From Asterochloris sp. CNOR1 (lineage: Eukaryota > Chlorophyta > Trebouxiophyceae > Trebouxiales > Trebouxiaceae): a stretch of 64,000 nucleotides of DNA. Below are positions 1-64,000 of the stretch, piece by piece. The stretch lies in assembly GCA_963969365.1 (NCBI GenBank), contig OZ017758.1, positions 62,001 to 126,000 on the forward strand. The letters are read 5' to 3'. Every line of letters starts with the position of its first letter. The stretch's first letter is position 1. A program made the position numbers and the translations under genes. The notes beneath the pieces are model-generated. The model worked only from the letters and a program-made list of their open reading frames with translations, did no database searches and had not been told where the DNA came from.

Positions 1-12
1 TGCGTCCTGCAG

Positions 13-3000
13 GCATGTCAAGATGGCCCTGCTGCTGCTGGAGGAAAGGCGGCAAGGCCGTGACTCCCCGGTGTGGGGCTACGTGGAGCACCTGCCGCGG
101 CACTTTGACACCCTGCTGCACTGGAGCGAGGCTGAGCTGCATGAGCTCTGCTACCCGGCCCTGCAGCAGTCGGTGAGTGCTCACACTGCCGTGCTCACCC
201 ACCAGGTCCCTCTGTCGTGAGCTGCTGCACTCAAGGCTGTGGGAGAGTCTGGTCAGACTGGCAACAGTATATCTGGCAGGCAGACCTGTCAATTGCACCA
301 GCAAGCAGTCTGTTGCGCTCTTTGAGGTATCCATGCAGCAGAGTGCCTGTGTGGGCCATGCTTTGAGGCGTGCTTGGGCCTGGAATGAGGTTCCTCACAC
401 TGCATCTGCACGGTAACTTTCAGCTTGTTCACAGCTTGGCGGCCTCGATGCAGGTCACCGACCAGCGCAAGGCCTGGAACGGGTACTATCACGATTGGCA
501 GGACGCCCACCCAGGCACACCAGTTGCGGAGTCAGACTTTGTGTGGGCGCTGGAGTGTGTGAGGAGTCGCGCATTCTCAGGCCCCTGGTCAGGTGCGCCC
601 CTGCCCTCTGCAGCCTGTTGCAATTCAGCGCTGGGTTTGGTGTTTTGAGATTTATGAGCTGCCACTGTTGTTGGTGGTCGTCTGTCTCAAAATTGAGCTC
701 TGGCACCAGCACGGCAGAGCACTGCAGGCTGCCACAATCCGGGCTACCTCCACGCACTTGGACCACTTGCAAATCCACTTGCAATGCACATTGCTCGATG
801 ATTACTTTCATAACCGGCAGGCAGCTTCCAGAGAAGTTGGCTTGCGGTTTGGGCTGGCGGTCACAGAACAGCATCTGGCCCTGACCGGACTTTCACCTCC
901 AATGTAGGATGCTCACTGGGTTCCTTGATGTTATGCAGGCAGCCCCCTGAGAGATCTGCTTCAGCTCTCCGCTCCAGCAGCAGTGGCTGCCCTGGTTGTA
1001 CCTGGACCTTTGCCTTCAATGCACAAGAAGTAGTGAACTCATCTATGTCCTGCAGGAAGCCCTCTAAGAGATCGGCTGCGGCTAGCTGCTCCTGCAGCAG
1101 TGGCAGGCCTGGTCTATACTCAGGTTGCCCACATCCCCATAGAGCAGATTCTGAATGGCGCCATCGCTGCCGTGCTCTTCAACATCATCTACGACTTGGT
1201 CCTCAGCAGCAAGCTGCGCTGGTATGCGCTGGCCTCAGTCATTGACTCCATCAACCACAGCTCCTTCAGCCAGGTCAGCCTGCCTGACAACCTGCAGGAA
1301 TGAAAGTCTGAGCTGGTCAGAAGCGTGCTGAGTCTGGCAGTCACATGTATGTTGGGCTCAGCCACATCATCGTGCAGGTGCGGCCCTGGATGTATTGAAC
1401 TTTGCGGCTGCTGCTGACGGGCCATCAAGGAATACAGGCATTCAGTCTCCATGTTCTGTATTCAATGGATGTCGTCCCGCTGGCGCCACAGCCTGAGGCA
1501 AACCCTGCTTGGCCAGCAAAGATCTGCCTCCCTTGTGGCAATGGCCTGCAAACAGTTGCTAATGTGCGGAGCGCAAGCGCTGGCCTTAATGACACCTGAC
1601 GGTGACATGCTGCAGAGCGAGGTGGCCTACGAGTACTTCCGCGACCGCTTCAGCGTGACATCCCAGCAGCCCTACTCACAGGCAAGACTAGATGGCATGT
1701 GATGGCATGTGCCAGGAGGGAAGGCCATAAATGCATCACTGGCTGACCTTGGGCAGCCCTACATGCTGCTGATGACCTCCTGTACGGCTTTGATCTCGGC
1801 ACAGCAGGTTGTGGCTGCAGTTGCCTGCGCCAAGGTCTATACAGCCAAACCTAGAAGTGCTGCAGTGCGGGCGCTGCATTGACAGGCATCTTCATGTGCC
1901 AGGAGGGCAGGGGGTGCATCCCGGGGAGGTCCTGCGCAGGCCAGCACAACCCTGCAGATCTGACATGCTGCTGCACTGCAGCAGCTTTTGCTTTCCATCC
2001 TGCTGACCAGTTCTGATGCACCCCCTGATGCATGCAGGGGCAGCAGGTCTTCATCACCTACGGCCAGCAGTCGAACGACAAGCTGCTGCAGTACTACGGC
2101 TTTGTCGAGCCCAAGGCTCCGGCAGACGACTTCAAGGTGTTCAACTTCTTGGCTGCGGTGGAGGCTGACCTGCAGCCATCTGAGGGGCGCAGGGCCGCGC
2201 TGCGGTCTGCAGGCCTGCTGAAGCACCTGGACACAGTGAGTGCACCTGGCGTCTGCCAAAGGTGGCATTCGATTGTCTAGGGTCTGTGCGCAACCCCTGT
2301 CAACTTTTCCTGTCTCCTACTGCGGCCCTCAGTCTTGCAATTACAGCCAGGCTGCGTCCTTTGACGCCATCTGTGCTTTGGCGTGTGGCCCTGCAATGCT
2401 GCCAGATGTGCATTGTCCACCTGCTGGGCCCAGTGTCACCTCAGTAGACACACTGCAGTTGATGCCTACCCAAGCTGGCGCCTGCTGCTCTGCTGTGTGC
2501 AGAGGCATCCCCTGCCACAGCTGCCATTATGCCCAACAAGGATCATATACTCGAAAGGTTCCTGTGCAGTGCCCACCCCCACTCAGAACCGATGAGCATG
2601 GTGCTGCTGCCAGCATGCCATGCACGCAGCTCACCTACCACTGTCAGGGCTGAATTCGATTGCCTGCTGCCCGGCAGGTTGTTCTCACCAGAGCTGGCAT
2701 TGCACCTGATGCCATGACAGCACTGCGGGCGCTGGTGGCTTCAGACAAATTGTTTGACAGCGCCGGCCTTCCAAAGTTCAAGTCAGCAGTTAGCAAAGAC
2801 AACGAGAGGGCAGCTCTTCAGGTGAGGCCAGATCTCACAGTTATTCTGGCTGCTTCGGTGTGTGGGCCCTTCCGTCTCACAGCAGCTTGTTTCTGCTGCA
2901 GGTCCTCATATCATTGACAAAGCGTCTCCAGCAACAGATGTCTCAGAGAAGGAGTCTGGAGGGGCTCGACAGCGACAGGCAACACTTCCTGCTTGCTCAG

Positions 3001-3081
3001 GGATTCAGGCAGCAAAAGGGCCTGGTACTTCAAGCTGCACAGCAGCTTTTCAGCAGACAGCTGCAGGACCTGAGCGGATGA
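13..3081 (+). CDS. SET-domain lysine methyltransferase, Rubisco LSMT/SETD3-like (5' partial)
   Basis: Seven exons join in phase: 13-172, 454-592, 1107-1273, 1616-1681, 2038-2235, 2678-2821, 2902-3081 (TGA). The third acceptor is the least certain; 1124 is the alternative but breaks phase. The first exon follows a TGCAG acceptor at the window edge, so the N-terminus lies outside. The SET core is recognisable: VIDSINHSS (the conserved DxxNHS turn that binds AdoMet), then FITYGQQSNDKLLQYYGF (the Y-G-x-x-x-N/D pseudoknot element). After it comes an all-helical C-terminal region (TRAGIAPDAMTALRALVAS and on) typical of the Rubisco-LSMT substrate-binding domain. Known members methylate lysines of Rubisco large subunit, fructose-bisphosphate aldolase or other proteins; the substrate here cannot be read. 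The intron after PYSQ appears to use a GC donor (AG/GCAAGA) and joins PYSQ to GQQVFITYG. Confidence 0.85.
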
Positions 3082-3634
3082 TGGCTTCTGAGAGTGTGCA
3101 TGTTCAGCTCTGAGAGCTGATGCAGGGCATCTGGCACAATTGTCTGATGGGCACCAGCAAAATCATCGCCTGCCAGGGGCTACAGGCTTCCTGCTATGCC
3201 CTGCTGGGGCTACTGCCTTGCAAATACATGGGTGCCCTGCCTCTGCCCTTAACCCAGTCCTATTTCATTTGGGTTCGCGTGGCATTCCCAGATTAGCAGA
3301 AGCCTGCAGACTCCTGCTGGGGCTGATTCAAAGGCTTTTGGCGGGCTTTGGCTGCAGCAGCCATAGCTGGCGAGACGGGGTGGGGTCATGGCATAATTCG
3401 GGCATGACAGTTGAACTCTGCCCTCTTCCATTGGCCTGGGAGAGTAAGGAGTGTCCTTACATTTGAAATTCAGTCTATTTGACAGCCTCCAGCTCACATG
3501 GTGGTGCAGGCCACAGCTTGATGTTGTCCAGTCAGGAACTGCAATTCCCATCAGAACATCATGGCAAACGCTTGCTAGCAGGCAGCGTGAAACCTGACCT
3601 AGTACATGGTTCGACACTGTTCTGCGTTCACGGG
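3082..3634. other. Intergenic between SET and GNAT genes
   Basis: Both flanking genes read rightward. An open frame runs from 3479 into the GNAT start, but nothing before the ATG at 3635 resembles the domain, so it is taken as 5' UTR or spacer. I see no RNA gene. Confidence 0.5.
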
Positions 3635-6600
3635 ATGAAAGGCAACAGCACCATCACTGTCAGGCAGCCGCAGAATCGGGAGGATTGCCTGGCAGTGGTA
3701 ACGCTGACTGCAACCAATTTCGATGCAGAGGTTAAAGGGGCTGGCCAGACAGTGGAGCAGTATATTAGCATCGAGACTGATGAGCTGGAAGCAAATACAG
3801 AACTTTGGCCCCAGATAGGTGCGCTGAGCAAGCAAAACTTACGTGCAGCTGTGATGGCTGATCATCCAATTAGCCAAGAGAACCCATCTATGTCTGCAGG
3901 CATCGCCTTTGAGGGCAGTCAGGTGCTGGGTGCTGTTGTGCTGCGGCTGTGGGATCAGGATGAGGAGCACCTCAGCTACTGGGAGGCGAGCTCACTCTGC
4001 CGCAACAAACAGTCTGATGCTGCCAGCAGTCGGTACTGGCCACCTGCAGTGCCTCCGCTCATCAGGGCAGGCAGGCTCCAAAGTCTTGCCATACCCGATC
4101 AGCAGCTCACTCCAGCCTGCACCCAGCATGTCAGAAGGTTGCCTTTAGGGTCTAGTCCTGTGCGCCTGCTGGTGATGGCTACTCTGACGGGGCTTTCTCT
4201 CTCGATAGTCACCACCCTGCGGGCCTGCTCACAGATGTCTGCCTTGATGGTCACTGCCCTGATTGCCTGCACACAGATATCTGTCTTGATGACCCACCCT
4301 GCTTGCCTGCAAACAGATATGTCTGCGTCGCAGAGGGCCCTGCCGCCAGCAACAAGCCACTCAGATGCTCGTGTTCTTTGCCTCAAGCCTGGCAGTGCTT
4401 CAACCTGACATCTGTGCTCTGGAAGTCTGATACCCAGGAAATTGTGTCCCATGTTGCAGGCGAGGTATCACTTGAGTCCGACATGAAAGCTGTGGACGTT
4501 GGGCAGCCCAAACATCTGTCTTCTGTGCCGCAGGTGTGGCAGCGCACCAATCTCATATCGGTGCTGTGGAACTACTGCTATGACCACCTTCTCGTGGACA
4601 CCTTGGCCCCCGGGGAGTCCTTCATCGACTTCATTGCAGTCTCAGAGCACGCGCGGGGGAAGGGCTTGGGCTCACTGCTCATGCGCTGGGCGGAGCAGAC
4701 CTCTGTTGCCATCATGCTACAGCGCCTCCCTGACCAGGCAGGGCAGGACCTGTGCCGGATCTTGCTGCGGGTGAGTCAGTTGGCTCTCGAGAAAACCTAG
4801 TACAGGCAGCTGGCACCTGCTTCTGACTGTCCAGCGCTAAGGCTGGACCGGATGGCATCATCGTTATTGAACAGGTCACAGCTGGGGCTTCAACAACTGT
4901 TTCATGGAGGTCTCATTGATGATTGCTGCTCCAGCTGTGTGCAGGTTACTGCAGAGACCACAGCTGCAGTAGAGGCGGCTGAAGCTGCCTTGCCGCTGCT
5001 TGCATGCCTCATGCGTCACATGCTGTGCCTGGGCTCATGGTGCTGCCCTCCATCAATTCACTGCTGCTCAGCATAAGTGCTGACCACTGCACTGCCTCGC
5101 TCAGGGTGCTGCAGATGGTGCGGTGGCGATGCGCATGTGTGAAAAGTGCAGGTACCAGGTCTCGCCTCCAAGCTTTGAGTGCTGCTCAGCACAACACAAG
5201 TGCTGACTGCTGAGCCAGCCTGCACGCAGGTTGCTGCTGACAATGCGGTGGCGGTGCGCATGTATGAGAAGTGCGGGTATCAGGTGGTGGGGCGAACCAC
5301 AGACAGCCCTCTCCACTGGATCATGCAGGTAGGCCTAGTGCAGCTGAGTGCAAGACTTCAGCACTGGCAGTGGGCTCCCTGCACTAGGATGTGCTGTTCA
5401 CAGACAGCCCCCTGCAATGGATCGTGCAGGTAGAGCTAGTGCAGTTCAGTGCAGGACTCAATCGGTGCCTTGACTGCCCGCAGCACATTTGGAAGAGCTT
5501 CCTGGGCCACCCTGTGTGGAACATGATGGCCAAGCGCCTCCAGACCAGTGCGGGGGCAGTGGCCAACTACGCCCCAGTCATGATCCCCATAGCCGCAACG
5601 GCCACAGCCGCCATGCCGGCGGCGCCGCGGCCGTCTGGTCCGGCCGTGCCCTCCATCCCGGAAGGGAAGCAGTTCGTGAGTCAGCCACAGTCAGCTGCAG
5701 AGGAGCGTCCAGCAGTGGCAGGCACCAGGTGGGCTGCACTGCAGAGCTGTGCCCTCCTGCCTGCTGTGGGCTGCTGTAGCTAGTCACCTGGCTGATGCAG
5801 GAGCAGCACTGGCGGATGCTACAAGGGATGCTGCAGGCCTGCCCTACCACCTGCCTGCTGCGGTTGCTGCTGCACTTGCCTTCTGGCTTTGCCCTGCCAC
5901 AGCTGCCAACATCTCTGACACCCCCAAGCAACAGTCCGTTGGCTCCTGCACATGGTGCACGACGACCAGTCATGTCGTTCAGGCTGAGCAGAGATGCTGC
6001 TCGCAGTCCCTGGATGCTTGCCTAACGGGACACTTTGCCTGTTTCCTTATGCATAACGGTGATGTGCGACCCAGCGTAAAAAAAGATGAGCAAGAAAACC
6101 TGCAATGCTCGCCTGCTCATACTGCAGTGGGCATGACCCAGCTACACCCATCTCATCACGTGCAGGGGCCAGGGCCAGGCACCACGGCGGCGCCCGCGCA
6201 TGGTCTACAGCTTCACGGCAGCCTCCACTATGGCCCAGCGGCCCGGGGGGATCGTCATGGAGATGAAGGACGCCGGGGGGCAGGATTCTGAAGGGGAGGG
6301 CAGCGGAGTGCAGGAGCCTGGCGCCGCAGCCCACGCGCCGCAGCCGGCCCAGCAATCGGGCGCAGGCGCCAGTGGAGCAGCCAGGGCGGTGCAGCGGCTG
6401 CACTCCCTGTCGCGCAGCAGCGCGCCGGCGCCGTTGACCACGGTGGCTGAGATGGTTGAGCTGGATGATGACTCATCGTTTGCCAGCCTGGAGGGCGGCT
6501 CAGCCATGCTCCCCCGCCGCCGTGGTCTGCAGCGCCTGCCCAGCTTCCGGCAGCAGCAACTGCAGCCCAGATTCTCGCAGGCTGGCAGCAAGGCTACGGC

Positions 6601-6655
6601 CACGGGTGGCGGCCCCTCTCAGCGGCGCAGCCTTGCAAGAACGGCAACCATGTAG
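3635..6655 (+). CDS. GNAT-family N-acetyltransferase with Ser/Arg-rich C-terminal extension
   Basis: Five exons keep phase: 3635-3985, 4534-4770, 5230-5328, 5484-5675, 6173-6655 (TAG; 6179 is an alternative last acceptor), giving 453 aa. The GNAT fold is readable: strand [14 protein letters not shown]; motif [21 protein letters not shown] with the R-G-K-G-L-G acetyl-CoA pyrophosphate loop (about residues 155-175); motif [23 protein letters not shown]. It transfers acetyl from acetyl-CoA to an amine, but the substrate is not evident. The last 160 residues are low complexity (Ala/Gln/Ser, then [15 protein letters not shown]), with no further domain seen. The first intron appears to use a GC donor (GAG/GCGAGC), giving the continuous HLSYWE/VWQRTN. 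The introns hold broken copies of the neighbouring exons (4386-5458). Confidence 0.8.
4386..5458 (+). repeat. Degenerate copies of GNAT exon junctions inside its introns
   Basis: Three pairs are visible. 4386-4428 mimics the exon-2 start at 4531-4576 (both read W-Q-x-x-N-L-x-S-V-L-W). 5104-5162 mimics the exon-3 start at 5229-5287 (decayed MCEKCRYQV beside real MYEKCGYQV). 5396-5458 repeats the exon-3 end plus donor at 5293-5355 (ACAGACAGCCC...TGGATC..GCAGGTAG). The copies are not needed for a continuous protein. Confidence 0.75.
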
Positions 6656-7219
6656 CACATGCCCACACGCCTTTAGCTCAGCGGGAATACTGGTGGTTGC
6701 CAGTGTCTGTGCCCGCTGCAATTGCTGCCATTAGGATGCCCTGCCCAAACTTTTGAACCCTCAGCCTGACCTCACAGGAACAGACAGGCAGTCTGCAGAC
6801 AGTTTGTCCCGCGGGTATGCTGTGCTGCACAAACCCATGTTCTTCTGCCTGCTCTTACATGAGCCAGCATTGCGGATGAAATGCAGTAACAGCTTTCAAA
6901 TGAAAGAATGTGATGAAGCGCAAACTGACCAGGAGGGGCCTGCTGGGCAAGCAGGGGTGTTCAGCTTATTCAGGTGGAGCGAGACTGCAAGCTGAAATCA
7001 GCTACATGAGCAGGACATCAAGTCAAACTTGGTGCAGAGAACCACACCTTTTGTTGGCAACCCGGAACAGAAAGCTGTACAGGGACTGTACAGGCAGAGG
7101 CAGGCAAGGGAAGAAGCAGTCAGGGCTGCAACAGAGAGGTGCCTGTCACTGGACACCCAATTCAGGGCTCAGGAGCTCCTCAAGCTGAGTGCTCGAGCTA
7201 GATGTTGGAGCTCAGTGCG
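6656..7219. other. Convergent 3' intergenic region
   Basis: This lies between the GNAT stop at 6655 (+) and the stop of the leftward membrane-protein gene at 7220. It presumably holds both 3' UTRs. I see no coding or RNA gene. The short ORFs here lack family similarity. Confidence 0.5.
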
Positions 7220-10200
7220 TCAGAGGAGGCCACCCTCCCCATCACTCATCTCATCCACCGCTTCAGGGCTCATGCCCTCAGCAGCTGCGGCCCACTGCTC
7301 ATACAAAGCATTCAGGAAGATGCTGGTGCCCGCCGACCGGTGGGGGCTCATGTTGCGCCAGGCCTGCACGCGCCCGCCGGGCGTGACGGGCAGTGGCCCC
7401 ACTGCCAGCATCGGGCTGCCGGGGCTGTCGTGCGGCTGCTGGTCAGCATCCCTCTGGGCGGCTGCAGGGCAGTGGGGCCAGGGTCAGCCACGTTTGTCGC
7501 AAGCCCATTGCAGGCAGGCTGCTTGAGCGGGCTGTGCAGCAGTCAGCGGGCCTGGGCTCTGCATCACTCAGGGCGTGTGCCGCTCTGTTCAGCCTTGGTG
7601 CTCAGCGGCCTCTGTGCTGTTGTGATGGTGGGTGAAGAAGGGATTCACCTCTCAAAGACACTGAGCACTGGCTGTGCACACACACACACAGCTCACAAGC
7701 TCACCTGTGTAACCACAAGTCCAGCCACACTGCCCTCCTAGCTTGAGACCACACCGGCTAAGCTGCTGCCAGGTCTGCATGCCTGGACAGTGCTGCATCC
7801 CCATGTGCACAGCTTCACCTCCAGCCACACTGCTCTCTCAGCTGAGGCCTGCACAGCCTGCCCGCTGCCAGGTGTGCATGCAGCACTTGCAGCACAGCAC
7901 AAGGTGCAGATGCGCAGAATGGTGTCACCAAAGATACACCGCCATGCAGCCCACCTCTTGTTCTACATGAATGTATATGGTGCCTCACCTGCTGCCAGGT
8001 CTGCATCCAGCTTTCTCTGCACAGCACTGACGTCGAACTTCCTGCGCTTTCGGCGGTCCTCCCTGCTGTTGCCCTCAACCGATGTGGCCCCCATGGGGTT
8101 CATGTAGACACTGCTGCTGCCGCTGGAGGCAACTGTGACCGCCTCCATGTCCGATGGCTCCGCAAAACCCTCATGGCTCGCCATGATGCGCTGCGTGCCC
8201 AGGCGCATGCTGCCGCTGTGCTCTGTGCAGCACCAAGGACGAGATGTGAAGCCCAACACCTCGTTTGAACACACAGAGGACTGGGAGACATACTGAGAGC
8301 TGTTGACATCTCAGGTGGAAGGTGTGACGCTGACGCTTCTTGACACAGAGCATGCAGTGTTGACACAAATTTTGCAGGTGTCAACAAGTGATGCTGTGAA
8401 GCTTTTGGTGATGAGCCTGCACGATTTCTTCAGATAGTGACCTGTCCCAGAAGAAGGGTGCATGCTGCAGCATTCCTGATGGCAGATGTATGCGTTTGTA
8501 CAACATAACATAAGCTGTAGATGGTCCCCATCTGTAAACCAAGCTGCGTCCCCCTGCTGGCAGACGCTGTGCACACTTGACCGAAGCGCTCACACAACAC
8601 CCCCTCAAGCTGATGCTGTGTCCTGTACGCAGCTGCCATGTCTGCCTCACTCAATTACGGACATACCCGTGACATCACCCATGCGGACCCATGTGGCCCA
8701 CCTGAGAGCTGTGGCCCCTGGTACTTGTAGCCGCCCTTGATGGGGGAGCTGCGTGTGCTGCTGCCGCTCTCGGTGCTGAGCCGGCTGCTGGGGCTGTCCT
8801 GCAGCTGCGGCCCCTGCTGCAGGATCAGGACTCCATGGCGGGGGAGCTCATCCGTGGTGCGGGTGCGGGTGCGGGTCTGCCTGCGCCGCTGCAGGGGCAC
8901 AGGATATGTGGTGAGGAACTCAGTGGTGGAGCATGCGGCATGCTTTGAGGATGACACCACCTTTCTGGCTATTCCCAGTACCACAGGGATTGTGTTGAGA
9001 CAGCTGATGCATTGCCTTGACGCAATCCAGTGGTGTGGGCTTGGAAAGGTTGCGCACATCAACGCCCTCTGCCACTCTATTTTTGAAGGGAACCTGCTTG
9101 TACAGTGCCTAGCATGCAAGCAGGTGGGGGTCAATGGGAGCCAATCTTTGCATCGACTAAATTGTGGTACCGCCCCCTGCAGCAAGGACAGCATTCCACG
9201 TGTGTGGTGGCCATGCGCATTGTGCCGGCGCAAGCGACAGCAGTGGGGGGGTCCTTTGGGAAGCTGACAAGCCTGTTGAGGCAGCATGCTTGCAGATAGG
9301 GGGTTGATGGTGCGTCAAGCGTGGCTCTGACTGAACTGTGAGGGGTGGAGTGGCCAGTGCAGGCTGCACACATGCTAGGTGGGGGCTTGCTTTTGGGCCA
9401 TGCATGGCTCTGAATGAGCCATGAAGTGTAATCTGGCTGGTGGACATCGTATGCACGCATGCATCTGGGGAAGGAGGGGCTTTGCCCCGAGACAGCCACA
9501 GCCAAAGAGGCCTGCTCTAGCGTGTGTCTCTTGCTGGCAACCATGGCTGGCAGTTTGTTTTGTTTGGTAGATGGAGGTGCAACCACCTGCCCGACACACA
9601 GCGTCCCGCTTGTGAGCGGCACCACATCCGTTTCAGCAGATATGCCACAATGGCAGGGTCGTGGTGTCCATTGAGTGCATGCAATGCCGCTGTGCGTGAG
9701 CCTTGCACCCCATGCAAGGCCGTGCTGGAGCTACTCACTGAGGGGCACAGGCAGCAGAAGCACCAGAGGAAGCACAGCGTGAGGAGCGCCAGGAGGCCCA
9801 GGAGGCCCAACACAACGATGAGGACGATGATCCACGGCTGGAGGCTGGTACCGCTGCCGCTGCTCTGCAGCAGTGAAAGCATGCCTCAGTCGAGCTTGGC
9901 TCAACATGACAAGCCTGATGACCCACAGAAGCAGGCTGGGCGCTGCTGCAGTTGCTCTGCAGCAGTGAAAGTTCAATCAAGCAGGGGTGGACGCCCGGGT
10001 AGAACTGACAAGCATAATGAGCCATGGAGGCTGGCTGGGTGCTGCTGCCATTGCTCTGCAGCAGCAGCACCAAGGCAACTGAATGGCAGACATGGCAGTG
10101 AACCCAGTGCCTCATGTATACATGAGTGGGCGCCCAGCACCACGACCAAACACGATGAAGCAAGGCTTAGGCTTATTCAGTGCCATGGCAGCAGCCCAGG

Positions 10201-13200
10201 CATGGCTCTGGGCAGTGTACAGAGTATGGGCGATGCGTTGGCAGTACAGGTGGCAAGCACTACAACGAAAACAACAGTGCGAAGCACCAGTGCCTTTCCT
10301 ATCTGCATGTGAAAGCCAAGCAGGCACTTGGCTGAAAGCCACTCCAGCCTCGTGTCAACAGGCGGCAACGTGTGCAGCCCTTCAAAGCACAAAAGCAACA
10401 AAGCATGTGGATTCCCTCAAGGCAGCCTTTTCACGGTGCCAGCAGAGACCGTCATGCGCTGCAGACTGTGAGAGGCCAGCAACAACTGGCAAGCATGTGC
10501 TGTGGGCAGCCAGCTGCCAGCAGAACAGTACTTTCCTGAACACACAACAGTGCAGGACGCCGGCAGAAGTTGTCCTGCAGACTAAACAGTGCTGGATGCT
10601 GGCAAAACTTGGCGTGCATGTGCAAGCAAGTGTGAATCGACTCCCACCGAGCTCTGCGTCTGCTGGCCGCCAACGCCCAGCACTCCCAGCGGTCCCCCAG
10701 GGGCTGCGTTGGTTGTCGTCGGCGCTGGGGTGGTGAATGGCACGCTGCCAAGATCGTCGACCCCCAAGGTTCCAGGTGCGGAGCGATTGCGTGAGCCAGG
10801 AGCGCCAGGCAGGCTGGCGCCGCTGCCTGCAGGGCAGGCACACATTCTGAGTCGCAGTCTCTCTTTGTGCCCTGAGGTCGTGAAGGGAACACTGCCAAGG
10901 TCGTCCAACCCCAAGGTTTCAGGCGCTGAGACGCTGAGGGAGCTGTAAGCGCCTGAAAGGTGTGGCGGTTTCTCTGCAGATAGGTCTAGTGCGGGGCTGA
11001 GCGGCCACAGGAGCCGGGACCGCCATGTAGGCTGGCATCGCTGCCTGTAGGGTAGACTCAGACTCCTACGTGAGATGTTCCTGCTTTGAGCCAGGCACTG
11101 AGCTGAGGCTGCAGACTACTGCCCTGCATCATGGCTGGAAACACCTGAGCTGTAAGGAGCTCATTCAGGAAACTCAGTATACGCAGAAGGGCATCAGCAT
11201 GAGCCTTTACTCCCTGCGTGAACGGATGACAGAGCACGAACAAGCCCGGTCGTCTTCTTCTGCACACACTGGCGCAGTGCATGCAGGGAAGGCTCAGATT
11301 CCTGTGATGTGCGGCAGGGCTGTGCGCAGATAGGTCCAGCCTGCAAAGCTGCAGGCTATTATATTGCCAAGCTGCAGGCCATTCCTTGCCAAGCTTCAGC
11401 CCTCTGCAAGAACTGCATCGTCAGCACAATGCGAGGGCAGGCTGTGTGATTGCGGCGCGCTAAGCGCCTCCTTCATCCCTGCACCAGCCAGGCAGCGCTG
11501 TACCAAGACAGGAAGCAGCCCTGTTCCCATGGCGCTGCAGCGGCTTGCATGCAGAGACATGAGTTGCCTGGCAGGTGCAGCCCATTTCAGTGCCAAGTTG
11601 TTGCTTTCCTGTGCTGAATTCAGCACAAGCAGGCTGTGAGCAAGACTGGCCTTGCCAGCAATCAGCACATGGTGGTAGAGCACGATGATGAAGCTGCAGC
11701 TAGCCTGCAGGCTGTATGCTTCATGCTGTGTGCCTGCATGCATGCTGCAGGGTGAGACTGCAGCTTGCCTGCAGTGGCGTTTGGCGCGGGCGCCGCCGCT
11801 GCTGCTGAGCTGAGCTGCCCCTGGACCAAGCCGGGCTGGCTGCTGCCCTCCCCCTGCACTGGAGGCTGGGCTGCAGGGCCCAGCGGCAGCTCCAGCGGGG
11901 CTGAGGTGGCGCCGCCAGAAGCGCACGCCAGGAAGGTGGGGCCCGGCAGCACCACTGCAGCAGCAAACTGGCAGTGAGGGGCAGCTCAGTATTCATTTTG
12001 TCTGTCATTGCACAGGGAGGTGACAGCATGGTCTTAGGATGTAAAACAGTGCTGGGAGCAGTGTGAATGCTTTCAGAGCAGTGGTACTGGTGCAGGCTAG
12101 GTGGGGCCGGGCAGCACCACTGCAACAGGCAAGCGGCAGGTTGTGAGGGGCGGCCTGGAGCCTCCTCAGGCTCAAGCCTCCCGGTGTTGCTTGCTTGCAC
12201 CCGCCGCGGCCAGATGCAGAGCCAGTCAAAGACCATCCCTGTGCCCTGCTGGTGCGTACACTCAACAAGGAGCTCTCAGTCTATGAAGTGCTGGGAGCGT
12301 GCGCATGCTGGCTGGGCGATGGGCACGGTGCATTCAGCTCAGCTTTGCTCTCCAACTCAGCGCCCCCACTCAGGCAGCCTGCCTATGAGGCACCTGACCA
12401 CATGTAGGCATGTCAGTTGTGACGAGTGTCACGTTTGGCACCCTGGCTGCAGGGCTTCATGCCTACCTGGCGCGGCAGCATATCTGAGGCACGAGACTGC
12501 TGCATCCATCTGGGACTGCAACTGCTGCAGGAGGCCCTGGGCGCCGTCCCGCAGCAGCTGCCCTACCAGCAGCGCTGCCGCAGGGGAGGCTGCCTCCACA
12601 TACCACTGCACCAGCAGGGCGCTGCAGGCTCCCTGTGGCGGGCTGCCAGAGCTCTGCGGAGGTGCTGTGCTGGTAGTGCCGCTGACCTGCAACTCAGCAG
12701 GGTGAGACTGAGATTCTACTTCAGTTTCTTCTCTTTGGTAAAGTCAATTGTTGACCCTGTTGCCATCGGGACAGCATACTGGAACAGGGCAGCGCTCTGA
12801 TGTTGGGGCTTGCTGGTGGTGTGGTATCTTGCGGCAATGCCAGGGCCAGCAGTGCAGAGCGCTGACATACCCACGACAGCATGACAGATGCAGTGCCCCA
12901 GGCACAGTGCTTCTGGGGATGGTATTGCATGACGTTCAGGCGCTTCTTTTTGCAAAGCAGATAAATCACGCACCTGCAGCATCTTCCTGCCAAAGCCGAC
13001 CACTCTCCTCCTGGGCCTGAACAGATCGGCCAGCAATGAGTCTCCTGTGGCCTCCGCGGTGCCCCACCTCCCATCAACTGTGCTGCTTCTCAGCAGCTTG
13101 CGCCCTGCACAGGAGCACACCACACAGGGTCCATGACGGCCTGCCTGATGTAACCTACATCCACCATTCAGACCAAGATCATGAGGGAAGCAAGGCTTGC

Positions 13201-16042
13201 TCAGTGGCTGGCTGACAAGCTGGGACCATTTGAGTGAATGGACCTGCAGTGTGCCTGGGCAGGTCCACACCCTACGTCCAAACCGGTAGCCAGCCACACA
13301 GAGCAGATCACAAGACATGCAGACACTGCAGAGCAGGCTCGCCTTTCTGAGCGGTACCTGCAGTTGTGGGCTGTGTTGGGGTGCTGGGCAGCGCCGGCAC
13401 AAGCACGGCCGGCCCTGCTGCCTCGATCTGAACCTGCACGTTTTGAGTCCCCGTCTGGCAGTCTGACAGCTGGACCTGAGGCCTGGTCGTGTTGACCAGC
13501 ACCTGCCCAAAGCTGGCGCCGCTGCTGGCGAGAAAGGCGGCCACTGCAGCCTTGAAGGCTGGCAGGCTGAAGGCAGAGGCTGTGGTGCTGCACAGGGCGG
13601 CTGTGGCTGAGACGAGGGGCCCGTCGAAGCAGGCGGCTGGGGCGGTTGCAGGGCTGGGGGCGGCTGCAGGCAGATGAGGAAGCACTTCACAGGCAGTGGC
13701 TGGGCAGAAAATGCATCTGCAGCTGCCTCGTCCAGGATCTCTCTCCTGACGGATGGTAGACACCAAGTCCAAGCAGTCTCTGGGCAGCATGCATTGAGCG
13801 CAGCTGACTGAAGGACTTGGTCTGGTTGGGAATTTCTGACAGTAGCTGGTGTGGGCATGGCACGGGACCGCAGAGACAGGTGTGTACAGGCAGAGCAACA
13901 CACAAACACACTGGCATGCCTCTGTGCACATGTGGCACATGGAGTATGTCTGGCCCTGCTGCAAGCGTAGTGCGTTGAAGCCAATGCGCAGCCGCAGAGG
14001 GTGTGTTTGCAGTTGCTGTCCTGCTGCAGGCTAAGTGCAATGAAGCCCAGACAGGCGGTGGCATTAGCATTGCAGACCCTTCCACATGCAGGCCAGCTGG
14101 GGTCATCAGGAGGGTCACAGAAGTGCTGGCCCTGGTGTGCAGACCACACGTTCCTCACCTGCGCTGTGTTGTGGGGAAAGTTGTGCAGGTGCCCCACCAA
14201 AGCCTTCCAGGGACTGCGTTGCAGGAATTTGAGGCCCTGGGGCCAGGTGAGAAGCTGGGTATGGTGCAGCTGCGGGGGCAGGGTTGCTGCTGGCGGCAGG
14301 CAGCTCAACTGGAGCAGGTGGGGCTGCAGGGCGGGGCGGTGGCGGCGGCGGTGGCGGTAGCGGCTGCGCTGGAGGCGGCGGGGGTGACGAGTTGAGGACC
14401 TGCACGGCACAGCTGAACAGGCTGAGCATGCTTGCGGGGGTCGGTGCTGTGGTGTGGGTGGAAGAGGCTGCAAGGCAGGCAGTTACGGAGGGCAGGAGGT
14501 GACGACCTGCAGGCACAGATTGAGCAGGTCAAGCTCTGTTCCTGAATAGGCAGCTGCAAATGCCTCTGGCGCATTTTTTTGGCATTTTGCGATGCAGACT
14601 GTGTGAGGTGACTGGAGCCAGCAGCTCTGAAAGACGGCCAACCTCCAGCAGCTGTTTCCTGCGGAACGGCGAGAGAGCGCTGGACGCTAAGCGTTGGCTT
14701 GCTGCGCAGGTGTGAGGCTGAAGGGCGGGCAATGGGGGACGACATGCATATTGCCCTGCAAGTGGTAGGGCCTCTGCTGCCCAGCAGCTGGGTGCCCCGC
14801 ACAACTGCCAGCTGCATGACCGTCAGTCAGGCTGCCCTGTCAATGTGAAGCTGCCAGCTGGCGGTTTGGGGCGGGGGCTATGGGAGGGGGTTGAGGGGCA
14901 TGCCTGTGAAAGCGCATGGGTGAACAGCAGCTGACATGGCACAGATTGCAAATGTTCATTGGGATGAAGCACCCATGTTGCAGGTTCTGCCTGGTGGCCC
15001 TGTGCGCAGTCCTGGTGACTGTTGTCAAGAAGCAAGGGTAGTTGCAAACAAGATGTACTGGAGCGATGCTGGCAGGGCGGAGCCCAGCTCCCTTGAACGA
15101 CTACATGACCATGGCCCACCTGGGGCAGGCTCCTCTCCACAGGGTTGCTGGCGAGCTCCTCTGTCTCTGCCACTGAAGCCGGCCCCAGCGCTGCAGCAGC
15201 CTCCTCAGCTGCCGCAGCAGCTGCCGCCGCAGCCCGCACTGCAGGCGTCTGCAGGTTGTCCACAGGCAGCAGCACCAGCTGGGGAGGCGCCTCTGCAGGG
15301 GCCAGCACTGCCTGCTCTGGCGCAGAGGCTGGGGCTTGCTCTGGAGCGCCACCTGTTGGCACACCTTGTAAGATTGCTGCAGTTGCGGGCTCTTCCGCCA
15401 GTGCTGTGGAGCTGCCACTGCTGGCACCTGCTTCTTCGATCTGTGCGCGAGAGGAGGCATTCACAGGAGCTGCAGGGGACCCAGCGGCCAACAGGGATCC
15501 CAGGGATGCCGGTGCCTCCTCTGCAGCACCCAGCAGGGTCTCCGTGCTTTGCAGCAGGTGCCTGGCAGGCTCATGCAGGCTGCATTGCGCCCTGCAGTGC
15601 AGTATAAGGGACATCAGGAGGAGTCATGCAACAAGCCCAGTGATACCAGATGGTCATCTAAATGCTGTCAAGCTTGTTCAGCCCTGGCAAGCAGCTGAGG
15701 GCCTATCGCGGCGTTCAACGGTTGGTCAACCAGGTGGAGGGAGCGAGCCGTTTCGCCAGCTGCGCGGGCTGACAGCCTGCAGCTTTCAAGTTTGTGATCC
15801 GATGTGCCTGCTGGACCTGTCTACAAGGTGACATGAGAACGGGACAGGCCTGATCAAGAATTTTCTCACCTCGTTGCTGCAGACTTCCCGCATGCAATGC
15901 GCTGCGGTGATGAGGATGCCTGACAGCCTTCCGCACGATCATAGGAGCGCTCGATTAACCCCTTGGCGGTGCTCAGCTGTGAGGATGCTACCCCTGATGC
16001 TGCATACAGCAGCACCAGTGTGCATGCAGCAAGCCTCCCCAT
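7220..16042 (-). CDS. Single-pass type I membrane protein, Ala/Pro-rich ectodomain, unknown function
   Basis: Twelve exons, read leftward: 16042-15870, 15591-15120, 14399-14159, 13663-13358, 13104-12974, 12686-12467, 11954-11769, 10826-10648, 9864-9739, 8888-8702, 8222-7989, 7461-7220. All phases agree; 2697 nt encode 898 aa. It starts MGRLAACTLVLLYAASGVAS, a signal peptide. The ectodomain (about residues 25-645) is Ala/Glu-rich, then has a polyproline run (PPPPPAQPLPPPPPPPP) of the kind hydroxylated in algal wall proteins, and two Cys-containing folded stretches (CFDGPLVSATAAL...; CSALLVQWYVEAAS...) with several N-x-S/T sites. One transmembrane helix, WIIVLIVVLGLLGLLALLTL (about 647-666), is followed by a Cys-rich patch and RRRQTRTRTRT. 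The roughly 220-aa tail holds EDRRKRRKFDVSAVQRKLDA. A wall-sensing or adhesion role is inference only. One intron has a GC donor (11768). Confidence 0.78.
7750..7890 (-). repeat. Decayed copies of the exon-11 end of the membrane-protein gene
   Basis: On the minus strand, two intron stretches (about 7757-7785 and 7860-7885) resemble the true exon end GATGCAGACCTGGCAGCAG just before the donor at 7989. They have lost the donor and the frame. Confidence 0.55.
9945..10100 (-). repeat. Two extra copies of the transmembrane-exon acceptor
   Basis: The real exon starts at 9864 after CACTGCTGCAG and reads SSGSGTSLQPWII. Two upstream copies (minus strand, around 9955 and 10060) also follow CTGCTGCAG or CTGCAG and read SNCSSAQPASVGHQAC and SNGSSTQPASMAHYAC. 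The hydrophobic helix is destroyed in both. Confidence 0.65.
10740..11055 (-). repeat. Duplicated exon-8 5' half
   Basis: The true exon 8 (start 10826) contains LGVDDLGSVPFTT. The copy at 10890-11050 reads LGLDDLGSVPFTT and includes a matching but mutated acceptor region (CTGCCTGTAGGGTAG against CTGCCTGCAGGGCAG on the plus strand). It sits in the intron before exon 8. Confidence 0.65.
12096..12150 (-). repeat. Copy of the exon-7 acceptor with in-frame stop
   Basis: Compared with 11931-11985, this stretch repeats the acceptor and the first codons (VVLPGPT) of exon 7, but runs into TAG directly after the PT codons. It is a non-functional copy of the junction. Confidence 0.65.
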
Positions 16043-17411
16043 AGCTCCAGACCTTCGGACAAAGTCTACAGGAGCTGATCTGCGCTGTAGGTCAAGAATC
16101 AAGGGTTCGTCTGAACCCTTGGTCAAACAACCTTCATCCTGAGGCCTGTTAACATGTGTGTGAGCCACCTCCAAGGGCCACTATATCTCAACTGCTCATC
16201 AGTTGCACCATCCAGTTGCTGAGATGGCTGAGGCTCACTTACACATTCTGCAGTGCATTGCGCAGTTGCCAGCACAGAGCTGGCAGCGGGAATAGTTACT
16301 AATCCAGCTGCCAGACTGCCCATTTGGGACACGGCACTGTGGTGCATCAACATCTGGCCTATTCCCACACCATTTCTTCAGTGGTCAGCTGGAACGTCTT
16401 CATGCCACTGTGCCATGCAGCTGCAGGAGGTAAATGCATTTGATGTAGTAGTGCTGAGCTAATTGTGCTGCGAACATCATACTAAAATGTGTGGGATTCC
16501 ACGTACAAACACGTTTAGCTGCTGTCCACAGCACGACGGAGCTGTGTCTTCCAAAAACAACAGAAGTTGGAAGTTTTTCCTCGCCTGAGGAGGCCGCTCT
16601 TGCCAGGCAGCTAAGTCATCGCAATGACAATAAGCATCTGCCTGTGCAAAGTGAAGGGGCAGTTGGCTCCTGCATGCCAGGGATGGAAAGTTTCAACAGG
16701 CAAAGCTTCTGAGCAACAGGAAGTGATGCAGAGGCAGGCAGTTGTCAGGATACGGGCTCATAGCATCATACTTGGCAGCTGCTGACCAGAAGGCCTCAGG
16801 ACTCTCACGACTGGCTTAGTATTGCTGGCCTCCCCCAGCAATGCAGGCAGGTCTGTACATCGTGCCACTGTCTGCTCATGAATGTGGATGACTGAGCGGA
16901 AGATCAGCTTTGTACAGTTTAGGGCACGCATACAAATGTCTCAATTGTCGTGAGCACGCACCTGCAAACTGCTTTTTTCCCAGCACAGCAGAATGTCTGA
17001 CGCCCCACCACTGCATGTGCAAACGTGCACCAGCAACACATCCTGTAGACCAGCTCATGCCTCAGCAATCTGGCAGATGCTTGCTTCAACCACCCAGTTT
17101 TGTCTTTAAGGACAAGGCAGGGGTGCACCTCATTGACTTGACCTGAAATTTAGGCAAAGGTGCTGCAAGACCAGGATAGTAATGCTTCTTGCCAGCTGTT
17201 CACAACAAAGATTTGCCTTGGTTGTTAAGGTCATTATCTTGATGGTACTTTTAGCCGAGTTTCTTGCAGATGCAGCCGGACGAAGGATGGCCTCACATTG
17301 AATGTGGGATGAGGCAAAGCTGGCAATCTTAAGCTTACTCAACGCTGACACAGGTCAAGTTAGGTCGAGTTGCAGTCGGATCGCGGACAGGCCCAGCATA
17401 TCAGCAAACAG
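16043..17411. other. Divergent intergenic region (bidirectional promoter)
   Basis: This separates the leftward membrane-protein gene (ATG 16042) from the rightward RGG protein gene (ATG 17412). Apart from the small hairpin at 16100-16121, I see no gene, repeat or RNA. Both promoters should lie here. Confidence 0.5.
16100..16121 (-). promoter_or_regulatory. Perfect 9-bp hairpin upstream of the membrane-protein start
   Basis: CAAGGGTTC, loop GTCT, GAACCCTTG. It lies 58 nt before the ATG at 16042, probably in the 5' UTR or core promoter. Function unknown; it could be chance. Confidence 0.3.
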
Positions 17412-20400
17412 ATGCTGCCCCTGCTGCCTTGTCATAGGCATGTGTGTCTTCAGTTGTACTGCAGGCCACATCGTACTCGCACCGGAAGTGCAAAGATTGC
17501 CGCAAATCTAGCAGTGACCACTGCTGCAGAGCGCTTACCACAGGCATTGGGACCAGCAGATATAGAGCCCCAGGTTGCTGCTGCACCAGATGCAACATCC
17601 GCAAGCGCCCAGCCTGCAGCTGTGACGGCTGCAGTGCCCCAGGCTGAACCAGCCTCGGTGCCTTCAAAGCCCAAACGCAAGCGAACCAGCAGAAAGGATG
17701 CAGGCGACCCGCCAGCAGCAGAGTCAGCGGCTGACGAGCCAAAGGGCAAGGGCAAGGGGAAGACCACAGCCAAGAGGGCTCCCAGGAAGAAGGCCACAGC
17801 AGATGACGAGGAGGAGGAGGGTGCTGAGGGCAAGCCCCGCAAAAAGGTCGACAGATCAGACCCCAAGCTGGTCACCTCCACAGAGGACATGCCCTCCTGG
17901 GCGCGGGTGTCCTTCAGTGACGTGATGCAGCAGCGGGCGCAGTATGACCAGATGCGGAAGCTGCGAGACGATGAGGTGAGGACTGCTGCAAGCACTCCAA
18001 TGTTGTGGGCAGGGCAGGGCAGGATTCAGGTGCCAGGAGCTGATGCATCCCCAGCTCTGCTGCAGCTGTGCACTCCACATCAAGCCATAGCTCCAGAGCT
18101 ACGACCCATCGTTTGCATGGCAGACTTGGAGTGAACAAACTTGCAAAGGTGCCAGCTCTGAAGCAGCTGTGCAGGCTCCTGCTCACACCTTATATCAATT
18201 GCTGAAGTACCTGCCGCTGCATTGCCTTTTACTGCTGCCTGTCTATGCTGTTCTGCACCTGCTGTGCCACAGTACTGTGCCTCAGATGCACTTCATTCCT
18301 GCCTCTTGCATGACACCACCAGCTGGAGGGTAGACTCACTCTGCAACAGAGCTGTCATGGGGCTCCAGCTCTGTTGCAGCTGCTCACACCTTGGCTCCAG
18401 TGCTGGACATCATCACATATTACTTGCACAGTCAAGCTGCTGCATGTCTGCTGTTCCCCATCTTAGGCGTCCTCTGAGGCTGGTTTCCCCAGCCCTATTG
18501 GGGCAGGGGCTGCCTCAGCTGGCTCCCTTCACGCTGCTGCACGTGATGGTGGGGTGTTGCTAGAACAAGCTGCCCACCTCCAGGGGTTTGCAGACACAAA
18601 CCTCCAGGGGGCACACAGCAGGAGCTGGTCCGGCTGATTAGGACAAATTCATGTGGGGCAGCCTCCGGCCAACCCTTTTGTGAGGAAGTCATCCTGAGAT
18701 GCCTCCTGCCTACAGAGTTCAGACAGGAGCTGGCTCAGCTGGCCACGCCCCAACGCAGGGGCTGGCTTAGCCGCCGCTGTTTCCCGCCACGCACATGCGA
18801 CCTGACAGCACTTGTGTCTGCCCCTACAGAGCCCGGAGCAGGGGCTGGCCCAGCTGGCCACGGCCCAGGCTGAGAAGGCGGCCGAGAGGGCCAGGGAGGA
18901 AGGGCAGCGGGTCAAGGAGGCCAAGGCTGAGGCAGAGGCGCAGAAAGCAGAGGTGGACATGGTGACGACAGAGGCCGCCAAGAAGGCCCGTGACGCAGCT
19001 CGCCAGGCCCGCAAGATCGCCAGCGAGGCCAGGGCTAAAGCACAGGTGGGGTTGGCGACGTCTTGGTTCCTTTCACACCAGAACTTAAGAGAGCAAGCAA
19101 TGGGAACTGGACCCTGGACTTCTTTGGCTGTGAAGCATCTATGCGAGCGCAGCTGGTACCATTGGACAAGTGCTTTCAAGGGCAACTTTCGTCTAATCAC
19201 TGGGGGAAGGCAGGGTCCGGGCTGGCCAAGGGAGTTATGGTCTGGATGCTTGGGGGAGGCCGGGGCGTCAACCCTTCGCACATGGCTAACTCTGGCCTTG
19301 TTTCAGCTAGTGCCTGCGATAGGGGCCCTGAAGACCCTGGGCTGCTTGTGATGATGTTCTGGGCCTGACACGGCCCTGCTTGGCAGCGGCTGCCAAGGCA
19401 AGCGCCTCAAGTGTGGGTGCCTGCAGGCCGAGCTGCGTGCCAGCAAGCAGGCAGTCGCGCTGGCGCGGCGAAACGCAGCTGCCCCCGCAGTGGCCGCTGC
19501 CTTCGGCACCGCTGTGCCCGTGGCAGAGGCAGCCAGCAGCAGCGAGGAGCCTGATGCTGGGCAAGTAGACACTGCTGACATTGAGGTCCAGGAGGATGGC
19601 GGCGCAGTGGTGTATGCCACGGAGGACATGTACATCTGGGAGGGCACAGGGTGAGTCCTGTGACAGAAAACAAATTTGGGAGAGGCTAGTGGTGCAACGG
19701 TTTTCTGGGTAAATGCAGTGCAGCAGTCATTTGCACTGACTGTCACCCACCCTGTCTGGTGCAGGCAGTCCACCATCAACAAGGGCTACTATGGGCAGGG
19801 GCTAGAGCAGTGGTGGCAGCTCTCGGTGAGGCCCTGTTGTGGTGCAGGGCTTGCAGGCTGCTTGCTTATATTTGTAGTGGAGGGCTGGACATTTGGTCTC
19901 AGTGGTGAGCAAGCAGGGTCTCCTGGCACGCAGGCATACTGTCGCAGCTGTTGGTTTGCACAAGGCAGTCAATCAATTTCACCACTGCTCAGACGCTGTT
20001 CATTTGCTCCACCTTGACAGCACCACTGTTGCCGTCCTCAGAAACCAGGCAGCGGAGTGCCCCTTTGCTATTCAACAGCACTGAGACAGCAAGACTTGCT
20101 GTGTTTGAACATTATTGCTGGGTAAGTGGCTGCATTGGCCACCTGGTGCCTCAATGGCTTCACTGCAACATGATGCTGTAGGCCCTGCGCAGCAGCCCCC
20201 AAGCAGCCTCTCCAAAGATGTCAGCCTGTCCCCAGTACAGAGCACAATGCCAGCTTGAGAGACTGTGGGACATGGCAGTCTTGCTGAGGCCTTGTCACAC
20301 AGGCGGCTTGCTTGCTCAGTGCGCTGCAAACATTGGCCTCCCCGGCACCTGAATGGGCAGTCAGGCCATGAGCGACCTCCTCTTGCAGGAATGCTGACAG

Positions 20401-23400
20401 TGCCTGGGGGTGGGCAATGGGCGCAAAAAGGTTCTGCCCTAGTCATGCCGATGCCTCAGCGCTGTGACATCGTTTTGCTGCTGGCAAGATGGCCACTGGG
20501 CGTAGGGAGGTTTTGCCACAGACATGCCCATGCTCCTGCGCTGTGGCTGCTGCTTGCTAGTGGCCAACCTGGCCCACAACATCTTGATGCTGACTTTGCC
20601 CGCATCCTGCTGCAGGCCAGCGGGGGCGACAAGGCCATGCAGAAGGTGGCCGCCAACCTGCAGGTTATGGTGGCAGAGCTGCCACCTCTGGAGGGCACCA
20701 CAGAGCCCCGCAATCTGGAGGTCTGGCTGCCCAAGCGGGTCAACAGGGAGTGGAAAACAGAGTGAGCTGTGCATGGAGCAGGCAGGTGTCAGGCCCCAGG
20801 GAATGGTGTCTTTCAGGGCAAAGGTGGTCACACGGAGGCGCAAGATGGGCAGCAAGGAGTTGCAACAAGTGCCTGGCTTCCAGCACAAGGCACCGCAGAG
20901 GCAGGGTGTCAGGGGCCAGTGATACATCTCTCAGGACAGGGCTGATCACGCGGAGCAGGGGCAGGGCGCAATACCTGCAGTGAGGAGTTGCCACATGCTC
21001 CTAGCTTCCAGCGCATAGCACTGCAGAAGGGAGGGTTGTCAGGGCATCAGCATTCAGCTGGTAAGTGTCAGGGCCAGGGGTTTGGTCAACAGAAGAAGGG
21101 GTATGGTCACAGAGCAGGGACAGGGTGCAGGACTTGCAGTGAGGAGTTGCCAGCAGTGAGGGGTGGCCCTCCCAGTTGGCTTGTGTCACTATACCTGCAA
21201 GCATTACGCTGACCTCCAGCAGGCAGCCGCATCGCAGGCCCAGCCACACAGTGGATGTTCAGACGCTACAGAGGTGAGGGTCAGCACAGCCAAGGGAGCT
21301 CCAGCGCCTGAAATGAGGGCCTGAGTCCGGCAGGCAGCATCCTTGTTGTTACAAACGCTGCATTCTGACAACGCGCAGGGTGCAGGTGGTGTGGCTGCTG
21401 GTAGCTTGAGCGCATGCTGCTTGTGCCGCGTCGAGTTTTGCTGAAGGTGCCGGGCCTCTGTGCTGAGCCTCATGGCAACTCCAAGCCTGCTCAGATCAAC
21501 TCCAGACCAGGCCACCTCAGTGTCAAGGCTAGCAAGCACACCGAACTCCACACCAAACTCCTTGAGCCTTTAAACCCTAAACACTGAACCCTGCCTGCAC
21601 CTTGCCCTGCAGGACTGGCAAGATGGGATCCCGCACTGTGAGGTGGGACAAGGCGCAGAGCTTCCTGTTCCGCGCGGTCATGGACAACCTGCTGGCTGAG
21701 AAGATTGAGGACATTCCCACCTTCATGCCCTCGCAGACCCCTCCCATGTGAGTCTGCTGTGATGCTCGAGCATGAATGCCTGTCTTGCATATGCAGGCCT
21801 CGGACCGATGCGCCCTTACACAACCCTTTCAGATGAGCCTGGTCAAGGGCTGAAAGCGCCTGCCAATGGCATCCCATCATAGGTGCCACATCTAGGCCCT
21901 TCCAGAAGGAGAAATGTGCCCCTTTATGCGGCAGCACGCGTGCCTGAGCTGCCTGTCCCAGACATCTGCATGGCTTGCCTGGGTTCGCTGCTGCTGCCCT
22001 GCAGAGAAAAGCACGTGCCCCTTGTTGTGCCAGGGGCTGCTCTGCAAGGGAGTGACTCTGCCTCTGCTGCTGCAGCGGCCTGTCACGTACAAGCTGGATG
22101 TGAGCCTGACAGTCACTGTCTCACAAGGGACTGACTTGGCTCCTGCTGCTCCGAATACCTGTCCCACCCGCCCGTTGCTTTACAGGTGGATCCATCATGC
22201 CTCTACCTTTCCAGCTGCCTGTCCCAGACGTGCGTGGCGTGAGCCTGCCTGTTGCTGCCATGCAGGTGGAGCCACTTCACGCCTGTGGTGTACACAGTCC
22301 AGGTGCCTGCCAGCAACGGAGCTGACAGCAGTACCTCTGAGAAGGCGGGCACAGAGGCGAGCGAGGAGGTAGTGCGGGGCACTGGAAGCAATGGGGGGTG
22401 TGGCGTGCAGGAAGCTGAGCAGGTGCGGGCGGTGGTCGCCTGCTAAGTGCTCTTCGGTTGCATTGTCAGGCAGGCAACTGTGCTCTATGGTGGAACAGTC
22501 AACAGAAGGAGTGTGTCCTGAGGCAGGCAGGAGCTGACGACAGGCGTCTACCCCATCTGTGAGATGGCATCAGAGGCCTGCAATGGTGCAGAGCATAGTT
22601 TGGTCGAAGCGGGGACATCCTGGGGCCTGCATCATGATAAGTCAACTCCAGCTGCCGCACCCAACACCCAACCTGGTGCCTGCCTGCTTACGCTAAAACT
22701 TACAGTGCGAGCTGCTGCGTAGCCTGCAGACGGACCAGACAACTGCTCTCTGCTGCACACTTAGCACAGAAACATGGAATGCCTGCTTTGCAAGGGTGGA
22801 AGGCCACAGAGTGGGGATGGGTCATTTACTGCTTCCCTGAACGACCCATGCTCCTGCTCGCCTGCTTGTCGCCGCCAGCTTCAGAGGCAGCGCCTGAGCC
22901 TCAGCCAGCAGTCGGAGCCAAAAGAGCCTGAGCCTGGGCTGGACCACAAAGTGCCGCAGGCCCGGCTGCCCCGCTGCATGAGGCCTCTCAGCAGGTTGGG
23001 GTCGAGAGCTGAACATTGAGCCGCAGGATGTCTTCTGCGCTTCTGCACCTTCACTTCTGATGTGCGCTTTGCAGGCTGAGCCAGCATCAGAGCCAGCGTC
23101 TGAGCTGGAATTGAGCCCAGAAGAAGAAGGGGCCCTGCTGGCCCTCCTGCCCAAGCAGGAAGCTGAGCAGCGGAGGGTCAAGCTGCCGCTTCCCTGCGCT
23201 GAGGCTCACGTCGAGACGGTGCGCCAGTGGGAGGCCAGGCCCCTGGTGGTGACCAAGGAGGAGGTGCTGGCCGAGGCTGTGAAGCAGCAGCCTGAGGCCG
23301 CTGCCAACAAGTCACCGGTGAGCACATGGGGGCCCCCACGATGGTTGTGCAGGGCTTCAGGATGCAGAGGAGGCCGCTCTGCAAAGCCCTCTATGCAGCT

Positions 23401-26400
23401 GTGCGCCAGTGGGACGCCATGCCCTTGTGGTGACTGTGGAGGAAGTGCTGGCTGAGAAGTGGGAGCCTGAGGTTGCTACTTTTCAGCCAGTACTGAGCTC
23501 ATATTGGCCAGATGGTGACCATTCAGGGCTACAAGCGCATGGAAGGTGCTGGATAAAGCCCCTCATGCTGATATGGAAAATCTGAGTCAGGCCTTGACTC
23601 CATGCATGAGCCACCCAACACCCTACGGGGGCAGGCTTGTGACAGGTGCCATGAGTTCAGGAGTTGAAGTACAGGCAGGCTTGTGACATGTGCCGCAAGA
23701 GCTCAGCAAGCACTGCGCCTCTGATGCAGGTTTGGGCTGAAGTTAGGCAAGCACAACGTAGAGGGCCTGCGCATGGCCAAGAGGAGCCTGCAGGCGTATC
23801 TGCTGACATGAACCAGGACACTGAAAGCAGGCACTGTCAATCTGCTGCAGGTTGAAAACCACACGTCAGACTAGCAGCCACCCAACACCCTACAGGCAGG
23901 CTTGTGACTGGTGCCACAAGACCTGAAGAGGCACTGGTCTTCTGTTGCAATTTGGTGGTGGGAATCTGGCACACACAAATCAGAGGGTGCGCCAAAAAGA
24001 GGAGCCGACAGGATACTGCAGGGGCATGTGCTGACATGCCCCAAAACACTAAAGAGGGCCGTGTCATCCTGCTGCAGGTCGAGAATCTCACGCCCGCCCA
24101 GGAGCCACCTGACAGCGAGGGCCTGCGCAAGGCCGAAAGGAAGCTGCAGTGGCGACTGCGAGACAGCTCAGACGAAGAGGTGCAGGAGGGGTACAAGCAG
24201 CTGCTGGCGGACCCCAAACCCGAGGCAGCCCTGGCCGCCCAGGTCTACAAAAGGGTCTTGGACCGGCGCATGGGGCAGGGCCGAGGAAGGGGGGGCAGGG
24301 CCGGGCGTGGGGGTCGTGAGCGACCCAGGTCAGTTGCTGCCGGTCCACGTTTCCTCAAAAACAACAGCGGATGCAGGGATGGGGCTACAGGAGGGGAGTT
24401 TCCAGCTTCAAGGGATTGCTTATGTCAGCCAGCAATGTTGACTCGGGGGCGGGGGGGCGGGGGGGGGGGGGGGGGGGGGGATGAGTGCTGCAGTTGTAGG
24501 GGGCTATCTGCTTTTGATGCCAGCTTGAGGCTGTGGGCAATGTGGGACAGCTGATCGCAGCGGCAGGGATCAGCCCTGGTCGGCTGCAGCAGGGAGTTGC
24601 GCTGTTGTGGGGTTGACAGTGGGTACACATTCAGTGCTGCATGCGGGGGTGGCTGGCCGCACAGCCAAGGCTAGCTGCAGCAACTCGTGGCATGTTTTGC
24701 ACTGACTGGGTGCAGCAATGGCTGGCTATGGTAACAGGTTGAATGCTGGAGTGGGCTGCTGTGTTGGACTGCCGGTAGATGAGGTGGTGGGGCTGCGGGA
24801 GACCAAGGTTGGATGGCTGGGTGTCTCGGCAGTCTGGACTGACATCTAATGTGTAGGCGGTGCTGCGGGAGAGGTGTTGGCTGGGCTTGACTGTGAAGGC
24901 CTTTCAGTAGACTGACAGAGGTTGGACAGCTTGGCGTACCAACAGGGAGCAGCCCAAGTCAGCTGAGACCAAGCGCTGCTGGCCTGCAGACAGTCCACCG
25001 TCTGCTGCAACAAATCAGCCATCACAGAGACTGCATTTCAAAGCTGCATGTGCCCTGCAGTGACAGCGCCAGCCGCTGGTTTGACGGCAGCAATGGCAGT
25101 ACCCCTGCTGGCGCCCGCAGTGGGAGGGCAGCCATGCCTGACGACTCCGTCGCCTATGACCCCTCAGCCTACCAGTTCAAGGCAGCTGACCCACATGCAA
25201 TCCGCGCTCAGCGATCTCAGAAGCAGCAGCAGGGCCCTGAGTCCACTCGAGGTACGCTGGGCTGTGGCTGGAGGGGCTTTAAACAGGCTGTGCCTGACAG
25301 CAGCAGGGGCAGCAGTGGTGTTCATCAGCGTCTTTATGACATTTGATGGTAAGTTTGCCTTGAAAGGATCTGGTGTGTGGGAACACAGCTGCAACCTGCT
25401 GGGCCGGCGCGATGTCCCCAAACAGCCCATGCTGGCCAGAAACTGTGCAGTAAAGACAGTTGCTGTGCCCTGGGAGGCTTTTTTGGACAGCACTCGAGAC
25501 AAGCAACAGTAGCGTGCTGCTGCCTGCACCTCAAGTCTGCAGAGGGCGAGGTTGTGGTGCCTGCAGTGAGCGGTCACCAGGTGCTGACATCAGCACAGCA
25601 ACCATCTCAGGGCTGATGCAAGACCTTGCTGTTGCTGCAGAGATCCCCATGCCTATACCACACTACTGCTGCTGCCTGTACCCCAGGTCTGCAGACGGGC
25701 AGGGTTGTGGCGGCTGCAGCATGCAGCCCTCTGGTCACGCCAACAGCACACCACCTAGAGGCTGATGCGAGACCTGGCTGCTGCTGCAGACATCCCTGTG
25801 TCTGGCACAGCTGCAGACATGGCCTCCAAGAAGGCTGAGGCTGCACACAGAACAGCTGACGAGGAGCTGCAGCGCCTCGAGAACACGCTGAACGCAGACG
25901 AGGCGGCGGCGGCCACAGACCCTGTGGCTGGCAAAAGTGTGGAGCTGGCAGGGAGCTCCTGGAGGTCGCTCCTGCGGCTGGAGCAGCAACCAGAAATGGC
26001 TGCTGGCGAGGTCGCCAGCAGGGAGGAGGCGGCTGAGGGCAGCCCTAATGCCAGCACGCCTCTGGAGCAGGAGGAGGCTGCCTTGCTGGTGAGCGTCGAC
26101 TGCCGTGACGTGCACAGGCTGGCTCCCAGCATGGTGCCAGATGCTTCTTGGCAGTGGACACCTGCCTTGTTGCAGTAGCAGTCCATTGTCACGACATGTG
26201 CAGGCCGGCATCCAGCACAGCATACCTGACACTAAGTACTTCTGCTGGGGCTACAGTCTCTCTGCGCGAGACCTGGCACAAAGCAACACCCCACCCCCAC
26301 CCCGCGGGCAGGCAGCTGACTAGCTTTGGAGTCCAATGTGCTGTGCGTCCTCACGCACACCACAGGCTGAAGTCGCCCTGGCCACCTTTTCGGCTAGCAG

Positions 26401-29400
26401 GGGCTGGCGTGCTTTGCGGTCTCTGCAGCAGCGACGCAGCTCCCATGCTGCAAGATCCGCCCACAGAACACTGGCAAGGGTGTGGTCTTTGTTAACAACT
26501 GTCCCCCAAACCCCCCCAATGATGTGCAGATGGAAAGCAGGCAAGACGTGATTGATGATGAGGAGCTCTTTCCAGGGCTGGACGACAGGGCTCAGGGCGG
26601 CTGGTTCGACCCCCAGCCGCAGCGAGGTGAGACAGGCAGCAACCTGGTGTGCCATGTTTTTTTGGACAGGATTTGGGTTCTGGATTGCCTTGCTTCTGTT
26701 TATGTATGTGCAAATATGACCAGATGGCTGCATGCCTTCTCCTTTCAGGTGGTAGCAGTCAGCACCCTCAAGCACCACTTGCCTTTGCGGGTGGCTGCAG
26801 AGGAGCACATCGGTGCACTTCTGTCTGCTCTCAAAGATCTGCCTTCTCCTTTTGAATCACGAGCTGTCATTTTGTTGCAGTTGGTCGCAGTCAGCGCCCA
26901 GAGGCCGCGCGTGGCCAGGTGCAGGGAAGGGCCAGTGATCCCCAGCGGTCGCCTGGCGGCCGCGACCCTCGCCATGACCTAGGCCGCCGTGGTGGTCGGG
27001 GACTCGGCCGGGGCGGCAGGGCCCGCTCGGGTGGGGGCCTCCCTGAGCGTCGCCAGAGCGGGTCCTTCTCCGAGGAGGCCTATGGGGACACTGAAGACTG
27101 GGGCGCCGGCAGCAGCACCTGGGGAGATCCACTGCAGGTGAGTGGGTGGCAGCTCCGTCTTGCTGTCACGGGGGGATGAGCAGATCATGACACTGTCCAT
27201 GCCAGCAAGTTCTGGAACACAACCCCTACCCAGGGTGGACCAATTTTGGCATACGGGCTGGCGTGTATGTTGGTGGTGGGTCTCTGCACCTCATGAAGGT
27301 CCCTCTTGGCCAGTGTGAGCCAAGACATGACTCCGCAGGCGGTTAGCTAGCCACTAACCCAGTGAACTGGCTGCGTAAGCAGGAAATGTGAACAACCGCT
27401 ATGCAGGCCATGTGCTGAATGTGGGCAGGGCTCAGGGGATCAGCTCTGTTGCGCCTGTGAGTCGAGACCGCACTCTTGGTTTCAGACGTGTCGGCAGCTG
27501 TCTAGGGCCAGCAGTTGCTCCCTGTTGCACTTTTCAACCCATGGCTCTGCGGCTCTGGCTGCAGGACAGGGGTCAGGGCTTGTGATTCCCTTTTGCTGCA
27601 GTGGCGCACGACCATTACAGCAGCTTTGCAGGGCCAGAGCTGCCCTTTGTCACCCTCCTGGACCCAGTGCCTTAGCTGCAGGGCTGGGGATGGCAGGGGG
27701 TCAGGGCATGTGCTTCTTGTTGCTGCAGTGTCACATGCGCACAACAGCAGCTCTGCAGGGCCGGCAACTGGTCCCTGTCAAGAACCTGAATGTGCTCTGG
27801 CACCCTGGCTGCAGGCTGAGGAGGGGAGGGCCCAGCCACCAAAGATCTCAAAACCCTTCCCCGGGGCCTGGTAACCCATTGACTGCGCCTGCTCATATCT
27901 CACAGCTGATAGCGCTGGCATGTTGTCTGCAGGCCGAGGGAGGTAGGGGCCAGGAGCAACCCATTACCCCAAGTGGCCGCGGCGGGCGTGGCGGCCGCAG
28001 CTTTGGGCGCAATGCCGGCTTCGGCAGGTCTGGTGGCTGGAACGAGGATGGTGCCTTTGGTGGCGGCCGCAGCATGGGCAGTGGTGGCAGGCAGGACGAC
28101 TTCGGCATGGACGACCTCCTGATGGAGGTGGGCTGTCAAGCACTGCTGGGTGTTGAGATGCATAAGCCTCGTCAGAGGTGCAAACTCCTCCGACATGGGC
28201 AACATTCGGTGGGCGTGGGATGGAGTGCAGCTCAACCATGGACGAATCAAAAGTGCCACAGGCTTTGCCCAGTGTTGTGAAAGTGCTGCCTGTGCTGCAC
28301 TGCTGCATGACCGACTGGTTCAGAAATTACTCGTCTATGACCAGAAAGGGTGGCTAGATTGTCAGAACACAATCTTATCCTCCTCAACGGCAAGAAGTGG
28401 AGCAGCTGCAACTGAGGCGCTGAACCAGGCCCCACCGCAGCAGCTCTGCCCTGCAGGCCAGATGGTCGCGGAGCCGAGCCCTCCACATGGCGGCTGCAGT
28501 CTGTTGCCTGGCTGCAGGCCAGAGCTCTTTGTGACTGTGCTTCTGCAGGTTGAGGACACTGTGGCCATCAACAATTGGAAGTTTACATGTGCCGAGCTTT
28601 GCCTGGCTGCAGAATGGAGCTCAAGCAACTGTGCTCCTGTAGGGTGAGGTCACAGTGGCCAACAGAGCGGGGACGCTCATGCCTGCTCTGGGCCCTACCT
28701 GGCAAGGGGATGATGCTGGAAACTGAATGTCAACCTGCAGGATGAGGACATGAAGGCTGTCAGAATGGGCAACTCCATGGCCAACCCAGCAGAGCCCGCT
28801 CAGCCTGCAGGGGGGAGCTGGAGGGCGCCAACGCCAGATGGCGGACCTGCAGGCGGCTCTCCGACATCAGGTATGATCTGTGCAGTGCTGACCTGGATGG
28901 TCATCCAGCATGGAGCAGGTGACCTAGATGCAGCAGCTTCAGGTCACTGATCTGCATGCTGCGCATCTCAAGACCTGCTTGCGTGTGACCCGCCCACAAT
29001 GCCCTCTGGCTGGTATTTTGAGCTGTGCAGTTGCAGTCTGGCAGCAGGCAAACTTGTGCGGCACTGGCTCGGGGACGGTGAGCAGACTGGGCAGCAGCCA
29101 CACCCCTGCCATCAATGCCAACCTCCCTGCTGCTGCTGTCTGCAGGCCTCAGCGACTCTCTTGGAGGTTGGGGAGACTGGGCAGCAGCACCTAGACAGCA
29201 TCCCCGCCACAACCCTGGCAGGGGCACACCTGCCCCTCCAGCTGTATCAGGCTCCAACGATGACCTGGCCTGGGACCTTACTGACGACAAGTCACCCATG
29301 CCCCAGCGGAGCCGGCCCAGTGGGGGCCGGCCTGCTCAGGGCGCACCAGGCCCTTTGCAAGGGGGCAGGTCGGGTTGGGGCTCGCCGGCTGCTGACTCAT

Positions 29401-30102
29401 TCAGTGATGACGACCTGGTGCCCCGGCGGTCGCGTCCTGTGCAGGGCACTGACTGGAGCGTCCCAGAGACCGACCCCTCTGCCATGTCTGGGCTCCCAGG
29501 CACAGCAGGTGAGCCGATCCATGAGTCCTCGTGCTGGGGCTCAGCAAATTTTGGCTGTTCTGGAAGAGTCCAATGCCGTTGTGTTGAGGGCTTCTGCAGC
29601 GCCTCTGCCAATCACTCTGCAATGATCATGCCAGCTGCAGCTGTTGCATGTCAGACTGACAACCAATTGGCAGGGCACAAGCGGCAGAGGCTGCTGTGGT
29701 GCAGGCAATGTTGCTGGAGGGACTGCATGGGACACCAGCGCCTTTGACCTGGGTGATGTCAGCTCTCAGCCCTGGGGGCGGCCACCTTCATCTGCCGGAA
29801 GGCACAGCGCCAGTCGCAGAGGCAGCTCATCTAGAGGCCGCAAAGGCGTGCCAGGAGGTCGGGGGAGAGGTGGCAGCTTTGACAGGACGTCATTGCAAAG
29901 GCAGGCCTCAGACACACCTGAGGCTGGAGCAAACACGCAGTCACGTGGCCAGCAGGCACTTGAGATTGCTGGGCTGACAGGTGGAAGCAGGCGGGAAGAG
30001 GACATGCAAGCGTGGCCAGATGCCACGCCCAGGAGAGCTTTGTCACGCGAGGAAGAAGAACAGAAACTGAAGGAGTTCGATGACTTCTGGAACTCAGCAT
30101 GA
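17412..30102 (+). CDS. Large RGG-box protein with charged coiled coil and W-containing core, unknown function
   Basis: Seventeen exons in phase: 17412-17975, 18830-19045, 19427-19650, 19765-19825, 20616-20761, 21613-21747, 22266-22422, 23075-23317, 24078-24328, 25061-25251, 25790-26088, 26530-26626, 26881-27137, 27933-28127, 28741-28870, 29146-29508, 29705-30102. The 3927 nt encode 1308 aa. The start is the first ATG after an in-frame stop. In order: a basic Ser/Ala N-terminus without early acidic residues (possible organelle transit peptide); a Lys-rich segment KPKRKRTSRKD with KGKGKGKTTAKRAPRKK; an Ala/Glu/Lys coiled coil (about 190-280); a compact core with MYIWEGTGQSTINKGYYGQG and LEQWWQLS, RTVRWDKAQSFLFRAVMD and WSHFTPVVYTVQV (about 325-450); then disordered sequence with four RGG/RG clusters (RGRGGRAGRGGRERPR first) and acidic-Trp motifs, ending EFDDFWNSA. 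RGG boxes usually bind RNA. The core I do not recognise. Introns carry copies of the exon starts. Confidence 0.78.
18470..18760 (+). repeat. Decayed copies of the RGG gene exon-2 start
   Basis: The real exon begins after CCCCTACAG at 18830 (SPEQGLAQLATAQ). At 18693-18745 CTGCCTACAG is followed by a frame reading EFRQELAQLATPQ. A weaker copy at 18485-18530 shares GGGGCAGGGGCTGCCTCAGCTGGC. Confidence 0.65.
22866..22910 (+). repeat. Copy of the RGG gene exon-8 start
   Basis: GCCAGCTTCAGAGGCAGCGCCTGAGC matches the real exon start around 23080-23105 (GCCAGCATCAGAGCCAGCGTCTGAGC). Treating it as an exon breaks phase, so it is a decoy. Confidence 0.6.
23610..23935 (+). repeat. Tandem-derived copies around CACCCAACACCCTAC and the exon-9 acceptor
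   Basis: CACCCAACACCCTAC plus CAGGCTTGTGAC occurs near 23617 and 23880, with a further CAGGCTTGTGAC at about 23674. 23836-23865 (CTGCTGCAGGTTGAAAACC) imitates the real acceptor and exon start at 24071 (CTGCTGCAGGTCGAGAATC). Confidence 0.6.
24445..24480 (+). repeat. Poly-G tract in an intron
   Basis: A run of about 36 nt is almost pure G, broken by two C. It lies 117 nt downstream of the exon-9 donor (24328) and could form a G-quadruplex. The exact length may be an assembly artefact. Confidence 0.85.
25540..25760 (+). repeat. Copies of the exon-11 acceptor region
   Basis: 25619-25655 (GACCTTGCTGTTGCTGCAGAGATCCCC) duplicates the true acceptor and exon start at 25769-25805 (GACCTGGCTGCTGCTGCAGACATCCCT). 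Two further GTCTGCAGA(G/C)GGGC(G)AGG stretches at about 25536 and 25687 repeat each other. Confidence 0.6.
26745..26790 (+). repeat. Copy of the exon-13 acceptor
   Basis: TTTCAGGTGGTAGCAGTCAGCACCC imitates TTGCAGTTGGTCGCAGTCAGCGCCC at the true junction 26873-26905, about 127 nt downstream. Confidence 0.65.
27550..27830 (+). repeat. Three copies of the exon-14 acceptor
   Basis: CTGGCTGCAGGACAGGGGTCAGGG (27557), CTTAGCTGCAGGGCTGGGGATGG (about 27672) and CTGGCTGCAGGCTGAGGAGGGG (about 27804) line up with the real TTGTCTGCAGGCCGAGGGAGG ending at 27932. They are spaced about 115-130 nt apart. Confidence 0.6.
28540..28665 (+). repeat. Two copies of the exon-15 acceptor
   Basis: TGCAGGTTGAGGACACTGTGGCCATCAAC (about 28546) and GTAGGGTGAGGTCACAGTGGCCAACAG (about 28639) resemble the true TGCAGGATGAGGACATGAAGG at 28736. 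The second has a mutated acceptor (TAGG). Confidence 0.6.
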
Positions 30103-30300
30103 TTCCCATTTCATCATTTCTGCAGCAGCTTCAGTGCCTGACTGACCAATGCATCATGTCACACTCGTTGATATCTAGACACAACAATTTCAGAAGGCAT
30201 GAAATTCAAAAGCGGAAGCAATGCTTGTGCAGCAGTTCTTGAAAATAAACAAAATAAAGTTGGGTCTTGAGGAGTTGGGCTTGGGCAGGGCAGCAAATGG
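30103..30300. terminator. Convergent 3' region with AATAAA-like motifs
   Basis: This lies between the RGG gene stop (30102, +) and the GH5 gene stop (30301, -). Two AATAAA hexamers occur at about 30244 and 30253 on the plus strand and are candidate polyadenylation signals for the RGG gene. Green algae often use TGTAA instead, so this is tentative. Confidence 0.35.
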
Positions 30301-33300
30301 TCAGGAGCCAGGCGAGATGGCCCCTGAGACGGCTTGAGCTGGCGCGCCGCCACCTCCGCCATTGAGAGACTCCACTGCCGTGGCCACAGCAGCAGGTGCA
30401 GCGTTGGGGCCGGCAGCTGCCATTGCAGATGGGGCTACCGCTGCAGCTGCTGCTGGAGGGGGCGCCACCAGCGCTGCTTGGCAGGCAATGCCATTGATGG
30501 ACACCTGTAAGTAGCAGTGCTTGGCTCAGTATCCATTAGAGATTGTGCAGCTTTCAAATGCTCCTAGCTCTTGCCACACAGGGAAAAGTTACTTGGACAG
30601 TTCCCAGTCAAAGAAACATTCCAGAAGGCTCTTGTGCCTGGATTGTCCCCTGCTTCCCATGAGGCATGCCCAGCTGCCGCCAGAACTGAGCAGGGTTTTT
30701 CAAGCATAGCAGCAAGCCATTTACAGAGTCCAGCTTTGTATGCAGCAGCCACAAGAGCCTGAGGACCCAAACTACAGGCCATGCCAGCACTGCAGTGCCC
30801 AGCCAGTGCCAGTCCTTGCTGCCACCAGCCATGTACCAAGCAGCACATCTAGCGCTTGGTCAGCGTCAGCCATGACAGCAATCAGAGCATTGGGTGCTCA
30901 CACCTCTGTACGCGACCTCCAAGAAGCCAAAGCAGCCCTATCAAGTCGCACCCTAGGCTTTTCCCACAGCACTGATACCAGCTCACTATTGTAGTCACAT
31001 TGTCTGTGGCTGCTGTGGGCAGGCCACATTTGTCTGGACAGCACCCACCGCAGCCGTCAAGCACCGCAGCTCACCCCTGTAGGCCGCAGATCCTCGAAGC
31101 TGGACTCGACCACAAAATTGACTGTGACATTGTTCGTGCCGCTGGGCCACAGGATGTTGTAGTAGTCGTTGGCCTGCCCCGACACCTTGCCCCCGCCCGT
31201 GTTGGTCAGGTTGAGGCCGAAGCTGGAGGTCACGCTGGTGTAGTTGGAGTTCTCCACTGTCAGTGTCCAGGGAGTGAAGATGGGGGCGGCAGCAGAGTCC
31301 TTCAGGGTGACCTGCATGGTCGGTGCCAGGTCTGGTCAGCAAGGGTGGGCATGGCTGAGCCTCCAGGGTGGACCACCAGGCAGGACGCTCTGGGCAGCAG
31401 GCAACTGCTTCAAGGTGAATGATGGTTCACGTGTGGGGCCGCATGCCAGCAGGCAGGCAGATGTGCAGGTAAGCAGGTCGCTGCTGCGTCCTGTGCAGTG
31501 ACCTGCAGCAGGATCTCAGAGGAGGAGTGAGCAGACCTCAGCACCCCTGAGTTAGCCCAACCAAGCACACAATCATCAACTGCATCGTTGATTGCAGTGA
31601 GGAATGAGTTCTGAGCAAGCCCTCCACGAAGGGGCAAGGTACAGCAAAGCATGCTGGCAGAGTCAGCAGATAGGGATGTTCTAAGAGACAAGTGGGCACC
31701 CCATCTGCAAGTGCAGCCCACGGCGTCCAGAAAGCACGGGATCCTCCGCGACAAAGGCAGGCAGCTCTGTTGTTGCATGCGGCAGGGTTGCAGCTTGCCT
31801 GAAGGTTTGCAATGTAGCTGGTGCTGCTCCCTGAGCTGCTCTGGCCGGCGTTGCTGACCGACACGTTAGCTGCGCAGATGTCCGTGGGCGCCAGCGAGCT
31901 GGTGGAGTTGACGTACCCACCCCTCTGCAACAGCACATGAGCGCAAATGTGCAAGGCTGCTGCCGTGATGCAGTCTGACCTCCAAGCAGGTCCAGTGAGA
32001 TGCTGCGGACAAGGTGCCCAACTTGCTAACCTTTTCTGTTCTGCATTGCAACCTAGACTCTCTGGATCTGCGCGACAAGCTGCTGGGGATGCTGAGTCTG
32101 TGTGCCAGGGGGTGACACCTGTGGCCACGGCACATGCTGCCTGCAGGCGCAGCAAGCTGCTCCCAGGCTGGGTCTTGGCACAGGCATCCTGACCCATGAG
32201 AAGCAGCCCAAGGCAGCGCACCCCGCGGTTGCCGGTGGGAGGGCTGTACCAGGGCAGCAGCCCTAGGTTGGGGGAGGCCAGGTAGTTGATCTTGGGCCAC
32301 ACAATGCTGGCGTAGTCCACGTCCAGGATGCCGCCCGTGACCGCCACATCCGGCGTCCAGCTATTCCAGATGAAGCTGTTGATCTGTCGGTGGGCGCCAT
32401 CGTTACCACTGCCTGCATAGCACAGCAGGGAGTCCAACGTTACGTTCATGTGGATTTTGTCATGGCACTACTGCCTGCAGCAGCATGAGGGGCCCAGCAT
32501 GAGCACTGCTCTGGTTGGAGGCGGTCCTGTGTGTGCAGTCTGCAGCATCAGGTGGCCTGCCACTGAGGTGTGGCATGGACGGTGTGCTGTTCTTCTTGGG
32601 CAAACTTGGCAGGGCCCCCCTGCTGCTGAGTTACCACAACCCGCCAGGGAGCACTGATCTGACAACCCCACTTTCTGTGGTAGCTGGTGCCACTCTGCAG
32701 CTGGCAGACCCTCATAAAATTGGCTGCACGTGCGCCAGAGCCATGCGGGGCGACACAAGGCCTAGCCCACCCCTGCCACCACCACTCACCAGCATTAGCC
32801 AGGTAGTCCGACAGGTCATTCATGAACTGAACGTCCAGCGGGCTGGTCAGGGCCGAGCCAAAGCTGCCGATCATGACCGGGAAATTCTTGCAGTTGTAGC
32901 TGGCCGCGATGTTGGCGCAGAAGCCCTGGTAGTTGAGGTAGCCGAAGCTGGTGGACAGGCGGGTGAACAGGGCCTGCCCTGTCGCATTGTTGCCAGAGAT
33001 AGAGGGCGGCAGCACGTGGGGGGCCACGATGACCTGCAGGCGCCCAGACTGGTCTCAGCATTGTCCGACAGCATAGACATGCAGGTGTCTCAAGGGGGTT
33101 CATCTTAGAAGTGATGTGCACATCCAGCTGCAGAGGAGCTGTTGGGAGCCCTGCAGTCAGGGCAACTGCCGAGACCTCTTATGCTGGCGCTGCTGCAGTC
33201 AGGACCGCAAACTGCGTAGGCGCATCTGCTGGTACAGGTGCCGTGCTGGCTTTGCTACTGCAGGCAGAGAATGGCGCTGCGGGTGCCCATCTGCAGCTGC

Positions 33301-36300
33301 AGGCCTCAAGCACACAGCAGTCAGGCACAAGGCCTCCAAAAGCCAGCCCCAGGTACTTGGTTGCCACTCGATGGTGCCCACCTGCTGAGCGTAGGGCTTG
33401 GTGAGGAGGGTCCTGAAGAAGGTGCTGGGGTTGCTGGCGCCAGTGGCCTCGATCAGGGGCACAGAGGTGACAAAGCCATCGCCCTGGTTGACCACGAACT
33501 GGGGCTGGGCTGTGCCCTCCACCAGGAACAGGATGGCAGGATTGATGGGGTACAGTGCCTCCATGGCCGCAATGTACAAGTCGCCTGTAAGCGCAAGGCG
33601 TCCGTCAGTCAGCACTGGCACCAAGCTCTGGCACCGTCTTCACCAGTTGATGCTGCATTGTTGCACCATCTCTTCTTTCACCAACTTGGTCCCCTCTCAG
33701 CACCTTCTCCCGCTACTGGATGGTGCAGAAACTGAGGTAGAAAGAAATGTTGCCCATGTGACTCAGATCCATTACACAAACCAAGGTTCAAGCCCCATGC
33801 ACTCCAAGTCAAAGCAGTGCCAGTTAAAAGGTTTGCTGAGCGCTCCCAGATGTGGTGGCACTGTGGCACCCTGGGCTCAGCCTGAGGCACATGAGCTGCA
33901 CCTGAGGCGCCTCCATACATACCTAACATCCTCCCTCGCCTGTCATTTGAACCGACTTGCTCTGGGCAGGCCGCTTTACAGCACTCACAGGGACAGCCCC
34001 AGATGTCAAGCCAAGCTGTTGCTGCACCTCCCAGACCTGCCATGGCCCATGTCGTGCATTCTGGTACACTCACTTGCTCCTGGCAGGCCATTGGCGGCGT
34101 CCCACGACAGGCCCACGGTGTCAGGGGTGTCCAGTAGGTCAACCAGCAGGCGCGCCCGCGTAGCGGTGTCAGTGGAGGCAGCCGATACCAGCGTGGCCCA
34201 GGACATCAGCCACCTGCACACAACAAGGACCCATCAAGTCAGGGTGGAGCATGCATGGCAGCCTTGCTGAGTGGCCCAGGACGCCAGCCCTGTGCGGGGA
34301 AACTCTCGGCAGGCTGCACGACAAGGCCATGGACATCAGCCACCTTCAATCAGCAGGCGCGTGCAGGGAGCAGGGGTAGGGAGTGAGCTTGCACTGTGGC
34401 AGGAGCCGTGTTCAGCAGGAACTGCAGCCTCTGCAATTGCAGCCCACTGTTGCCCCAATAAAACATGCCTCTCTGCAATGGCAGTTTACTGGGGCCCCAC
34501 AGAAGCAGGCCCCATCTGAGCATCTAGCAAAGGGGGGCCAGCCAGGCAAATCCAGCTAGGCTGCATTTCAGCATCAGCCGTGTGCAAGCTTGTTCATTTA
34601 AGGCTGCAACCAGCATCTGATGGAACGGCACCTGCAGTCAATCCTTGGCTGCATGGGTGAATTTTGCTGGCAGCCAAGCTTGATGCAGCCAGTATCCCCG
34701 GCAGCTCCAGAGTAACTCGCGCCACGCAGCAGCTGTTCACACTGCCAGCCGTCAGCAACGCACTCAATCAAGCGCCCATATGGGATTCTGACCGGGAAGT
34801 CCACAAACAGTGCCCCAGCATGAGCCACTCATACCCACACTCTGCCAGCAGGGCCAGCAGCAGCTGTACACACCTCAAGCCAAACACCGCATACACAGCT
34901 ATGAGAGCAGCCCCAGTGGGAAGTGTGCATGCGTGTCAGCAACCCCATACTCTGCCAGTGGCCTGCAACAAAACAGAGCTGCTCACTGTGCCGGGTCCAG
35001 AACTGTCTTGTCAAAGGCCAGGTCGTTGTCGAGTATCACGTACAGCCCATTGCCGGCCAGGAACTGGATGACAAACAGGAAGCGGTCGATGGTGCTACTG
35101 CTGGGCAAGTAGGCATTGCAGATGCCAGGGTCCTGGGTCACGATGTCGGTCAGGTTGGGGACAGTGCGCCCTGGGGGTACCGTCACGTTGGGGTTGGTCA
35201 GGCTGTCCTGCAGGTGGCATGAAGGCAGGGTTTGCAGCATGGGTGGTTGAGACTGCTTCTGCACCCTTCTGTGCAGTGGTGCAGGGCCTTCAGGTGCACG
35301 TTGCCCAGCCAGCAGGGACCTGCAGCAATTTCCAAGTGTCCAGAGACAGCCCTGGCAGTTGCACCCACAACCTGCTGTGCAGTGGCAGAAGGGCCTATTG
35401 TCACTTTGACCTGCAGCATGGAGCCCCAGCGCCTGTATTGCAGGGGCCATGCATGCCACTACTGCAGTCTGGCATTGCATGCCATCTCCATCACTCCAGT
35501 GGCCGGTCACCGCAGCAGATCTTGCATTGCCCAGCGCGTCAGTGAGAACTCCAAGAGCATTCTTACTGTTTTTGGGGTGGGGCAGGCAGTCCTGACCTGT
35601 AGCTGCTGGGCTGTGAGTTGTGTGCAGCTCTCTGTGTAGTTGTTGGGGACCAGGCCGTACAGGTCGTTGAAGCTGAAGGGGACCTTCACGGTGTTGAACC
35701 CGAGGGCAATGATGCGCTGCACCTGAGTGGCAAAGTTCCTGCACGGCAGTCAGATGACCTAAGATGAACACCCAGGAATGGTAGTGAAGTAGACCTGAAC
35801 CCCAAACGTTGTCCCGCAGTTGAATTTGGCTGCTGCAAATGGCACACCTGTGCCAGCATCCAGCTACAGCATGTCAATGCCAGAGCTGATCTTGGACAGG
35901 CTTGCTGCCAAGGAGCAACTGGGCGTGGCAGCGACGAGCAGCTCATCTGCCTCATCACTTCTCTTGCCAAAGCATTGACCTCACCTGCTCAAGCTCGTGG
36001 AGCCCATATCCAACCCTGACAGCATGGTGTTGCCATTGTCAAAGCCATGCCAGATGACACCCTTGAGGGCTACTGGCACACCATCAACGCCCAGAATGGT
36101 CCCATTGGCAGTCGTAAGTCCGCTGGTGGCCTGTGATTCTGTGCGCACCCCTGCAGCAGCCAGCGCACATGACATCAAGGTCTGTGCTGTGCCTGCGCAC
36201 AAGCCAAAAATGCCAAGGCAGGGTTCTACACCCAGTCTCATCAAGCCAGATGCAGGTGAGATGCAGATGCAGGGCTGCTCCAAGGTCAGTTGCAGTCGTC

Positions 36301-39300
36301 CTTAAAGCAAGGCAACGCACCTGAGCTGGCCTCCGCAGACGGTAGCTTGGGCTGGAAGGAGTCCCCAGCGCCTGCCTGAGCATATTTGTTGGGGCTGAAG
36401 GACTCGATATCAGCTGTGCTTGTTGTAGCAGTGAAGTCCTCAATCCCAGCCCTGCAGGTGCACACGGCAGGCTTCTGTTGCCGTTTGCATCAGGCCTCTG
36501 TGGGAAACGGATTCTCATTTGACCTGCTCAGCGTCCACTGCTACCCTTGCAAGCGACAGCCCCTCTGGTTGCAATCATGACTGATGTCTGGTGCAGGCAA
36601 GGGCTCAGCTTGCCGGTTTCAGACAGAAGCTGCTGGCAGGGCACCAGATGGCACACCAGACCCAGCCAGCGAGCGCTGCAGGAAGCAGCCTGAGGGCATG
36701 CAGCAGGTGTGAGCTACAAAACAAGCTGAACCACACCATTGAATCGTGTAAGTCCCTGGGCGAGCTTGACGTGCTGTCTCCGCTTTGCTGCAGGAAGGTC
36801 GCCACTGCCAGGAGGCACGTGCAGGATGCAGCTGCCAAGAGAAGGCTGGGCTGCCCCTGCCATGTCAGCAACAAATGTACCCACCCTGAGGATGAGTTGG
36901 CGCTAGTCTCGGGTGTGGATGAGGGTGCAGCCTGGCCGTAAGCGTACCAGGGCACCAGGCCCACAGTCTGCAGCCAGTTGATCTTGTTCCACAGGATGGA
37001 GGTCCAGTCGGTGTCCACAAGGCCACCAGTGTCACCTGTAGTGGTCAGACTGGCAGGAGAATCAGATATGCAATGGACACTGCTGCTGTCTCATGCGGGG
37101 GCGTTGCCGCTTCAAACTGCAGACAGTGTGTGATTGTGAAGCATCTGCCTGGCATGCGCCCAGGCTGCTGAGGCTTACAACAAGTGCAGCACTATGCTGT
37201 GTGCAGGTGCACCATGGACCGCTACTCACCGCTGTTGGCGTTCCACGCCCACCAGAAGACATTGGGAATGGCGTTGTGGAGCCCATCATTGGCGGCGCCT
37301 GCATACATGGTTGTGGAAGTGCAGCGGCTGGTGAGGCATAGGCAGGACCAGGGACGTGATGTCTGCCTGCTGACCAGCTGGGCCTCAGTCTCGATATGCA
37401 GAGAGCAAGAGACTCTGTGGGCTGCCCTGGCTGCCAGGCATGCAAGCAGCTGCCAGGCTTCTGCATGGCCGGAACCTCCCTCTTGAAACATAGGAGCCTG
37501 GTCTGATGCAGTGAGGTCAGCCAAAAGGATGAATGCCCCCTGGCGTAGGTGGAGGAAGCCGAGGGGTGCTCACCCAGCCCAGAATGACTTGACTCTGCCA
37601 ACTCAAGGGAGTAGTCGGCCTTCTAAGGTGAGTTGACTGCATGTTCACTAGTGAAACATGAGCCGGGGTCAAGCCAGCAGAAGCAGGCAGCCATCACACC
37701 TGCATTGTTGAGGTAGGAGGAGAAGTCAGACATGCACTGCGCATCCCGCGGGTCCTGGAAGGCGGTGCCGGTCTCGCCGATGACCACAGCAAACTGGGTG
37801 CACTGGCCGCTGTCAGCGCAGTAGCCCGCCTTGTTGAGGTAGCCAAAGGACTGGGACAGGCGCAGCCACAGTGGGGCGCCTGAGTACCGGTCGGTGGCCG
37901 TGGAGATTGAGGGCGGGTACACATGGGGTGCCACAACCACCTGCACAGGCACAAGTTCAGTGCAATTTGTGGATGTGAAGACAGGACAACTAACATTGTG
38001 TTGGGTCGCAGACAGCCTGCGCAGATACACCTTCTCAGCTTCAGGGCATCACTCCGCTGCAGTACCATGTCGCCCCAAGCGACTAAGTGTCCGGCAGCCA
38101 TGCAGCGGCCCCTCTCTGCATGTTCCCCCAACGCTGCTGGCAGCACCAAGGGGTGTTCACTGCAGCGGCAGGCTGAGCGGCCAGCTCACTGCATGTTCTG
38201 GGGCCTGCTTGCCCACAGGTGGACAGCTCTGATGCAGAATGGCGGTACACCCAGGACGTGGCCTGACAAGTGTTCAACGCTGCTGGTGCCTGCTGGCATT
38301 GCAGATGTTGAAGCCCACATTCACATCAGAGCTGAGGCTGCCTGAGAGCTGGGGATGAGGTGAACCCACCTGAGCCACATATGGCCTCGTGATGACCTGC
38401 TCAAAGAAGGGGCGGGGGCTGCTGATGCCGTACTCCTGCAGGACGCTGGGGTCTGTGGCAATGCCGTCGCCCCAGTTCTCCACCAGCGCAGCCTGCCCGC
38501 ACCCCTCAATGAAGAACAGCAGATTGTTGTTGACGGGGTAGAGGGCATCCATGGCTGCCAGAGCCAGGTCGCCATACCCTGCAGGCGAGGCACTTGCTGA
38601 AGCCCTTGCTGAAGCGACAGCAGTCCCAATGAACAGTGCTGTCAGTCTGGCTTGCACAGTGCGGGGTCAGCCAGGAGGCCGCAGATGCAGCGAGCTCCTG
38701 GACAAGGCACGCACAGGGCCATATCCAGCACTCAGCCGCAGCAAGCAGGCTTGGGTGCTCCACCGAAAGATGTGATGCAGCAGTGGGAAAAGCTCTGTTA
38801 GATGCTGGTAGTTGTGGCTCCAGCATCAAAGTCTCCACAGTGGCAGTGGGTCACCTGGCACGCCATTCTGTGCACTCCACTGCATGCTGACGACGTCAGG
38901 CTCGTTCAGAATGTCAATCATGAGGCGCCCCGCTGTGACCGGGTCCTGGCTGCACGCCTGGACGAGCTCCACCCAGTAGCTGACCCAGGTCTGTGTGCCT
39001 TGTGTGAGCACGGTGTTGTCCAGGTTCAGCCTGCAGGGCAGACCGCAGCCCTTGCAGCCAGACGGTGTGAGAGGCAACAGGTAATGGAGCACACAGTGAC
39101 AGCTGCACAGAGTGAGGCTTACTGGTTGTCCAGCAGCACGTAGAAGCCATTGTTGGCAAAGAATTGAGCTGTGTAGGCCAGTCTGTTGAGGCCACTGTCA
39201 TTTGGAACATAATCCCTGCAGGTGACCAAGACGCTTGTGATGTCACTGCACACAAGTGGCGGCAAGCAGCAGCCGAGTAGCAGCTCACGAGCAGACACCG

Positions 39301-41692
39301 GGCGTCTGAGGGGGTGGGTTGGGCTGAGTTGGAACAACCGTGGCTGATGTCACAGTGGCACCTGCAAGCCAGCCATGCTCACAGCTCATCACCACTGAGC
39401 TCAGCAGTCAGACATCTGCCTGTCTGCCATCAGCCATGCAGCTCAGCCTGCCTTTGGAGCTTGCAGGCAAGCAATCGGCTGCAGGAGTCATGCAACTCCA
39501 CAGCTGTGCAACTTCAAGATTCAAGTGTGCTGCTGCTGCCACAACAACCATTGCAGCCTTCTCCCAAGTCAGCATCTGGGAATGTAGGCGGCTTGGGAGG
39601 AGGCACTCAACGTGCTGTCCAGCAAAGGAGTCTCAAAGGGTCAGGTGCTGAGCCCAAAGTGACCTGTTCGTTGTGGAAGCTGGCAGCTCACACATCTTTC
39701 GGGCTCACCAGGTGCTGTGACAGAGTTGAGCACCACATCGGGTGTGACCTGCCCACAGGTGCGGGTCTGGGACGAGGGCGTCTTGTTCAAAGTGTACTGG
39801 AAGCTGAAGGGCAGTCTGACTGCATTGAACCCCAGGAGCTGCAGACACATGTGCAAGTAGGTGCATGGATCTGAGAGAGGTCCTGACTGCTTTGTCATCA
39901 AGCAGACGCAGCAAAGAGATAAACAATGGCAAATTGATGATCGTGAGAGTTTGGGGCCTGACACTGAGAAGGGGCAAAGCACTTCAGGGATCGCAGGATC
40001 ACAAACTGCCTGAGCATGTGCAGCTGCAGCATGCATGACTCTCATCCTCAACGTCTCTGAGAGCGCCAGCTGAATGTCAGCATTGCAGCACAGCAGAAGT
40101 GAGGTGCCTCTGCAGCCCACCTGGAGGCGGTAGACGATGGTGGCAAAGTCCTGTGTGAGCTGGGTGCTGCCCTCCCAGAGGCCATCCAGGAAGGTGTTCC
40201 TGTGAGCGCATAGTGAGTTGGATTGGCGTGTTCAAGGTGAATGTGTCTGAAGACATTCTACAGTGCCATGCAAGGGCACATGCATGGTGGCCAAGGACAG
40301 CAGCCCCAGCGCCTGAAGGCTCCCCACTCGTCCCAGCGCGGCCAACAGTGCCAGCTGGACGACGCTCAGCACGTCTGGGTGGCCAGATGATCTGGCCCCC
40401 AGACGTGCTGAGCGTCGTCCCGCTGGACTCGATGGCCCCGCCGCTGGGCGGTGGGGGTGGCGCTGGGGCTGCGACGCTGACCTGGCAGGGGCTACCTGCA
40501 TTGCAGAGACAGGATGCCCTGACGTAGACATAAGCTGACGATGGCTACAGCAGTCGCCACAAGCAGCAGCAAACATTCCTGTTGATTGTTCTGTGCGGCA
40601 GTCTGCCCCCAGCGTGGTGGACCACAGATCTGTGTGACTTTGCTGGAAACCCGGGAGGATTTAGCATGGAGAAGGCGCTTGTACTACTGCGCATGTGCGG
40701 CTGAAAGCTTCTGCTCAAGTTGCCGGAGCCAGGCATATTCCTGCCCAGCACAGCGGTCCACCACATTCTGGGTGGTGCTGAGATGCTTATCGCAGTGCTA
40801 TCCTGGCACCAGCCCACCTCACAGGCAGAGCCCTCTGTGGGCAGCAAGGCTCCAGGCCAGGGAGGCCAAATGTGTATCCCACCCCAGGCCTGAGGTCAGC
40901 TTGCGCACCTGCTATGGAGACCTTGTAGGGTGCCAGGCTGGAGGCATTGGTGTTGGCCTCCACCACCAGGCCAAGGGAGATGGTGTTGATGGAGCTGGGC
41001 AGCAGGCTGAGGAAGTACTGCGTGACCGTGCCTGCAGCAGAGAGGTCATCTTGAAGGCGCTGCATGGCAGCTGGCAGAGGCAGCTTCTGTGTTGCTGCCA
41101 AAACCAGAGTGACCTGCGACGGCACCATTATTGGCATGCAGAGGGAGTTGCTTGGCAAAGTGCACGTCACCTGATGTTGCTGCATGACACAGGTGAACCA
41201 CAAAGCATCACTACAAATCAGCGCGAGCATGTGACTGCTGCAGGTGCGACTTGAAAGCGAGCAGCCTGCTCTATGAAATTAGGCCCTGGAGCCACAATTG
41301 CAGAGGCGGCACTGTAGAGGAGGGCATCACCTTGAAAGACTGCTGCCTGCCTCAGCAGAACAGAGCTGCTCACCTGAGATGGTGCCGCCCTGCACAGCCC
41401 CATTATACTGCCAGTTGATGGCGCTGAGGGCTGAGAGGTAGGCTGGGTTTGTCACGTCCACGCTGAAGGGCACTGCAATGGCTGCTCCACCAGGGTTGGT
41501 CACCTGGAGCTCCAGTGAGGCTGCATACTGGGGGCCCGTGCTGCTGAGCTGCCAGCTGCTCCCCACATTGACCAAGACCTGGCATGTCGCTGGCGTGGAG
41601 CTGGGTGCTTGCGCAGGTGCTGCCAGGTTGGCCTGCCCATAGCTGCATGCGGCCGCTAGCAGCTGAACCAGCAGCAGCCGGAGCAAGTGCAT
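30301..41692 (-). CDS. Secreted dual GH5 (cellulase-like) protein with terminal CBM-like domains; second GH5 lacks catalytic residues
   Basis: Exons, read leftward: 41692-41374, 41031-40909, 40495-? (end unresolved), 40199-40121, 39838-39709, 39361-39289, 39215-39123, 39030-38855, 38578-38370, 37940-37700, 37298-37230, 37035-36885, 36451-36321, 36150-35985, 35738-35597, 35207-34987, 34213-34074, 33584-33382, 33033-32790, 32412-32222, 31924-31799, 31311-31075, 30504-30301. From 40199 to the stop all 20 exons keep phase (1075 codons), so this is one gene. In order: signal peptide (MHLLRLLLVQLLAAACSYG); beta-sandwich resembling CBM2; PPPPP linker; GH5 domain 1 with AVRLPFSF, DILNEPDV (acid/base Glu), APHVYPPSIS, VIGETGTAF (nucleophile Glu); Ser/Thr linker with GIEDFTATTSTADIES; GH5 domain 2; second CBM-like domain; Ala-rich tail. 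Domain 1 should cleave beta-1,4-glucan; domain 2 cannot by the usual mechanism. The exon-3 to exon-4 join fails at a hairpin (40351-40426). Confidence 0.78.
34310..34365 (-). repeat. Copy of a GH5 exon junction
   Basis: GGACATCAGCCACCTTCAATCAG resembles GGACATCAGCCACCTGCACAC at 34201-34220, the start of the exon at 34213 with its acceptor. The copy has lost the CTGCA needed for splicing. Confidence 0.6.
40351..40426. repeat. 76-bp near-perfect inverted repeat inside the GH5 gene
   Basis: Arms of 36-37 nt (left 40351-40387, right 40391-40426) pair around a TGA loop with one mismatch and one single-base bulge. The core is GACGACGCTCAGCACGTCTG and its reverse complement. It lies directly after the coding sequence for the PPPPP linker, where the first GH5 beta strand is expected. 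Confidence 0.9.
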
Positions 41693-42675
41693 GCTGACCG
41701 GCTGAGAGCAACTTCTATGTCCTCAGTTGTGTGTCCTGCAGCCACAGAATAAAGCGCTTGACTGGTGCTAAGCAGACAATCAGCTGCTTGGTGCACACTG
41801 CTGCTGCCTGGACTGTGACACCTGCAAAGCGCTGCAGCACACATGTCTGCTGATGCCCTCGCACAACTGATCACGCAGGAGCAGTTTGAACCACAGTCAG
41901 CGTTTCGCCCTGGCAGCTCCCTCCTTGTACAATTGGCCTGCTGCACACCTGGCCGGATCCTTTGGCAGGGAGGAGGATCATACAGCATGGCATCTGCCTC
42001 GGCAAAGGTGTTGCACCATGCATGGGTGCCTTCCTAAACCCATCAGCGTGCAGAATGGAATGCCACATGTACAGTCAATGGTTGAGGGACGGCAGGCACT
42101 CGCTGAGTCACCGATAGCCAGTTGAGGAGCTGCTGCCTGGGCACTGTCCCCAGGTCTGAGGGCGATGAAGATCCGCCGATTGCCTTCCCAAGCCTGCCAA
42201 CGCCTGCTCGAGATTTGAATGGCAGACGGGCGCCAAGCTGCCAGGCCTGCAGCCTTAGAGCCTGTGTCCCTGACCTGACCTGCGATATACAGCGATCCGC
42301 CCAGGGATGTAATCGTCTCGCAATGTCTTACTCAGGGGTCACTATCCATAAAATGGTGTCACTTTACTCCCCAGCTGGCAGCAAGCCAGCTCAAATGGCC
42401 TGCAGGGGCCTCAACACGTTTCACACTTAGTGAAAATCAGTGACATATCATCAGCTGCAGATGATGAGACAGAAGTTATAAGGGAGGACCTGCCAGCTGA
42501 ACCTACAGCCTGGTCATCCTCCACTGCCCAGTGTCCTGGGCAAGATTCATCATCAGGAGAAAGTGCATTCATGGCAAGACGCTTAGCTGCGGCGAGGCAC
42601 AGCACGTGCTGCAAAGCAAGGGGAGTCTGTCGGATTGTCTCTGTGGGCAAAGCACATTGCTGAAGTGCTGCAGCC
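41693..42675. other. Intergenic, upstream of the GH5 gene
   Basis: This lies between the coiled-coil gene stop (42676) and the GH5 gene start (41692), both leftward. It holds the GH5 promoter and the coiled-coil 3' UTR. I see no gene in it. Confidence 0.5.
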
Positions 42676-43807
42676 TCAGGTCTGTGATGTGCGCCGAGAG
42701 CTGCTCCTGGATGTGCCATCTGGCTCCCATTTGGCCCTCATCTGCTTGTAGCTCTGCTGCAGGTCAGACAGCTGCTGCTGCAACGTGGGTCCTCTCTGCC
42801 TCGGCTTGCAGTCCACTGTGTCTGCTTCTCCGTTCTCAAAACCTGCAGGACGCAGCGACTTTGCAGAACTTGTACACACTGTGCACTTCTTGTGGCACTG
42901 CAGCCACATGCAGCCACCTGTGTGCAGCTGCCGCATGTCACGCCAGGTTTCCAATTGGACTGGCTCAGCTGATTGCATCTCTTTGCCCCCAGACAGCAAG
43001 CAGTGATGCAGCAGCCTTACAGCTCGGGCAGATGCACATGGCAGGAGCCCCAGGTGTTCCGCTTCCCAGCCGCCGTGCCAGATGACGGCGCAGCAGGCTC
43101 TGCAGCTCAGGCGACTGCAGGAGCCAGCGGCCCCAGTGTCACTGGCTGTGCAAAGTGGGCGGCTGCCGACAGCAGCGCTGGTGTCACCAGCCTTGCAGCT
43201 CTGGGCGGCTGCACCAACCCCCAGGGCGACTGCGCAGATCAGCAGCTCAAGCGTCACCTGGCACCTCCTGCTGCTTCCCTGAGGTCTCAGCTGCCTCAGG
43301 CAGCTTGCCTCTGCCTGGGCTCCGGCTGACCTGTCGGTCCCGGGGCCGCAGCCCAGTGCCCCCATCTTGGGACTTGGCTGCTGACTGCTGTGCATGCTCA
43401 GCCTGGGGCCTGCTGACTGCCCCGCCCTCAAGAGCTGCCACCTGAACAGAGATCTGCTGCGGCATCTGGTGCTCTACGGGCCCACTGCTTGTGGACGAAG
43501 CCTGAGAAGTGGCACTGTACGTGTTACAAAGCCCAGCTGCAGGGGGCTCCTCGTGAGCTGCAGCTGGCACAGCATCCAGGGCTGATTGGCTATGGGACCT
43601 GCTGAGCGTACCGCGGCCCTGGGAGAGGGCTCTCTGCAGCGTCTGCGCCACACGAGACTTCGACTTCACCTGCACGAGGCGCTTGTCAACACAAGCTGCC
43701 AAGGCACAGCATGGACTGGCAGGAGGCCTAGGTCCCTGTTGCTGTCTCCTGGAGCGCAGTGCAGGAAGGCATGCCAAGTGCAATATGGGCGCCACTTTCA
43801 AACACAG

Positions 43808-43845
<38 letters not shown>

Positions 43846-46800
43846 GCATGTGTCGCTAAGAGCTTCTCACACAGCACTTAATGCTATGCTCTGCACAAGC
43901 TTTTGCCTGTGACACAAACAGAACACAAACAAGCCCTTTGTAGGCAAAGGAAGGCTCCAAGCCTGCAGCACCACTTGCCAGCACTCTTGAGGCGCTGCCA
44001 AGCGTGCACCCTGATGACAAAGTCTCATCTCAGTGTTAGCATGGCAGTCAGTAATAATGGTAGTCTGCAGCCAGTAATAATGGTAGTCTGCAGCGTTCTC
44101 CAGCACTACTGGCATGACACGCCTCCACTGAAGAACCCCGCACCTCTCGCTGCGCCTCTGCAAGCCTCTGGTTGACCTGCTGCAGCTCAGCAGCCAAAGC
44201 GTCTTGCCCATGCTGTGCAGCACTCAGCCTCTCCTGACAGGTTATCAACTCTGCCTGTACACATCAGGCCTACTTTGAGGAACACGCAACTGTGCGGAAG
44301 TTCCCAGCCTTACTCATAAGTGAGCTAAGGAGCTGAAGGTCACAATTTGATGCAGGCAGCAATATGGACCTGAATCACATATTGCTATGTCCTCCTTGGT
44401 GACGTCCTTAGGAAGCCACCCTTACCCCATCACGCCACCTTTCCTTGACATGCATGCCCCTGCACACCTGAGTACTGGCCAGCTTTGGCTGCTGCTGCTG
44501 CAGCACCTCCAGCTGCTGCTGCACAGCTGCAAGCGCCTCCAGGTCCCGCCGGTGCAGGCTGGCCATGTTGGCTTCCTTGTCGCCAGCTGCATGTGCTGCA
44601 GACCGCGCTGCATCCACCTGCTTCTGTAGGGCTGCCTGCTGGCTGAGCAGGAGACCCACGCGCTCTGCATGTGCATGGCAAGGTTTGTATGATGTTGCTT
44701 GCTGGCTGAGCAGCAGATCCATGTGCTCTGCATGTGCATGGCAGGTCTTCTGTAGGCTGCCTACTGGCTGAGCAGGAGACCCACGCGCTCTGCATGTGCA
44801 TGGCAGGGTTTGTGTGAAGTTGCTTGCTGGCTGAGCAGCAGATCCATGTGCTCTGCATGTGCATGGCAGGTCTTCTGGAGGCTGCCAGCTGGCTGAGCAG
44901 CAGATCCACGTGCTCTGCAAGCGCGTGACAGGCTTTTGGGCCGTTAAAAAGATTTTTGGGCTGCACAGGGCACTGAGGCAATCAGCAGGGCTGCATGGCC
45001 ACGGCAGCCACCTTGAAGCCAGGAACACCACTCCAGATAATCTGCACAGGTGGAAGCATAGCGCATACAATCCAACAAATGTCACACTCCCTGTCGTGCA
45101 TTGTGGGGAAGCACAGGCACTTGGAGATGGAGCCTGCTGCAAAGCCGGCACCCAAGGCTGACAGAAAGAGCAATGGGGCTTGTTCTGAAAGGGGCTGCAT
45201 CCTATGGGGGAGATCATCCCACCTTCCTTGGGGTCACCCAGACCTCCCGCCTCTACTTTGTGAGGGGAGGCTTGCATCACATTCCTGACACCTCACACAG
45301 GCAGCACAATCATGCCCCAGCAGGTGTCATGGTACCACTGTGAAGCACCTGAACCTTTGAAGACCCTGGAGGCTGTTGCAACATGCAGGCAGTCATGCCT
45401 CGAGCAGGAGAATGTTCAATATTGCCTGGGACTAGGCCATGTTCGGGAGATCGACGTTAAGTGCTCGAGTAGACTCGAGCGCTCATCATCTGATTAGCCA
45501 CCGCTTTTGCATCCTTGACTATATAAGTCTATCCCTAGATAATGTAGCGGTGCAAACTACACTTGGTGTGCTCGCAGCACCGTACAGGAGCAGGTGCTGC
45601 TCTGGGCTCCTTCCCCAGGAGACGTGTCTGCCAAAAGACACTTGCAGTGCGCCCCATGTCAACCTCGCCATCAACCCATGCACGCGCTCTTGCCACTGCA
45701 TCTTCTACACTCACCCTGGAGCTGTGCCTGCCCCTCCCGCAGCTCATGCACCTGCTGGTGTGCAGCCTGCAGCTCCCGCTGTGCCTGCAGCCCCGCGGCC
45801 TGGCTTGCGGACAGCTGCTGCTGCAATGCCGCCTCTGCAGCTGAGTCTGACAGCATGGCCTGCTGCAGCTGCTGCAGTTGCGCCTGCAGGGTGGCTACCA
45901 GCTGCAGGCAGCAGACATGTCTCAGCCCACAGGCCACACACTGGCGCCCATGTGCTGGCTGTCCTGCAACAGGCAGCCAAACCCCTGCAGCCCTGCCAAA
46001 CCCATGCCACACCGCTGCTTCCACAGTCAACCCCAGCAGGTGACCTCCAGATCTCACCTGTGGGCTGCAAGTCTGGGTGGAGGACTCCCCAGCTCTATTG
46101 AGGCATCGCACATACAGGAGTCGACAGCAGGGGTTTCACAACAGCAGGTGCAAATGGACACCTTGTGGGATCTGTGGTGATCAGAATCAGCATCCAACCC
46201 TCCAGGCAGTGTTAATGATGACTACCAGGTTTATGTTGACTGCCACTGCCCTGGACTATCATGCAAGGCTGGCCCATATTCTGATGCCAGCCTGCGGCGG
46301 CGTCATGGCCTGACATGCATGGCCAGCAACTTGCAGCCCTGCCAGGGAAGCTCAGTCAACCCTACCTGAGCCTGTGAGCAGACCTGCTCCAGCTGCTCCG
46401 TCAAGACCTCTAGGTTCACGCCTGAGCCTGCACCCTTTGCACTTGGCTGCCGGAGGTGTGACTCCCCGGTCCCATGCTCCGCAGCCACTGGCGCCTCCCT
46501 GCTGTGCTGGCCGTCGCGGCCTGCCAGCAGGGCGGCTGCACGCTGCTGGAACCCTGCCAGGTTTTGCAGGCGGGTTGTCATGGCAGCAGCCTCCGCATGC
46601 AGGCCGGCCACCTGCGCGCGCAGGTGCTGCACTTCCGCCCTGCTGTGTTGGTGCGCAGCTTCTGCAGGCAGGCACGCCAGAGCCTGTCAGAGCAGGGAGA
46701 TGATAGCGGCAATGTGGCGCGCAGGTGCTGCACCTCCGCCCTGCTGTGTTGGTGCGCAGCTTCTGCAGGCAGGCACGCCAGAGCCTGTCAGAGCAGGGAG

Positions 46801-49800
46801 ATGATGGCGGCAATGTGGCGCGCAGGTGCTGCACCTCCGCCCTGCTGTGTTGGTGCGCGGCTTCTGCAGGCAGGCACGCCAGAGCCAGTCAGAGCAGGGA
46901 GATAGTAGCAGCAATGTGCAGCAGCAAGGCCAAAGGGTCTGCGGTCAACCTTTCGGGACCATCCTGGTGCACGAAGTCAGTCTCAAGGGCAGTGGGTCTC
47001 TGCCTGAAGATGTACGCTGTCTCGTCTATCCAATTGGTGTCTGTCATGGCTGGTGTTCTCATGCTGGGATGGAAAGCAGCAGGGGTGTTCAGAGCAACAT
47101 GAGGTGCCTTGTCAGGCACAGCAGGCTGGTGCATTGCAGGAAGATGCAATGCTCAGGCGTGACTGGAGGCCACAGTTGCACATGATATCGCACCTGCTGG
47201 GACATGGCCTGCTTCTGCTGTGTCGTCTGGCAACTCTGCAGGCTCAGCATGCTGCTGCATTGGTGCGTCTTGCCCGCTGTCAGAATGTCCAGCCTCCAGC
47301 TCCTGGAGTGAGGCCAGCAGCAGGTTGAGTAGCAGCGAGCAAGTAACAGGCTGCCTCAAGCGCTGCCCAGCTGAAGGTCAAACAGTCTGAACCATTTCAG
47401 GCAAGCCTGCGGACCAATGAGGTGACAAGCTTCCCTGAAACATGAGCAGCAGCTCTGCTTGCCACCCCCCTTCTCCCCCCCCCTGCTACAGCCAACCAGG
47501 ATGAAGTCCAGAATGGCGCTGCGTCGTCTGACACTCGCTGCACAAGAACCGTACTGAGGTCCTGCTGGCGCCCACCTGTGTTTGAGGTCTTGCGGGGCAG
47601 CTGTGGCGGGCCGTTGCTCACCAGAGCCCACAGCTGTGGGCTTGTAGGGAGAAGCTGCGCAAACCCCACCTGTATGAAGTCCAGCAGGGCGGCCTTGTCG
47701 GCCCGCTCCTCCTGAAGCTGCTGGGCCAGCTCCACATTCTCAGCCCGCAGCTGCCGCTCTTGGTCCCTGGCAGCCACGAGCTCTGAGCGCAGCTGGTGCT
47801 GCTGAGCCTCCTGCGCTGCGGCCGCCTCGCGGTCGGCCGCGCTGCTGAGCCGCACCTCTTGGCGGGCCACCCTCAGCTGCCTGCAGTGAAGGACATGGGG
47901 GAAGGTGGGCATGACAACACAATCAAGGGGCCGGGTCCTCATTCTCACCCCGCAGCTGCTGCCCCTGCTCTCTGGCAGCCACGCCTGCCTGGTGCTGCTC
48001 AGCGCGCTGACCTTGCCAGCTCGACGCCTGCTCGTTCCAGCCCCCTGCATGTCAGGCGGGTGCCAGGTCAAGCTGAACCGCCCCTGCTGGCAGCGGGGGT
48101 TGTCCATCCCAACAGGGCTGTGTGGTTTTGGGGCTGGACAACACCTGCTGCCAGCGGGGGCCTTTTGGCATGACCTGGCAGCCACCTGACATGCAGGGGC
48201 TGCCCCGCCATGCTGCCCTGCCGTGTGATCAGGGAGGACAGGATTTCAGCCCACCTTGCCAGCTCGTCACACTTCTCCGTCTTGCCCACCAGCGCCCGCC
48301 GCATGCGCGTGAGCTCCACCAGCACCTGCGCGCTGCTCATGCCGGCGCGCTGGGCCTGGTCCCCCAGCGTGGCGCGCAGGTCGCCAGCCTCAGCAGTGGC
48401 CACCTCCAGCTGGGCGCCCTGCAGGCCAAAGGTGTTCTTTCAAGGCGCCAGCATGCCGAGGGCACTTTTCTTGGGCAGAGCAGGGTATGCCAGCTGGCGT
48501 TGTGCAGCCAGACCCACCAGCCTCCCCAGCCGCCACCTGCTGCTGGGTGCCCTGAAGAACTGCCAGGCAGAGTTGTGTGGTGGGGCCTCGATAAGCGCCT
48601 GGGGCAGGCGCGGATATGTTGAGGTGGGACACCCCTGCAGTACAGCCCAGGGGCATCACTGCCAGGTTGCATGCCTCTGCAGTGGCTACCTGTAAGATAT
48701 AATGTACTGGCAGGAACATCACATATGCATGACCAATGTTACGCGACATTTTCAGAATGAGAGTGACAATGGCGGACACCTGCAGCTCTCTTCTCTGCAG
48801 GCAGAGGCGAGGACATGCCTGTCTTTAAGGCCTGGCTCATTGGTGCAGAGCATGGCATGCAACCTTGGCAGAGCTGACTCCTTTGAAGCGGCCACCTGCA
48901 GCTCAATCACTATCTGTAGGCAAAGAAGAGGACATGCCTGTGTCTTGAGGGTCCTTGACTGCGACATGAGCAACCTTTGGCAGAGGTGACTGCCCTCAGA
49001 GAAGGCCACCTTCTGCACAGGCACCAGACAGAGTTGCGCGCCAGGGCCAGGACAGCTCCTTCCTGCTGCAGCAGTTGCTGCTGCAGCACAGCCAAGGGGC
49101 ATCAGAGCCAGCTCCGCTGCCTCTGCACTGGCCACCTGAAGCCCCAAGTTCAACATCTTGGATCCCCCTGTGCCCTGGAGGTAGGGCTTACTGTGCGTCT
49201 CAGGGCAGGGACCAGGGGAGTGGCAGCCAGGGCCGTAGCCTGGCACTGCAGTGCATTGCTGTCACTGATGATACCTGTTCAGCATGAACAGGTGTACAGC
49301 GTTGTGTCTGCTGCAGCAGCCACTCCCCAACCCCCACAGCTGCACCCCACAGGCGTTGATCTGTGCGTCCTGAGCCTGGCAGTACAACGCATTCCGGTTG
49401 TGGACAGCTGTTCACAGCAGGAATGCATGAGCCTGATGCCCCGTACCTGCTACAGCAGCCGCTGCCTGACCCTCACAGATGTACCCCTCAGATGCTCTCC
49501 TGCGCATCCTGAGCATGCAGCAGATGCTTCCTGTGCCTCAGATGCCATGATTCCCTCAGCCGCCATTCCCAGATTCCTGCAGCGGCTGCGGCCTGAGGCC
49601 TGCGCAGTCGTCCTTCCGCTGAACAGCCCCAGGTTGCAGTGCACCCCCGCTGCTGCCAGCACTGCGGATCTCACCCGCAAGAGCACCGTTCTGGACACGA
49701 TCCCTGCCACTCCTGTGCCTGTCGCAGCTGCCGCATCAGCCGTAGCTTCACCCCAGAGCCATTGGTCTGTGTCGGGCCTTGCCCCGTCACTGCTGCTCTG

Positions 49801-50686
49801 TCATGGGCTGTTCGCAGCACGCAGCTTCAGGAGGAGTTTGCTGGCCGCCCTGCCACTACTCTGACCTTCAACCACTCTTCTGCGGCACCCTGCCCCTGAC
49901 CTGCCTGCAGGTAATCTGAAAGCAGATGCAGGAGCACTGACCTGCTGCTCCTGCATCGCCTGGACCTCCAGCAGCTGCTGCCTGAGACCAGAGCACTCGT
50001 CCTCCAGCTGCAGAGCCCTCAGCTGCGCTGCGCCCCCGCTGCTCCGCGCGAAGCGGATCTCCAGCTTGCTGCAGCGCTGCTCGGCTGCCGACTGGGCTGC
50101 CTGAGCCTCTGCAAGCCGGACCGTCAGCTTCTGAGACTTCACTGTAGCCCCCTCAGCCTCCTGCAGAAAGACAGGCACCTGTGTGTACCCACCCAATGTA
50201 ATCAAGAAATGAGAAGCTACCCAGCTGCTCACGCCACGTGCTATACCCAAGTCCAGACAGAGGGGCATCTCTGTAGACCAGGCTGCATGGCACACATCCA
50301 GGCAGAGGGCACCCATCAAAACCCACAATGCTGCCGCTCCCAACGACCTCCTGCTGAGGAGCAGTCCTAGGGGCTCCTTGGCAGCGACTGATTGCACAGC
50401 AGCTTTGCTCAAAATTAGCTCACCTTCTGAGCATGCGCCAGTGCTGCCCGCAGCTGGCGATTCACGGCTGCAAGCTCCAGAGTGTGCGCCTCAGCATCCA
50501 GAGCCCACTTCTCCAGCTGCACACACACCCACATGTGCTTGCTGACATGTGCTGCATTCATGCCAGATGCAGTCATGTCTCAGAAACCCTGACCTTATTC
50601 ATCTGATGTTCCGCATGGCTGTCCGCCTTATGCTGTCTGGCTGCCTGTGCTATCAAATGGGCTGGCATGCCATTCATCGCAGGCAT
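42676..50686 (-). CDS. Coiled-coil protein, unknown function
   Basis: Twelve exons in phase, read leftward: 50686-50594, 50516-50424, 50160-49942, 48418-48255, 47880-47670, 47350-47194, 46661-46366, 45901-45715, 44664-44468, 44254-44144, 43669-43258, 42842-42676. The 2307 nt encode 768 aa starting MPAMNGMPAH. Most exons are heptad-rich: LEKWALDAEAHTLELAAVNRQL, AEQRCSKLEIRFAR, LRAENVELAQQLQEERADK, LVATLQAQLQQLQQAML, RLAEAQRE. There is no motor, kinase or membrane segment. The C-terminal 190 residues are Ser/Gln-rich and disordered, then a final short coil LQQQLSDLQQSYKQMRAKW and Ser/Arg tail. A cytoskeletal or basal-body scaffold would be typical for this build, but nothing specific supports it. 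Its introns hold the youngest junction duplications of the window. Confidence 0.78.
43813..43841 (+). repeat. (TG)n microsatellite
   Basis: About 14 TG dinucleotides in an intron of the coiled-coil gene. Confidence 0.9.
44630..44930 (-). repeat. Five-copy 62-63 bp array of the exon-9 acceptor (125-bp higher order)
   Basis: GGCTGAGCAG recurs at 44641, 44704, 44766, 44829 and 44891, spacing 63, 62, 63, 62. Copies alternate between two types (GGAGACCCACGCG and CAGATCCATGTG), so the basic duplicated unit is about 125 bp made of two older halves. The copy at 44641 belongs to the real exon (start 44664, ERVGLLLSQQAA). The others repeat acceptor and first codons; one has an in-frame TAG. Confidence 0.9.
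46615..46913 (-). repeat. Three-copy 101-bp tandem repeat spanning the exon-7 acceptor
   Basis: CAGGTGCTGC recurs at 46621, 46722 and 46823, exactly 101 bp apart, with few differences between units. Each unit holds the minus-strand acceptor CCTGCAG (CAG at 46664-46662, 46765-46763, 46866-46864) and the first codons EAAHQHSRAEVQHLRA. Only the leftmost copy leads into the rest of the exon. Confidence 0.92.
47485..47520 (-). repeat. Copy of the exon-5 end
   Basis: GGATGAAGTCCAGAATGGCGCTGCG resembles the true exon end TGTATGAAGTCCAGCAGGGCGGCC at 47670-47693 (plus-strand reading). The donor is lost. Confidence 0.55.
48660..49145 (-). repeat. Four decayed copies of the exon-4 start
   Basis: Real exon 4 (start 48418) reads LEVATAEAGDLRATL. 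Minus-strand copies near 48694, 48897, 49012 and 49134 read VATAEACNLAVMPL, VAASKESALPRLHA, VAFSEGSHLCQRL and VASAEAAELALMPL, each after an AG. Two share long flanks (GGACATGCCTGT..TT), showing later rounds of duplication. Confidence 0.7.
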
Positions 50687-51239
50687 TGTTGATTTCCAGC
50701 GAGAAGGTGAGTGCGGCAAGAAGACAAAAGCTTGATCCCTTTCGAAGGATCAATACTTTAAAGGACCATGCTTGTTAAGTACCGTCAGACCACAAGAGGC
50801 AAGGGTGAGGTTGTGACTGTTGCACCAGTCTGGTGACAAGGATGTTTGAAAAATCCAACTGCCCTGATCCCTAAACCTGCTCATGCAGCTGCTCATGCAG
50901 AGCTCCTGATACAGCTGTGACCATGCACACTGACACACTGTGTGCACTCAAGCACACCTCGTGTCCATGGCTGCATGCTTACAGCTGTGTCTGCTGGCTT
51001 GGCTGCTGCACCGCATTGCCCATGTAACCCCCACAGGCTGTGAGGGCCTGCAGGTGGAGTGGCCTGCTGCAGGAGGAGTGGCATCTCCGTCAAGCACATG
51101 CGTGCAGAGTGCTGCCTGCATCAGCCGCCGCCAGCCTTGTGCCAGCAATGTGAGCTTGCACTGGGCACAGCGACCCCTAGGGCCTGACACTTCAGACTTA
51201 GGCCTAACACTTCAGAGGGGCATGTTCTCAGGGGACACG
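50687..51239. other. Upstream region of the coiled-coil gene
   Basis: This holds the promoter of the leftward coiled-coil gene. I see no gene in it; the P450 remnant begins at its right edge. Confidence 0.45.
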
Positions 51240-51625
51240 CGTTCCTCAGCAAGCCAGCTCCTGCAGTGGCTCCTACAAGCTGCCAGCCATGGCAGCGCTG
51301 TCTCAGCTTCACGCAGATCAGAAGGTGAATTTCAGGAGGCCTGAGTCAGAATAACTTCTGAGTAATCCCAGTTTGTTGCTTGAGAAGCGAACTCGCCCAT
51401 TCAAGTAGGCTGCCAAGTAGAGGCGCTGCAGCGCCTTGCTTTCTGCATACAATGTGGGACCAGACCGGCAATTAACAGTTGTTCAGCCTGGTATAGTGCC
51501 TCCACACTCCATTGGCATGCTGTGCAAGTCATAGCAGCGCTTCTTGGTCTGCATGTGTAGCCAATTAGCTCTATAAAGGACACTCACCAGCATGATCAGG
51601 ATGTAGACCAGGCTTGGAAGACCTC
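51240..51625 (-). pseudogene. Remnant of a cytochrome P450 5' end
   Basis: On the minus strand the frame SLVYILIMLVSVLYRANW then MQTKKRCYDLHSMP matches the N-terminal anchor exon of the intact-looking P450 at 61838-61733 (RRQTKKRCYDLHSMPG). Its splice donor is destroyed (CCAATGGAG in place of CCAGGTACAC). Further left, pieces of its second exon (about 51405-51450, AAGGCGCTGCAGCGCC) and the start of the third (about 51245-51300) are recognisable but broken. The rest of the gene is absent. It belongs to the left copy of the segmental duplication. Confidence 0.75.
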
Positions 51626-51756
51626 CTTACTCTCTGCTCGGGCTCCTCCTCGGGGGTCTGACCCCTTTGAATTAAAGGGGCTACTGCAAAATTCCGGATC
51701 CTGAATTTACGAAAGGTGCTCTTCAGTGGCATGCGTATCGCCGCCTTCAGTGGGCA

Positions 51757-53476
51757 ATGTACCACCCAGCTAACTTCACACCACCAGCGAGGGTGCGGCA
51801 GGAGGTCCTCTTTCGGAATGAGGACCGTTGGCAAATCCAGGTGGGTTGCAAAGTTGCATGCAAACGCTGCACATCTGGGCTGCAGCTGCTTCAAACAGCA
51901 TTGGCTGTACTTGCAAGGCCCTGTTGCAGGCGCCGGTAGTGTGGACAGAGCCAAACAAGCTGACGCAAGAGCAGGCTGCAGCCTTTTTCCATGACAAAGG
52001 CCTCAGCGAAAGCCGCCATGCATGGCAAGCAGTCCTCATCAGCTGCCTGGCCCACCTGGCCGTTTTCAGCTTGTGCCACCACAGTCGTCTGGCCAGCCGC
52101 CTGGTAGTGCCACAGAAGAGGGCACTGCACTGGAGCCAGCGTGCATTGAAGGGCGGCGAATGGCATCGTAACAGCTTCAGGTAGGCAGGTTTAGCTGAAG
52201 TTCTGGAAGTGTCACCCTAACAAGGCAAGCTAATGCCGTGCCTGGCAGTCTGCAGATTGCAGCTGCTGCCAGTGCATAATGTGCCAACGTAATGTTGCAG
52301 CTCCAAGATGGCTGTGCACGTGGTGCCCAGTGCAAGGTTGAAGTGCAATCTGTGCAACAAACACAGGGTGCCAGAGTCGACATATTAGGCGTCATCGACC
52401 AAACGGTCGTTCCCTAATTTGAGGAAAGCTGCAACAGCGAGATTGCTGCATTCTGCAGGTTGCTTGTTGTGCTTGGCACACACCCAGCCGGCCTCAGCCC
52501 AGTGGCACTTTGGCTACAGTTGTCGATGAGGTTGCCCCATCGGTGCTGCTAGGCTTCCTGCTATCAGACACCTCGCTCATGGTCGCTCTGCGCCCCTTGC
52601 GCTGTGCTCATAACATGCTGCACCACCTCATTTTCGGAGCTCTCATCACCTTCCACCTCTGCAACGGCTGTGTCTTCCAGTTGCACTACCTCTGGCTTTC
52701 CCTGGGGGACGTTGTGGTGCCTTTTGTGCAGCTGAGGTGAGCAGTCTGAAACATGGCTAAGGCAACCTGCAGTGCTGATGCATTCACGTCGCATCATGAT
52801 GCATCATGGGGACATATGTCCCTTACCATCCTGAACCCATGGCCGTCTGCGATATGCTGACGAATTGGCCTGTAACATGAAAGACCTGGACGCTTGCAGG
52901 TGGCACCTGTCTGTGACCAAAAACAAGGGCACATGTCTTTACGACCTGACTCTGGTGGCGCTTTGGGCTGCTTTTGGAATATCACGCCCAATCACCATGT
53001 TGCTGGGGCTCAAGGCCACCTGGAGTCTGCTTTGGTGAGTACGCTGGCTTGCACCAAAGCTGCAAACTGCCAAGCACATCAGCAGTCGAGCGCAAAGTGT
53101 CAAGAGTGCCTTGAAGCTGGCAACTGACAGTGTCGCTCATCTACAAGGTATGTGTCAAGCCTCAACCTGAGGTCCTCGCACTATGTTGCCCGCTCTGGTT
53201 GCCATTGTAATGTTGTGCTCATGGTTCATCTGCAGGAAAGTCCACATTCCCGCTGTGCCCATCAACCACATATCCCAGTATGTAATGTGGTGTGTCCTAG
53301 TGGCTGGCTACCTTCTCAACCTCTTCTGGTTTTGGAAAATGCCTAGCCTGGTGTGCCGTGTGCAAGCTGCTTATACAGTGCCTGGACTTACACATGTGTA
53401 CAAGATGGGCATACTTGCCCAAATGAGTTGGTCTGCCAGCTCAGTCCCTTTAAGGGCTCTCCCCAATTTTGCCTAG
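51757..53476 (+). CDS. TLC-domain (TRAM/LAG1/CLN8-like) multi-pass membrane protein, copy 1
   Basis: Probable exons: 51757-51840, 51930-52180, about 52459-52736, 52900-53034, 53236-53476 (TAG). Hydrophobic segments with TLC character: AVLISCLAHLAVFSLC; VLLGFLLSDTSLMVALRP then HNMLHHLIFGALITFHLCNG with the His-His pair typical of TLC domains; LVALWAAFGISRPITMLLGL; VMWCVLVAGYLLNLFWFW. TLC proteins include ceramide synthases and lipid sensors of the ER; without the full Lag1 motif a synthase activity cannot be claimed. Exon 2 ends in phase 2, but exon 3 is open only from phase 0, so this junction is unresolved. Compared with copy 2, exon 3 is 2 nt shorter near 52518, which may mean a frameshift. 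The C-terminus is 17 residues longer than in copy 2. Confidence 0.65.
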
Positions 53477-54711
53477 GTATACTGTAGTGCTTCCTGTCTT
53501 GCTTGCTTTGGCATCCCAGCCTGGGCTCATGTTGGGCCCCATTGGCTCCCTTCTCTGCGACAAGCCCAGATTTGCCTTGGGTACTGTGCAGCGCACTCCT
53601 CCCCTCTCTCACAACCCAACTCAAAGTGCTAGAGTTCAGTCCCAGTCTCTGCACTTGACATGTGCAATCTTGTGGCCCCTTTCACTCTAGAGTGCACCTG
53701 TACTGACGCTCACCCGCTTCAAACAAAGTCTTTTTAGCTTCGTATGAGCTTCTCAGCATGAGCCCTATCTTCCCAAGCCTTTGGTTTGCCAGTCTGTAGC
53801 AGTGCATTGCCTGCAAGCCAGGGTCAGGCACAGACACTGCCCTGCCTCCTTTTGAGTTCTGTCCTTAAGTTTGGTTCTGGTTGTAACAAGCATTTGCAAA
53901 GGAGGCCCCTCTGCCAGAGGCATCACCTCTATATGCCCACTCTTATATATAAGGTATGTATGAGCCTGTCACTCTGGAGTGAAAGCTTTCACACCTGCCA
54001 CCGCGGACAACAGTTCTAAAGCGTCAAACAAAACCAAAGCTTGCCGGGCATCTTTGGTGGCAAATACATCTGCCAGCTGCGACCACTCAACACCGACACC
54101 ACCTCATCTGATTAGTACAGACATGTGCACAGTGTTGTTGCTGATTTCATTGATTCAGCTGAGTTGTTCTGGGACTTGCATAGCAGAGGGCATAGGCACT
54201 AAACCACTTGGCCTGCGAAAATCAGCTGGAACAGCTGGAGCTAGCTAGCTATAGAGCGTGGCCTGACAGACAGCAGCAGGGTGAATAGGTCACAGAGCAG
54301 ACACAGTATTTGACACGTCGACAAGTCCTGCTGCAGCTCACGTACGCCAGAAATGCCAACAGCTGATTCGGACAGGGACTCAAAAATTCTGTGTGGTCTG
54401 TACAGAGACACTGGTAGAGGTGCATGGAAGGTTTACCTGACTAGGCTGAGCGGGGCATGATGTGGAGGTGCAATGCCTCTTTTGGCTGCAGCGTGACCTG
54501 CGGGGTAGCACTGAGGAGCTAACATGCGAGCAAGCTGCTCATTCTCACTTGCCAGACACATGGCAAGGCAGCTGCACAGCAAGCTGCAGTGCCCACTCCT
54601 TGAGGTTTGCATTCCAAAACAGCTGCCCCACCCCATGCGTGAGCAACAGACAACCTGCAACATGCATGCAACATATGTGAGCAAGCAAGACCCACTAAGC
54701 TGCATCTGATC
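53477..54711. other. Convergent intergenic region
   Basis: This lies between the TLC copy 1 stop (+) and the P450 stop (-). It contains only short ORFs without family features. A decayed TLC-related or UTR origin is possible but not visible. Confidence 0.45.
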
Positions 54712-57700
54712 TCATACCACCAAGCATGCCCTCTGCTCAGGAGCCAGCATGACAGTGCAAGTGGACTGGCCAAGCTTCCTGAGCCTCCCAGTGACCCACA
54801 TGGCCAACAAAGGGCCAAAGCCAACATTAGAACTTCCACCTAACATCGGCAGAAGAATGCAGCTCAAGCATACCCTGATGACATTGGTGTCCTGGAACCA
54901 GCCCCCCCTGCTGCAACACATCCACAGCGCAATCCCACTCACTCTGATGACCTCATTGTCACGGAACCAGTCGTCCCTGTTTTGGGTGCTGTCAGCCGGC
55001 GCCACCCGGAAACGTGAGATCAGGGAGGCCAACACCGCCCGCGCCTCAACAATGGCCACCTGCTGCCCCACGCAGTTCCTGCAGGGGCCCACAGTCTGTC
55101 AGCTGAATGGGGCTGACCCAAACACTTGGGGTTGCCCCTCTAGACTTCATCAAATGGGACTGCCACCTCTGATGGGCTGCAAGAGTTTAGGCGACAACAC
55201 CAGATGGTACTGGGTAGAGACTGTAGCATTTGGCTAATTGGCGCTGTATTGTCACACAGGCTCGTGCTGGATCCACTCCAGAGTGCTCAGCGCACCTTTG
55301 GCCTAAGCTGAAGGGAGCCCAGCTGGTGCTGAGACTCTGCTTGTTGCCTGCTGGGGTTGCATTGAGGAATCCTGCAGCCAGAGGAGGTTGAGCAGATTAG
55401 GCCAGTGCCAAAACGCCACAGGCTACAGGTTACAACCACAAAGCAGGCCAAGCATACTGGCTCAAGGATAGACTTCCCCTCAGATTGAGAGGCTGCTGAG
55501 CAGGACTGAACGGTGCGGAAGACTGCAGAGCTGCAAGCAGCAGGAAGCAGTCACTGCACAGCCACTTCCAAAGGTACCTTCATATGTGTCAGCAACTTGG
55601 AAGAAGGTGGCACGAGATACTTCAGATGCATCATGCCTGTGGGCTCACGTGGGTCAGCTGACGCATCGCAAGGCGTAGCCTCAAAGCGCTGGCCAGAAGT
55701 CCTCAGCCCGAGTGTAGTTGTAAGGGCCATGATGCAGCAGGTACGCTGAGAAGATGAGGGGCGTCCCCTTGGGCAGCCTGTAGCCGCCCACCACCATGTC
55801 ACGGTCCAGCTGTCTGCAAAGCACATTTCCAGACATCGCAGCCTATTTCAAGCACGGTACATGGACCTGCATCTGCGCTCTGCGTCCTTGAGCACATTTA
55901 TCCTGTGTCCTGCAAGAAACACAAACTTCAACAGCCGCACACTAGCTCAAGCATGCTGGCAGCGCCTGCTGCTGCTCTCTCAACGGAACAGAAACCTACT
56001 TGAGGGAAGACAAAGCAACCATGGCAAAGCAATTGGCGCTGCAGCCCAGTCTAAACACATGGGTTGGAGCTGTGGACCCATGAACGGGATCTGGCAAGAA
56101 GCCTGGCATTTGTCAAGCAGGCCCACATACACCCTGTGGGTGATGCAAATGGGTGGCTGACAATTCATCTTGTACATCGCTCCTCATTCAGCCTGATCCA
56201 CACAACCTGATGTGGGCTGGGTCATGTGCAAGCCACTGGAACAGGCCTACATGGCTCACATATACATGGCCTATGCCTGTAGGACTGCCTTCAAACAGAC
56301 CCACACCTGTTCTCAGGCTGCACTTTCGTGATTGGCTTCAAGAGTAGAGATGCCGACTGTACTGGTGTGACATTTCTCGCACCTGGACACCATGGGAATG
56401 GTGGGGTGCAGGCGCATAGCCTCCTTGAGGCAGGCGCATAGGAAGGTGAGCTTGCTCAGGTCGGCATACTGCAGAGCTCGAGGCTTGGGGCGCTCAGGTG
56501 TCACCAGCAGTCCCGCGGCGTCAAGCTCAGCCTCCAACTTGTCCTGCAGGCACACACCAATTGATTGCAATCAGCTCACATGCCACAGAAGTCCTCTGTC
56601 ATGTCGGGCGCAGCCTCCAGTTTGACCTTCAGGCCCATAGCGCGTCAAAAAGCTGCTGTTGCTGGTTCAAGACTTTGCTGCTAGAAAGAAGCAGGCCTGG
56701 CAGCATTGGGGTTAGGAGCAGTGTCTTGGCTTGACCTACAGCTCATTCTGCGGGCAGGCAGGAGCAGAGGGCCAAAGGCCAAGCTTGTCCATAATGGCAT
56801 CCTTAAGCTTAAAGCCTGGAGGTGGCAGCATCAGATCTCACCAGCAGTCCTGCTGCATGAACTGCAGGGTTCAGTTGTCCTTGCAGACACACAACAGTAT
56901 TGGACAGGCAGCGCAGCAGCAGCGCAGGTGGTGTAAGCAGCCTCTGAGTCCAGCCAGTGCTGCAGGTGGGCGTTGATCATGAAAGCAGCTATAACTGCAT
57001 TCCAGGTCTGGCCACAATGATCTATGCCTGGTAATGTACAGGTGCACTGCTCAGGAGGTGCTGAGGAGGCTGTATCGCACTGCCCAGAAGATGCTGAGGA
57101 GGCTGTGCTGTGCTGCTGCTGCCCCAATAAAAGCTTTTTGAGACATCCCTGTGATCGCACCTGTTGTGGTCCTGCTGCAATACTCCTTGAGCTCTGTGAT
57201 TACCTTGGTTTTCTTCTTGAGAGGATTAGCAGGCCACTGAGGCTGCTGCCAGGGTGGCCTGCCTGGCTTACCTGCACGACGTCGCCTGCTCTAGAGAAGC
57301 CCTAAAAGGGGCTGGCCATGACACTGCAGCTGCGTGTGGCTTGCCTGCACATCAGGATGCGTGGCCAGCTCCAGGAGGGCAAATGAGATGGTGTGAGAGG
57401 TAGTCTCAAACCCGGCGCCAAACACCAGGTTCAGGTTGGCCAGCAGGTCGCCGTCATTCATGGGCCCACCTGCAGACCACAGAGCACACAGTATTGCAGG
57501 TAGCAAAGCAGCTGTCCATCGACATGATGCATGCTATTCCAAGGCATGCGTGTATCAGAATGAGCCACTGGGACTGCCTTGTTAATATGTGAATGCTTTG
57601 AGGCGGCCGCATGTGCATGATGTGGCCACCCACACCTGTCAGATAGAAAGTGTACCGCCTGAATGCCCCGGCAGAGCACTGCCAGCAGCTGCACAGCATC

Positions 57701-60700
57701 AGGCATCCACTCTCATGGAGTGTGTGCAGAGCAGTCTGACTTATGCAGAAGGGCATCAGCCTGAGCACAGGGCGCTCTGCAGGTACAGAACTCTTCGAAG
57801 ACATTCGAAACATCAAAATGGAGATAAGCAGCCCGTACACTGCATTTCACACATGAAGTAGTGTGCATACATGGGTGTCTCCGCCACACGCAAGCCTGAC
57901 ATGCCCTGCAGAACAGTCTGGGCATGGCATCACCCGTCTGCAGACAAGTTGCATGATGAAGATGGGTGCAGAATGAGGCGCCCTTACATACCAAGTTAAG
58001 CCTCATGCCACAACACTCTGCCACCTTCACATCGAAGAGAGACTCACTGCTGACGTGCAGCAGCCTTCCAAGCAGCGTGGCAATGCAGGTTGCCTTGCAG
58101 CAGGCCCTCACCTGTCCTGTAGTCCTGCAAGCGGGAGGCACACGCCCACACCTGCGTGTTCTCCTGCGGCTGTGGCCCATTCCCTTTCACGATGCTCAGC
58201 ATCTGGACGTCTCTCTGCAGCAGCCAATGTCATGGTGCCATTGTGATGCCTTGGGTGCGGAGGTCACAAACCGGTTCTCACTGTATGTGCGCTGCTTCAG
58301 GGAATGCTGAGGTGGCGCATGAAGACACAACAAGCAATTGGGCTGCTGTCACAGTTGGGCTGCTGTTGCAAAACATCCAGGGCAGACTGTGGTTGCAATG
58401 CTGCAGCCCCAGGTCCAGCCTGGTCCTCTCAACGGTGTTTCAGCAAGGCAGCTGACGACCAGAGTCACTGCTCAGCTGGAAGACTGCTGTGTTGGGTGCA
58501 CATGCTGCCCCTGTTCATGACAGTGAGTCCTCCGAAACATGTCCCCTTCTGCTTGCTCATCAGCCACTCAGGTATGCCGCAGCAGGAGATCTAAAGAGCC
58601 CAGCCCACAAGACACCAAGCCGGGTCATGCTCTGCTCAGGGTGTTGCAATCACCCACATGCGCCATGGACAAAGCAACTGAGGGCTTGCATGCATGATTC
58701 ACTCAAATAGCAGCGCATATGCTTGATGGCAGCTGAATGTGCCGTCACGGAGGAATGAGGAGCAATCAACCATAGCAGACCCACCTCTGTCATGCCCTGC
58801 AGGCTCGTATCTCACAGCATGGGCACCACAGCAAGTCGCACTGGCTTGCCCGCCTACCCAGGCCTGCCGCTTTCATGCTTTGTACACTTGCATGAAATAA
58901 GTTAGAAAGATGAGGAGCTTTCGTCACTCACCCTGCTCATGCCCTGTGTGGTCGCTTGTCATGCAGCTTGGGCAGGAAGGGCAGCACGGCTGTCAGGAGC
59001 GAGTTCCAGGGGGAGATGATGCGCTGGGACATGCTTTCCATCGAATGCTTCATGTCCTGCAAGGGCCAGCCACAGCTTTGTGTTGCTCCGGGAACCGCAT
59101 GAAGATGATGCGGTGGGACAAGTTCTGCATGGTGTGCTTCATGTCCCGCAAGGAAGGATTCACTTGCCATGTTGTCCCAGGCACCACAAGGGGATGCTGC
59201 GCTGGTAAACAATCTGCATTGCACTTCATGTCTTGCAAGGGGCAGGCTCCTGTTTGTGTTGCTCCAGCCATCTATAAATAATGCAAGGTGACACTTTTGG
59301 TATCCATGCAGCCAGACTGGCTTGCCCGCCCAACTCAATAGGCCTGATCCTCACCTGGGCGGCTGTTTTTCCCATTCAGGAAACATCTGAAGGTGCGGCT
59401 TGATGAACCTGGCACCCTGGTTTCTTTGCACCTAGCACCCAGCACTGCAGCTCTGGCTTGCGGTGCCAAGAGGCAGCCAGGCAGACCCGTCTAAGTGGAG
59501 GCTGCATTTCCTCCATATCTTCAGGCTGTGCAGAGACACAGCCAAGCAGATCTGTCTGAGCAGAGGTTGCAGGAGCGCCTCATCCTCAGGTAGGGGCTCT
59601 CCTTCCAAGCCCAGCTGCCATCCAGGTTCTGCTCCAGCAGCAGGGCATCGAAGGTGCATTTGAAAGTGGCCTCAGAGATGACGTCTGCACAGGGGAGCAG
59701 GTGAAGTCAGCCAGTCTGTTTTGTGTTCATTCTGGACAAAACCCTGGTGGCCTCATTGCAAAGGCGCGGCCAGCTGTAAACCTGCTGAGCGGGGAGGAGC
59801 ATACTGCTGCTGAGCCGGGAGGAGCCTTCCAAGCCTGCTGAGTGGGGAGGAGCCTTTGAGCCTGCTGCTGCTGAGCAGGGAGGGCCTGCTGCTGCTGAGG
59901 GGGAGGAGCCTGCTGCTGCTGAGTGGGGAGGAGCCTGCTGCTGCAAGCAGGAAGGAGCAAATGGCTGCTTGGCTCGAACACACTTTCAGCATGTTACATG
60001 CACAGGTACCCAGATCTAATGTCAAGACAGGTCATGCGATGCAATCCCAACAGGCTGTGTGCATGCACCACGCAGCGGCCTGACGTGCCGCAAGTGAGGC
60101 GCTGCATGGCCATGATCTGGACGCGAGGCTGGTCCAGCACATCTGATGCAGAGCCTGGAGGCTGCCCTAATTCAGCACACAGGAACTGCTGCAGCGACCT
60201 CACCTGCAGTGAGGCGCTGCATGGCCTCTGCCACATTGAGCACTCCTCCAACGGCCACCTTCTGCATGCCCTCTGTCGAAGCTTCCACATGAAGGGCCAC
60301 ATCTGCAAGGTAACAAAAACTCGTTGGACATGAGGTCGGAGGTCACTGTTTTGGGCGGAATGCTACCACGCTACAGCAAGGTGTGTCAGGCAAGATGCAT
60401 GCATATGTGTCTATGGCCAGTCAGGTGATGTGCAATGCAGCTGACGCACAAGCTCAGGTGTGGCAGCCAGCCATTCCATGGAGTGTGCTACCTGCTGCTG
60501 CCCTGTGCATGACCTCGTTAGCGACTTAGGCACTGCTACCCGTTTTGTAGAGGCAAGGGTATCAGACTGCATTGGGCACTGCCCAAGGGCACTGCCATGC
60601 CAGCAGGTGCAGCAGGGCTGGCAGGTGACCCCGGCTTAGGTACATGCACCTGCAGGCTGGTCGACGACATATCTGCACACGTACCTTTCTGATCGCCTCA

Positions 60701-61838
60701 GGGCTGAAGGCAACATTGACAGTCTTCCTGCAGAGCAAATTGCTGCAGGTAAAGGCTGAGCTGCCGAGCAGTGTCTGTACCCATAGACAGGGCCAATCTA
60801 GTTGAACAGGCAATACACATGCCCTTAGGTGATGTATCACTTAGGATTGCGCCAGCTCTGGTCGCAGCAGGCACCATTAAGATGACACAGCCGCAGCACA
60901 CGACTACCTCCGGGCAGAGCCCAGCAAACGCTGCCAGGGAGATGCCCCCAGAAAAAAAAGCAGAGAAAGGGCCAGGCCTGGCTTGCCCTAACAGGCAATG
61001 GCAAGTGGCTTGCTCACAGGCCAGACAGGCCTTGGCAGGTGCATGGCAAGCAGGTGGTCCCAACCTGATGTGGCGCCACTCCTCTGCGTCTGGGGTGCTG
61101 ACAATAAAATAATGTTGGGGAGCTGAGGGCTCGAGGCCCTGCACAGGATGAGCGCACGCTTAGGACTGGCCATGCTGTCCCCTCTGCTATGCTTGTGGAA
61201 ACATGTAAAACCATGTGGCCAGGGACAATGGACTGGAACTGGGTGGGGGTGAGGCTGAGAAGAGGACATGACAAGCGCTTGCCTTGTACAGTAAGCCCCA
61301 CTTGTTGAAAGCACCACTGGCTGCTAGCAGCTTCTGCCACTCTGCTGGATCTGAAATGACCACAGCCTCATGGAGACCAAATCGCACACAGAAAATGGGT
61401 CCAAATTGGCCTGCCCAGCTGAGAAACAACTTGTGCCTTTGCAGGCCAGCTCCTGCAAAGGCTTCGATGAGCTGTTAGACGTGGCAGCGCTGTCTCAGGC
61501 TGCATGGATGCAGACTTCATGAGGGGGCCTATACAGTCCGCTTAGCAGGTTGTTTATTCATGAAGGAGGCCTGAATCAAGACGTTCTGAGTCAGCCCAAT
61601 GTGTCCAAGCTAGAACCCACCTGCCAGATCCAATAGGTTGCCCAGCACAGGCAGCGCCTTGGGTCCTGCATGCACCAACTGGCACAAGATCGGCATCTGG
61701 TATGTTTCACCCTGGCGTGCACATAAGTGTACCTGGCATGCTGTGCAAGTCATAGCAGCGTTTTTTGGTCTGCCTGCGTAGCCAAAGACCACCAACAACG
61801 ACTGCCAGAATGTAGGCTATGAATCGGCAGATCTCCAT
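54712..61838 (-). CDS. Cytochrome P450 (with possible disabling lesions)
   Basis: Exons, read leftward: 61838-61733, 61665-61621, 61452-61283, 61138-61065, 60727-60685, 60302-60204, 59684 to about 59588, 59056-58943, 58214-58112, 57469-57345, 56543-56383, 55813-55649, 55371-55296, 55078-54943, 54765-54712. P450 hallmarks in order: N-terminal anchor FIAYILAVVVGGLWL; GPKALPVLGNLLDLAG; EEWRHIR (C helix W-x-x-x-R); I helix GAGFETTSHT; KEAMRLHPTIP (E-x-x-R); FWP of the PERF motif; heme loop PFSLGQRNCVGQQVA with the cysteine ligand. It is a heme mono-oxygenase, probably ER-anchored; family and substrate cannot be named. Problems: the joins 60685 to 60302 and 59588 to 59056 do not match phase; the exon at 59056 meets a TGA unless a GC donor at 58942 is used; and FWP/RF at about 55686-55692 needs a 2-nt shift. 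Divergent from TLC copy 2. Confidence 0.7.
54868..54985 (-). repeat. Copy of a P450 exon end
   Basis: The real exon (55078-54943) ends DDWFRDNEVIR at its donor. About 80 nt downstream on the minus strand, GGWFQDTNVIRV is encoded by a diverged copy (54870-54905) with a different donor context. Confidence 0.65.
59045..59250 (-). repeat. Three copies of the P450 exon-8 acceptor
   Basis: CTTCATGTCCTGCAAGGG (59049), CTTCATGTCCCGCAAGG (about 59138) and CTTCATGTCTTGCAAGGGG (about 59224) are spaced about 85-90 nt. Only the first continues into coding sequence; the second has lost the acceptor AG context on the minus strand (TTGCGGG). Confidence 0.7.
59781..59958 (+). repeat. GCTGCTGAG(C/T)GGGGAGGAGCC minisatellite
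   Basis: Seven to eight irregular units built on CTGCTGAGNNGGGAGGAGCC lie in a P450 intron. Unit length varies from about 21 to 36 nt. Confidence 0.85.
60070..60236 (-). repeat. Copy of the P450 exon-6 end
   Basis: AGTGAGGCGCTGCATGGCCATG (60088) duplicates AGTGAGGCGCTGCATGGCCTCTG (about 60209), the exon-6 end next to its donor. The copy keeps the exon part and loses the GTGAGG donor. Confidence 0.65.
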
Positions 61839-62064
61839 ATCACTGCTCGATACCAGCCCGGCTCGATGCCAGAACTGCACGATGCGACGAGATCTGCCTC
61901 AGCCTGAAGACCTGTCGAGGTGCATGAATGACTCAGCTGTCTTTGGATTCGGCATCCACAGTGCGCCTCACGGAGCCATCCATACAGTCAACTCCATTTT
62001 CCTCCACCAAGCGGAGGCGCGGCGGAAGGCTGATTCTCGGAGTCAGGGCCGTCAGCAGATCTAG
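61839..62064. promoter_or_regulatory. Short divergent promoter region between P450 and TLC copy 2
   Basis: Only 226 bp separate the two ATGs, which point away from each other, so both promoters overlap. No clear TATA element. An open frame from 61819 crosses the region but stops at 62064. Confidence 0.5.
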
Positions 62065-63793
62065 ATGTGCGCGCCTACCGTCAATCAGGCTTGGCAGGTA
62101 CGTTGGTTGGTTTGTGCTTACTTACCCATTTGGTCAGCCAGGTATCCCCCCGACCCAAATGGGAGCTAGACTGGCATTGAAACGCTGCATATAAGCATGT
62201 GAGAGAGAGCAAGATTTTCAGTCCCAAAGTAGTGGGCTGCCGCTTCAGTCAATATTTGACTGACATTGTATGGCTCTGTTTGCAGGCGCCTGCAACATGG
62301 AATGAGCCAACTAAGCTGACGCAAGAGCAGGCTGCAGCCTTTTTCAGTAACAAAGGCCTCAGCGAAAGCCGTCATGCATGGCAAGCAATATTCATCAGCT
62401 GCATGGCGAACCTGGCCGTCTTCAGCTTGTGCCGCTACATACATCCGGCCAGCCGCCTGGGGGTGCCAGAAAACAGGGCACTGCACTGGAGCCAGCGCGC
62501 AATGAAGGCGACATGGCATCATGACAGCTTCAGGTGGGCAGTCCCAGCTGTAGCTGTGGGTCATGCGGCGCCCTGACTTGACGACCTGAGGCGTGTACAA
62601 GCGGCTGCCATGCAGGCTGCTGCCAATGCATAAAGCGCATAACCAGGCTATACTATACTATACTATTCTATAGTATAAAGTGGCAGCTTCAGGAGATGGA
62701 TGTGCACATGGCATGCCCAGTGCAATGCCCAGCTCCAATGGACATGGGCATGCCCACCAAGGCAACATGAAATATTGACCAGACAGCCTTCTCCTGTCGC
62801 ATCTGCAGGCTGCTTGTTGTGCCTGACATACGCTCGGCCCGCATCAGCCCAGTGGCATTTTGGCTACACCCTTATCGATGAGGTCGCTCCCTCGGTGCTG
62901 CTGGGCTTCCTGGTCTCGGACACCCTGCTCATGGCCGCTTTGCGCCCCCTGCGATGCGCTTTCAACCTGGTCCACCACCTGATTTTGGGAGCTCTCATCA
63001 CCTTCCACCTTTGCAATGGCTGTGTCTTTAAGTTACACTACCTCTGGCTTTCTCTGGGGGACATTGTGGTGCCATTTCTACAGCTCAGGTGAGCATTCTG
63101 AAAACATGGTTGAGGCAGAGTTGGTGCCATTTGCCCTGCAATGCTACCCCATGATGTCTCCCCTTGCACTATGCGCTTCTGCTGGCATGCTACAGCGTCA
63201 GCATTATGAGGTACTGCAGCTGTGCCCCATCCGCTTGTGACGAGAACATTTTTGGATGCTTGCAGGTGGCACCTCGCCGTGACCAACAACAAGGGCACAA
63301 TTCTTCACGACCTGACTCTGGTGGCCCTCTGGATTGCGTTTGGCATTTCTCGCCCGATCACCATGTTGCTGGGCCTCAAGTCCACCTGGAGTCTGCTTTG
63401 GTAAGATTGTGGCTTGCAATACACCCTCAGCACACCAGCAGTCAAGCACAAATTTGCCCTGACGCTGGCAGCTGACAGTGTCGTTCAGTTGCAAACCATG
63501 TGTACACTTGACATGTCAAGTCTCAACCTGAGGTTGCTGGCCACAATGTGCTGCGCGCTTTGCTTGCCATTGTGATGTTGTGCTCATGTTGTATCTGCAG
63601 GCAAGTCCACATTCCCGCTGTGCCAATCAACCACTTGTCCCAGTGTGTCATGTGGTGTGTCCTGGTGGCTGGCTATGTTCTCAACCTCTTCTGGTTTTGG
63701 AAGATTTCAGGCCTTGCCTGGTGTGCTGCATGCAAGCTGCTCAAACCAGTCCTGGACTCAAACAATGTTGGCATACTTGCCCAGATCACTTAG
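62065..63793 (+). CDS. TLC-domain (TRAM/LAG1/CLN8-like) multi-pass membrane protein, copy 2
   Basis: Exons: 62065-62097 (MCAPTVNQAWQ, start least certain), 62286-62533, 62809-63088, 63266-63400, 63601-63793 (TAG). Segments: AIFISCMANLAVFSLC; HFGYTLIDEVAPSVLLGFLVSD and NLVHHLILGALITFHLCNG (TLC His-His); LVALWIAFGISRPITMLLGL; VMWCVLVAGYVLNLFWFW. It is more regular than copy 1 and exon 3 reads HFGYTLIDEV without interruption. Exon 2 ends in phase 2 while exon 3 needs phase 1 from its canonical acceptor at 62808, so a micro-exon or another splice site is missing from the model. Likely an ER membrane protein; lipid-related function is inferred from the family only. Confidence 0.7.
62650..62682 (+). 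repeat. TATAC microsatellite
   Basis: (CTATA)n-type run CTATACTATACTATACTATT followed by CTATAGTATA in the intron between TLC copy-2 exons 2 and 3. The end can fold as a small AT hairpin. Confidence 0.8.
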
Positions 63794-64000
63794 TCTGGCT
63801 GCCTGGATTTATTTGTCTATCCAGCATTTGCTTTCTGCTTGCTGTGGCATTTCAGTCCCAATATCCCCCCCCCTGACATGTGCCTGAGTTACCTCTAGTA
63901 CCACAAAGCGCACCCCCTCACCGCCAGCACAGTCCGCTACCAGAGCGTCAGGAAACTTCCAACCCAGTCTCCAGACTTGCAATCTGCAGCCTTATGGCCC
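63794..64000. other. Downstream of TLC copy 2
   Basis: Probably 3' UTR. Parts (CCAGTCTC.AGACTTGCAATCT) still resemble the downstream region of copy 1 near 53640-53680 (CCCAGTCTCTGCACTTGACATGTGCAATCT). No gene visible. Confidence 0.5.

Follow-up and report, generated by a model that had tools for sequence, protein, structure and literature searches.

Some Asterochloris introns hold copies of their own exon edges, probably left by short local tandem duplications

Duplication has been used to explain intron sequence in several settings. Introners are recognised by sequence that is common to unrelated introns; the intron sequence described here, from the lichen-forming green alga Asterochloris, is likewise explained by duplication, but its units are not common to unrelated introns. 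In the Rogers model, a new intron is born from tandem duplication of an exon segment that holds AGGT; there too the duplication lies within genes and the message is restored by splicing, whereas in Asterochloris it is an existing intron that grows. A tandem duplication over an intron-exon boundary is described for a potato RdRp gene, where the 3′ end of an intron and the start of the next exon were duplicated, the splice signals came from the parental junction, the mRNA took in the upstream copy and a cryptic donor gave rise to a new intron (PMC4974935). In Asterochloris, by contrast, the copy is left within the old intron wherever homology tells.

Other described systems can be compared with these duplications. 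Small tandem duplications in rice are ascribed to patch repair of adjacent nicks; like ours they are tandem, enriched at 50-200 bp with fewer above 125 bp, and general across the genome, but they are recent insertions between genomes (PMC7971508), whereas we see old and young copies in one genome, placed relative to splice junctions. CST-Pol alpha-primase offers a molecular route to small tandem duplications at breaks, although in mammalian cells (PMC8355091). Finally, direct repeats around splice sites have been reported near intron borders, but these are 4-30 bp long, lie at both intron ends and are read as insertion footprints (PMC11782384); in Asterochloris it is one border that aligns within the intron, over 33-250 nt.

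We analysed a stretch of 64 kb from Asterochloris sp. CNOR1 (the window) together with 26 loci picked blind from 18 large contigs of the same genome, giving 27 loci and 324 kb, with the organelle-like stretches L019 and L020 left out of counts. Gene models are our own predictions, from a gene finder run with length penalties, and are wrong in at least three places (acceptor 5429, the donor at residue 294 of a transporter and the donor at residue 43 of RUVBL2). One predicted protein is identical to JGI Astpho2/9967 over 435 aa.

The first or last 60 nt of each exon was compared with its own adjoining intron, a score of at least 30 counting as a match; 382 of 486 introns were usable (introns of 80 nt or more whose two exon edges each measure 40 nt or more), 64 of them in the window and 318 in the blind loci. 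Within the window, 12/64 introns have acceptor-side and 3/64 donor-side matches (0.1 and 0.1 in shuffled introns), one of the twelve, at acceptor 5429, being contradicted by homologues. The blind loci behave in the same way: the start of the exon is found again in the preceding intron in 22/318 cases, against 0.4 for shuffled introns, and its end in the following intron in 17/318, against 0.2. The initial annotation had proposed that introns hold copies of their own exon edges, and had named comparison with shuffled introns as one check; the excess is clear, the proposal is not refuted, and the copies are real and extend beyond the window. In all, 52 introns carry copies, and such introns are present in 18 of the 27 loci, which shows the lineage-wide mechanism first suggested within this one genome only. 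Similarity peaks in the 30 nt adjoining the junction (24/382 and 14/382 in these bins) and is about 1% or less past 60 nt. Introns and exon edges are both GC-rich, and the splice consensus is strong and shared, such that chance similarity, compositional bias or low complexity might be thought to produce these matches. We give this next to no credence: over all 27 loci, 34/382 acceptor and 20/382 donor matches compare with 0.65 and 0.3 in the introns of other genes and with 1 and 1 for inverted edges, shuffled introns yield almost nothing, and, save for the exon’s first and last bases, the 60-nt edges contain no consensus positions.

Self-comparison of the window at E<=0.01 returns 40 similar pairs, of which 35 are direct and 63-446 nt apart, five are direct and separated by more than 3 kb, and none is inverted. 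Defining a near pair by at least 38 bits and a separation of 30-600 nt, a scan in which repeats with a period below about 50 nt are undetectable, we find 37 near pairs in 26 distinct regions of the window and 102 in the whole set, none of which was taken out by low-complexity and under-30-nt filters. Such regions are denser in the window than elsewhere in the set (26/74 regions in 64/324 kb, p=0.002). An exon is involved in 14 of its 26 regions (ten on the acceptor side, three on the donor side and one touching two predicted exons), so that, counted as distinct regions at this threshold, there are 14 junction cases and not the ‘more than twenty’ first put forward. The genes first listed as carrying them are partly borne out, with cases in the RGG-type and coiled-coil genes, weak copies in the GNAT and P450 genes, and none in the GH5 gene, whose region (30301-41520) holds the start of none of the 102 near pairs. 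Positions are collected in the table below; the acceptor at 4534 of the GNAT gene agrees with a Trebouxia homologue, and the start of exon 5230-5328 is backed by homologues.

Near pairs and exon-edge copies in the window (positions within the 64-kb stretch)
Feature	Positions	Strand	Details
Copy 928-996 of 1045-1113, predicted acceptor and opening part of exon 1056-1273	928..1113	+	period 117; copy keeps AG; 79.7% over 69 nt, 62.6 bits
Weak copy (~4390-4432) of start of exon 4534-4770, GNAT gene	4390..4580	+	period ~147; AG lost; score 31
Copy 5062-5160 of acceptor and start of exon 5230-5328 (5180-5285)	5062..5285	+	period 118 (125 in exon-edge alignment); copy keeps AG; 76.4% over 106 nt
Intron 5329-5483 (155 nt), donor-side copy at 101 nt: exon end and donor 5298-5357 again at 5399-5458	5298..5483	+	85% over 60 nt
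Intronic copies of acceptor-side part of exon 10648-10826	10722..11055	-	10722-10783/10869-10930 period 147, 59.0 bits; 10793-10837/11011-11055 period 218, 46.4 bits
Copy 18709-18752 of acceptor and start of exon 18830-19045, RGG-type gene	18709..18867	+	period 114; 84.4% over 45 nt
Copy 23401-23472 of donor-side part of exon 23075-23317	23219..23472	+	period 182; 77.2% over 79 nt; alignment ends 20 nt before donor
220-nt duplication over acceptor of exon 24078-24328	23670..24109	+	70.7% over 222 nt, 96.9 bits
Copy of stretch over small predicted exon 28549-28588, model uncertain	28504..28664	+	period 95; 77.6% over 67 nt
Array of 63/126-nt units over acceptor of exon 44468-44664, coiled-coil gene	44621..44939	-	TRF 4.8 units of 63 nt over 44621-44919; 91.6% over 191 nt
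Three 101-nt units over acceptor of exon 46384-46661, coiled-coil gene	46616..46918	-	96% over 202 nt; genome-wide match to own array only
Intronic copy of interior stretch of exon 47576-47880	47723..47983	-	period 205; 83.9% over 56 nt
Copy of acceptor and start of exon 48186-48418	48384..48557	-	period 133; 80.5% over 41 nt, 39.2 bits
Copy 49576-49672 of donor-side part of exon 49942-50160	49576..50061	-	period 389; 75.3% over 97 nt; alignment ends 23 nt before donor
Weak copy of acceptor-side part of exon 56383-56543, P450 gene (56494-56559/56831-56896)	56494..56896	-	period 337; 74.6% over 67 nt, 38.3 bits
Tandem duplication entirely intronic, without junction, probably same process	9826..10064	.	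period 91; 72.3% over 148 nt
Tandem duplications outside predicted genes, probably same process	59782..59958	.	83.8% over 74 nt; classed intergenic, though gene prediction may have missed exons

The geometry of these pairs is that of short tandem duplication. Across the whole set 102 near pairs are direct and one is inverted, and 61/102 periods fall at 50-150 nt, about the 60-130 nt first suggested, although 33/102 exceed 200 nt, some of these being multiples within arrays; in both head-to-tail orientation and size they resemble the rice duplications. The rice study cites Vaughn and Bennetzen 2014 and Schiml 2016. Gapped alignments span 0.9-2x the period in eight arrays picked for clarity. The median aligned length of near pairs is 60 nt and most older pairs align over part of the period, so that tandem geometry is directly visible only in the younger arrays. 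The full range, from near-identical arrays (46616-46918; 44621-44919) to decayed copies without AG or GT, is seen as initially described.

Two other sources of intron sequence can be set against these data. Insertion of introners or other mobile elements, for which nothing was found in favour, we consider to have a negligible chance of being correct, and reject: 101/102 units have no match elsewhere in the 324 kb, and the two units searched genome-wide match their own array only, among the matches listed (these counts being lower bounds). The distinction from introners drawn at the outset therefore holds, in that the units are private to their place. Birth of new introns by the Rogers route has one apparent candidate, a model intron at 5329-5429 whose flanks are repeated at exactly its own length and are 0.725 identical, where the control maximum over 431 introns is 0.46; it is alone among these introns in having a period equal to intron length and both splice sites in the repeat. 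Homologues disprove it: they put the acceptor at 5483/5484, such that the modelled acceptor is wrong and the repeat is a donor-side copy within an existing intron. The second best of the 431 (7327-7701 at locus L007, 0.456) depends on a donor that homologues contradict. With its two best candidates failed, this route appears a very poor account of what we see, though weaker or old cases may exist.

What becomes of the copies can be followed in a set in which only the edge in question was required, giving 56 matches (34 acceptor, 22 donor). Copy periods are spread over the three frames (17/19/20 modulo 3). Differences fall at 85/470, 73/468 and 107/457 of the three codon positions (0.18, 0.16 and 0.23), a slight unevenness (p=0.008) that silent-site change in the exon itself would produce. 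Identity between copy and original is 78% in the exonic part and 57% in the intronic flank, and by these measures the copies appear to drift like non-coding DNA. Nevertheless, 19 of the 34 acceptor copies still score like real acceptors, and the suggestion that they form decoy splice sites is borne out at that level. That one junction stays in use, also proposed at the outset, is indicated by protein homology, which backs the used junction in 18 of the 25 matches examined, contradicts our own model in two and leaves five undecided.

We also considered whether the copies might be normal or alternative exons, included in mRNA by tandem exon duplication. Five pairs match exon to exon and may be true exon duplications; in one, at locus L011, an entire predicted exon is duplicated over 400 nt. 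Moreover, for the transporter at L007 the JGI ab initio model counts the copy as coding sequence. Against this, the even spread of periods over frames and the mild third-position bias of the differences lead us to reject regular coding exons as a general explanation, homology leaves no room for copies in RPN11, RUVBL2, mitochondrial Hsp70, an ABCD transporter and an acyl-CoA synthetase, and homologues of the L007 transporter in Trebouxia, Myrmecia and Coccomyxa are without the extra copy. We thus hold exon inclusion to be quite improbable overall; the L007 transporter may nonetheless be a parallel to potato RdRp.

Whether junctions are special is a separate matter. Duplication might be aimed at them, for example by transcription- or splicing-linked breaks, such that junction copies arise more often, and the raw counts lean that way: in 60/102 near pairs one of the two copies falls on an exon, where rotated annotation predicts 35.4+-5.0 (0/300 as high), and distinct regions divide into 28 acceptor and 15 donor against 17 intron-interior, above the expected 0.30 and 0.29 to 1. 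The excess persists after a two-fold visibility correction for junction copies (43/60 against 54%, p=0.006), and the exon-overlapping share is no lower among pairs of at least 85% identity (12/20). When exons are masked, however, 34 regions remain, eight at junctions, 19 intron-interior and seven intergenic, and the ratio of 8 to 19 is at or below the 0.56-0.66 to 1 of uniform placement (p=0.33-0.55). Acceptor cases outnumber donor cases in the window by 12 to 3 (p=0.035) but not significantly in the blind loci (22 to 17, p=0.52), and a general acceptor bias is rejected. A spread without preference fits the masked counts, of only 34 regions, while unmasked counts exceed it even after the two-fold correction. 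Since masked exons give uniform placement, exon conservation is a likelier cause of the junction excess than targeting, which we regard as unlikely; the most likely cause is slower decay of the exonic copy, with conservation of the exon keeping old copies recognisable. The implication that there is anything special about junctions is accordingly not upheld.

Synthesising these findings, we consider it highly probable that short tandem duplications, some of which cross junctions, leave an extra copy that survives as spliced-out intron, and the original proposal, in which local duplication spans a junction and its copy ends up in the intron, is to that extent supported. Head-to-tail duplications, mostly of about 50-150 nt and observed as direct, near and private repeats, would arise across the nuclear genome, probably when staggered or paired breaks are filled in and repaired by end joining, a source already described in rice and mammalian cells and suggested here by size and geometry. 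Those within exons would mostly be purged by selection (5 exon-exon pairs, where 14.4 are expected), and those in introns and intergenic DNA would persist. A unit that falls across a splice junction would give the gene two acceptors (or donors), each with its adjoining exon edge; the spliceosome would stay with the one contiguous with the remainder of the exon, as homology suggests, so that the other would come to lie inside a longer intron, decaying as non-coding DNA whilst often still resembling a splice site. Because selection preserves the copy in the exon, old events would stay readable at exon edges after deeper intronic ones have faded, a reading consistent with the masked-exon control.

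Some practical cautions follow. In genomes of this kind, ab initio gene prediction can settle on decoy sites, a doubt illustrated by the JGI model of the L007 transporter and by three of our own junctions, and in similar scans junction-crossing repeats will look over-represented because exons are conserved.

Detected near repeats make up 4.7% of intron bases, and tandem duplication is plausible as a main route of intron growth. We also speculate, with a good deal of doubt, that splicing shelters a steady supply of 50-150-nt duplications which, because copied acceptors and edges still look real, would be the chief origin of latent alternative acceptors as well as of new intron DNA, that exon edges keep a datable record of them, and that an occasional copy becomes a mini-exon together with a small new intron, the L007 transporter perhaps being an example. 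Intron lengthening is less studied than intron appearance; the exon edge provides a fixed reference for recognising and counting old tandem duplications, and new intron DNA from this source thereby becomes measurable in a single reference genome.

Exons and introns were predicted by a small gene finder trained on the sequence itself, for the window (G000:C13:62001-126000, in an assembly of 56.38 Mb and 21 contigs) and, since the initial annotation's own choice of examples was to be avoided, for a blind sample of 26 nuclear 10-kb stretches at round coordinates, with at least one from each of the 18 large contigs. Over these 324 kb the models comprise 57 genes, 543 exons (median 133 nt) and 486 introns (median 319 nt), with strong splice-site motifs near CAG/GTGAG (donor) and CTGCAG/G (acceptor) emerging from training; the published Asterochloris glomerata genome is reported to average 9 introns per gene (PMC6652019). 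The predicted long-chain acyl-CoA synthetase of sampled stretch L002 is identical to eukprot:jgi/Astpho2/9967/Aster-06780 over all 435 aa.

Every exon edge (60 nt) was compared by alignment with the intron that it borders, a score of at least 30 counting as a match. The 382 usable introns (at least 80 nt, both exon edges at least 40 nt) gave 34 acceptor-side and 20 donor-side matches, against 0.65 and 0.3 in other genes' introns and 1 and 1 with inverted edges. The blind loci alone gave 22/318 and 17/318, where dinucleotide shuffling of the introns left 0.4 and 0.2 and the same gene's other introns gave 0.66 and 0.22; the window alone gave 12/64 and 3/64. The initial annotation's claim that introns carry copies of their own splice junctions is thus borne out, with the excess over shuffled introns that it proposed to look for present in both the window and the blind loci. 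Its GH5 example falls away, as 30301-41520 holds no near repeats at the threshold used; the window gene labels GH5, RGG, P450 and coiled-coil are presumptive and in part those of the initial annotation.

Similarity peaks in the 30 exon nucleotides adjoining the junction (24/382 acceptor-side and 14/382 donor-side bins at a score of at least 28) and drops to roughly 1% or below past 60 nt, the profile to be expected if units of about 100 nt straddle the junction. A copy is detectable in 52/486 introns (13/78 in the window, 39/408 in the sample; introns below 80 nt could not score), spread over 18/27 loci, and copy-bearing introns have a median length of 474.5 nt versus 313 nt for other introns of at least 80 nt. 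Of 183,299 intron bases, 8,692 (4.7%) fall within detected near repeats; this is a minimum, since copies become unrecognisable with age. Tandem duplications are about twice as dense in the window as in the sampled loci (26 of 74 regions, p=0.002); the window occupies kilobases 62-126 of contig C13, so an effect of position on duplication density is possible.

Near pairs (at least 38 bits, within 600 nt) number 102 direct and 1 inverted over the 324 kb, with 7 direct and 1 inverted at 600-3000 nt; the window compared with itself yielded 35 near direct, 5 far direct and 0 inverted pairs. The period has a median of 128 nt and lies at 50-150 nt in 61/102 near direct pairs. In eight arrays chosen for display the gapped alignment spans 0.9 to 2 times the period, so that these are head-to-tail (in 44621-44936 visibly so only with gaps), while the median aligned length is 60 nt, most older pairs aligning over only part of the period. 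As 101/102 units have no match elsewhere in the 324 kb, and two units searched genome-wide match only their own array (match counts being lower bounds), we reject introners as the source and regard the units as local duplications; the initial annotation had named this mechanism about right, and had rightly set it apart from introners. Its proposal that such duplication is a lineage-wide mode of intron growth may hold; the counts given here cover one genome.

Duplication looks as if it were targeted at splice junctions. One copy lies on an exon in 60/102 pairs, against 35.4+-5.0 expected when the annotation is rotated (0/300 rotations), with intron-intron pairs (24 vs 35.7) and exon-exon pairs (5 vs 14.4) below expectation; among the 60 pairs, 41 are acceptor-side and 17 donor-side. 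Distinct regions number 28 acceptor, 15 donor, 17 intron-interior and 7 intergenic (uniform placement, 0.30:0.29:1:0.37), with a further 5 exon-exon and 2 at gene ends. Were junction copies to stay visible only twice as long, 43/60 would still exceed the 54% expected (p=0.006), and the exon-overlapping share is unchanged among pairs of at least 85% identity (12/20). However, when exons are masked the excess is gone: of the 34 regions then left, 8 are at junctions, 19 inside introns and 7 intergenic, and a junction-to-interior ratio of 8:19 is, on small numbers, compatible with the 0.56-0.66:1 of uniform placement (p=0.33-0.55). Selection on the exonic copy probably keeps junction events recognisable for longer, and the data do not establish a special role for junctions. 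The window shows an acceptor excess (12 vs 3, p=0.035); the blind sample (22 vs 17, p=0.52), the combined set (34 vs 20, p=0.076) and the regions (28 vs 15, p=0.066) show no significant one.

Protein homology was used to ask which junction is in use for 25/56 exon-edge matches, those in nine genes; homologues support the modelled junction in 18/25, contradict it in 2/25 and do neither in 5/25 (see table). In the transporter of L007, at 3845-9466 (G000:C7:503845-509466), the JGI fgenesh model Astpho2/9030 holds both copies, DFSRVLALAF... and DFPRVVTLAF...; the additional copy is 19 residues long and equals the duplicated exon edge. All four aligned homologues, including Trebouxia, Myrmecia and Coccomyxa, have a single copy, and the extra 19 residues may be an annotation error or a recruited, species-specific ‘mini-exon’.

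Junctions compared with homologues, and other features of the window and sampled stretches
Feature	Position	Observation	Basis
Acyl-CoA synthetase		3 junctions supported	protein homology
RPN11		2 junctions supported	protein homology
RUVBL2		3 supported, one with modelled donor 24 nt too early	protein homology
Mitochondrial Hsp70		1 supported	protein homology
ABCD transporter		2 supported	protein homology
RTF1		1 supported	protein homology
VPS41		1 supported	one distant chain, 7zu0_F
Amino-acid transporter	L007	2 supported	protein homology
GNAT gene		3 supported, one on acceptor side only	protein homology
Contradicted model junctions	acceptor at window 5429; donor at transporter residue 294	contradicted	homologues
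Other junctions	Hsp70 residue 395; RTF1 62 and 200; VPS41 410; first window gene residue 89	neither supported nor contradicted	
Tandem GH5-like stretches	window 30301-41520, minus strand	two similar stretches, predicted within one fused model	
Duplication of about 400 nt	L011 6184-6987	holds a whole predicted exon, 81% identical, as two consecutive model exons; possibly a true exon duplication	
Clustered exon-edge stretches	L016 1787-2145	four related; one used as 81-nt exon in model	
Long open frames	L001 2039-5488, L012 1-1612 (minus-strand coordinates)	resemble LINE-type endonuclease and reverse transcriptase	motifs
Uninterrupted open frame	L013 3225-5714	830 aa; locus GC lower (0.523)	

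In the first model, the flanks of intron 5329-5429 repeat at exactly the intron length (identity 0.725 vs a control maximum of 0.46), the best of 431 introns, and this first looked like intron birth by tandem duplication. Of the residues that this model predicts there, 18 are absent from the Trebouxia, Myrmecia and Parachlorella homologues, which place the acceptor at 5483/5484 and so rule birth out: the corrected intron starting at 5329 is 155 nt long, 101 nt of it donor-side copy, and has therefore grown rather than arisen.

Across the 56 matches, identity is 78% in exonic parts and 57% in intronic flanks, and the period modulo 3 is distributed 17/19/20. Copy and exon differ at 85/470, 73/468 and 107/457 sites by codon position in acceptor-side matches. 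Third positions are slightly over-represented (p=0.008), as would be expected where a coding exon is set against a non-coding copy and less so where both copies code. AG is retained at the aligned site in 23/34 acceptor copies and GT in 10/22 donor copies. The decoy splice sites of the initial annotation stand at the level of sequence: 19/34 acceptor and 7/22 donor copies score at least as well as the weakest 5% of real sites, a level reached at 4.6% and 7% of random intron positions, and 5/34 and 3/22 outscore the site in use.

Separately, L019 (G000:C20:20001-30000), an organelle-like stretch kept out of the counts, has many dispersed repeats, both direct and inverted. With its GC of 0.41, these repeats and a length for C20 of 110,056 bp, close to the mitochondrial genome of about 110.9 kb reported for A. 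glomerata (PMC6652019), C20 is probably the mitochondrial genome.

Tandem duplication as a source of intron gain is an established idea (PMC3443670; PMC2809761); a duplication across an acceptor is described as having created a new intron in a potato gene (PMC4974935), and in human and mouse cells 3'-overhang break ends reportedly give small tandem duplications via CST-Pol alpha-primase and end joining (PMC8355091). Among the literature matches listed, which mostly leave out subscription papers, none describes exon-edge copies in introns as a genome-wide feature; this is weak evidence of novelty. Exon-edge copies are a real feature, spread over this genome, and can be explained by short tandem duplication of an ordinary kind, which splicing shelters and which conservation of the exon probably keeps visible.
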